DNA of 53,169 nucleotides from Heterotrichella gracilis. Taxonomy: Eukaryota; Sar; Xanthophyceae; Tribonematales; Xanthonemataceae. The position numbers and the translations under genes are program-made. Of this stretch, positions 1 to 53,169 are shown in pieces; the stretch's first letter is position 1, and every line of letters begins with the position of its first letter. The notes under the pieces are model-generated. The model ran no database searches, was not told where the DNA came from, and saw nothing but the letters and a program-made list of their open reading frames with translations. The stretch covers positions 1 to 53,169 of the forward strand of contig JAULBX010026030.1 in the NCBI GenBank assembly GCA_032358255.1, written 5' to 3'.

Positions 1-235
1 GGGGGGGCATGGCTAGTGTTGTGGTTTGTCATATATATGAACCTCAAACCCTCCCCTGGACCACCACCCAGGTCCTGTCGTGTTTCGTTTTCCGCTGGAC
101 ACTACCTTCGTTCCGAGTTTCGCGTTTGCACCGTCCCGAGTTTCGTGTCTGCACCACCCAGCGTGAACCACATCGATGCCGATATCGAGTGCGATGCGTT
201 TGCCTATACGTTTGTGCAAGCAGGCTTTCCGTTGC
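1..235. other. Left flank, no gene recognised
   Basis: No coding exon could be supported. A short motif, consensus CGAGTTTCGYGTYTGCACC, occurs twice near 114-157. This stretch may lie in an intron or upstream of the nucleoporin gene. Confidence 0.4.
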
Positions 236-950
236 GCGTTGGGTACAGTAAAGTTTGCCCGCTGTTCGCCAACTTACTGTCCACGCGCAAACGCTGCAGC
301 GCGCTGAACGACCAGTACTGCTCGCGTCGACTTGCAGCCCGATCGCACCCACAACAGCTGCAGGTCGGTAAGTTTGCAGGAAGTGCGGCAAACTTGCTGT
401 ACAAGTTGCAGGTCGTTCGGTATGTTTGCGGCGTTTGCGGCAGTTTTTGTAACGTAAACTAGATGACAAGATGGGAGGTGTTCCGCGTTGGGTACAGTAA
501 AGTTTGCCCGCTGCTCGGCAACTTACTGTCCACGCGCAAACGCTGCAGCGCGCTGAACGACTCGCTCGCGTCGAGTTGCAGGCAGAAGGCAACGTGCAAA
601 CGTTGCAGGTCGGTGAAACTGCTCAATGTGTGGCAATTGTGCTGTATCATTGTGCAAGTTGCAGCTCAGTAAGTTTGCAGGCAATGGGGCAAACTTGCTG
701 TGCTGTGCAAGAAAGACGTTCGGTATGTTTTCGGAGTTTGTGGCAATCTTTGTGTTGCAAACTAGATAACAAGATGGGATGTGTTCCGCGTGGTGCAGTA
801 AAATCTGCCCGCAGCTCAACAACTTACTGTCCCGCGCGCAAACACTGAACGACTGCTTGCGTTGACTTGCTGCCAGCTGGCAACCTGCAAACGTTGCAGG
901 TCGGTTAGTGTGCCCAACGTCTGGCAAACTTGCGGTGCAGCTGCAGGTCC
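236..950. repeat. Three-unit tandem repeat, about 250-300 bp per unit
   Basis: Three direct, imperfect copies are visible. Unit 1 runs about 236-480, unit 2 about 486-783, and a shorter unit 3 starts near 787. Landmarks shared by the units are the block GTACAGTAAAGTTTGCCCGC (241, 491; degenerate at 794), the block AACTTACTGTCC (270, 520, 821), the block CGTTCGGTATGTTT (413, 717) and ACTAGAT-ACAAGATGGGA (457, 761). The long open frames across it are by-products of the repeat and show no domain. It may sit in an intron of the nucleoporin gene or just upstream of it. Confidence 0.8.
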
Positions 951-1260
951 TAGGTAGCCCTTGATGAAAAATACGCTACAAGATGTGACGAGTTGCAACT
1001 CAACAACATGGAATTAACACCGATTATATGTAGCAAAAAGATGAGAGTGCTGGCAAAGCCGTGCATATCCTTCGAGGTTGTTTTCTCACAGTTGCTGCAA
1101 ACCTCTGCACTCTATCAGCCGGAGCCATTGGCACACACCCCACGTTTGCTATCCACAAAACCTGCCCAAAACCCTCCGCAAACCCTGCCAATCCAGTACC
1201 CCATCAAGCCTACCCTGTCTGCAAAACCCTTCTCAAAACCCTGCAATCACCACCCCGCAG

Positions 1261-4200
1261 GCCTACCTGCACCACATCGTGTGCCTGGTGCTTCCCAACC
1301 ACACCCGCTGGCCATACACCTCCGCGTGCCACCGCTACACCCTAGCAACGGCAGCCATCAACACACTCCGCACCGCGCTGTCCCCACCCGCGGTCCCCGC
1401 TGCGGATGCGCTGGCAACTGGGGATGATGGTGATGAAGATGATGCGATGGAGGAAGGGGCGAGTGGAGGTGGCGGTGGTGGTGGCGGCAGCATGGGGCGG
1501 TTTGTGGTGGGGCTGCTGAGTCAGACTGCGGTGGTGGATGGGTGCCTCATGGCGGCGCTGCCCCCACCAGCAGCGGTACTTGAGGTATGTGACAAGCCCC
1601 AAACTCACAGGAGGTGGGCGACAAACCGTGAACCCCAAATAATGAGTTTTGGATATGTTTGTGAAGGAATTGCGTACGTCAGGACTGCCAAACCCTAGTT
1701 CAAACCCTAAATCCTAAACCCTGCTCCCCTTGCGCAGGATCTGAGCACCCAAGGCAAGCTTGCTGCTGCTGGTGTGGAGGGTGCCGAGGGGCTGGTGGTG
1801 GCGTGGCTGCGCCTGGTACCCGCCTTGGTGGCGGTAGGGGGGGTGGGGCCGGTAGTGGTGCAAGTGCTCATGCAGGTAGGGCCAGGCAGAGTGTCAGAAT
1901 AAAAAAATTCAGAAATAGTATTAGTATATACCAATACAATAAATAGCTGATGCAGGTAGGGCCAGGTACAGTGGCAGTAGGACATGTTTTACAAAATGTG
2001 TGCTTTGCTTGGCCAGAATGGCATATGCCGGCGTGGGAAGGTTTACTGTTGCATTAGCAGTTGCAGTTGCAGGCAATCTTGGGTGCACCTTGTGAAAAAG
2101 CTATCCCATTGGGACCAGCACTGCATGCTAGAAACCTGGAATACATGCACTTTCCCTAACGTGGAGCAGCTTTCATCGCGTGCATTGACAAGCATATTGT
2201 GGGCGCCGTGCAGGCCAGCGAGGAAGGCCCTGCCGCCCCCATCTCCATCCTCTCCTCCTACATCTCCTACTCATATTTCTCCCTTGCCAACGTTTGCCTG
2301 GCCATCAAGGCGCTGACAGCAGTTGCAGAGGCTGCTGGCGCACTCCCTCCTGCATCGATGCCACCCTTGGCGGCTTTCCTGCCACAGGAGCAAGGTAGGC
2401 GCATGTGGTTTAGGGTTTAGGGTTTTGGTTTAGGGTTTAGAGTTTGGGGTTCAAGGTCTCAACCCCAGGAGCAACGGCGCCCCCGGGGGTAACCAATGAC
2501 TTCTTCCTCCATATGATTCATGTACTTGCTGCAAAAAGCTGCAACATTCTTACTGATAGGCGGCTTGGTGGCAGGCACATCCAAACCTCCATACCGACAA
2601 CCCTAAACACTAACCCGCCTCCTCAACCATGCAGGCACCGCCAACCTCCACCCGCGCTTCAAGTCCGCCCTCACCCACCCCTTCCGCCCCGCGACAGCCA
2701 CCTCCCACCCCGCCCTCTTTGCAGCTGCCACTCAGCTGCTGCTGGTGGCTGTGCGGAGCCACCCCAGCTTGGCCGATGCTATGATGTTTCCCTGTGGGAT
2801 TGAGGCCGATCGGAAGGGCAAGGGGGTTGCCACCAAAGGCGAAGGGGAGAAGGCCAAGAAAGGTAAGTAGGGGCATGGATGTGAGGGTTTAGGGTCTAGG
2901 GTCAAGGGTCTGTCGAGAAGGGCAAGAAAGGTAAGGGGGACACGTGATAGTAGGGTAATTGCATCCTGTACTGTTTTACTGGGAATGCCATGCATGTTGT
3001 GGGGAAATATGTATATAAGAAGATTGCTAATGCTCCTGCTCATACAAATGCTCGGTGATGTAAACAGTGCGGCACATCTCATGCCACGCCTCAGTAGCCT
3101 GGTATCTTTTTCTGGAACACCCTGCTGAGTGCCCTCGTCCCCCTCCTTTTCACCCCCATCCCTTCCAACCCTGCATCAGGCGCCAAATCCAAGGATGAGC
3201 CCCCCTTCAGCGCACTGGATGGCCTGTGGGAGCTGCTGCAGCAAGGGGGGGACCTTAGGGAGACACACCCACAGGTTGGGGAGCCACTGTTCAGTATGTC
3301 TTATCAGAGCGTCGAGCCTCCTTCCACAGCTGCTGTGTTGCCCAATTCATTGGATGAATCTGATCCTTTCCCCCTCGTTGCTGGGGTGGCTTGAGCCTGA
3401 GGAGACCCTAACCCTGGCCACATGCGAGCATCATCTGACTAAACCCTAACCATACCCTAAATGCACCGCAGGTCGCCGGCGCTGTGGCTCGTGCCGTGAG
3501 TGGGCTGGTGCTGTGCGGCCAAGCGGTGAGCCGCCCCCTGGCACTCATGGCCTCCCAGCCTGACATGTGGCGACACCTGGCGGACTGTGTGCGGTCAGGG
3601 GCCGAGCAGGTGCGCGGCGGCGGATTAAGGGTGCTTTCAGGGTGTCAGCAGCTAACGCTTGTGCTGTGGTGTTTTGTGCCAGGCTGGGTGGCCTGCGTGT
3701 GGGTCATGTGTGTTGGTTAGTAGTTGATTCAGATTGCATAAACCTATAATACATTTTTCATGCGCTTGAAATGTATATAGGTGGATGGGATTGTCGGTAC
3801 AGAAGTGATGAGAAACATGAGGATATCCTTTCTCATCATGTTCTTGCCCCTGCAGGAACCGTCCGCCTCCCCTGCATCCTCGCCTTCCACTGCACCCCCT
3901 GCAGCGGACCAGGAGCTGTTTCACCTAGCGGGGGAGGCGAGCACGCTGCAGGCGCTTGGCGTGGAAGCATTCGGCCAGCAGGTAAAAACCCTCATACTAT
4001 TACCCTAGAGTGTGGTGGCATTGGGCATTCCACCCACACACACACAGATGTTGTACATCTGAAGGCCGACCCATGCGTCTTTGGCATAGGGCAGCGACAA
4101 AGTACGCATACCAAACAAAAGCCAGGAAACATCCCTACACCAAAACATGAACAGGTTAATGCAAGGGGTGCTTTTGAATCCCCAATCATGTCCATCCCCA

Positions 4201-7200
4201 TCCCTAGGTGGCCGCCATTCGCAGCGGTGGCAAGGCCTCCACCTCCACCCCCACCTCCCAAGTGGGAGGGGTGTGGGGCATACTCAAGTCGTGGGGAGGG
4301 GAGGCGGAGGGGGGGCGGGTGTGCGCGCTGCTGCGGCGCTACAGTGCCACCTCAGCAGTGGCTGCCACCCCTGCCCAGCTCCGGGATCTAGTCAGGGACT
4401 GCCAGCTGGCGGCGCTGACGCTGGTCGCATACGTGCTGTCAGGTGGGTGGGTGCAATTTTGAATTCAAAAAGGATTTGTAGAGAAATGGAAATGTCGGAG
4501 ACCATCTGTGTATGAGTGTGCGTCAATAATGCGTTGGGTACAGCAGCAGTGCATCGGTGGCATGCATGCGCAAATACCACCCCCATATCTCCATCTAGTT
4601 TGAAACCACTCTCTGTTTAAACATTTCGCTCCCCACCTGCAGATGACGCACAGGGGCCCAGCCTGGTCCAAGGCGACACCCTGTTGAGCCGACTGTACCT
4701 GTCTGCCCTCCCAGTGATCAGCCAGCTGGGGACCTATCGGGAAGCTGCCACTGCGCTGGCCCAGCTTGCCCTGGCGCTGGACAAGGGGGGTGTGGAGAAG
4801 TCGAGCCAGCTGGGGATGCTGTGGGGAGAGCTGCAGCGGCTGGGGTGGGAGCAGGTGGGGGCCAGGGAGGATAGGGTCAAATTCGAGCACTTCTTTTGTC
4901 ATTGACTCCCATACATAGCAATGGAAATTCAGCAGAGCGCAGGGGGAAGCAACTGCCATGATCTAATGTATATCTTTGGTTATTGTTCACTGGTTTGACA
5001 CCTGACAAAGGCGATGTGGCCCAGGCAATTTAATGAATATATATTCATCTATCATATTATTATTATTATGCTTTTACACTGGCCCACCTCCCACCGACCC
5101 CCACCCCCACTCGCAGACCATCATGGCAGCCGCACAGGCCTCCCCGTGGAAGCCCCCAGCCCCCACACCCTCCCCCCTGTTTTCCTCCCCTGCGTTTGAG
5201 GCCGCGGTAGGCCCCCTGGCGGCGCAAGCTGATGTCATCCGCAGGTGCAGCGCCAGCCTGGCGGCGGCGTCGGGGGCGGTGGCGGCCGCTGGGGCAAGGA
5301 TGGAGGCGCTGGGCTCGGCAAGGTGGGACATGCATGCAAACCAAAGTAGTGATAAAGATTGACAGCAATTGCCTTAGTTGTCAACACATGCCAATCTACA
5401 CAAGGGCATCGTCACTAGGAGGAATAGCAAATGGACCGCGATATCCGAAAAGTAATAAAAGCTGATGACAGCATTTATCTTGCAGTCACATCCAGGGAGC
5501 CAGCCTGGGCTCACAAAGACTTTCTTGAACCCTAACCGTTCCAACGCAACCCTGCGCTCCCTCCCAGGTGCCTGCCAGCATTCATTAGGGTTTTATTCTC
5601 AACCCCTAGCTTTCACAACGCTACCCTGTGCCTCCCTCCCAGGTGCCTGCTGGCAGTGTGCGCGCGGGGCGTGCCCCAGGGGTCCACCCTCACCACCCCC
5701 CACGACCTGGCCCCCAGCACCACCCTCCAGTCCATCGCCACCCTGGCGCACACCCACATCACCTCCGCACTGGCTGCGGCGGCGGCGCATGCTGACGTCA
5801 GCGTCCCGCAGTACAACTGGCAGGCCGCCAGCCTGGCGCCAGTGGGTGAGCTGGCGCAGGCCATGCTGGTGGCGGTGCGCATGGGGGCGACAGCTGGCGC
5901 AGGACCATCAGGTGGGGTACGAGGTGTGGGGGTTTTTATGGCATTGGACATGGGCACAGGATAGGTAGGTAGTAGGCATGGGGTAGCGATGTTGCATAAG
6001 TGGCAGCGGCAGGCCGCCAGCCTGGCTCCTGTGGGTGAGCTGGCGATGCTGGTGGCGGTGCGCATGGGGGCGACAGCAAGCGGCGCCGGGCAATCGGGTA
6101 CGTGACAGGATGTGCAGCACTTCGATAGGCGGTGCATATGGAAGGTAGGGGGCATAGTCGACAGGGACTGGCCCCAACTGTGCTATTCCTCCCCTGTGAG
6201 CAACGCGCCAGGCCCTGCATGCTTGATGCAATTCCACATTTAATCCGATCATCCTTGTTCTTTATGAGTCTGTGTGTTTTAATACTTGAAAGTATTCTGA
6301 TGTCTCCCGTATGTCCCCAGCAGGCAGCGGAGTAGAAGCCAAGCAGCAGGTGGTCTCCATCGCCCACCTGTGGCTGAAATCCCTGGCCACCTTTGCCACC
6401 TGGGGGGCAGACCCCGCGCTCCTCACCGCAACCACTCAGGCGCTGCTCACGGCTTGCCTGCTGTCGCTGCAATCCCCGCCGCCAGCGATGGCATCCCCGG
6501 AATCCGCTGCCTCCCTGGGGCTGCAGTCTGCCCTGCGGGAGCTGATGGCGCCGCTGTGCGAGCTGTGCAGCAGCAGAGGGGGCCATTTTGAAGAGGTGAG
6601 CTGGCAATAACTGACAAAATGCAAGACTGGCTGTGGGGATTTCGAAACCAGCCATTTTGAGCATACGGCATGAGCCGGGGCTTGGCTTAGAGGCCTTTGT
6701 GATTGCAAGTTGCTTTCTCTGACTGATTACCATTTATAAACCTTGCCGTCTTGTATGGCATGAAAGAATGGCATTATCCAATCTGGTGCACCTACCTTTT
6801 CCTGATCATAATCTTTGCAATTGTTCAGTTTGAGGAGGTTGCGTTGTCCATGCTGGCGCTCATGGGGCGTGCCTACCTAGCACCCCCAGATTGGCTCCCC
6901 ACCATATACAGCCAACTAGACCTCTCGGGACTGCTCAAGAGGAGCCTGGCTGCGGTGGTGCAACCGGTGGGGGGCAAGGAGGGGGCCCGGTCCCCACCCG
7001 TCGGGGGCCTGGAGCGCGCAGTGTTGGATGTGGTGATGGGGGGTGCGGGGGCGCAGGAGGGGGGGGCGCTGCTGGTGGAGATTGGTCTGCCTCGCCACCT
7101 GCTGGCACTCACCAGGTGGCTGATGTCGCCACGGGGAGGGGGGCTGGGCGCGTTTGAGGATGCGGTGGTTGTGGAGGTAGGCTGCACTTGAATTTAAATT

Positions 7201-9351
7201 TGAAATTGCATCTCAATCACTGACGCCAGCACCGAGGGTTGTACAGTATCAAAACATTTTTTCCAACGCCTACAAACAGTGAATGTTGTGTATGCTTTCT
7301 TGCACAAGGTGCCCACCCACCCACTCCACCCGCTCCTCCCCCCATTGCAGGACGCCCCGTCCGCCTCTCCCGCAACCACCACCCCTGACTACGCGGGCGC
7401 CTACGACCCCAAAACCCTAACGCAAACCCCGGCACACCAGCTGTGGCTGTCAGCGCTGAGCACCATGAGCACCATGCTACAGGTAGGAGGAAGATGGTAG
7501 TGTTGATGTACTGAGCCCAACTTTGCTCCCTCTCGACTAAAGTCATATTTTTCCTAATTTGCATATGTTCCCTGTTGATTTCTGGAATTTGTTTTTGGTG
7601 CGGCGCTCCCTCCTGACCCAAAGCAAATACCTGTTCATTGGTTTCATTTCCCGATGAATGTGGTACAGGTGGCGGGGTCGCGTGCTGAGGTGGCGGAGGC
7701 TGCTGTCTCCCTCATGGTGGCCGCTGAGCCGCGCATGCTGGCAGTGCTGGAGCCACCTGCGGGTGGGCCGGACCAGCCAATGACACTGGCGGTGCTGCAG
7801 GTAAGCTAGACTACCCATTCTAGTCAAGGCTACACAAATCCCAAACCATACATCCTCTCCTGGCCGCCCATGTGGGGCGCTGCCAGGCACCAAGCTCTGG
7901 CCTCCTGTCAGTTGCACTTTTTTTTAACCAATTCCACAAGGATTAACAGAAATTTTACATTTCCATTTTCAGATGCGGTCTTACACTTTCAATCCTTGTT
8001 TGGACTTACCCCTGCAGGAGACCGAGCGCACGCTCTTCTTCCTGCGCCTCCTAGCCGCCCACGTGGGCCGCTGGCAGGCAGCCAGCCCGGGATCCCCACT
8101 GGCCTTCCGCCGGGGCGCGGTTGCCTTCCTCACATTTGCAGCGCAGCCCTCCATCCACCGCCGATTTGCTGTGGCCTGCCCGCCTGTGTCGCCTGGGGAA
8201 AAGGCGCTGATGGGGTTGCCAGCCACCCTTGCGATGAATGAAGGTGGGGGTAGGGGGTGTAGAGAGCGGGCAGCGTGGCACGTTGCAATGCTAGGGCACA
8301 CAGGAGAATAAGCCGGTGTTGGCTTGAAACGCCTTACTGTAGGTTGTATTGTGGATGCGCAGAAGGAATGAAAAGGAATGCACGTCCTGTACATCTCCAC
8401 AATGTGCCCATGGTGATTGGTCTCAAGGCCCTGATTTTAATTGTAATTCATTTCATTTCCAAGTAATCGTTTCCAGAATATTACTTGTGCAGGCTGGTTT
8501 TGCCGCTGGCTGGTTTTGCATCGTGGGCAAGGGGGACGCCGGAGGACGCAGTACTTTGGTGCTCTGTATTGTATAAAATTACGTTCTTTACTGTTTTGTA
8601 TATATAAATATGTTTGTATTGTTTCTGTCACTGCAGGCTGGTTTGGCATCGTGGGTGATGGGTGCGGCGCGCCGGAGGCCACAGGCGGGGGGCGATACTG
8701 TCAGGCCATGGGGATGGCGGTGTACGGCTGTGTGGCGGCGGCGCTGGCGTTTGTGGCTGCTGCTGCCCCTGGCGTGAGTGAGGAGGAGCGGCCGCTGACT
8801 GGGCCCGAGTGGCCTGAGGGGGATACTCTGGCTGCAATCATGGTGAGTTGGTTTTCTATATGCGTATCCCGGGGGGATAGATGGTTAATTGGTCAATAAC
8901 AATCAAGTACAGCCAGTTGATCGGGCCTACAGCAGGGGCAACAGCAAGGCTGAGCGGGCCTTAAGCAAGCTGTCCTACAAGCCTTGCGCCAGCCAGTGAT
9001 ATTGGGATTCACAGAGCAATGGCAATTGGTGTTAGCATATTGTAAAGTTTTCTAATTACGGAAGTTATTCCAGGCCTGGTTGCACCATCATTACACTGTG
9101 CCCCAACCCCACGTACACCCACCATTCCCCCCACCCACCCACAGGACCAGTGCCACGCCCTCAGCTACGGCGCCTGCCTCAAGGCCACCGCCCCCCACCG
9201 CCGCCTCAGCCGCACACTGGTGGTGGTGGCAAATGCAGCCATAGCGCTGCAGGGGTTGCTGGGCATGGCCCTGCCACCCTCCATGGCGGCGCGCGTGAGC
9301 GAGTGCTTTGGGCGACTGGGGAAGCACATTGAGGGGGGCGCGGGGAGGTGA
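1261..9351 (+). CDS. Nup188/Nup205-like giant nucleoporin, 5' partial
   Basis: Exons: 1261-1584, 1738-1885, 2170-2394, 2635-2862, 3180-3274, 3472-3609, 3856-3981, 4208-4442, 4643-4854, 5117-5322, 5643-5911, 6321-6595, 6829-7176, 7351-7482, 7669-7800, 8018-8243, 8637-8842, 9145-9351 (TGA). This gives about 1243 residues. The first exon opens in phase 0 with no ATG, so the N-terminus lies further upstream. The protein is almost entirely Ala/Leu-rich amphipathic helices with acidic and Gly-rich loops, as in the scaffold nucleoporins of the inner pore ring. The order of helical blocks and the W-rich segment around 1300-1330 suggest Nup188 rather than Nup205. The family call is by overall character, not by a diagnostic motif; another HEAT-like scaffold is possible. 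Intron 2 needs a GC donor (1886). Six exon boundaries have partial copies nearby. Confidence 0.6.
1871..1970 (+). repeat. Duplicated exon-end/donor segment, offset 80
   Basis: The sequence TGCAGGTAGGGCCAGG occurs at 1871 and again at 1951, followed by similar AGTG-containing sequence. The first copy is the end of nucleoporin exon 2 and the second lies in the intron. Confidence 0.8.
1886..1887 (+). other. Probable GC donor of nucleoporin intron 2
   Basis: The GT at 1876 leaves the exon in phase 0, which cannot join the next exon: that exon needs phase 1 and has an in-frame stop just upstream at 2157. Ending the exon at 1885 before GC restores the frame. A copy of the same junction at 1951-1966 carries GT at the equivalent place. 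Confidence 0.5.
2407..2450 (+). repeat. Telomere-like TTTAGGG run in an intron
   Basis: Consecutive imperfect TTTAGGG units directly follow a splice donor (2395) of the nucleoporin gene. Related CCCTAAA pieces occur at 1690-1722, 2884-2912 and 3441-3458 in the same gene. Confidence 0.7.
5545..5655 (+). repeat. Duplicated acceptor segment, offset 75
   Basis: The acceptor and exon start at 5641-5655 (CTCCCTCCCAGGTGCCTGC) has a near-identical copy at 5558-5575. Both contain a usable AG. The annotated exon starts at 5643 because it keeps the frame. Confidence 0.75.
5815..6098 (+). repeat. Partial exon copy in the following intron, offset 189
   Basis: About 95 bp of the end of the exon 5643-5911 is repeated at about 6004-6098, with the donor (GTACGT) still present after the copy. 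Used as an extra exon with either nearby AG, the copy shifts the frame and meets a TGA, so it is more likely a decoy than a cassette. Confidence 0.8.
6316..6324 (+). other. Tandem NAGNAG acceptor
   Basis: The sequence CCAGCAG offers two acceptors 3 nt apart. Use of 6321 or 6324 as the first exon base keeps the frame and adds or removes one Ala. Confidence 0.6.
8489..8690 (+). repeat. Duplicated acceptor/exon start
   Basis: GCAGGCTGGTTT at the true acceptor (8634) is copied at 8490. GGCTGGTTTTGCATCGTGGG at 8508 matches the exon sequence at 8636 with one or two changes. The copies retain CAG acceptors. Confidence 0.75.
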
Positions 9352-9470
9352 TGGGGCTCATGCCCATCCCCGGTTGTCTACTGGGGATAATTCTTCTATT
9401 CCTGTGTCCATGGTTTGCTTGTGAGGGCGAGTGCTTTGCCCGATTGGGGAAGCACATTGATGGGGGCTGT
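9301..9470 (+). repeat. Copy of the terminal coding segment in the 3' UTR, offset 128
   Basis: GAGTGCTTTG...GGGGAAGCACATTGA at 9301-9332 is repeated at 9429-9460 with a few substitutions, downstream of the stop codon. Confidence 0.8.
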
Positions 9471-10711
9471 CTGGGGGGCGACTGCGGATTGTTCGGAACA
9501 ATCATTGGCATTTGCCAAGATGAACTGGGGCCGGTCCCTCTGGGTGCTTTTGAGAGCAGTCTGTTTTGTATGTCTCTGCCAGTTGAACTCCGCTTCCCTA
9601 GTTCAGGGGTGGATATGGGCATGTAGATGCTGACTTCTATGGCATATATATGCATCACATGGTGGGCGGTGTAAGGGTAGCACGGCAAACTCTCCAGACT
9701 GGGTATTGCTACTTCGTCAGATTTCTAATTCAGACATTGCCAAGATTTAAATTTCCGCATGCCAAGCGGCTGTGGTGGTGCCTATCAATTAGGTCCGACC
9801 TTGAAGGCGTTAAATCATTTCATGCTGTGGTACATGAAGTGATCAATTTGCATTGCTGAGCAATGTGGGCAACGCCTGGTTGCCAGCTAGTATGCCTGTG
9901 AAGTTTGTAAACCCATCTCGCTCAAGTTGACAACCTGATCCATCGCGCATTGTTACACCCGACTCGAAGGGTCTCCAAACACACTGTGGGCGGCAACTGG
10001 CATATGATAATTCATCCACCACCATTCCCCAATGCTGCGTGCACTGCAGCTAGCGTACAGCCTATTTGCATATAGATTGCCTACTTTGTAAAACCCTTGT
10101 TGACCTCCAAACCCACGCCGTGCAGGAGAGCTGACCTGCATGGCTCGTCTATACTCCAAGCCGAGTCTCAGCATTTGAACTGATCATGCTGAAAACACAG
10201 TGCATTAACTTGGAAAATGAATGCACGAATCGTTCCTTGTAAATGTATGTTATGGTCCATACTGAAATCATGCCTATGGTTAGACCTGCTACCACGAGAA
10301 AAGATATGCTAGCACAGGCCTGGCCGCGCACTGTAACAGTTGAACCAAGGTTATGGCCTGCCAGCTATACAAAGTATGTCACGCTTCCTCCACCCAAATA
10401 AATCACTGTTGTTAATACAATACATTTTGTACTACTGCCATGATGCTCATTTTGCAGTTGAGAGCTCCACAAAGCATCTAAACACAACTTTCTGAAAAAC
10501 GCACAACTTCCAGGAAAAACAACCTCTGCTATGTGACAAATGTAAAAATGTTGAACAAAAGACACTTCTTCAGTGATGCCCTACCTCAAAAGCAAACAGA
10601 TGTGATTTACAGAAACAAGCCACGACCGAAGTTATAGACTAACAGTCCCAGCTGAAAAGAAGCATTTTTGTCGGTCCTCAAAAAGAGCAATGTCACTACA
10701 CAATACACAGG
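9471..10711. other. Convergent intergenic region, no gene seen
   Basis: This lies between the ends of the nucleoporin (+) and PI4-kinase (-) genes and should hold both 3' UTRs. TGTAA, a polyadenylation signal used by several green algae, is present near 9668. I see no supported exon or RNA gene. Confidence 0.5.
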
Positions 10712-12960
10712 TCAGTATGATACATCGCTCTCGCCCCCCTCCCTCTCCGCCACACACTCCTCCAGGTAGTCCCCAAGCACCTCCTCAAAGTGAGCCATGA
10801 AGGCGCCATCCGACACCGTCTTACGCTGCAGCACAGCCGCCTCGCTGCCCCACTCCTCTGCCAGCGCCAGCTCCTGCGCCCTGTTGGCGAGCTTCTCCAG
10901 CGGGGACTTGGTCAGCCCCTCGCGGCACATCAGGCACGCCAGGTCGTAGGCGGTCAGGCCCGCCGCCGCGCCCTTCTGAAGGAGCAGGGTGCACATACGC
11001 AGGATGCGCGCGCACTCAGGGCGGATGTAAAGCCCATGCGCCGCCAGCAGAGAGAGGTCCTTGTCAGCATCCAGCTCCGCGATATAGGCCAGGGTAGTGG
11101 CGTCAAAGGGGGCGGTGGCCTGGGACCAATACTGCCACTCAAAGGAGATGTCCTGCAGGCTGGAGGGCAGGCAGTAGCCGTGGTCGATGGGGATGAGCTG
11201 CCAGGTGGCGCCGTCCCTGCGCGCCAGAATGTTGCCGCCGTTCCTGTCGGTGTTGGCCAGGCGCAGGTCCAGCACAGCGATCTTGTGCACCTCCGAGACA
11301 GGGAAGGCGCCCGAGCCGCGCTCCTCGCAGTCGCCATCTGCCTCCACAAACTGCTGCAGGCTGCCGATCTTCTGGCCCGACACCTGGGCGGCGCTCTGCT
11401 GCTGGCAGGCCACCAACGCGGTGGGAGGCACCCCGCTGAAGTGGCTGTGGTCCAGCACAAACGCCGCCACCTCGCGCACTGCGCCCTCGCCGGGCTTGGT
11501 GCCCTTCTTCAGGCCCTCGCCGTCGGGGCTGGAGCTCAGACCCTTGGGGTTGTTCACCGCCAGCGGCTCCTCATCCTCGGGCTTGAACACAGCCACATTG
11601 TGGCCCTCCTCATCGCAGATGAAGTAGGACCCGCCAGTGCCGGCAGGGGATAGCTTAGGCGCGTGCCCCTTGGCCAGGCCCGCGCGCGCCTTCTGCAGGT
11701 TGTCAAAGAGCTCGTGGGTGGGGCTGGAGAGGGACCCCACCGTGGGCTGCCCGTCAAAGGTGGCCGGCTCCACTGCGATGAGCTCCAGCACGCTGCCGCT
11801 GGTGATGCCATAATGCTGGAGGGGCTTGTCGGCGGACAGGACCTCGCCCTGGTACACCAGCTGCTGGGAGTCTGCTGGCACGCCGGTGGCCTCCTCGATG
11901 CGGCGGGTGACGGTCTCAGCGGTGTCGTCGGAGCACACCGACAGCTCAAAGTTGGAGCCGCGGGTGTGGGTCCAGCCGACCTTGGTGGTGCTCTTGATCA
12001 GCAGGTGCAGGATGGCGCTGTCTGTGGCACTGCTCGGCGCAACTGGGACCAAACTGCGCACAGAACAGGCACGGGGTCAGCAAAGTGGTAAAAGAACCAG
12101 GCAATATAAGACAAGGCAAAGCAGCTAGCCACAAAACAAAGCCAAACAGCAACAGGATGGCAGCTACACCAGGCAGAACGAGACATGGCCAAACAGCTGC
12201 ACCAACCAGGCAACCATGACCAGGCAAGTAGAAACAGGGAATCGGTGTGCAAATGTAAGTAACGGGAGTTGACTGACCTGTTGCTGGAGGGCTTTGCCAG
12301 CTTCTCAAAGTTGGAAGCACTGAGCGAAGATGTCAGCGCAGACGTAGGCAGCACCCTGGGGGCGGGATCCCCCAACACGTGCACCTTGCCAGACGCCATT
12401 GTCACTTGCATACTCTGGATGTCACTCAGCCTGCATCCCACAGTAGATGGTGAGCAAAGGATTGCAAGGGTGGTTGGGTTATACGTTTTAAACCAAAAGG
12501 ATGCAGGCCCAATGAAGTGCCTTTGGATCAGGTTGTTCACAATCTGCCCAACCCTGATACAAACAATTGGTGTGGTCAAAGATAGTATGACTTGTTGTCA
12601 TGCATGTGCTGCATACCTGACAACTAGGTGGACGTAGCCAGTGTCAGATGGGTTGGCAGCCCTCTGGATGTCCAGCGCCCTGGCTATCTCCCCCACTGTC
12701 TCGTGCTCCAGCAGCTGCCTGTCGCCAAACGCCAGGGTGTGGGTAGAGGTGAACCAGCCCTTGCTGGCCCTCAGGCGGAGCTTGATGTCCCCCACCGTCT
12801 CGTCAGCAAACACAGCGATGGTTTCGTTCTGCTTGGCCCCATCGCCCTCCAGGGTAACCAGGCAAGAGATGCCTGGCAGGGTTTTCCCGAAGAGCTCGTT
12901 GGTGTCAGCAACCACGAAGGGTGCTGCAGAGGGGCGGGCGATGCAGGTGGAAGCTGCCAT
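10712..12960 (-). CDS. PI4KG: Phosphatidylinositol 4-kinase gamma with ubiquitin-like domains
   Basis: Exons in transcription order: 12960-12617, 12430-12278, 12053-10712, giving 612 residues. The ATG at 12958-12960 is the first one directly before the conserved sequence; an in-frame upstream extension exists but looks like UTR. A first ubiquitin-like (UBL) region spans residues about 30-113 and a second about 175-245. The PI3/PI4-kinase catalytic domain follows (about 285-560). Visible motifs are the catalytic loop NTDRNGGNIL (near 11225-11257) and the metal-binding IDHGYCLP, with DHG in place of DFG (near 11176-11197). This is the type II-like PI4K gamma family of plants, which is peripheral membrane or cytosolic; some plant members act mainly as protein kinases (UbDK gamma), so lipid activity is not proven. 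Two introns only, and no junction copies were seen near it. Confidence 0.92.
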
Positions 12961-15025
12961 GGTGAGCGAGGAGTGGCTTGCTGACGCACAGGAAGGGAGG
13001 ACAGGCTGTTTGCACACCGATACCTGCAGCAACAAGGGTCCAGGGCTGAGAACCAAGGGGTGAGGAGGGATCTGGTGAGGTGAAGTGCCCCAGGTGTGGC
13101 TAGCTTTACGCCAACTTGGCTGGAGAGGAACCAGTTAAAGAATGCACAGCAAAACACACCAGGCATAACCGGTACGGAGTATTGAATACAGCCCAGAAAG
13201 AGATGCCATGCTTGTGGGAAAACCCTAACGGTAGAAACCCTCCCACACTGTGGGCCACAGTCAGTGGTCACCGTGTTTAGTTTTCTGGAGCAACTACCGA
13301 CAGCCTAATCGAAAGCTAGCCCACTCAGCGGAGTAGCTATGGCTGAGGGTTTCAGCTGCAAAGGCCGGTCAACTATGTGGGCTCTGCCACGCTGGCCCTG
13401 ATCACGCCAAGTGTGGCGAAAACGTGCACGGTAACCAACCAACCCGCTAACGTCAACGCTGCCTCAATGGTGGGCTCTGCCACAGGCTCTGCTAACAAAG
13501 CGAAACACTAGGAAGCTGCAAGGGTCTGTGTCGCTTCCGGGATCACAGCTTCCGAAAACCTCTCCAGTCTGGCGTGGCATGTTTGGCCAGCAATGCACCT
13601 TCCGGAACATACAAGGTTGGCACCAGGCCGGCGAAAGACACAAAAGGCCGTGCTTACCAGTGGAAACGGACTGAACAAGGAAGTGCTCCCTCTCCTGGCT
13701 GTGTGCTGCAGCAAATGCTCTCCTGCTGGCTGGTTCCCAGCACTGCTGCTCCTGCCCCGACCGCGCAAATGACCATGCACAGGGTTGTCGAGGCTACAAG
13801 CACATAAGCTGGGGGGCAGAACACGTAGGGCTGCTCTGCTTGTAAAACTGCTCTAGCTCCTACTGTGGACCTTCAATTCCGCTTTGCAAAGCCAGAAAAC
13901 TGCCAGCTGTTGCAAAGCGTGTGATCGAACCACCTTCCACCTTCTGGAACCCCCCTCAAACTATCTCAGGGTACACGGGGGTGTTTGGGATACTTTCTTC
14001 GTACGTTTGGCCCCTACTACAGAAATCTACAGAAGGCAAAGCAGTGTGATCCTAGTCCATCGAACGAGCAAAGAAAGACGGTGCGAGGTTGGTTGGTGTG
14101 GCTCAAATAGACTTTCGTAAACCACGTCCGCGGCCCAGCTGATTTGCCCGCCCAACTTGATTTGGAACCCGATCAGCCTGATCATCAGGGGGGAAAGAGT
14201 GTTAACAAAAGCCTGGTGAAACAGCACGTTTTTTCCTCGTCGTTTCCAATCACCATGTTACACCCCTTTCTTTAGCGGGCAGCTTCTCACCCTCACAAGG
14301 GATAACTCAGGCCCCGAGTCAGTCAGCTGTCACTGATGTCAACACCCATCGTTTGCTTTGAAAAGAAGGTATGGAAGCAGGGGCGGTGATCCACCGTGCC
14401 TGGACAAGTGATTTTGTTGAGCACTTGGTTTATCCATAATTACACCGTTACAATACGCATTACAATGGGCATGCTTTGCAGCAGCACAAGCTTCACACCC
14501 TGAAGAAAAGCTGATACCAACTCAAAGTTATTGGCACCCCTACCGGAAACAATTTCACATCCACTGTGGAACCACCTTGAGCAGCGCTTCATGAGGTAGG
14601 TAATGGATGTCACCGGTATACCGAAAACACTGCAGATTAGTTTGGTGGTGGTGGTGGAGAAGGAATATGTAGAAGGAGGGGTACCCTCAACTACCATAGT
14701 CACAGTACAATAACACCTTATTGAATTTCGTTTGCGTGAAGGCGCATATTGGTTGCACAAAAGAAAACAATGCAACCACTCCTGCTAGTACTCTCCCTTG
14801 GTGGGAGAGACCTAATACCTTAGTCCCAAAATCGCTGATTATGTGTGCACAGAGTAGGTCGTGCACGAGGTTTGCCAGTGAGCCAAGCTCCAAAGGCACC
14901 CATGCGCCTCTCATCGCCCAATACTGCAGAGGCGCCCAGAAGCACCGGGGGTTGAGGCTTCCTCACTTGTGATTCACAAGCAAGTAAGAGGTGCTGCTTG
15001 CAACCCGCACACCACCCGGAGCTGC
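12961..15025. other. Intergenic region, no gene recognised
   Basis: Upstream of the PI4-kinase start and beyond the 3' end of the next minus-strand gene. A splice-like CTGCAG|GTAT on the minus strand near 13017-13025 may belong to a 5' UTR exon. Short open frames here (for example 14687-14914 minus) show no domain. No tRNA or repeat was seen. Confidence 0.45.
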
Positions 15026-17142
15026 TTAAAACTCGTCATCGCGATACCTGGCCCCCATCTCCACATCCTTGAAGTCGTACCCCTTGTCTGACCGCACGTT
15101 GCCCAACATGGACACCACCTCATCCCCCTCATTCTTCTTGCGCCGCTGGAGGACGACAATTGCCACCACACCCACTGCCAGCACTGCCAGGGCAGCCAAT
15201 ACATAGCCAGCGTATGCCCCTGCCGAGCTGGCACCAGACCTACAGGGCATGGAGGGCGTGATGAGCGGCAGCTGAATTGTGATCAGGCAGGCAGTATTTT
15301 TCTAAACTGCTACAATGCTTGAGGCAGGCATGAATGTAGCATTAACCATCACGACGCCAAAATGTCCCCGTGGCATGTTGTGGCACGTCTCATTGTCGCT
15401 ATACGCATGCGTGACAAAAACAACAATCCAACCAATTGCCGCCACAGAACCAATAAATGTCCCACAGCACTGGTGCATGTGATAGCCACAGCAAACATAA
15501 CCTGTCGGTTTTGCGCTGGTAGCATGACACCATGTACATGCAAGCATCAGCATGGCCAGTGCAGGTACGTACGTGTCTGTGCCCGCCTCTGCACTGTAGC
15601 TGGTGTCGTACACATTTTGCTGCGGTGGAGCAGGCGCGTAGTCGTCGTAGGCGTGGCTGGCGTTATAAGTAGCGGACTTGCTGGCGCTGCTGCCATACGC
15701 CTCTTCCTCAGGTGGACTGTATGCACCATCCTCCTCGCCCGCAGGCAGCTTGGCTGTGTGGGAGCCATACTGCTGGTCAATGGTCTCCGGTCGGTAGGTG
15801 CCATACTCCTCCTGTGACGCCGGCGTCGCTGCGGTGATGGTTGAGCCATACTCCTCGTCAACGCTGCTGGGTGTTGCCGCGGATGGGCTAGAAGCCCCTG
15901 CATGTGAGGCTGTGGGGGCGAGGGCAGGCCCCGAGGTGGGTGCCGCAGGCGCTGCAGCAAGATCCGGTGCCTGTGATGGGGCTTCGGTTGTGGCCAGCGC
16001 AGGCGCTGGCGCTGCGGACGGCTTTGTGGAGGATGCGCTTGATGTCACCTGGATAGCCTGTAGGGTTTCAATGGCAACCAGTGAGGCAACTAGTGAGTCG
16101 CATGGCGAGGCGCAGGGCTGATTGCACCTAATGCCATTGCATTGATGCAGAGGTTGTGGGTGTGCGTGCAGGTCATTGCGGCAGGAACCTTGCGGGGCCG
16201 CATGCTTGATCTACGTGTAGGATGTTCCCCTGGCATGGCATGGCATGGCATGGCGTGGCATGGTCTGTACATGGTCGACTACCAGTGTGCTGGATAGACA
16301 GGGCACGCCATGCAAACTCATGGCAAATGCCAAATTTCACCCGATCAATCTGCACAGCAGCAGGCATCACAGCAGGACGGCCAACAAATCGCACCCCTGA
16401 ATCCTCGTCATAGTAGCTGGTCGCCACTGAGGCAGTTTTGATTGGCCATGCGGTTGGGCCTGCTGGGGGTGACTTTCCAGACCCGTACAAATCTGCAAAG
16501 TCACTGGCGTCATCATTGCCGTATTGGCTGGATGCAGGCGGGCTATCGTCTTCAGTGTATGATGAGTATTCAGAGGGTGTCACTGGACCATAGCCCGAGT
16601 CTTCCTCCGAACCTGCAAAGCAGCAGTTAGTTTAACGGTATGCAAGGTGTGGTACAGTAGTACAGGAGTGAGAGGAGAGGGGGCCACCCAGGGCCATAAA
16701 ATGGGCTGCCCTTGGTCCCTAAGAATGCACATATCCAGAAACGTGCAGTGCCAGCCAAAAGAGATCTGAGTGGCGCAAGCTGTGGGGTGGTTTATTTATC
16801 CGGCTGGAACGCACGCAATCGGCACAGTGCACGGCGAGGCTTTGAGCACAACTTGAAACTGCAGCGGGCAGGGGAACACCGTTGCCACCTCTGAGCAACA
16901 GCGGTGCAGTTAGTCACTGCTTGACCGCAATTGTGCTCACCATATGTGTCGAAGGGGCCCTGCAAGTAACAAAAAGCACAAGTCAACTTGCTGCCCAGGG
17001 ACCCAAAAAGAAACAAACCACTCCATGTGAATGCCACTTGGTGCAGAGTGCTATCACAGGCTCTCACCTGGGCAAAGACAGTCAGAGAGGTGGCCAGTAT
17101 CAGGGCAAATATCGTCGCTGACTGGACACTTCTGCACGCCAT
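15026..17142 (-). CDS. Unrecognised type I membrane protein rich in YG motifs
   Basis: Exons in transcription order: 17142-17068, 16959-16941, 16612-16341, 16057-15573, 15239-15026, giving 354 residues. Phases agree at every junction, including a 19-nt microexon. Residues 1-25 look like a signal peptide (basic start, then a hydrophobic stretch, ending FAQ). The middle is Pro/Ala/Ser/Thr-rich and acidic, with repeated E/Q-x-YG or YGS motifs (for example EEYGS, EEYGT, QQYGS, EAYGS, SQYGN, DLYGS). Near residue 290 one hydrophobic helix rich in Ala, Leu and Val is followed by a basic stop (QRRKKNEGD) and a short acidic tail ending RYRDDEF. This fits a single-pass surface or wall-associated protein with a disordered ectodomain. 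I do not recognise the family and assign no function. Confidence 0.68.
16228..16263. repeat. Pentanucleotide microsatellite (CATGG)n
   Basis: About six CATGG units with one substitution, inside intron 3 of the YG-rich membrane protein gene. Confidence 0.85.
16941..16959 (-). other. 19-nt microexon
   Basis: This small exon is bounded by an AG acceptor and a GTGAGC donor. It encodes GPFDTY plus one base and is the only segment found that turns phase 0 of exon 1 into the phase 1 needed by the next exon. It is deduced from frame, not from transcript data. Confidence 0.65.
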
Positions 17143-18518
17143 GGCCACAAGAGGTGGCCAGTGAGGCTTGGTCAAGCCAGTCAAGGTCTCTTGGGCTCAG
17201 ACTAGTGTGACAAGAGCGATGGTGTTAGTGAAGTTAATACTGCATAAGTGCACCTCTGTGGAAGCACATATTTTGCCGCAAAGGATGGTACTAGCCAGTG
17301 CACAAGGTGGGATGTGGTTGCAGGTGTTGGGCTTGGTGGCTTTACACCACAGCGACAAAGCAGTGCACTCCCACGAGGGGACGCTGAAAGAGGATGGCTC
17401 CCTTTCAGACCTGTGAGCTTGCGCATATTGCAAGTTGGTTCATTACAATAGGGATAGCGCCATGTGCGTTCAAATTTGAATACCTCACATCTATATACCC
17501 CAGCAAGTGAGAGCAGCTAGTGCCACTGGTAGTGGCACAAGTGCAGTGAGCAACTGAGGGCAAACTAGGAGGATGCTACTTCAGTTTGGCTAGCTGAATG
17601 TGCTTGCTATGAGCTGTGCCAGTGCTGATAAGGGAAGAGGGCAGAGGGCAATACCAACTGGGTCAGTTGTTCCCAAAGGATCTGCAGTAGGCCGCTGGAA
17701 GTTGCATTGCAGGCAGGAAATGACAGTGCCCAGATCCCACACCTTGCGAGACTTTGTGCCCCCGTCCCAGATCCTCCACAGTTTGCAACACACGCACGCC
17801 CCAAACCCAGACGCCTCTCCTGACTGTGTGAGCAAACAGAACTGCTCCAGCCCCGCCCAACAGATCAACACGCCAAAAACGTCACAGCAGGAAACGCCCA
17901 CACCCGCAAACACAGTTAATGCAACCACAAATCCGCTTCCACAAGGAGCTGGAGTGTAATAACGAATTGGTGTGTTGCGCGGAAAGAGCAAAGGCTGGGT
18001 CATATCTGGTGGGCGGTCCGGGGGTGGGTCTCGACTGCCAGTGGTGGGTGGTGGGCACTTCGACTTTCACCGATATGCATCCACCAATAAGCCGTGCAGC
18101 CAGTCTATTTCATTCTATTTGCAGCTTGATATCACCAGTCACTTCACGTTTGCCGTGGCACTTGCACTGTGTTGCACCTGCTTAAACCCCTTTTGCAACT
18201 CCTCGTCGCTGTGGCTACATCGCACCAGTCACCCTCTCATTCGTCCAGTGCTGTTTTGCATTGCTTTGTAAATTGAGTGGGAGTTGGCTTGTCGTCCACT
18301 TCTTGTACGGTTGTCTCTGCTTGCCTCACGCCGCAGGGTTACTGCTGTTTGTTTCAGCTTGACGTCAGGACACTAGCGGCCACTTGGTTCCTGATCTTGG
18401 CCTCGTCAGCCCTGTCCCAGGGAACCCTTGTCCCATGTGGTGGCTCTAGGAGGAGGAGGTAACTGGGACCGCCACTACATTGGCACTGTGTTGGGCAGCT
18501 GCAACTTCACCAGCTCCT
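17143..18518. other. Divergent intergenic region, likely two promoters
   Basis: This separates the minus-strand YG-rich gene from the plus-strand PRPF38B gene and should hold both promoters and 5' UTRs. A TATATA-type stretch is present near 17491. Open frames on both strands around 17600-18000 overlap each other and lack any recognisable domain. Confidence 0.45.
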
Positions 18519-21251
18519 ATGGAGCAGTACGGCAACAAGAGTACTTACAATGTTGAGAGTGTCCTCAGGACGAACATCATACAGAACTCGGAGTACTACA
18601 GGGATATTGCCTTGAAGCTGAGCTCATGGGAGGAGATTGTGGACGAGATCTACGAGAACGTCGACCACGTCGAGCCATGGATGAGCGGGAATGCTCGGGG
18701 AGTGTCCACGGCGTTTTGTTTACTGTACCGCTTGTTCACGCTCAAGCTCAGCGTCCAGCAGATCAGCGACTTGCTAAACCACCGGGACTCGCCATACATC
18801 AGGGCGGTAGGTACTCCTTTGTGTTTGGGCTTGAGCACGACTATATGCATGCATATGGCTGCCACACATATTCACGGCTACTGGTACCAACCCCTTGACA
18901 AATTGGGTGGCTGTTGTTGCAGATCGGGTTCCTCTACCTGCGCTATGTTTGCGACCCCAAGAACCTTTGGAGCTGGTTTGCACCGTATGTGTCAAACGAC
19001 GAGGTAACAACAATGGCGAACTGGTGCTGCCTATGGAACCATTCACCAGCTTGCAACCAACCCAACTGTGCCTGTGCAGGAGTTTTCTCCAAGCGGGTCA
19101 GAAGGCACGACCATCACTGTGGGCGACTTTGCCCGTGACATCTTGCTGGACCAGGTGTGTAAGTGTTTGCACCGTATGGGACTCCTTGTACCTTTCCTGC
19201 CAACCTGTTGTCCACCTAACACACTGCTGGTTTGCAGTACTACTTTGAAACCATCTTCCCACGGGTGCCCAAGCCAGTAATGGACGAGATTGCTGCCAAC
19301 CTTATCAGCCGCGGCCTTCCCGCCAAAGCGTTGGGCAACGCAGGACAAGGTAGGTCCAGCTGTGGTGGTTGCAAGCGCAGTACACACTACCTATGCGGAA
19401 GCACTGACTACACTTACGGGAGCCTAATGCTGGATGGCCCTTGCAGGTGGCGGGGACCGACGCGGGATTGAAGATGGCGGGAAGCGGCCTGCGTCAGTCA
19501 AGGCATCGCTGTCTGTAGCGTTTGGGCAGCGGGCACCCAACCGGGCTGGCGCGCGTGAGGTGGGCAGGGGGCTTGGAGTAGACAAAGTGCGCCAGCGCTC
19601 CTTGTCACCAGTGAGGCCAAGGTATGCCAGGATTCTTGTATTATGACTCGCTACATCCTGATGCTGTAGGTTGCCTAGCATTCTGTGCGGAGCATATGTA
19701 GTCATACCAAGCATTCAATCACTTATTGCAGGGATATGCATTATGTTGAGAGTTTTTAAGGCAGTGATTTTGGTGCTTTGCATTAACATCTTTGTAATCT
19801 ATGCTAACAACCACATGCATCCGGATGTCCTTGCAGGTGGCAGCTGTGCAGGCCATGGGGTTACATTGGCTGTGCGCAGCTGCTGGTAATACAAATGCCA
19901 CCCATGCCGCCCTGCTTGCCCTGCATTTGCTCCTGCTCTGCTGCAGCACCAATGATGTCAGGTGTTCATATGCGTATTCATGCTGTATCTGCTGCTGTTT
20001 GTGGCGTGCAAAGGCAAGTGCAAAGATGCACTGGTTGCATGGAACACGGATGCTTTGTTTCCAAAAGCATGTGTGAATACGCAGGTCCAGTGATGGGCAG
20101 CGGCCAGCCAGCAGGGGCAGGGAGTATGACAGAGGCAGAGATAGGGATAGGGATCGCGGCAAGGACGATCGCAGGTACGATGCCACAGATGCTATGGGTG
20201 CATTATTATTCTATTATATTTGACGATGCAACAGATGTGTCCCTCTCGCAATCGTTTCTGATGTGCTGCAACCCGCGAAGGCGACACATGGAATGTTGGC
20301 GGAAATATTTTTAGCTGCACTGACAGGTTGTATACCTGCTGGATCTTACAGGGAGCGTGACAGAGACCTTGATCGCAACCGTGACAGGGACCGGCCTCCT
20401 CCCAGGGAGCGGGACAGGGAGCGGGAGCGGGACCGTCCACCCATCAGGGACAGAGACCGAGATGACCGCAGGTATACAAGCATCTGGCCATGGGATCTGT
20501 TCCCGTCGTTGGCACACATGGATGGGTTCATGTGGGCGCCTTGGCCGGAATCAAAGCTTGGGGCAAGACTTTGTGCATGGCACATTTAGAGGTGCTCTGC
20601 GCATGGCCCATGGAGGTGTTTACGCAAGAGTGATTGGCTGCACTTTGCATACCAAGTTGGGCTGTTGCACCACAAAAGTGAACCAGCTGCGCGTCCATGT
20701 GTGAGAAGCATCATCCGTCCCACAGGCACAGGAGTTACCGGAGCCGAAGCCGCAGCCGGGACCGAAAACGCCGCAGCCGCAGCAAGGACTCAAGGTAAGA
20801 CCTGTGCATGCTGCCGGGCACCAGTTGGCATGGAGGGGAATGTTCACTCATTGCTTGGCGCAAAATGCAAATGGGGTTAGCCTAGCTTGAATTTGAAGTA
20901 CGTTGAAAATAAGAGACAGAAATTGGGTACCTGGATTGCATGAATGGACATTGCATGACATCATGACATGCCAAATGGTGCAAGACCAACTGCTAATCTG
21001 GCTGTATTGCTGGAATGCATGTAAGTAACTAACTATGACATGCCAAATGGTGCTGCTGCTTGTGCAGGGACACACGTGATGCACGCGACGTGTTCCGGGA
21101 GTCTGCTGCCTCTCTGCATGACATCGACCGCGTGCGGTCAGCATACGGCGCATCGACATCTATGTCACTGAGCGACCGCGACGCGGGCAAGAAGGGAGTG
21201 GGGCGGGGTGAGGAGGTGTACCGCTTGGGAGGGTCCTCTTCATGGCGGTAG
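18519..21251 (+). CDS. PRPF38B: Pre-mRNA-splicing factor PRPF38B
   Basis: Exons: 18519-18806, 18923-19003, 19080-19154, 19238-19349, 19447-19621, 20085-20174, 20352-20471, 20726-20794, 21068-21251 (TAG), giving 397 residues. The ATG at 18519 begins MEQYGNKSTYN, typical of the start of this family. Residues 1-180 are a full PRP38 domain, with recognisable HVEPWMSGNARG, STAFCLLYRLFTLKL, DSPYIRA and FPRVPKPVM segments. PRP38 proteins join the spliceosome with the tri-snRNP and are needed for its activation. The last five exons encode a C-terminal tail of RD, RE and RS dipeptides typical of nuclear speckle proteins. The three exons 20085-20174, 20352-20471 and 20726-20794 begin and end in phase 2, so each could be skipped without a frameshift. 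Confidence 0.94.
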
Positions 21252-22210
21252 AAGTTGCTGTATGATGGTGGAGGGCTGGATGGTGGCAGCGGGGTGGCAT
21301 CGACTGCTTCGCCTGCCAATGGCGCAAGCTCATGGCCTTGGGTGCATCAGCTTCAAGTTTCTGCTATAGTTCATGCATGCCTGATGGCTGGAGGTGAAGC
21401 CTTCCCAAGCTGGTGCTAGTGGCGTGCTGCACCTTGTCTTCAAGACATGGGGCGTGCTGGGAGTAGGTTCTGTGGATTTGCCTAAGTCGGGAGCATGGAT
21501 GCCTTTCATACTGGTGGGACTATTTCTTTCCAGCAATAGCAAGTGGATAATAGCGTTCTCGTTTTAGTGAGCAGCTTGCGGGCACAGTAGGACATGTTGG
21601 GCCTGGCAGCGGTATGGAACGGAGTTGCCCATTCCCCCACATATTGTGACAGAGTTATGGCGATCCGTTTCCTATGAAACAGTCCTTGCCATGCAAATGG
21701 TGTGCATGTTGCTTTGCTGCTTTCCTTTTCCACAAGCAGGCCTGCACTGTGCAATGGAAAAGGAAGGGCATTGCCAACGAGACTTGAAGGTATATTATTG
21801 CCCCCTTGGGAGCTGAGCTCGGCCTGGACACGAGGTTTGTGTTTAGCCTTTTGTCACACGATTGTGTGCAAAATCGGTTGTCCGAGGCAACAAGTAACAA
21901 CTGCACGCTCTTTAGAACCCGTCACAGCTGTTCCATTGTCCTCCTGAACCTGTGAACGTGACAGTGCCGGTCGGGATCTGTGGGTCTGGATGTGCAGCTT
22001 TAAAGCCATGGTGAAATGACTAATGCGTGATTCCTTTCGCGTCTGGTGTCTGTGGAATCGGGATTTAACTGCAAGGCTTTTGCAAAAACGTCGTGGGCAA
22101 GGGGCTGCTGTGGCATTGAACCCGCAACGTAACGGTACACAGGGCACTCTTGACAGACATGGGCCTGAAAGGACATCTGTGAGCCAAACCGTGAGCTGCT
22201 GAGGCACACA
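21252..22210. other. Intergenic region
   Basis: Holds the 3' UTR of PRPF38B and the promoter of the Sec14-like gene. No further exon, RNA gene or repeat could be supported. Confidence 0.45.
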
Positions 22211-25200
22211 ATGAAGAAGGCGCTGACGCAGGGGAGGCGTGCGTTGTCTTCCCGGGGATCCCAGCCACTCGATCCAGGGCCAAGCACCTCCACCAGCAAC
22301 AGAAGGTGCGCTGCAGGTGGTGCAGAGGCGTTTTGTTTGCAATTTGAGAGTAGAACCAGGTTGCAACGAGGCGTTGCCTGTGGTTGGCAGGTTGAGGTTC
22401 AGAAGGCGAAGGAGCAAGGCTATTGATGGGTCCAAAGCGGACGAAGATCCTCGCCAGTTTCAGCTAGAATGGGGAATCACGTTGGAGGAGGAGGTGAGCT
22501 GTGCAGGGACACCATACCCACCTGGTTGCTTTGCTTCTTAGCCAGATGTGGAGGTGTAAGACGGTTGCATAGAGCCAAACACCCGAGCAGAACATGCACC
22601 ACTGTCTACTGGGGTGCTGGGATGTCTGCAATCTTACCACTTGTCACATTATTCCACATCTGACTGAGGAGCAGCTGCTTTGCAGCAGTACACCTGTAGG
22701 CAGCACACTGCACAATGCTCACAGACCTTACCATGTGTATCTTTCAGGACAAGAGGCTCCGGCAGTTCCGCGAGGTGCTGAGGGAACTGGGGATCCTGAG
22801 CCCTGTATTTGGTGAGCCCTGAGCTGGTTTTCCTGTTGCTCAGTGGCACTTGAAATATCCCGTGCTTGGCTGCATGTTCAGCAAGTTGACTGGGGCACGC
22901 ATTGGGTGCAGACTATTTCTACTTGCGGAGGTTCCTGCGGGCACGAGGGCATGATGTGGGCAAGGCCAAGGACATGTTTGTCCACCATGTCAAGTTCAGG
23001 GAAGAGCACCAAGTGGAGACCATTCTGGAGGAATTTAAGTTCCCAGAGCGAGACGCGTTCATCGCTGCCTACCCCCAGGGCTACCACAAAACAGACAAGA
23101 TGGTGCGTTGCTGCGCACCCTTTAGGGGCACCAAGGAACAGACAGACAGGGGTGGTGTGCTGCTCTCTTTGCTGCGTACCCTCAGGGGTATCACGGAACA
23201 GACAGGGGTGTACCACAAAATAGGCAAGGTGGTGGGCATGGCGAGGTTTTACTTGGGGGCACTTGGCAGCGGCGTGTGGACAACAAGAGTGCATGGCGTA
23301 TGGCCGCTGGTGGTAAATTGCATCCCAATTGGGGCCCGCATGTGGCTGTGTGTGTAACTGGTGGCGGTGCCGTTGCACTGCAGGGCCGGCCGGTGTACAT
23401 TCAGCACATAGGCCAGATCAACTTCAAGAAGATTCTGGAGATCACCACAGAGGAGAAGATGCTGAGGTTCCACATACAGGAGTACGAGCGGTGCCTCAAG
23501 TTCATCTTCCCGGTGTGCAGCAAGGTTGCGGGGAGGCACATTGAGAAGACGATGGCGGTGTTGGATGTGCGAGGTGAGGGTTGATCTGCGGCGTGCATGG
23601 GGCCGATTGAGTAGTGCATATGCAAATCATGGACAGACCGCATGCAATTTGAGTGGGCGCTTTTGTGATTGGGCACACAGAAATGGATGCATGGGTGCGT
23701 TGAGATGACAGAGGCTGTGCGGGGAAGCCTGTCAAGCATGCAGGGTGAATTAACACAAAAGGCACACAGCCCATAGTTGCATGGCATGGGAATGGACACG
23801 TGGACCACCAGTGCATGGCTGCGTGCTATGAGGACGGGCAGATAATGCATTGTTAAAATCGTGTAATCTTGAGTGGACACACAGGTACAAATCATAGGTG
23901 CATGCAAATGTGAATGGACACACAGGTGGCCTCAAGGTGATGGTGCAGTGGGGAATTGACTGGTATACAACAGTTCCTGGATGCATGCCGATGGCTCATG
24001 TGCACCATCTGCAGGCGTTGGGCTGAAGCACATCACTGGGGACATCAAGCGCCTGGTCCTCAAGATGATGAAGGTCGATTCTGACAACTACCCCGAGACG
24101 CTGGGCAAGACGCTCATCATCAATGCACCCACGGTGTTCAGGATGGTGTTCAACATGTTCAAGCCTGCGCTGGATGTGCGCACCCAGGCCAAGATTGAGG
24201 TACAGTCCCTGAACCCTAAGCCCTTAACCCTAAATCTCAAGCCCCAAACTCTAAACAGTATCTGCATGGCAGCTGGTGGTCAGGTAGCTCCATATGGTCA
24301 TGATGCAGCCATGGTTAGTAGTGATAAGGCGCATGGAGCGGACATGGTACCTAGGTGCATGCATCCCATCATACAACAAATTTGGCAGTCAACCGTATGC
24401 ACACGGTGCCACATAGTTATATCCTCACAGTGCGTGAGGACCTGCGCCTGAAGGTCCTCAGCATCCAGGATAATCGGTCCTCGATATGCCTGCATACGTG
24501 TATTGTTAGTGGTGTACAGGTGCTCGGGATGAATTACAAATACTTTCTTTTTTGTTATTGAAAAGAACTAAGCTAGTGGTAGGTATGAATACCATGTAGC
24601 TGATCGGAGGTAGGTGTGAGATTACATAAATGTAATCAATTGTTAAGAAATGGTATGATTGCATAAATGGATCATTTTTGTCAATGCTCATGTCTGTTGT
24701 GGCTTGCAGGTGCTTGGGACCAGCTACCACGACGCCCTGTTCAGGTACATCGACCCAAAAAACGTGCTGGAGTATATGGGCGGCAAGTCCAAGGGCACGC
24801 TGGTGGACGACCTGGGCCCATGGAACGACCCAGAGCTGGTGGCGGAGGTCACACGCGAGTATGACTTCAGGGTGAAGCGGGCGCAGGCAGCGGATCACAC
24901 CACGGAGTCGGACGGGGACTACAACGGTCCCAGCGATGCAGACATGGGTGGGTTGGGTGGGTGGTTGTGTGCGTTGCAGCACGGCTGCCGGGTTAGCAGT
25001 TACACCTGTAATGTACTGCATATTTCAAGGCATTGGTGCTGACCATTTACCATGTGCGATTTGCTTGTCTAGGTCTTTTGGCATCTCTTTTACCATTCCT
25101 GAATGTTACAAAGGTGTAGATTTCTTGCAAGCAGCGCACCCATTGTTGCCCTAACATAGGTTTTGGTGTGTGGCATGAGTGCCTGTGCTTGCCATCTTGA

Positions 25201-26868
25201 CCGCTTTGTGGTGTGCACGCAGCAGAATCTGAGTCGGACTTCACAGATGCAGAGAGGAGTAATCGCACCCCCCGAGGGGGTTATGCAGCCTGTAAGTACA
25301 GCTATTTGCAGCGCAGACTGATCAGGCAACTAATCCTCACATACTCCAGGCAATGCCAGTTCTCCCCTTACATTTGATCTCTTTTACTCACTCTGTTGGG
25401 GGCTAGCATGCACTTGGTGGTACAGCAGCCCATTTTGCGGCCTTGGCTTTTGTTTTCTTCTCTGTGGGTTCAAAAGCAACCTGTCATTTGGACGGATTGT
25501 GCAATCTGCTTTTTTTAGTTGTCATGGAACGTGGAATCTGTGATTTACATGTTTATGCATTGCAGACACGGATGATGAGGCGTACTACTCCCCCAAGTCT
25601 GGCAACTCCTTCAGCAGCGCGCTGTCTGTGGTCAGCAGGAGCGGGAGCCTGGTGGACTCCGACTCAGATGCCAGCCCATCAGCCACGCCGCTGGCAACGC
25701 CCACGCCCACGCCTGGAACACGGGTAAGCAGAGCAACATGCATGCACTGAACCTTGACCCAAAAGTGAAGTAGGCATTGTTCCTTGCTGATTCGTGCCTG
25801 TTGCAAACACGTGTACGATTGGTCCTGACCCATTTTCCACATGCTGTCAAGGTCTTGAACCAATGTGTGGTTTCCCCCAGGACACCAGCAAGGTGGTGAT
25901 TGGCAGCATGGTGGCGGACGTCAGTGACGATGCACTGGCGGCACGGCACTTGAAGCTACCTGCTGTTGGTAAGCAATACTGGTGGAGGGTTTCAGTTTTA
26001 TGAAGCTTCCTGTGTAGTGAGCCATTCATGCTGTGGGTTCTTAGTCTATGGTTGAAACTGCCTGCTGTCGGTGGGCGGCTGTTAGGGGTTTTGGGTGAAG
26101 CTGCCTGCTGTGGGTGAGCCACAAGCATGCATTTCCATTTAATCCTCTGGGATCACGCTGTCAAGCCCACACGCGCCGGTACTTTGAAGTGCCCAGTACT
26201 GAACCCCTGGTGTTCATCGTAAAGCCACACTTGCAGCACCTGTGCCTTGACCATCCCCGTAAATGAAACTTGGGAATGTTTGTATAGAGTAATTACATGT
26301 TTGTATAAAAAAGAGGACTCGACTGCTGTGTCGCTTGCTTGCAGCTCGAGTGCAGGCCCTGGAGAAGCAGCTGGTCAAGCTGCAGCCGGGCCTGGAGCAC
26401 ACCTTGGGCCACCGCCACGCGCGCAAGCCCATTGGCAGCGGCACCCTCATGGACCGGGTGGAGGCGCTGGAGGATGCAATGGAGGTCATGGTCAAGGCAC
26501 AGGTGAGGGCGACAGGCCGGGATATGATTACATTTCATTGTGCATTCAATCATGTGCTGGGGGGCACATCTCTATAGCATCTTGGGGATTCATCGTACCA
26601 GCGCCTGCCAGTGGAGATTACAATTTGGAGTTGCGTGTCATCGCTTATTGGCTGTGCTCTGCATCAGCGTGATTGTATGCAGCAGTGTCTCATATGGTGA
26701 GATGAGGAGCGTAGTCATTTGGGTTAATAATTTTATTGCACCAGCACCTGATGCGTGGGTCACTGCGTGCAGGAGGTGCAGTTGCAGGAGACGCAAAGGC
26801 TGCGGGATGCAGCTGGCCCCGCCAACGCCCCAGCTGCATCGCTGTGCGGCTGCTGCACGGTCATGTGA
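22211..26868 (+). CDS. Sec14-like phosphatidylinositol transfer protein with CaaX end
   Basis: Exons: 22211-22305, 22391-22493, 22748-22811, 22912-23102, 23384-23573, 24015-24199, 24710-24947, 25223-25291, 25566-25723, 25881-25968, 26345-26502, 26773-26868 (TGA), giving 544 residues. The ATG at 22211 opens a basic N-terminus. The CRAL-TRIO N-terminal helix bundle covers about 60-115 (YFYLRRFLRARGHDV), and the lipid-binding CRAL-TRIO lobe about 150-320 (GRPVYIQHIGQINF, VFRMVFNMFKPALD, VLEYMGG). An acidic, Ser/Pro-rich linker follows, then a coiled coil at about 460-513. The protein ends CGCCTVM, which fits a CaaX prenylation box (CTVM) with further cysteines. Sec14 proteins exchange phosphatidylinositol and phosphatidylcholine and stimulate PI kinases. 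The CaaX end suggests membrane anchoring, unlike plant SFH proteins that end in a nodulin domain. Confidence 0.92.
23070..23241 (+). repeat. Ladder of exon-end copies
   Basis: The end of the exon at 23102 (TACCACAAAACAGACAAG then donor) is echoed at 23118-23155 and 23178-23240. The best-preserved block, TACCACAAAATAGGCAAGGT, starts at 23211, an offset of 129. Confidence 0.7.
24510..24735 (+). repeat. Duplicated acceptor/exon start, offset 190
   Basis: The acceptor and exon start at 24707-24724 (CAGGTGCTTGGGACCAGCTA) has an imperfect copy at 24517-24534 with an intact CAG. Translated in frame, the copy reads VLGMNY against VLGTSY in the exon. Confidence 0.55.
25219..25226 (+). other. Tandem NAGNAG acceptor
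   Basis: The sequence GCAGCAG gives acceptors 3 nt apart (first exon base 25223 or 25226); both keep the frame and differ by one codon. Confidence 0.55.
25950..26120 (+). repeat. Four-copy ladder of an exon end with donor
   Basis: TGAAGCTACCTGCTGTTGGT at 25951 is the true exon end with its donor. Imperfect copies follow at 26001, 26053 and 26096, spaced 50, 52 and 43 bp, and each keeps a GT at or near the donor position. Confidence 0.85.
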
Positions 26869-28819
26869 TGGCACCCTGCGAGGACAGAAATAAACGCGAG
26901 CTGGTGCCGGTCATGCTGGTGTATTTTGGTTTGAATCTGGTTGGTTGCCGCAACAGGCATATTGCTTGCAGTGTTTGCTTTGCACGGCTGCAAGGCAGCA
27001 TCTGATTGAGGCCCATCCGCCATCCGCAGTGTGAGCATCAAGAATTATTCTTTTCCATTCTATTTGGGCAGTGACTTGGGTCCCACTGCACGTGGTCCTA
27101 ACAGTTGGTGCCATTCTCACCAACTTTTTTTGTGTCAGGCTGAGATGCCATCAGGTGGCTCATGCGGTCTGGGGGCATACACGCCCTGTGAACGAAGTAG
27201 TATATGCATGTATATATGCAGTAGTCGGTATGCCACGCGCTCCTGAAGCAAGGCAGCCTTGACACGCGCGGTATGTACATCACTACCAGCAGCACTGGTC
27301 ACAAGGGGTAATCCACTTCACTGCCTGATAGTGTCGCCGCTGTAAAGTGGTTTTTTGTGCAACAGTGCGCAATAGTTTGTTGCCCAAATGCGGACCCCAG
27401 GCCTTGTGCGAGGTCAATCAGAACCAATTTGTTCCAATGGTGCAAAGGCACGAGAATGTCCCCACTGGGTGTTACAGAGGTGACTAAGCTTGATCTGTAG
27501 GAATCGAGTCAACCCCAATGTTGCCAACCCTCAATTGGAGCAGAAAACACCCGATGCTTCTAGCTGGCTGCTTTGTCGCTCAGACCGTTGTGTTTCGTCT
27601 GCTTGTGGCGGTGCTTGCTGCCTCCAGAGGGCACCGCTGGGGTGTGAGGGTGCGCAATGTCTTCTTCACTTGTCTTCACCAGCCCGCAATACCCTGCAGG
27701 TGTATGTGTACACTGTCGTGAGGGATGGACCCCTGAACCTTGCAAGAGCCTGGCAGCAGCTTTCTTGCCTTGTAAGCAGCAGCCCAGCAGGGGGTAGCTG
27801 CCATGCATTGCAGGGGTTGCAGGTTGGGGTCCTCTTAAAGACGATACAATGGCCCATCCAGTCACAGTGGAGACCACGCGCGCTTCTATTCAGACCCAGT
27901 AACAAGCTTTGCAAGGCAACACTTGCACGTTGACCCAGATGAGGCTCCTCTCGCAGGCCTATTTTGTCGTTAGTACAAGGCTTGCTTGTTGGAATGCAGT
28001 GCATTCTATGCACGTACCGTCCCAGACGTCTGGAAACGCTGTGCTCCTGGCATACTCGTGTTGCACTATGTGGTGCTCAGAGGCTTCAATGAGCTTGTCA
28101 GTGTCGAAGTGGCCTGACATGATCCCCAGAAACCAGACAGGCGTGGCTCATAGCACGGCCATCACCATCGACCGTCGTGTCCTGCCGTTGACTAAGGACA
28201 TGCCGGGGGAACAGCAACGGTGCCGTCGAGTATTAGAGTCGCTAAACCCAGCAAGAGCTTGTTCTACCCTAAGTGGCGTCCACGAGAAGTGATAAACTTG
28301 AGTCTACCACATATGCATGCATGTGGCTGTGTCTACAACATACATGCCAAGCCTTGACGCCAGTTCTCAACAAGAACGTTTCAGGAAAGTGTCACTGCTG
28401 CGTCCCAGCCACATAGCAAGCGTCACATACAGTACTGGCGGTGTATCGCCTATTTAATATAGGTTAAAAGGTGAGGAAGGTCCCTGTAAGTGGGTGGTAT
28501 ATCATTCTCCATATTGTTCTCCATATATGCGTGTGGTCCGACCGCGGACTTGACAAGTTCTTTGCCGCCCAAAACGCTGCTATGTGGGCAAAATGGTGCA
28601 TTGCAAGTAAACCAACGGTGCACCCCTCTCAAATGACTATAGGGGCTATCTACTTGACACCCACCCACTTCACTCCTGCGAAAGCATGCATGCATGACTG
28701 ATAGGCACCCGACGTAACCCTGGGCGGGCCGTGTCCCTGTAGCTGTTCAGCGGTGTCTATTGCAGCCTAAGCTGCGTTTTCCGTGGCTAGGCGTCGCTGT
28801 TGGGAAGCGTAGCGCTGGG
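26869..28819. other. Intergenic region, no gene recognised
   Basis: Both strands were read. Open frames such as 27490-27933 (+) and 27560-27877 (-) overlap each other and show no domain. No tRNA-like B-box, terminal repeat or transposase motif was seen. The right end should hold the promoter of the SET-domain gene. Confidence 0.4.
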
Positions 28820-31800
28820 ATGGGTGTGCCAGTGGGGGCCATGCAGGGGCATGCCATGCGAGGGCGTTTGGGGCGTGGAGGAGGGTGGAAGGTCCTTGCA
28901 ATCGCAGCCTTCCTCAGATACGCCATCTTCGTGCACTGTAGGCAGGAACTGACTGGCGCCGAGGAGCATCTGCTCCAGCACTTGCAAGACAACGGGGCAA
29001 AGGTGGGTGGTACTGCGTTCCTCAGTCCCTTGTCCCTGCCTACAGGCCTCCCAGCAGTACAGCAGATCAGCATTCTTGTTCCTTCCAGCCTTCGCTGTAG
29101 TAGCCGATGAAGTCTGCAAGCGTGGGTGGCAGTCTTGTTCCTTCCAGTCTGCAAGCGTGGGTGGCAGTCTTGTTCCTTCCAGCCTTTGCTGTAGTAGCCG
29201 AGGAAGTCTGCAAGGTCCATGGCTGCGAAAGTGTTATAGGTGGTAGTAGATTGTGGTTGGCATGAAATCGATCTTGCAGCCCGCTATATCACAGACCCCC
29301 GCCCAACACCGTTGACTCATAACGGACCTTGCGCAACCCAGTGTATTGCCTGGCGCAGGTTGGGTACACCATAGGCTATGCCTGCGACAACTGCACGAGG
29401 GGAGCCATCGCCTCGCAAGACTACGAGGTACTGGCGCACCTCCACCTCACAGCCTGTGCACCCTTACATACAGCCAGCCTCACTGAGACCCTGACAGGGC
29501 CTTGTTAGGCCTTGGTGCACTGAAAGGCGCACAAATGCACAGCAGGGCCAGGCTCCAAAGCAAAATACCTGCTACATGAACCCTTGCCTGCACGCCCACT
29601 GTAGCCCACCACCACCACATCCCCGGCCCCCCCTCCACCACACCACCACCACCACCACCACTCCTCCCATCCACCCACCCAACCACCACCATGTTCATCA
29701 ACCACCACCACTGGCACCACCCCGCAGGCAGGCGACACCATCTTCATGCTCCCCAACCACCTGTCCATCGACCTGGGCCCCATGACCACCTACGATGCAT
29801 CCACAGTGGAGCTCCTGAGGCGCATGCACAAGGAGCCGGGGTTCAACGCCACCTATGCCGCGTGGTGGGCCACGGTGCCGCCACCTGGCGGCCTGCTCAC
29901 GCCCTGGACCTTAAACCCTAAGCAGGTGGAGGAGCTGCAGTCGGCGTTCATGGTGGGTGGCGGAGTCCTACACCCTGAAACCCTAAATTCTAGGACCCTA
30001 GGCATGCACAAGGAGGAGCCGGGGTGCACAGGCCACCATTCAACACCCGGGTGGCAGGCACCCTAAAACCTTTAACCCTGAAACCCTAAACCCTTATGCT
30101 GCACGAGGTGGAGGCGCTGCACCCATCGTCCATGACTGTCAACCCTAAGACCCTAAGAAGCTTGTAACAGTGTAAACTTGAAGCCTCGTATGGACCTCAA
30201 CAGGATCCGCCTGTGCCTCGCAGGCCAAGTATGTGCGCCGGCAGGTGGATGCGGCACAAGCGGTGTTTGAGGGGAGGGCGCCCAACACCCAGGCGCTGCG
30301 GGACATACTTGGTGGGGACTACGTCAGCTGGGAGCAGTTCTGCTACCTGGTTGGGATGGTACGTGAACTGCCATGAATCCACTGATTTCATTTGATCAAA
30401 CGCTTGTTATTTCTTTACATGTGTTAATTCTTTTCAGACAATATGTGCATGGTGATTTGCTAGAAGAAAGTCCCCGTTTGTTTGAAGGTGCACTGAATCT
30501 GACATTGTGTTCGCGATGTTGTCTTTGCAACTGGGAGCAATTGCGCTACCTGATGAGGATATAGAAAATCAGTGACACATCATTTCCGCCCTGCAGGTAT
30601 CCTCCCAAAGCATCTCCTAGTGGGAGTACATTTATGGCACCCCCTGGTACATTTTTGGCATCTCCTAGTGGGATGGTCATTTGCATTGATGATGCTGGTG
30701 GTAAATGGCCAATTCTGGAGAGGTGCAGACACCACCTCAAAACCGTTTTCTGAAACCCATTTTGTGATATCATTAAGGTTATGCCATCCCATTTTCCCCC
30801 CGGGGCTGCAGGTTGCCTCCCATGGCATCTCCTGGTGGGAGCGCATCGATGGCTCCCTTAACACATTCACGTGGATGGAGCCAGCTAACGACGGGCAAGA
30901 AGAGGGGCCAATGCATCTTCGAAACCCTTTTAAATCCTGTCCGTAACCCCTTGTAAAATCTTAGTAAGGTGAACATCTCAAAGTCCCCCGCCCTCCCCCC
31001 AACCCAGGTTGCCTCCCATAGCATCTCCTGGTGGGAGCGCATTGATGGCGTCGTCAAGACATTCACGTACATGATGCCGGTGGTGGAGCTGGCCAACCAC
31101 GGGCATGACAAGGTGGAAAATGCGGTGCGGGAGGAGTCGTTCGTGGGTGGAAACTTCACGTACAAGGCTGTGCGGAGCATACGCAAGGGGGAGGAGGTGA
31201 GGGTGGATGAGAGGGGGGCCACATGCGGGTGTGGGTGGGTGGGCTGCTGTTACGCTTGGGTTTCTGTGTTACAGAGAGCCAGTTATTTTATCCCAGTCAG
31301 TGGACCATTGTATTTGGTAAAATTCTGGCTGGCTGCAACCTGCGTTCACAAATCGTACTGGTTCACAATTGCACCGGTACTGCAACCTGCATTCACAAAT
31401 CGTAAACCCTAAAACCGTAAACCCTAAACCTAAACCCTAAAACCCTAAACAGTTCACTATTGCACAGGTACTGCAACCTGTGTTCACAGATTGTCAGCTA
31501 TCCAGCTGCCCCAACAGATTTATGATTCGATCATTTCCAACTGGCATTTAATGGCAATTTGCAGCTGTCATTCAACCGCCCCACACCCTATTGCTACCCA
31601 CATTGTGTGGCACATGGTACTCACCTTCCCCCCTGCACCACACTGCGCACATCCCATGTCATCCACACCGTCACAATCCCCCACAGCACCCACCCGCGGC
31701 CGCAGAACCGCCAGGACTACATCCGCAAACCCTTAACCCCAATCCCAAAACGCAGATCCGCCAGGACTACATACGCAACTTCCTGCAGCGCAACGACAAC

Positions 31801-32497
31801 GCCTTTATGTGGTACGGGTTTGTGCACGACGTGGAGCCGCCCCTGCTGTGCGTGGCTGACAGGTGGAACTTTGACCCCCGCACCGACACCTATGACAAGA
31901 TCAAGGCCTACCCCAAGGATGATGCGGAGTACGGTAAGTCCAAATCCCTCTTTAGGGTTTCAAGTTGCCCCTGGTAAATGAACCTGATCGCCAAGCTTGT
32001 CAGCGCACCACCACCAAAGCCATGCCACTCGCCACAGGCTTGACCCTGGCTGTTTCGTACCCTGAGTAAGGGTCTAGCACCCTGCTTGGCCACCAGACAC
32101 TGGGCCCCTGAACACACACCTGGCCTCCCTCCCACTACCAATGAAGAAAACTTGCTGGGCGCTGGCACTGACACTTGGCAGGGAGACGATTCAAATGCCT
32201 TTCAAAACCCCTGCCAACCTGCTCCCCACCTCGAGGAAATTTTCACCCACCCACCCACCGACCCAAATCCCCTCCCTTGCAGACCTGCTTTCCCCCTCCA
32301 TGGCCAAAAGGGAGCTCAAGAGGCTGACCGCCAGGCTGGCGATATTCCCCACCACCCGCCACCACGACCAGGTGCTGCTGGCTGCCGGCACCGCTACCTG
32401 GCAGGACGCCATGGTGCTGCGCATGCGCATCAAGCGCAAGCAGGCGATCGAGTACAACATCGCCAAGCTGAAGGCCATGCTGGAGAGGGAGCTGTAG
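28820..32497 (+). CDS. SET-domain lysine methyltransferase, Rubisco LSMT/SETD type
   Basis: Exons: 28820-29002, 29359-29427, 29728-29952, 30224-30358, 31008-31196, 31756-31933, 32283-32497 (TAG), giving 397 residues. The ATG at 28820 is the first in-frame ATG; the N-terminus is basic with one hydrophobic stretch (VLAIAAFLRYAIFVHC) that could be a signal or an anchor. The split SET order of the LSMT/SETD3 class is visible: an HLLQHLQDNGAK helix, TRGAIASQDYEAGDTIF (SET-N), a helical insert, then a SET-C part with MPVVELANHG in place of the usual L-N-H-S, the IRKGEE turn and FMWYGFV. The family methylates protein lysines using S-adenosylmethionine; the substrate cannot be read from sequence. Introns 3, 4 and 5 carry many junction copies, so exon choice there should be checked against cDNA. 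Confidence 0.85.
29070..29215 (+). repeat. Tandem repeat in SET-gene intron 1
   Basis: Blocks CTTGTTCCTTCCAG (29078, 29127, 29169), TCTGCAAGCGTGGGTGGCAG (two copies) and CTGTAGTAGCCG-GAAGTCTG (two copies) alternate. Several copies end in a pyrimidine-rich CCAG resembling an acceptor. Confidence 0.8.
29822..30040 (+). repeat. Internal exon segment copied into the next intron, offset 180
   Basis: GCATGCACAAGGAGCCGGGG at 29822 in SET exon 3 recurs at 30002 in the intron with one extra GAG, and TTCAAC follows in both. Confidence 0.75.
30061..30096 (+). repeat. Telomere-like CCCTAAA pieces
   Basis: Several CCCTAAA-type units lie in SET intron 3, with further pieces at 29966-30000 and 30138-30158. 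Confidence 0.6.
30326..31070 (+). repeat. Repeated junction units in SET intron 4, period about 200
   Basis: The end of exon 4 (CTGGGAGCAGTTCTGCTACC, 30328) is copied at 30531. The start of exon 5 (CAG|GTTGCCTCCCA, 31005-31018) is copied at 30809 and more loosely at 30594. The copy at 30812 is closely similar for about 65 bp; the one at 30597 is worse. Spacings are 203, 215 and 196 bp. Confidence 0.85.
31330..31500 (+). repeat. Intron repeat with telomere-like core
   Basis: Three copies of CTGCAACCTG-GTTCACA (31335, 31380, 31471) flank a run of CCCTAAA units at 31403-31450 inside SET intron 5. Confidence 0.8.
31701..31780 (+). repeat. Duplicated acceptor/exon start, offset 50
   Basis: CGCAG|ATCCGCCAGGACTAC at 31751 (start of SET exon 6) is preceded by CGCAGAACCGCCAGGACTAC at 31701. 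Both have a usable AG. The downstream site is chosen because the frame after the upstream copy meets a stop. Confidence 0.8.
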
Positions 32498-33051
32498 CAT
32501 GCAGGGGGGTAACAGTACATAGATGAGGAGGGGTAGAGGCATTGGGAAAGGTGGAAGGGAGATGGCGCTGCGCGGCTTTCAAGGTCCACGTAAGCTTTTA
32601 TCTAATGAGGCAGAGCGCAAAGGTGGTGGGCATGCGCACCATGCCTAGGGCGCAAGCAGGTGGTCGCTATCTTATTTTTTCACATAATAATTACAGTTTT
32701 GCCACAGACAATCCACCAGGACATTAATTATTTTTATTGCAACACTATTTGTGCCCACGGCCATGCATGGGCAGCCCATTCGTTTGGAACAGCAACACTT
32801 ACTTGCTTGAAGTGCTAACGATGCTTGCAACTCGGAATCAGTCACATGTCGCTGCAGCGAATATTGAGTCAATTAACTTATATTATTTGCAGTGATTTCA
32901 TAGATCACACAGGTACAAAAATCAACTGCTCAATGGTGCGAGAAATGGAAAAGCCTACCTAGCAATACAAATTCCCTGAACGCACTCAGTAAACTGCTCA
33001 AACTCACATCCACTCCATATTTTACCCCCCCCTACTCCCTGCATCCCTCCA
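32498..33051. other. Convergent intergenic region
   Basis: Lies between the stop codons of the SET gene (+) and the transporter gene (-), so it holds both 3' UTRs. No other feature was seen. Confidence 0.5.
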
Positions 33052-36000
33052 TCAGGGCTCAAATAGCGCCATCCCCACACCACCCACGTCTCCCTCCTGC
33101 CCCCCACCCCCCTCCACGCCCCCTGCCCCCCCACCCGTGACAGCGCGCGTGCCCCTCATGCTACCCAGCGCCACACCACCAGCCACCTCCCCCACTGCGG
33201 TGGCTTCAGCAGCTGCAGCTGTGGCTGTGGCTGTGGCTGTGGCTGTGGCAGCTGCGTCCCTCTTGCCCTGTGCAGCCGCCTGTGCCCCCTCTGCTACCCC
33301 CATCTCTCGCGCAATCTCTTGCGCACGGTCAGACACCTGCGGAGAAGGGGAGGGATGGAGGTGGGGGCAGTGGAAATGATGTGTCGGTGGTGGGCATCTG
33401 GAAGAGTGCAGGTGACAGGAAAAAGTGTTGCTGCCTTCCCATGCATCAGCTGGGCTCACAAGGCAACCACTCTCCACCTGCACGGTTATAGCCCCAGGTG
33501 TGCACTGCCTGGTGATTACATCCCCAGTAAGACTACCTGCTATTCGCTATCTATGTATTGTTTTTTGCATTTGCGCGCACCTCCTTGTCCTGCTCCTTTG
33601 CCACCACCTCCTTGATCTCCTTCTTGCCCTTCTGCACAGTCTTCTCAGCAAGCTCAACAGCAGCCTCCACGGCCGCAGTGATGTTCACCTCACCGCCACC
33701 GCTCCCCTTGCCAATCTGCTGCAGCACCTGCAAAAGAATTTCATGAAGTCAAAATCCCTAATACACAACAGGGATTCACCTTCTTTGGCAGGCTATTGCA
33801 CATAGAAGTTGCCCAGCAACTTTCAAATATTATTATTTTCAACTGCAGCAAAAAGGAGGACATGATCCGACTCAAATAGAGAGCAGAAGAGGTGATGCAA
33901 AATGAACTAAAATAGGAGGAAGAGACAAGCTACAGATCGAGAGACGGGCTCACACAAACAGGGAAAAGGTTGAGATATGCAGGGGCTTGAGCCGAATGAG
34001 AAACACTCACCTGCTCGGTGGCATTGGAGTTGAGAGCGATGGGAGTAACGGAGGCGGTTGGCGGGGCAGCGGTGGTGGAGGGTCTGGTGGTGGAGGTGGA
34101 GGAGGGGGTGGCTGTGGCTGTGGTTTTGGCATCTGCCAGCTCCTGTGCCTGCGTATCCTCCTTTTCCTCCTTGGCCAGGTCCTCCACCATGGTCATGAGG
34201 GCGCTGGTCTTGTCGGTCTGAAAAGGGGGAGGTGTGTGTGGACATAATACTTGGACATGTCAAAGCGAGTGAACACCTGGCAGGGAAGTGCCATCACATT
34301 ACATTGGACACCAAACGTAAAAAGAATTTGAAGAAGGAAAATAGTGCAATAGTAATGTGACATAATTATTTATATGCAATGTGATGTAAATAATGCCGCC
34401 GTGTTTGGGAGCGTTTGGTTTCTTTCTCTCTTCTAATGAATGAATTACATGCAATAGTAATGTGATGTGATGGCGGACAATGGGTATTGGCAATGTAATG
34501 TGATGGCACCAATGGCATCAAACAGGCCAATCGAAGAGCCTGCCCCCACCCACCTTGACCTTCTTCAGCGTCTCCATGGTTGCGTTCACCCTGGCGGCTG
34601 CATCCTGGGTGGTGGTCACTGCCTGCTGGAGCGCACTCAGTGCAGCCTTGTGGCCCTGCACAGGCAAATATAGTGGAATTAAGTTAAATACCTCTAAAAT
34701 TATGCCATCAAGCAGGCAACAACGCCCCAGCTAGCATGCGCATGCGACTAGCGCATTGGGATAATCCGTAGCTTTGTTAATTCAGCACATTGTGAACAAG
34801 GGGTGGATAGAAATGGATTTGAATGCCTCCCTCCCCCGTCCTTTCCCTGTTCCAACCACCCAGCCCCTGCCCACCAACCTGCTCATCCCCTCCCCTCCTT
34901 GCATCCACAGTGACCCGCTCCACCTCGTCCAGTGCCACCTGCGTCTGGCGTACAGCTGACAGCGTGTCGTTGGTCTGCACAAGGAAGACGTGCAGCTCAG
35001 CAGCGGTGCTGCCACTGCCCTCACCCGCATCATTCTCCGCCTGTAGCAAAGGGAATAACAATATGAGAAAATGGATCTACCTTTCATTTATACAATATGA
35101 CAAACCACTCATGGGGAAAGACACAGCATTAAAAAATACTGATAACCAAATCATAATAACAGTGCCCAAACAGTTACTGCTGCCGTCAACCAGGCATTTA
35201 ATGTAGTATTCCTGTAACTGCAACCATGCAAGCAGTGACGTACCGCTGTGGTGTCCGAGGTGTTACCCTCCCCTGCCAACTCGCCACCTGGCATGCTTCC
35301 AGTGCTCGACGTACGGGTGGCATTCCCTGCCACCTCCTTGCCACCCACCACAGCCCCCTCCTCTGCCTGTCCTTCCTTGCCAGACCCCTGAAAATCACAG
35401 TAACGAAAGCAACACATATTCAGAGTTGCTTACTGGTAATTGGCGCGGCATGTGCAATGCCACTGCTAACCTGGACACATAGCTGGAATCCCATGCAATC
35501 GTGGAAAAAAAAAAAATCGAGTGCTTCTGGACCAGGACATAATTGCGCGATGGCGTCGTACCTGTCCCAGCGCGCCCGCCTCCCCCCCTTTCCCCCCTGC
35601 TTTGCTCCCTTTTCGCCTCCCTTCCTCGGCCTGCACCCTTGCTGCCGTGGCGTTGAGTGTGGCCGTCATTGCCTCCAGGCTGGCCAGTGTTGAGTTGACC
35701 TTGCGCTTCATGCCCTCTAGCTGGACTGTCACCGCGCCTGCAGCGGAGTGGATGATCATGTTGAGATGATCATGATAAGGCTGGGAATGACCATGGTAGT
35801 GGTGGACGGTGATGACAAAGCAGCACATGATCGCAATGATGATGACCTAAATGGCCACCATGATTATGACGGCGCCCACGGTGGTGGTGGCGGCGAAGAA
35901 GCAAAAAGTCATGACAATAACGAGAATGATCACACTGATGATAACAAACATGGATGATGATGGTGATGATGACCACACTGATGATGAAGACGGTGATGAT

Positions 36001-39000
36001 GATGGTAATCACACAGCTGATGGTGTTGACTCACCCAGCACCTCGGCGTCCTTGGTGGCGCTGCTCTTCTGCCCCAGCTGCCACCAAAAGTGCGCAGGCG
36101 TGTCGCGGTCAGCCTGCTGCGTGGCGTTGATGTGCGCGTCAAGGATGGCGGCAGCAGCAACCACCGTGGACAGCGCCTGCGTGGCCTCCTCCTGGATTGA
36201 TGACAGGTGGAGCTCGGCCTCTGAGGCTGCCTCCACAGCCACTGCGGCCACGCGGGCGGCCTGCTCTGTGGCGCTGGCCTTGGCAACCTACAGGGCAAAG
36301 GAAAGGCTTGTTTTAATCAGGATTGGTTGTTGTTTCTTATTTGAATTTGGCTCCTGCTGGGTCATATTGGGTTTTCCACTCAGTGCCTGTCGCTTCCAGC
36401 ATCTGCAGATGTCCGGGTTGCATTTGTGGGAGAAAACACAGCAGAATTCCTCAAGGTTACCCCAACATTTGCTTCTAATCCCTTAACCCTTTTTTCAAAA
36501 CCTTTTCTTTTTTACCCTAACCCTGTCACCCTACTCCCACCTTTGCCTCCTCCTGCGCCAGCTTCTTTGCCATGTTGACCACCTGGTTCTCCTTGTGCAT
36601 GGCCAGGATGGTGGCCTCGGTGCAGTACACAGCGGCAACAATGCCAAAGGCAAGCAGCAGGATGGCCCACCGCCGCCGAGACCGCCACAGCGCAGAGCCT
36701 AAGCAGCACAAAAGGGGAATGGTTGCCAATGATACCGCAAGACTGACTCAGCTCAGGTTGAGTATGAGGGTGGTTGATTTAGGGCCAGAGTGTCAGATGG
36801 TCTGCCATGATGGAGTGCAATTGGGCAATGTGCCCTGTCCATGGCAATGGGACAGTCAGACCACCTGCGCCATAGTCTTGACACGCACTTTTTACGCACT
36901 CTTCATGCTTTGGTTTTTTATCAGACCTCCAGCAGCCCACCTTTGATCATGTCCACGTCGTAGCCCAGCATGCCCCGCTGGCGCGCGGTGATTGCCAGGA
37001 ATATGGCGGCAGGGAACACATACGCGATCAGCACCGAGGCCGTGGCCCCAGTCAGCGCCAGGATGAACTCGGTGTTGGGGATGAGCAGTGCAGCAGCCAG
37101 GGCAATGCCTACATAAATATTGCATATGTGGTGTGTAATCATTGACTTGGTACTGTGAAATCATTCTTTTCTTCTATATGACAACCATGAGAGAGCCACC
37201 TCCACTTACTAGGCCATTGTAATCAAACCAACTTGTAGTTAAATTTAATATGATATACAATAGATGTCTTCATATCCTCAACCCTGTAACTTCTTCACGC
37301 ACACAGGCTCACCTATCGCGCCCACCGTGATGACCTGCTCCTGCATGGCAGTCAGCACCGGCATCTGCCCTGGCTGCTGCACCACCACCTCCTCCCCCAG
37401 CGGGGCCAGCAGCGGCAGGAAGATGGTGTGCAGGGGGAGCACCACCAGGGGCACGGTGCCCAGCACGCTGAAGCCGTACCCAAACTTGAGCAGGCTCTCG
37501 AAGGCCAGGCGCAGTCCTGAGGTGTTGGGGCCTCCCAGGTTGCGGAGCAGGTCACCATTGGTCCTGGAAGAGGAGCCAATTTTCAGCGGGAGCACTGGCA
37601 AGGGGTGTGTGGGTAGACAACATGCACAAGGATGGAGACTACGTGCAAAAAGAGGCGCTGTTTGGAGGTAAGTTTGAGCAGGCTTTTGACTGTCAGGTGC
37701 ACGTCCTCACAGATTGTGGAGCAGGTCACCGTTGGTCCTACAAAGAGAAGTCCTGTACATTGTGATGTAATTTATTGTGATATAATACGTGCATTCCAGA
37801 AGTACGTGCTGTAGCCAGATATTCCAACAGTAGTTGACAATAGCAAAACAACGAAGTTAAATTTATACATTTCTGCAGCCAGGATCAAGTGGAACTGATA
37901 TATGACAATGCGGTAAACCGTGTCCACCAACCCACCTTGACCCAAACGCCACATATCCACAAGTGCCAATGGTGATGTAGATGCAGGCGCTGAGGAACAC
38001 GCTCTGCACGCCAAGCCACATGATTAGTTACCAATCATAGCTGCAAGCCGAAGCGATTCCATTATCCACCAGTGGACGCATTGGGGCACGCATGCGCCAT
38101 GCCTCAGCAAACCATTTCCTCTGTGGCATGGCCCACAGAGCTGGTAGGGGCAAAGGATGGTCTTAATACGTAAAACTACCTTTTTTATTTCCATCAATCC
38201 TATACTGTAATCTGTCATGAATTGTACATTCACCCACCTGCTGCACCACGCTGTTCATTCGGCTGATGGTGGGCATCCGCAGGGAGGCGAAGATCTGGAA
38301 CAAGAATTGATGCGCAGTGAAGCCATACACCATGACCGGGAAGGCAACCAGCACACCCTCCCACCGCCAAAGCACCACCGGGCCTGCGTGGCAGCACCGT
38401 TTGTTCAAGGTTTCGGGTTCATAAAAGTAGCAAAACGCCCCTGGACCCACATTGCAAACACATGGATGCTTTTTCTACAGTGCCAGGCAACAACATGCTC
38501 TTGAAGGTTGATGATGGTTAAGTCAGCTACAATTGCTACGAGCAGGCATGCATGAATATATTTTTTGAGTGATGGTGCAGTGTAACATCATGTAGCAGGT
38601 CCTGTTCTAGCCATTCCCATGCGCTACCCCAACACCACACTGCACCGCATGTAAAACTGCTAGCGGCACAATGGCCGGCATCATCATCGCCACACAGCGG
38701 GCAGCATGGCTACCAAGCAAATCAACAGCAGGCTTTGACCTCCAAGTCCCTGAGCCCTGACCCCAGCCGTTGGCACACCTGGCACTGTTTGAGGCACCAC
38801 TGCCAGCATGGCCACCATGACGGTGAACACCAGGATGAAGCCCACACTGCCTTGTGATACCAGGGCCAGCAGGTGGGGGCTGCGCACAAACAGCGCCACC
38901 GGCAGCGCCCCAAACAGCGTGATCACTACGCACAAATGGGGCACATTGAGCTAATACACAAAAACAATTTATTCAAAATGCCAAAAAAATGCAAAAAAAT

Positions 39001-40647
39001 ATATACATGATTTGATAGTCAACAATATTCCGTCTTAAAATATTACTCATCATCCATCCGCCACACATCGATGCTGATGCAGCCAACAGCATCGATGTGC
39101 GGCGAATGGATGTGCGCGTGATGCAGCCAACACGCACACATGCATGCCTTACCTAGCATGAGCACCGGGCGAGAGGGCTCGGCTCCTGGTGGGATGATTG
39201 TACCAGCCTGCACAGCGCACACCGCTGTTTCAGAACTGATGCCGTCGCATTCAAATGCTATCACATCGCAGCGCCTTATAGAGGACTGGGGTGCTTGGCA
39301 TGCGATCACCATTTTGATGCATCCTATGTGGGTCATGTGGATGTGGTGGACATAAGCATGCAGTGCGGATTGCGTGGGCATGGCGTGTGCATGGAGTACC
39401 ACCAAAGGGTACACTTCTGCCAGAATGTTGATGAGTAGGGCATTGCAATATTTATTTTGACCGTGCATGCGCTTGATCATGACTGCAGCCATTGCGGTCC
39501 ATTGCGGTGCGTGGCCTGTGCATGGCGTACCACCGAAGACCACACATCCGCCAGGATATTGATGTAGGCCACCAGGGATCCCATGTTCAGCGTGCTGATG
39601 CAGAAATCCACCGCCCGCTGCCCGTACTTCCCAAAGCTGTCCCGCGCAATCTCCTCATAGGTGCGCTTCCCTGCTAGCTGGCTGGAGAGTAGCAATAACC
39701 GCATGGACATCTCACTGGCCACTAGGTTCAATACCACCAGCAGGGTTGCGAGGATGACCCCGCAAGACTTGTAGCAGTAGGGGTAGCCCAGGACCGAGGC
39801 TCCCAGGATGCAGTTGATGAGGTTGTATACCGACTCCGTCTCGTTGGTCTTGCCGTCATCGAAGATGGAGAAGGAGGGTATGGGTGCACTGTCCGCGCGC
39901 TGGGACATTGCTGAGTTGGAGCGGATGAATGCCCTGCCATTCTGTAGCCAAAGCCCATGCGTTGTGTCAGTAGGAGGAACTTGCATACCCAACAGGTCAA
40001 TTAAATCAATATGCTATTCTGTTGATCATTAGAGGGTCAATACCCCATTAACCCATGAAAGCGTATAGATGGATGGAAGTAACGGATGTGGGTTGCAATG
40101 TCCCAAAATCACGTGCATGGCTGTGCGCGACTAACCCGCTCACCCTGTGGGACAAGTACATGGGTGCCCGGGTGGGACACACCCCACCAACAGCGGCCAC
40201 ATGCCATGCACTCCTGTGCTTCACAAGTTCTTACCTTGTGGGCCAGAGTGCTGGACACCTTAGGTGACATGGCAGCACCTTCAGCAGGCTCTGTCAACGA
40301 TTCTTCAGTGAATGGGGTTGCAGCTGCATGGCACAGGCACTTCATTGGCCAACATACCTAACCCAGTTGGACCTCCGAGTGCGCAGGGTCAACATGTGTC
40401 AGAATAGGGCTGCCTGGCATGGGCTCTTCCAGACTGACTGCTAAATTGACTAGAGTGCTGCAAACTTCAAGTGGAGTGGAACTGCGGTGCATGTGAACAC
40501 CAGTCCCCGGCAGATGCGCTCCTCACCCATTGAGTGGAGCTCTGCATTTTCCAGGGGGACGCTGTCCACTGAGACAGACCTCCGGAGCAGGCTTTTACTG
40601 GAGAGTGGGTCAGCGTTGTTGTTACCCCTCCCTGCTGCGCCCACCAT
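33052..40647 (-). CDS. AAAP/SLC38-type amino-acid transporter with coiled-coil, sequon-rich tail
   Basis: Exons in transcription order: 40647-40527, 40323-40235, 39941-39531, 39207-39153, 38925-38779, 38383-38238, 38003-37936, 37563-37313, 37108-36941, 36698-36541, 36287-36035, 35737-35562, 35387-35244, 35040-34879, 34655-34554, 34217-34011, 33727-33581, 33336-33052 (TGA), giving 1029 residues. The cytosolic N-terminus has an RRSVSVDS motif. Residues about 95-520 form about 11 membrane helices with AAAP hallmarks (NLINCILGASVLGYPY, MVYGFTAHQF, GYVAFGS, IPNTEFILALTGATASV). The last helix is WAILLLAFGIVAAVY. An odd number of helices puts the tail outside or in a lumen. That tail (about 540-1029) is helical and Ala/Glu-rich, with nine N-x-S/T sequons, then an (AT)n stretch and a Gly-rich end. 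The transporter family moves neutral amino acids with H+ or Na+. Confidence 0.88.
35750..36010. repeat. Imperfect GAT/ATG trinucleotide-rich tract
   Basis: Low-complexity GAT, GATGATG and CATGAT repeats in the transporter intron between exons 11 and 12. The open frames here are compositional. Confidence 0.8.
37547..37745 (-). repeat. Duplicated acceptor/exon start, offset 174
   Basis: On the plus strand GCAGGTCACCATTGGTCCT (37547) is repeated as GCAGGTCACCGTTGGTCCT (37721). In the transcript this is the start of transporter exon 8 with its AG acceptor; the copy lies in the upstream intron. Confidence 0.85.
39370..39585 (-). repeat. Copy of an exon end with donor, offset about 131
   Basis: The 3' end of transporter exon 3 (encoding INILADVW and the following donor) is copied at about 39377-39440, where the same frame would read INILAEVY. 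Flanking CATTGCGGT-like sequence is also repeated. Confidence 0.8.
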
Positions 40648-41741
40648 AAGTTGCACCCACCCAGTGGCAACAAGCCACCCACCACCAAGCCCCCACCAAG
40701 GTGGGGAGGGATACTGCTAGTACAGCTGCAGCACCTTCCTGTGTGCATAACACAACCTGTGAGACCTGGTAGACAAGGAAAGGAGCAACCTTGGAGGTGG
40801 TAACTGGGTGTCCAAGGTCCAAGAAGGGGTGGGCGTGTGGTTTTCGTGGTAGATGCAGTTAGGTACAGAGCAGACTGTCGTAGCAAGGTAAACCGCAAGC
40901 AACGTCCGAGATAAGGTTGTGCTCAAGAACTAGGTGAAGGTGGGTGCAGCAGCTAGGGCAGGATATTGAAGACACCCTACTTGACAAGCCAATTCGAGGT
41001 GCCTTTTGTATAGCACATGTGCAATGCACCTCTTTACTCCAGCAACCGACTACAAGGCAGTGAAGACCCTTATAAGAAAGACGCCTTACCTCAACTTTCC
41101 TTTTCACTTATGCCTGCTCAACGTGCTGCAGCAGTAATACGACGTGCTAGCAATAGTACGAAGTGCTAGACCCAGTACGGAGCAGACTGGGAGTCTATAG
41201 TATGCGGCTTGTATACAAGAGCCAGCAGTAGGTGTCAACTTAACGCAGGTGTATACAAGTTCATATTACTGCAGAGGAAGCCAGACACTTGAACTTTGTA
41301 GCGAGAAAATTCCATAGGATGTGGTGCAACTTGGAATGATGTAAGTTAACCCCTCGTGTTATGGTGTCCAAGACAAGCATGCAAGCAGTGAGATACTACG
41401 TCACAGCCGTATGCCAGGTTTACATATCAGCAGTATGCAATTGTGCCTAAAAACATTGACAATTTGGTTGCGTTTTGCAGGGAACTGTTGGATCAGTGTT
41501 GGATCAGCTCCATGATGATAATCATTGCTTTGATTGCTGCACAGCCAATTACATTTGCCCTTTTCATGGAAAATCCAAAATTGCTGGACACCCTAACACA
41601 AACTCTTTTAGGTGGCCCCAGTCACTGCATTGGTAGCATCGTAACAGCATTGCAGCCTCCCCCGGCTCAAATCCCAGCTCAGATCCACCATTGCAGACGA
41701 CGATGGTCAACATCATCCAGGAGCTATGAACAGCAGTTCCT
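40648..41741. other. Intergenic region
   Basis: Should hold the promoter of the transporter and the 3' UTR of SDS22, both on the minus strand. A short motif GTACGRAGTGCTAGA-like recurs near 41137-41175. No gene was recognised. Confidence 0.45.
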
Positions 41742-44659
41742 TCAGGAGTCCAATATGTTCGCGTCGAGCTGCACTAAATGGGGCAGCAGCGCCCTCAGCC
41801 GCTGCTTGTAGCCCGGCTCCGCAGCTACAGGGTTGCCAGACAAATACACGCACGTCAGGCTGTCTTTCACCGGCGCCAGCGCTGCATCCAAGCTGTCCAG
41901 AGGACCGATCTGGTTGTCATTGAGCCACAAGTCTTGGAGCTGTGTGAGCCCATCCAGGCCCTGCACCGCTGTCAGCCGGTTGCTGGCGATGTCCAGCACT
42001 TGGAGGTTGACCAGGGTGCTCAAGCCCTGCACGGGAGGATAAGGGGGAGTAAGTGGGACCAAGCTGATCAATTGATTGATCGTTGGCAAAGGCTGTAGGT
42101 TGAGGGTCTCAAGCCCGGCACATGCGAATACAGCAGAGAGGAGCATGATCAGTGTGATGACGTGCACAAGTGGGTCAGTGTGGCTGAATAGGCCAGAGGG
42201 ACCAAGCGCTGCAGAGACGCACACAAGGGTCATTATGGCGGCGCACTCTAAGAGAGCAGTCGATTGTGGCCAAGCACTGTCCAATTTGGACGAGGTTGCT
42301 GAGGGTCTCAAGCAAAAGGGAACCATATTGACATGTTTGATGACTGCAGGTGGCGCCTGTAATGATTATTCTAATAATATTGTGCGCATCATAATGTGAT
42401 TGCGGGTGGGACTTGAAATGATGATCATGAATGGATTGCCGCACATACGCACCTCCATTGTCTCGATGCCATTGTGCGACAGGTACAGCTCCTCCAGGGC
42501 GGTGCACTGCTCAATGCCAGCGATGCGCGTCAGGCGGTTGGATTGCAGCGACAGCTGGCGCAGGTTGGTCAACCTGCACAGGCACCTCGCACGTCATGCC
42601 ATTCTCCTTTCCGCTTCTTTAATGAACCATTGCTTGGTTCATGATGGTTTTCTTCACAGGGCTGGCAGGCGCAAGGCATGTAGGAGCTGCATGCCTACAG
42701 CTGTGTTGCGAGCACACTTGACAATCTTTCATTATTTCTTGTAAACCACCACACCGACCAGGGCGGCTCGCAATACGCCTGTCCAAGAAAGGAAGTTTTT
42801 TTCCACAGGGAACGCCAACACACGGTATTTTCTTGTGAAGCCACGCGTGGTAGCAAGGAGCAGCTCTTTCGCCAGACATTGCAACCAATTCCAGGCACCA
42901 TGTGCAGGTACCAGCCTACCTGTAGAGGTCCTCCATGGCCGCTATCCTGTTCCTGCCCAGCCACAGCTGCTGCAGCTTCTCCAGCGCCCCCAGGTTCTCC
43001 ATCAACCGTATGCGGTTGGACCCCAGCTCAAGCAGCTGAAGCTGGGTGAGGTGGCCCAGGCCCTCTATTTGCATCACCTGTTTGAGAATGAGAGTGATAG
43101 TGAGTACCCGTCGCGGCTCAAAAACCACAGGCAACATGCTGGGGACATGGGCAGCATCCCTTGCAGCAGACGTGTGGCAGAGCATGCCCGCCCATACGCA
43201 AAAATACTGGTTCGCCAAAACAAGGATCATCCCATCACCTTGTTGCTGGCCACAAACAGCTCCCTGAGTCCCAGGGATGCCAGGCTGGCGATGGATCCCA
43301 GGGAGCGGATCTCGTTGTAGGACAGCTCCAGGCGGGTGAGGCTGGAGAAGGCAGACAGGTCTGGGGCCTGCGCAGGTGAGGTGCGGGTGAGTCCCGCGGC
43401 AGCGAACCCATGCATGGATATGCAATAATGCATGCCTTTGTGCGCCGCAAAAATCATGATGATATTGATCATAAGAAATACGATAAGAATGATGATAGTA
43501 AATAATGGAATGAAACTGTCATGGATACTGTAGCAAATGGCAGTGGAGATAGGCACCCACGGGACAGGCAGGCGACCCAAACCCTCAGCGTAAACCCTGA
43601 ACATTAACAGGTAGGCACATGCTGCTCACCTGCTGCAGCTGGTTGTCGTGCAGTACCAACTCCTGGAGACCTGCATACATATTATTTAGGGTTTTAAGGT
43701 TTAGAATTTAGGGATTTAGAGTGTCTCACCACAGACAGATACGGGAACCAGCGTGTACAATACCCCAAGCAGGGTATACAAAACCATAAACAGCACGATG
43801 CCCCTCACCTGGTGCGGATGCAAGCTGGCTGAGCTGAGAGCTGTCTGTTAGCAGGTTCTGTCGCAAGGATAGCTTTTGTAGGCCTGGAAACAACCCCACT
43901 TCAGCATCAATACCTGTGCCATGCCATCTGCCCAACATGCACCCTGGCGGCCCAGCATCGAGTTTGCAATATGCGATATCATATTACATGTGCTACCAGA
44001 CTGGTGGTGTCAGTCACTAACACCAAACCTGTAAGGGTTTGAGCTGAAGCAACCACCTGGCTGTGCTCACCTGTCAGTGCAAGCAGCTTAGGCTCGAGGG
44101 TGGCCAGCCGGTTTGCGGTCAAATCCACTACCTGCACAAGCCACACTGCCTGTTAAGCTGGCTCAAAATACCACTGGTCCAGAGGTAGGATTAGCAGTGC
44201 CAGGAAAGGGCTGGCCGGCGCAGGGTGCGGAGGCCAAACTGCTAGCCTTTTACACATTGCTGCATGCACGGACTTTACGAACAATCACCTGTACACCATC
44301 GGCAGGCATGTTCTGGCCTGGAAGGTTTAGGGTCCTAACCTTGCTGTGACACGGTACAACCTCTTGAGCAGGGGTTAATACTCAGCTGACACCTTGGCAG
44401 ACGGGTACACACAGAGTGCTTGGTGTGTGCCCAGCGTTGGTGGATACACCCCAACTGAGGCACGCATTTAGCTGCCACCTATGACGCCCTCGTTCCCTGT
44501 GTCACACTATGACCTACTCCTCAGGCACAGTAGAAAGCTGGGTACCTTGAGCGTTGGGCTGAGCGGCACGTCAGCCAGCGAGTGCAGGTGGGAGTTTGTG
44601 AGGTCCAACTCCTCAACTGCCTCCTCATCCGCAGCTGCAACTGCTCCTGGCTCACCCAT
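41742..44659 (-). CDS. SDS22: SDS22-like leucine-rich repeat regulator of PP1 (PPP1R7)
   Basis: Exons in transcription order: 44659-44546, 44131-44071, 43883-43809, 43670-43630, 43367-43239, 43077-42920, 42573-42453, 42026-41742 (TGA), giving 327 residues. The ATG at 44657-44659 opens MGEPGAVAAADEEAVEELDL. From about residue 18 to the end there are roughly ten to eleven 22-residue LRRs of SDS22 type (for example LQKLSLRQNLL, LTRLELSYNEIRSL, LQLLELGSNRI, LEELYLSHNGIETME, LVNLQVLDIASNRL). The LRRcap-like end has YLSGNP and YKQRLRALLPHLVQLD. The LRQN signature and length fit SDS22, which binds the catalytic subunit of protein phosphatase 1 and controls its maturation and location. The 41-nt exon 4 encodes half a repeat. 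Confidence 0.87.
42000..42330 (-). repeat. Three copies of the last-exon acceptor region of SDS22
   Basis: On the plus strand GGTGCTCAAGCCC (42015) has relatives GGTCTCAAGCCC (42105) and GGTCTCAAGC (42305), each with matching flanks. In the transcript these are imperfect copies of the start of the last exon, at offsets of about 89 and 288. Confidence 0.6.
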
Positions 44660-45553
44660 CCTGCTGTTGGCGGGCTGGGGACTGTACCCGCGGTGGATGT
44701 GTTTGATGTTTTGGTCAATGTGATGCGTCTGTTTTCCTTTCTTTCCTTTTCTTGATGGGTGAAAGGAGTTCAGAGGCCGCTCTCCGAATCAGAGGGAGAA
44801 TTTTCAAGGTATGCACCAGTTGATATGCTTGCTGAGAAGGGTTGCCAGTGGCTGTTGCCCGACTGCTGTGTATTATGCGATGTTGTGGGATGGGTTGTCG
44901 CCGATGCATGCATGCATGTCATGCAAGGCCCGGTCAAACGCTCCAGCAACTGTTTGCAACCTTAGCAGCCAGCGTACACATGAGATGCGATTATGAGAAT
45001 ACCTTCTGCCAAAGCAGCTACAAAGCCGTTGCAGCTCATTCAACATATGCATGCATTACGCCCTCCCCGCTCATCTGCACCAGTTCCTCCCCTGGTCCTG
45101 CATGACTCGGATGCTTTCTGGTATCGCAGCCAATCGTTCGCCTTGCGTCGTGTGCAGCAAAACGCTTTTCTACGCGTACCGAGCACGAGCCCAGGCGTCT
45201 TCTACACGCGCTGCTGTATGCAGACCTTGTGTGTGCACGTTAACAGTTGCGTTGGGTGTGTGGGGCATCCAGAGCTGCGAGGAGCGCACAGGCTACACAG
45301 CATGCTACCTGATAGATACACAAAGACTACACAGCAGCTAGCTAGATATTATGCGCCCGGGATGTAGCTAGTGGGTACTGTCCAACTCTGCGATCCCAGC
45401 TCCTGTGTACGGGCAGGCCTAGGGTTGTGGGGAAAGTTTCGGTCAACCCGTCCGCCCTGGTCTAAGACTGGTCACCACGCGAAACTTCAAAGGACATGTA
45501 TCACCTAGCAGGTGCATGATGCAGCTGTAAAACTACCTTCAGAGGTCCACGTC
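44660..45553. other. Divergent intergenic region
   Basis: Lies between the SDS22 start (-) and the upstream part of the CSK gene (+). It probably contains both promoters. No supported exon was seen. Confidence 0.4.
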
Positions 45554-46541
45554 ATGGCACCCTCTTTGACCGTCTCGGAGCCCCGGTGTTGGGCGGTGCT
45601 GGTCCCTCATGCTGTGGGGCTGAAGGGCAGGGTGCCTCCACCCCTTGCCCTGCTACCAGGTGAGTTCTCTGGCTTGCAAGGTAGCCTATCAAGTGGCTTG
45701 TTCTGCTTGATTTTTTGTCGAAGTGCTCAGAGGCTATGTCCTGGGGTCTATGTTAGCTCTCTATCTGTGCTAGTGCAGTCTCAGTTCCTTGTTTGTGCAT
45801 CCATATCTGAGTTTTGTGTGCCAGCGACAGCCCATGGTCTGAAAACTAGCGGTTGGGACGAGGCCTTGTTCGCGTTGTACAGAGCTTGGGTAACTACTGT
45901 GGTGATGAGGCAGTGCTGTTTAAGAGTGCCAGTCTGCGCTGGTCTTCACTATGTACCCAGCACTACTTACAGTGCCATGCTGGGTGCAGGGGTTACCAGC
46001 AATGGGGTGTGGCGCGGGGAATGCATAGGCCACTCTCCCTCGTGCGCCCACCCCTCTATCAGAGTGCACTCCAAGCTGCGGCCATCGTCACAGGATGTAC
46101 TGGAGCTGGAAAGTATACACCAGGTAGGGGACAGGTGGTGGCGGTTAGATGTGGTCTTGCAACAGAAGTCATTTGTGCAGCCCTGCACACGCGGCCACAA
46201 GCAGTTATGCGCTAGCAGATCTGTACAGCATATTGTGGACCTTTCGCTCTGCTGGGGTGGGGTGATAGTTAGTTGGCCAAGCATAAGCACGAACATTCAT
46301 GCATTAATGTATTGGAATCCACAGTTGATAATGTATGCAAACTGTGAATTGTGACTTGTCACAAACATTTGAAGTGATTTGCTGATGGCGTTTCCTTCAA
46401 CATCAAGCAGGCGGTGCTCCAGGAGCTATGCATCTTCCAGGTAGACCTTCTGTCCCACAGTAGTAAGTCAACCCAAACTAATATCAATCAAACAGTATCA
46501 CCATATGCAAGTTCACATATTTTTTTGGGAACAAATCGCAG
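45554..46541 (+). other. Probable unresolved 5' exons of CSK
   Basis: CSK must have more N-terminal coding sequence, including a transit peptide, before 46542. One candidate first exon is 45554-45659 (ATG, ends phase 1 before GTGAGT). A second is 46063-46123, which encodes an Ala-rich helix reminiscent of the family. I could not connect them in frame with confidence. The whole stretch 45512-46354 is also open in one frame, without any recognisable domain. Confidence 0.3.
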
Positions 46542-46600
46542 CCTAGCGAGGAGCTCCAGGAGCTATGCTCCCTCCAGCTCGACCTGCTCTCGCGCCTGCT
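46407..46600 (+). repeat. Copy of an exon start upstream, offset 137
   Basis: GCTCCAGGAGCTATGC at 46553 (CSK exon) also occurs at 46416, with GACCTTCTGTC against GACCTGCTCTC further on. In frame the copy reads LQELCIFQVDLLS against LQELCSLQLDLLS. Confidence 0.8.
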
Positions 46601-49600
46601 GGGGGGGCCTGGGAGCGGCGAGGTGCGCAGCATTGTGTATGCGCGCACCTCGGCCAGCCTGGAGTCCGGCATCCTGCAGCTGCAGCGGGTGGCGCAGTCG
46701 GGGCCCGCGGCGGCGGCGGCGGCGGGGCGCGCCGCGGCGGAGGGCAGGGGGGACGACGGGATGCTGCTGCTGGGGGCGGTGAGTGGGGGTGTCCTTGGCA
46801 ACGGCGGTGGTTCTGCGGTGGTTTTTTCTAATCTTCTGATAATCCATATGATTTTGCAGTACTAAGAACTCAGAAGGTTTAATTATATGGAGTGTGATAA
46901 CTACGTTCTTTTATGTTTACATCTCTACTTTGCCCTTGGTACCAGTGTTCTGGCGAAGTGTCACTAGAAACCACACCATCACGGGGTATGTATTCACGTC
47001 ATGTGCTGCATCGCAGAACGGCTATGGCAGCGGCATTGACGACGCGGTGTTTGAGCAGTCTCTGGTTCGCCAGGAGTTCATCAACCTCCCAGACAGCGGT
47101 GGACTGGTTATTCCCCTGGCCTACCAGGTATGAGCACAGCAATTTTGCCACGGGTATTCTGGCTGAAGTGCCAAAATGCATGTAAAGTGGCTTACTCGTC
47201 TTGGGTGTGGATCACGCGAGCTGGCATTGTGGCATTGTCTACCCATTTTTTGTGCTGTCAACAAGGGTTTACTGCACACAAGAGCATCGACCCCCTTTGT
47301 GTCGCTTTGCAAAGGTTCATAGCAAACAATTTTGGGAGACAATAGTATGGTGTGATATGGTGGGTTCACAATAACATTGTGCCATAAATAGCAACATTGG
47401 TCATTCTCCCCTCTTACCAGGACTTTTTGGTGGGGCTGTTGGTGGTGGAGCGCGCGCTGCCATACCCTAACCTAGGGTCCCAACAGCCCTCCCCCACCAT
47501 GACCGTAGATGACTTCTCAATCTTCTCAGTCAGCGATGATGGTGACTCAGCATACGGGTCAGCACCAAGCACCGCTGAGTCAGCAAATGGCTCAGCACAG
47601 GGCAGCAATGGCTCAGGGTACGGGCGGACGCAGCAAAATGGCAATGTGCCGGGTGGCGCCAGGGGTGGTAATGGCGGCGGGGGTGGGGAGGTGCCCTTTG
47701 GAGGCGCCTACAGCTCGGCGAGCTCCTGTTCCGAGGCGCTGGTGCAGTTTGATGCCGTCAACGCGTTCCCTGATGCACACAAGTCGGCACTGCAGGTGAG
47801 TGGTGTGTCCCTTGTAGGCATGGTGCTTGCATATCGAATGCTGGCAACCGCATTTAAATGACTGGTAATATGCACAGGGGCTGTAGGGTAGAGGCCTTTG
47901 GGATTTTTGGTTGGTCAGGCCCTGTTTGTAATGTGTGATGGATCCAGAGGCCTGGCATGACTCAAACCTGAACCATGCACATGGTCGCTCGCACCCTGGT
48001 GATGGTGTGTACGATCAAATCCTAAACGCTAATACAGTGGTTGCCTTCAACCCTAAAAGATACTGTCTCTTTTTCTTCAGGTGGTCGCTCGCGCCCTTGC
48101 CATGGCCTGTGTGATGGACCAGCGGGCGGCGCTGGACCGGGCGCAGCACGCGTTGCGGCGCATGCATGTGCGGGGACTGGTGGAGGAGGCCAGGCAGCCG
48201 CTGTCTGCGCTGCGCACCCTTGGTGCCATGCTGCTGCCCAGGCTAGCTGAGGGTGAGCCTGACCAGGACATGGCTGCGGGGATCATGATACAGGGGGACC
48301 GCCTGGCGGAGGTGAGACGATCACTCACTTTTTTGTTGTTGGTTTTTTCTGTATTTATTTATATCATTTTTTTGTTCTAATGGGATTTATTATCTTAACA
48401 ATTGGGGGACCGGCTGGCAGAGGTTATTACCCATATCCCAAATTAACCCTGAATCCCACAACCTAATCGCATCAAATCTGATCCCACGGGGATAGGCTGG
48501 TGGAGGTGAGCCATTTCATACCTGTTGCACCTTTTTGTTTCTTGGATATTGTGCTCAACATGGATTTAGTGCATCCTGCAAGGTGGGAGGCATGTAATAG
48601 GGGGCATCACATTCAGGTATTTGGGCATAAAGTGCGCTTGTTGCATCTGCTGCTGTGGGATTCATGGCCTGTTTCGGGAGTGTAGGTGAACTTGGCGTGC
48701 TGTTGGCTGTTGTGACAGGACCCGCATAGTGGCCAGATTGGTGACTGAGGTGGGGATGGCATGCGTGCAGGTGGTGAGCCAACTCCAGTCCGCGCTGCAC
48801 CCCGCCACAGGGCAGCAGCAGCAGCCAGGGGGAGTCGCCGCGCAGGTCCCGGTGAGGGCCCCTGCCCCGGTGAAGAGGAACAGCCCCCTTTCTTCAGGGG
48901 AGAATGGTGCAGGCGACTCCACCCTCCCCTTCTTCCTGCAAGCCAGCTCAGCGCGCTTGCTGCCGTCATCGGGCCAGGATCAAAGGGACCTGCGCGGGGC
49001 GTCGGGGACGGCGACGGCAGCAGGCGCGTACGCCGAGCGTGTACAATCTTCCTCCTCTACTTCTGCAAGCTATAGTTCACCCCCTCCGCTGCTCAGCAGG
49101 CCCGTGCGCCGCTTGGGCCCCGGTGGGTCTTCCCCTTCGTCCGCCTCATCCCCTCCCCAGCAGACTACATCCTCCTCCCCCCTTGGGCCCCAGGCCACTG
49201 CATCCCTCATCAAATCTGCGTCCAGGATGGGGAGGGTCACAGTCCCCAGCCCAGCTGCAAGAAACTCAGCCATGTGTGAGCGATCGGCAGCCTCCTCGGC
49301 TAGCAGGGGGTCTAATGGCGCATCCACAGCGGTGCTTGATCAGGTCCGATCGAAGCAAACCAGTCTTGATGAGTTCAGATCGGACCGGATCGGGTCTGAT
49401 CGGGAGGCAGCCCAGCCCGCCAATGTTTCCACCATGCCCTCCCTCAAACTGGCACTGGAGTCGTTGGAGCTGTCGGATCTGGAGGACCTGTACTCAAACC
49501 CACAGGTGAATGCTTTTTTATGCCTGTCTTTAGTGGAAAATGGTAAGGTCTAGACAACCGAAAACATGACCTGAGAAGTCTAATATTGCGTTTCTGCTGA

Positions 49601-50937
49601 TTTTCCTGATTCCTGCTCCCAGCCTGTGCCATTTGTTTTGTTTGCTCTTTCTGTCACACCCCTTCTGGTTTCAGGTCAGGTTAAAACCCCGTTCCTTCAT
49701 CCTAATTTTTTAATTCTGCGTTTCTCCATCAGGTCAATGCCATCCTGACCAGCCTGGCTGACGAATGGCACGCTGCTAGGCAGAACAGCGACACCAGGCG
49801 AAACAGCGCCACCCACCCAGGCTCCCAGGTGAATGAGGTCATGCTGGTAGAGGCGAGTCCTTGTCAAGGGGAGGACGATACGGAGGATGATCATTACCGT
49901 ACAGGGGAGGTCAGCCTGCTCCAGGCTGCCACGCCTGTGCTGCTGGGTGTGCAGCGGGTTGCGCAGGCCATGGGTGTGGAGCTGGTGGTGCACATGATGC
50001 CGGGCCAGCAGGCGTGGGGCGCGGGGCAGCGAGTGGACAAGTCGGCGGTGCCGCTGAAGGTATGTTTTGGTAATGGGATGATAATAAGTCTGTAGGGGGG
50101 CTATATTGCTAATGAAATGAGAAACAGGAGTAAATAAAGTTGCAAGTTGATTAACACGGGAGCTGTATACAGTAATTAATCATCAAGCAAACCTAAAATG
50201 TGTTTCAACTATAATTTGCTATTGCTTTCATATTTTGCAACAATCTCATTTCCGAGTCAATGATACATGAAAAGACAAGGGCCAGACCATCTTTACCAAA
50301 CTGGTATTCTACATCATTACTTTAACTTCCCGCCATCAACCCACAGGTTGCTGCCGACAAGGCTGCTGTCCAGAGCATCCTGAGCCACCTACTGGATGGG
50401 GCCTTCCAGCGCACACCCAGGGCAGGCAGCATCTCCATCACAATCACCCACGCCACCTCACCACCCGACACCCAGCCAGCCAGCAGGGCACATGGCGCCC
50501 TGATAACCATCTGCGATTCAGGCGCGTCCATGGCCCGCCAGCTGGCAGCCCACCTCACAGCCGACCCGCTCCCAAACACCAATCCGCAGCAGACAGCCAG
50601 GGATGGGGATCAAGGCAGCGCGCAAGCGCATCCCCAGGAATCCTTTGACAGCCGGGCAGGCGAGAACCCTGAGAACCATTTCAGGGACGTTTCTGCACAG
50701 GACCAAGGGGCGCCCCCAGACCAGCGCAGCAGCAGTGCGAGCGAGGCCTTTGAGCGCATGTCTCGGGGCATGCCGATCAGCTCAGGCATCGTGGGGTTGG
50801 CGGTTGCGCGCCAGCTGGTTCGGGGTGTGGGGGGGCAGCTGAGTGTGTATGTGCCCGAGGGCCAGGTGGCGCATGGGGAGGCGCAGGGTACATGTGTCAA
50901 GCTGTGGCTGCCGGGGGCTCAGCTGGCAGGGGAGTGA
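46542..50937 (+). CDS. CSK: Chloroplast sensor kinase CSK, 5' exons not resolved
   Basis: Exons: 46542-46778, 47017-47127, 47421-47795, 48081-48311, 48771-49505, 49733-50059, 50347-50937 (TGA), all joined in phase 0, giving 868 residues of the C-terminal part. The first two exons and the start of the third form a GAF-like sensor domain (LQELCSLQLDLLSRLLG; VIPLAYQDFLVGLLVVER). A Ser/Gly-rich insert follows. Exon 48081-48311 is the dimerisation helix (ALAMACVMDQRAALDRA, then LVEEARQPLSALRTLG). The usual phospho-histidine position is Glu (codon 48183-48185), as in plant CSK. After a long Ser/Pro-rich linker comes a degenerate HATPase domain with insertions (QSILSHLLDGAF, LITICDSG, GIVGLAVARQLV, CVKLWLPG). 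CSK links plastoquinone redox state to plastid transcription. The ATP-site insert of about 70 residues makes activity uncertain. Confidence 0.85.
47980..48120 (+). repeat. Copy of an exon start upstream, offset 100
   Basis: GGTCGCTCGCGCCCTTG at 48083 is preceded by GGTCGCTCGCACCCTGG at 47983, followed by similar ATGG-TGTGT sequence. Confidence 0.75.
48290..48510 (+). repeat. Three-copy ladder of an exon end with donor
   Basis: The CSK exon end GGGGGACCGCCTGGCGGAG|GTGAGA (to 48311) recurs as GGGGGACCGGCTGGCAGAG|GT near 48404 and GGGGATAGGCTGGTGGAG|GTGAGC near 48488. Offsets are 111 and then 83. Confidence 0.85.
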
Positions 50938-52209
50938 GTTTTGGACAATCGTTTGCTCATTGACGGGAGTCGATACTTATAACTGAGTGAGTATGTGACA
51001 GTTCAAAGGAGACAATACCACGAGTCGCTCCTAGGCCAATGTTTCAGTAGACACTGTTTTTTTTGTCAGTGAGTTTGACAGGTGATTGATTCTGCCAGTT
51101 TTTGACCTTCAGCTTCAGCTTCAGCTTCACCAGTGGCCCTTCGGGACGGGGATTCCTGTTAGAATATACAAATGAAATGTACAAGTAGATGTTAAGAGTC
51201 GAATAGCTAGCACACTTTACAGTACCAACTGCTATTGATTAGGGTCGTCAAAGGGATGCAGCAGTAGACCAAGCAGACGGGTTATTTTCTGACGCCAAAA
51301 TTACCGTTTCCTGTTAGTTCTCTACACCTCCCAGGAGTAAGTTCCTGAAGGTAGTCCATCAAGAATGCATGCTCGCACTGGTCTAGTCCCATGTTGTGCA
51401 TGGGCAGCTGAAGGATCCTGCATTTTTGCTGTTATTGAAAGTTATTGATGACCACCATATGTGTGGATGTTCAATAATTGATTGTACAGAGGAGATGATA
51501 TTTCCAATATTAGCTGGACCAGGTGCCAGCTGGGTCATCCCGGTTACTGGCGGCGGGATTTTTTAACTTCAATCAGAGAGTCCAAATTGCATCCGATCAC
51601 GGTGGAATATCACTGGAGATGGCGTTTCACTGAATTAAATTGTCAAATTGAATGAGACCTTGCCCAGGTCCAGGGAAGGCTCCTGGTGATTTGTGGTGCA
51701 ATGCAAATAGCCGCTGACTGCCATCCGGATTGCTACCCTAATAGAAACAGCGACAAATGCATTACATGATAATATCTATGACTCATAATTATTGAACCCA
51801 CATCTGCTGCAACATGCAATATTATGCCATTATGATAGTGTTCCATTCTCTTCCCCCGACCTCGAGGTGCTACTGACACAATGTGCAGGCAAGGAAGTCT
51901 TGAAGGACTACACTGTCAGTAGAGCACGCGTACTGAATTTGACAAGCTTTGCCGAACAGCACGTGGGCACCCAGTCTGAGACCGTTGCGGACTGGCACCA
52001 CTGGTCACTCAAAAGTAGACTTTGTTGTCACACCCACGGTGACCGTGGAGGCATGCAACTGCAATTACTAGCATATCTTTGGTGGTTTTGCGCTCTTCAA
52101 GGCAATTATAATTGCCAACTTGGGAGAGGATTGCAGGGCAGGGAGTTATTGTAGCAACTGTTTCCCTGGCCAGGGACTAATTATAATAATGCAAACAGTC
52201 CCGGACTAG
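50938..52209. other. Intergenic region, no gene recognised
   Basis: CSK 3' UTR and spacer. A short GCTTCA repeat (AGCTTCAGCTTCAGCTTCA) lies near 51112-51130. The open frame 51792-52154 shows no domain. It may include more of the retrotransposon, but nothing supports that. Confidence 0.4.
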
Positions 52210-52617
52210 GCTACTCAGCACCAGATCACCAAGCCTGATATTATCATGATCACTCATGCTGACAAAAATGATCTGCATACTCGGACCACAACCCTGCCCC
52301 GAGCCCGCCGCAAGGACCACCACATTCATCTCCTAGAGGTCAAGTGCCCCAATAAATTTGGAATTCATCGCACAGTCGTTGGAGCACTCAACCAGCACAC
52401 AGGACAGGCCACCCATCTCAGACCTGTTGGCCTGGCTACCCACCTTAGAAACGCTGGCTGGAGAGTAACCTGCCATGCACTAGTTATTGACAACACCGGC
52501 ATTGTCCCAGTTTCTACGTTTGACGCCCTGACTGCTATTGGTTTAGCCCCAAGCGTGATTGCCAACCTGATTCCTGAGTTGCAACTCCTTGCTATTCAAG
52601 GTTCCTATGCTGTGTAG
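52210..52617 (+). pseudogene. C-terminal fragment of a non-LTR retrotransposon protein
   Basis: The frame is open from just after a TAG (52207-52209) to the TAG at 52615-52617, about 135 residues. It reads KPDIIMI...LLEVKCPNKFG, then a QH-containing helix and a final segment with VIDNTGIVP, FDALTAIGL and LIPELQLLAIQG. This layout (a K/R-PD-I start, an I-H-L-[IL]-E-V-K core, a QH helix, then an L..LGL...A..L..KL end) resembles the C-terminal domain of LINE-like elements common in green-algal genomes. No reverse-transcriptase motif lies upstream in this window, so the copy looks 5'-truncated. It is not a host gene as far as can be seen. Confidence 0.55.
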
Positions 52618-52666
52618 ACTAAACGCCAAACCCTTTTGCATGCCATGCCAGTGGGCATTGGCTAAG

Positions 52667-52682
52667 TAGGCCTCAAGGCCTA
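52667..52682 (+). other. Hairpin, 7-bp stem, 2-nt loop
   Basis: TAGGCCT-CA-AGGCCTA, a perfect inverted repeat. Confidence 0.8.
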
Positions 52683-52688
52683 TCCCTG

Positions 52689-52707
52689 ACCAGCCGTTCT
52701 GGCTGGT
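52689..52707 (+). other. Hairpin, 7-bp stem, 5-nt loop
   Basis: ACCAGCC-GTTCT-GGCTGGT, a perfect inverted repeat immediately after the first hairpin. Confidence 0.8.
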
Positions 52708-52752
52708 GTGGTGCGAGCCAGTGGCCCCCTAACTACGCCTCTGTGCGTACCC

Positions 52753-52772
52753 TTTCTTTCTTTCTTTCTTTC
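52753..52772 (+). repeat. (TTTC)n tail
   Basis: About five TTTC units at the end of the retrotransposon-like segment. Confidence 0.85.
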
Positions 52773-53169
52773 TTCTAGTTAGGCATCAAACACTAAATTC
52801 CACTCTTTTTGGCAACTCTTCTAGAAACATGCTTTACAAGATTAATATGCTACCAAAATGCATGCTATTTGATTAGGTGCCAGACAAAAGGACAAAAGGA
52901 GGCCTTGTGACCACATGGGGTGATCTAGCGACGGAGGCCCTCCGTGTGCACGGAATTCCAAAAATGCAATAAACGGTGTGAGGACACACATGTCGTAGAT
53001 TTTGTCAGGATAGAGCTGCCTCGCTCAACATATGCAAAAGATGACAGCAAGGTCAGCTGCGGGAACGCATGTGACTAACCTACACGCGTTTGGCAATACA
53101 TGCCAGCTGGGACAATGTCATGTCGCATAGCTGCAACAGCAGGGATATTGTTGAACTGCTGTAACACAC
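52773..53169. other. Right flank, nothing recognised
   Basis: No exon, RNA gene or clear repeat is supported. A short direct repeat GACAAAAG/GACAAAAGG is at 52885-52900. Confidence 0.4.

Follow-up and report, generated by a model that had tools for sequence, protein, structure and literature searches.

Genes of this alga are rich in direct repeats at short range: within the 253 kb compared here, pieces of exon and intron recur close by in the same orientation, most copies decay like non-coding DNA, and telomere-like tracts are associated with the joints between copies. We consider it probable that repair at or near telomeric tracts produces local tandem duplications that lengthen introns, the birth of an intron being rare. 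Gene bodies would often acquire local tandem duplications, with units ranging from some tens of base pairs up to about 200 bp, when a break or a stalled fork inside or close to an intron is repaired and the same piece ends up twice in direct orientation. The route would be break repair, or template switching, at telomeric tracts, and in many cases a short interstitial tract, either (CCCTAAA)n or (TTTAGGG)n, marks the joint. Where the duplicated piece spans a splice junction, the exon-proximal site would stay in use and the second copy decay as intron, so the intron would grow and carry decoy sites.

Copied exon edges in the window

The window, i.e. the whole 53,169-nucleotide stretch analysed, is a single contig from a genome of 68.5 Mb, probably that of a trebouxiophyte green alga. 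It was compared with 200 kb in 20 stretches of 10 kb from 18 other contigs. These were selected by their contig numbers, blind to sequence, and begin at base 10001 (in later additions at 20001 and 30001 as well); some lie on contigs with a kinase match, making this not a strictly random sample. Low-complexity bases (1.2%) were masked, gene-based counts omit four low-GC stretches, and pairs whose alignment overlapped an earlier pair were dropped. Gene models were computed with a gene finder whose seed set was the PI4-kinase frame plus seven stretches with Pfam matches, some of the latter read on the wrong strand as judged by their translations, and later rounds were retrained on the finder's own output; its first settings over-called tiny exons and were replaced. 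Rfam gave no match in eight stretches, and the one tmRNA-like call of a tRNA scan of ten stretches was taken as false.

The original prediction listed 18 places where an exon-intron junction is copied nearby in direct orientation (Table 1). All 24 pairs scored from these entries are present: each aligns directly and without gaps at the listed spacing or close to it (scores 22 to 93), and for every pair the share of 3000 random placements, with partners 2-5 kb away, reaching the same score is at most 0.0047. The weakest are 24517/24707 (17/21, 0.0047) and 42020/42109 (13/14, 0.0027). The 24 are not independent, because several are second views of one family; the ladder at 25951-26120 was scored as three pairs (25951/26053, 25951/26096 and 26053/26096), since 25951/26120 as a single pair matched only 8/9, and 42020/42308 (12/15) and 48408/48491 (16/20) were left out of the scoring. 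The entries fall in six predicted genes, in agreement with the proposed minimum of six. That the copies span splice junctions holds for 19 of the 24 pairs, which have a predicted junction inside or within about 6 nt of a copy. In the other five, both copies lie within predicted exons (5822/6011), an exon matches sequence past the predicted gene end (9301/9429), intron matches intron (26053/26096, 42109/42308) or exon matches intron (29822/30002). The PI4-kinase gene, said to show none, contains one weak pair (12686/12785, score 28), so the statement was nearly right.

Table 1. Direct copies of exon edges and neighbouring sequence in the window.
Position	Strand	Feature	Offset	Match
1866..1897	+	donor junction of exon 1738-1875 (CAG|GTAGGG); copy 1946-1977 in own intron	80	28/32
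2847..2935	+	donor junction GAGAAGGCCAAGAAAG|GTAAG, 2847-2867; copy 2915-2935; flanking TTTAGGG-like tract 2884-2902		20/21
5557..5650	+	acceptor CTCCCTCCCAG|GTGCC, 5632-5650; identical upstream copy 5557-5575	75	19/19
5819..6077	+	exon piece 5819-5894; copy 6008-6077	189/183	36/38 and 37/39
8488..8647	+	acceptor region 8488-8503; copy 8632-8647	144	15/16
9299..9467	+	exon-end piece 9299-9339; copy 9427-9467, past predicted gene end	128	37/41
23064..23234	+	donor end of SEC14-type exon 23064-23105; intron copies 23171-23204 and 23211-23234		
24509..24719	+	acceptor junction 24509-24529 / 24699-24719, weak		17/21
25950..26119	+	donor-junction ladder 25950-25974, 26049-26076, 26092-26119		
29822..30134	+	exon end (29822-29835, 29924-29952) duplicated at 30002-30015, 30106-30134	180-182	
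30325..30560	+	donor end 30325-30357 / 30528-30560, presumed SET-like gene		26/33
30591..31068	+	acceptor junction CTGCAG|GTTGCC... in three copies, 30591, 30806, 31005		
31361..31494	+	43-bp direct repeat 31361-31403 / 31452-31494, intronic		37/43
31701..31778	+	acceptor junction 31701-31728 / 31751-31778	50	26/28
37531..37739	-	acceptor junction 37531-37565 / 37705-37739, amino-acid-transporter-like gene		31/35
39378..39564	-	donor junction 39378-39433 / 39509-39564, same gene as 37531..37739		45/56
42019..42313	-	acceptor 42019-42032 / 42108-42121, weak; intron pair 42101-42114 / 42300-42313		13/14; 14/14
46413..46591	+	copy pair 46413-46454 / 46550-46591	137	34/42
47982..48105	+	acceptor side 47982-48005 / 48082-48105	100	20/24
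48291..48510	+	donor junction 48293-48313; downstream copies 48404-48424 and 48485-48510		19/21; 21/26

The pair beginning at 2847 was absent from the predicted list. Intact copies are sometimes called exons in the computed gene models; one of the two copies at 5819..6077 may be a pseudo-exon, because the gene finder called both exon, and among the three acceptor copies at 30591..31068 the one at 31005 is likely the real exon start, against the finder's choice. In two genes the protein across predicted spliced junctions aligns with solved relatives; among them, the SEC14-type protein runs unbroken through the junction at 23064..23234 when aligned to a solved family member. In a third gene, the amino-acid transporter, the domain match has no net insertion (residues 45-414 on profile 4-375). 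The presumed SET-like gene at 30325..30560 gave nothing in a protein search and no Pfam match.

Local duplication in the window and in other contigs

The window has 8.3 direct repeats per 10 kb at spacings of 20-400 bp, against 0.19 at 2000-2380 bp and 0.75 inverted, and the 20 stretches elsewhere gave 15.8 direct, 0.5 distant and 1.0 inverted. Local direct repeats are thus about 30-45 times as frequent as those at 2 kb and 11-16 times as frequent as inverted ones, so that a high rate of local duplication in direct orientation, as originally proposed, holds both in the window and outside it. A copy of the intron's own exon edge was found inside 75 of 351 introns (introns below 80 nt omitted), with 43 of 312 donors and 51 of 314 acceptors copied into their own intron against a null of 1%.

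The idea of a splice-junction hot spot fared less well. Test windows with a local direct repeat made up 16.2% at junctions, 13.2% in intron interiors, 10.4% in exon interiors and 3.2% in intergenic DNA; inverted repeats reached 0.7% at junctions and 1.7% in intron interiors, and contaminant-like stretches of 36% GC had local repeats in just 0.5% of 1453 windows. Junction-spanning pairs do exceed the expectation from rotated annotations (107 vs 84.3, with 10 of 300 rotations as high; at the strictest threshold 84 vs 59.4, with 1 of 300), but the near-equal frequency in intron interiors weakens a junction hot spot as the main cause. Junction copies may simply be visible for longer, since purifying selection on one copy would suffice for that, the preserved exon half making these cases conspicuous. 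Equal density in intergenic DNA, which the original prediction named as a refutation, was not observed, and the low intergenic value is not explained by break repair alone.

The near-equal duplication of intron interiors, the small junction excess and the mostly neutral decay of copies are what would be expected of plain replication slippage or unequal exchange, with the telomere-like sequence a bystander and selection on one copy making junctions stand out. We regard this as unlikely in view of what lies between the copies.

Telomere-like tracts at the joints

Telomere-like tracts occur in 50 of 80 gaps between copies (two gaps below 12 nt omitted), against an expectation of 13.9 for positions matched by their distance to the junction, which already disfavours plain slippage; 30 of the 80 hold fewer than two telomere words. 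Of 153 intronic tracts of at least 14 nt, 46 have direct repeats on either side, against 168 of 1530 control positions (11%), which again tells against a bystander. The share of gaps with telomere words tends upward with copy identity (5/14, 17/26, 15/22, 13/18), and the window alone has them in 4 of 11 gaps against about 2 expected. In the window, a telomere-like tract at 29978-30000 stops 1 nt before the copy starting at 30002, and a short run at 26082-26091 separates the last two copies of the ladder. The repeat at the joints is the species' own telomere repeat, judged by long (CCCTAAA)8 arrays at contig starts: there are 33 matches, 17 forward on 6 contigs and 16 reverse on 5, and all 17 forward matches begin within 145 bases of a contig start. 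This association is a new observation, not part of the original prediction, and at the level of titles and abstract openings the literature searched describes no link between telomeres and introns. Our first comparison of inner and outer tracts (28 vs 1 discordant) was confounded by distance to the junction, and position-matched tests were substituted; a still earlier version had given 18/50 vs 9.6.

We infer the repair step and, likewise, the order of events at the tract, which may have been inserted at a break (by telomerase or capture) or may be an older tract that broke or caused the polymerase to jump. In the latter form an older intronic telomeric tract would be fragile or slippery, and a polymerase or broken end would leave the tract and restart slightly upstream, duplicating exon edge, splice site and tract as one tandem unit. 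This is a serious possibility, if short of an even chance. In 22 of 73 pairs, against 2.2 expected, tract is present in the gap as well as outside the copies, and with position matched the outer flank shows an enrichment similar to that of the gap (23 vs 7.4); because of these two results a tract inside the duplicated unit fits better than insertion at the joint. Some copies end in tract on both sides (e.g. L023, L018, L027 and L022, among the 22 of 37 donor and 22 of 45 acceptor events listed), and in 21 of 50 the tract comes to within 6 nt of the breakpoint on the exon side. Against an older tract, tracts found only between the copies are in excess (23 vs 10.6 expected) and those found only beyond them in deficit (1 vs 5.2), which insertion at the joint explains better. 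A tract alone would also not be enough, because intergenic tracts are repeat-flanked in only 3 of 31 cases (control 11 of 310).

In the insertion form, which we hold only tentatively, a staggered break would be filled in and telomeric repeats added or captured, yielding a target duplication around the tract. The excess of inner-only tracts fits, as do repeats that directly adjoin a tract: at 31361-31494 the copies flank a telomere-like tract of 48 nt (31403-31450), no more than 2 nt separating them from it, and L012 at 7240, also among the events listed, has the 12-nt gap gtaaccctaaac. Precedents exist in mammals, where a minority of such insertions show duplication (PMC2246262, PMC7215372). 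Insertion is harder to reconcile with tracts that frequently extend beyond the copies and with copies of median length 47 nt, which would require very long overhangs. Nor do G- and C-rich strands keep a left/right order: a TTTAGGG-left/CCCTAAA-right arrangement was not found in the gaps (Mann-Whitney p 0.22; 89 GC vs 94 CG neighbours; mean relative position 0.503 for C-rich and 0.427 for G-rich), and telomerase healing of both ends with a fixed strand order is not supported. Acceptor-side gaps are nearly all CCCTAAA in the gene sense (38 vs 3 runs), donor-side gaps about even (20 vs 23), a bias that may reflect selection against TTTAG decoy acceptors.

Intron growth and intron birth

The copies lie mostly in introns, as originally stated, and are mostly neutral while the exon half is conserved, bearing out the suggestion that selection explains the asymmetry between them. 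Aligned copies have a median length of 47 nt (5th-95th percentile 28-94 nt, the search threshold leaving out short repeats). Across 82 copies, frameshift indels outnumber in-frame ones 31 to 4, the reading frame is not kept by the set (24 copies with a frameshift), 26 carry a stop or frameshift, and mismatch rates by codon position are 11.4/8.2/20.7%. These figures leave it very improbable that selection maintains the copies as tandem alternative exons, a reading for which a few copies open in frame (e.g. a 21-residue piece in three copies in L021) and the ratio among codons with a single difference (171 synonymous vs 158 nonsynonymous) might speak. Synonymous differences exceed the expectation for copies non-coding from birth, so a coding phase may have preceded decay in some of them. 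Decoy sites are seeded as predicted, GT being retained in 22 of 24 alignable donor copies and AG in 27 of 32 acceptor copies. The main effect, also as predicted, is a lengthening of introns, with a median of 333 in introns with a copy and 269 in those without.

Duplication of AG|GT as a route of intron gain, also raised in the original prediction, is clear in 1 of 357 introns, outside the window, and does not describe the set. In L013 (7557-7753) the duplication runs end to end, its offset equal to the intron length (score 58, shift 0), and CAATGCGCAG|GTGAG(A/G)GCGCTGGAG occurs three times around telomere-like filler; on this sequence pattern it is a candidate one-step new intron. A weaker end-to-end case lies at 49028-49099 of the window (score 26, shift 4), and 5 of 357 introns show such duplication at a score of at least 20, against 0.62 expected. 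With a single clear case, an offset equal to intron length was rejected as a general rule, and mass intron gain with it. Introner-like mobile introns with long target duplications would also place copies at both ends of inserted DNA. We rejected these as scarcely credible, since the 376 introns compared within the 253 kb share no sequence family (with telomere words masked, 6 resemble another gene's intron, by matches of 30-33 nt) and end-to-end duplication is so rare.

Intron gain or change by tandem genomic duplication is described under the AGGT model for potato RdRp (PMC4974935; review PMC3443670), which the alga resembles in direct duplication across exon-intron boundaries with splice sites duplicated; unlike that model, its cases nearly all lengthen existing introns, are frequent in 253 kb and are telomere-linked. 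Daphnia neointrons carry direct repeats of 4-12 bp of adjacent exon, read as filled-in staggered double-strand breaks (PMC4202315), and here too introns become longer and direct repeats far exceed inverted ones, as staggered-break repair expects, whereas the alga's aligned copies have a median of 47 nt in a search that omits short repeats. The string 'telomer' is absent from the text of both the review PMC3443670 and the Daphnia paper. Mammalian interstitial telomeric sequences (PMC2246262, PMC7215372) likewise place telomeric repeats where breaks occurred, and a direct duplication of the target accompanies some of them (6/130 in rodents, 4/25 in primates and 3/66 horse loci, plus 2 with deletion and addition), but there duplication is the minority, whereas 46 of the alga's 153 intronic tracts have flanking direct repeats (control 11%) and its repeat is TTTAGGG. 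Introner elements (PMC9860276) also change intron content genome-wide, but among 376 introns of the alga no repeated element family was found.

Few genomes still show introns growing and arising, an old question, and here roughly every fifth intron still bears a recognisable copy of its own edge. Telomeric sequence at the joints is a mark pointing to a repair route, so that break-repair models of intron growth and birth become testable in one kind of organism. More speculatively, and with less than even likelihood, telomeric DNA may be a main agent of intron growth in this lineage, breaks in transcribed genes being repaired with telomeric repeats and local target duplication. If so, repair spanning a junction would lengthen introns and plant decoy sites, and repair within an exon bearing AG|GT could create a new intron in one step.

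Host genome and local direct repeats

The window is a complete contig of a 68.5 Mb assembly in 903 contigs. Close named relatives of its PI4-kinase-gamma come from Trebouxia sp. C0004 (61%), Myrmecia bisecta (58%) and two Coccomyxa (62 and 56%), so the source, judged from this protein sequence, is probably a trebouxiophyte green alga; an environmental protein without a name matches at 84%. A genome search with (CCCTAAA)8 gave 33 overlapping matches on 11 contigs, 17 of them forward and 16 reverse; all 17 forward matches start within 145 bases of the contig start. We take TTTAGGG to be the telomere repeat of this genome.

The original prediction held that pieces spanning splice junctions are repeatedly copied into neighbouring introns in at least six genes, and all 24 scored pairs from its list are present in the sequence. 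Per 10 kb, the window holds 8.3 direct repeats at distances of 20–400 bp versus 0.19 at 2000–2380 bp, and 0.75 inverted ones. Twenty 10-kb stretches from 18 other contigs hold 15.8 local direct, 0.5 distant and 1.0 inverted repeats per 10 kb, the local direct repeats varying widely (0 to 63 per stretch); the feature is therefore not peculiar to the window. Four stretches with 36% GC (range 0.35–0.37) and long ORFs (up to 1483 codons), namely L009, L029 and L030 on the 894-kb contig C1 and L016 on contig C100, have few local repeats (1.25 local direct), and are probably bacterial contaminant contigs within the algal assembly. Near the left end of the window, intergenic DNA (231–900) carries a degenerate direct repeat spaced by ∼250–300 bp, with up to 79 of 82 positions identical. 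A 35-bp tandem repeat with 2.1 identical copies, and a diverged extra copy upstream, lies at 29070–29182.

Duplications in gene bodies and at exon edges

Our detailed analysis covers 253 kb out of 68.5 Mb, in one genome and with computed gene models. A purpose-written, self-trained, splice-aware gene finder run over this sequence returned 58 genes and 376 introns, with the consensus (A/C)AG|GTRNG at donors and TGCAG|G at acceptors. Among four window proteins scanned, Pfam supported the amino-acid transporter, the SEC14 (CRAL-TRIO) domain and PRP38, and gave no match for the SET-like protein; the window PI4-kinase with ubiquitin is also backed by Pfam. Spliced proteins of the SEC14 gene and of a purple-acid-phosphatase-like gene in L021, a stretch on another contig, match solved relatives continuously through the duplicated junctions, the intronic copy being left out.

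Local direct copies (score of at least 28 within ∼350 bp on each side) were scored in 50-nt windows. They occur in 16.2% of junction windows (n=976), 13.6% at exon edges (n=755), 13.2% in intron interiors (n=2689), 10.4% in exon interiors (n=1457), 9.6% of mixed windows (n=612), 7.5% at intron edges (n=778), 3.2% of intergenic windows (n=1938) and 0.5% of contaminant-like windows (n=1453); the same scan at 3 kb gives 0–0.8%. Junction-spanning pairs show a modest excess over rotated annotations, as do exon-exon pairs (136 versus 78.1). When each exon edge was searched against its own intron, the 99th null percentile was exceeded at 43 of 312 donor edges and 51 of 314 acceptor edges, and by 30 of 250 intron interiors in the same test. 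Exon pieces 100–150 nt from the junction had intron copies in 5/175 (donor side) and 6/183 (acceptor side) cases, presumably because of distance and selection. Intron-intron pairs, after removal of those overlapping exon copies, number 73 in 109.6 kb, and intergenic pairs 24 in 62.7 kb. The suggested hot spot at junctions is only partly supported: intron interiors are hit nearly as often, and intergenic DNA does not share the junction density. We conclude that frequent duplication is a property of gene bodies, not of junctions as such. The intergenic scarcity may stem from compact regulatory sequence or from breakage linked to transcription.

The search for copies ran downstream into the intron from donor edges and upstream from acceptor edges. 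It gave 82 copies of exon edges (37 of donor and 45 of acceptor type), in 75 of 351 introns and 29 of 58 genes, with a median aligned length of 47 nt and a median gap between copies of 65.5 nt. Where the alignment runs through the splice dinucleotide, GT is kept in 22 of 24 donor and AG in 27 of 32 acceptor copies. Mismatches to the exon at codon positions 1, 2 and 3 are 11.4, 8.2 and 20.7%, indels are 31 frameshift versus 4 in-frame, there are six in-frame stops, and codons with a single difference comprise 171 synonymous and 158 nonsynonymous changes. Most copies evolve like non-coding DNA, to which the exon side adds synonymous changes, and some may once have been coding. A predicted protein of L021 (640–5823, minus strand), which we take to be trigger-factor-like, contains three in-frame occurrences of an exon piece of 21 residues (G-ERLAEQEKQVMQAKQQRILQ type); these may be copies that became exons, alternative exons or an artefact of the gene finder.

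Telomere-like tracts between the copies

Telomere words are 7-fold more frequent per word type than permuted words (1664 over 14 words; 4529 over 266). Genome-wide, overlapping matches number 834 for the exact three-unit pattern, none for the reversed pattern and 9, all in one array, for a permuted pattern. Telomere words number 34.4 per kb in copy-bearing introns and 13.5 in introns without copies. At least two telomere 6-mers occur in 50 of 80 gaps versus 13.9 expected, and telomere 6-mers in 23 outer flanks versus 7.4, both expectations being taken at equal distance from the junction in introns without copies; the window taken by itself shows a small excess (4 of 11 gaps, ∼2 expected). Across all stretches examined, telomere-like words in introns concentrate close to the two ends, and those in acceptor-side gaps are nearly always CCCTAAA in gene sense; such words may act as pyrimidine-tract or branch-site sequence.

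Tracts of at least 14 nt have a flanking direct repeat (within 120 bp) in 46 of 153 intronic cases (control 168/1530), 3 of 31 intergenic (11/310) and 0 of 8 exonic (8/80). At a stricter score, with tracts of at least 10 nt, 58 of 164 intronic tracts are repeat-flanked (control 13.7%, n=656) and 0 of 27 intergenic ones.

Telomere-like tracts with flanking direct repeats in the window
Case	Left repeat	Tract	Right repeat	Whole feature
Cleanest case	31361-31403	31403-31450	31452-31494	
Further case				2847-2935
Further case				29822-30015

Taken together, direct orientation, tandem layout, one decaying copy and a tract at the joint point to telomeric tracts as sites of break repair or template switching. 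Such an event would lay down a tandem direct duplication, of which one copy would then decay, the tract marking the joint. Two orders of events remain. Insertion of the tract at a staggered break is favoured by direct repeats abutting tracts and by a paired test (n=73) in which words lie on the inner side only in 23 cases versus 10.6 expected, and on the outer side only in 1 versus 5.2; the 22 cases with tracts on both sides (2.2 expected) favour a tract that was there first and acted as a fragile site. The strand order predicted for double telomerase healing is absent.

Candidate intron birth and known systems

If duplication creates an intron, the donor region should recur at the acceptor, offset by one intron length. 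One of 357 introns shows a clear end-to-end duplication: L013 7557–7753, on another contig, has CAATGCGCAG|GTGAG(A/G)GCGCTGGAG at each end, a third copy internally and telomere-like filler between. A weaker candidate is window 49028–49099 (score 26, shift 4); scores of at least 24 occur in 0 of 3479 null cases, and 5 of 357 introns reach at least 20 versus 0.62 expected.

Three components are each already known: tandem duplication across exon-intron borders (PMC4974935), direct repeats in introns of Daphnia that stem from staggered breaks (PMC4202315), and insertion of telomeric sequence at breaks, some with target duplications (PMC2246262, PMC7215372). Among the titles and abstract openings returned by our literature searches, none described all three combined at such frequency in an alga.
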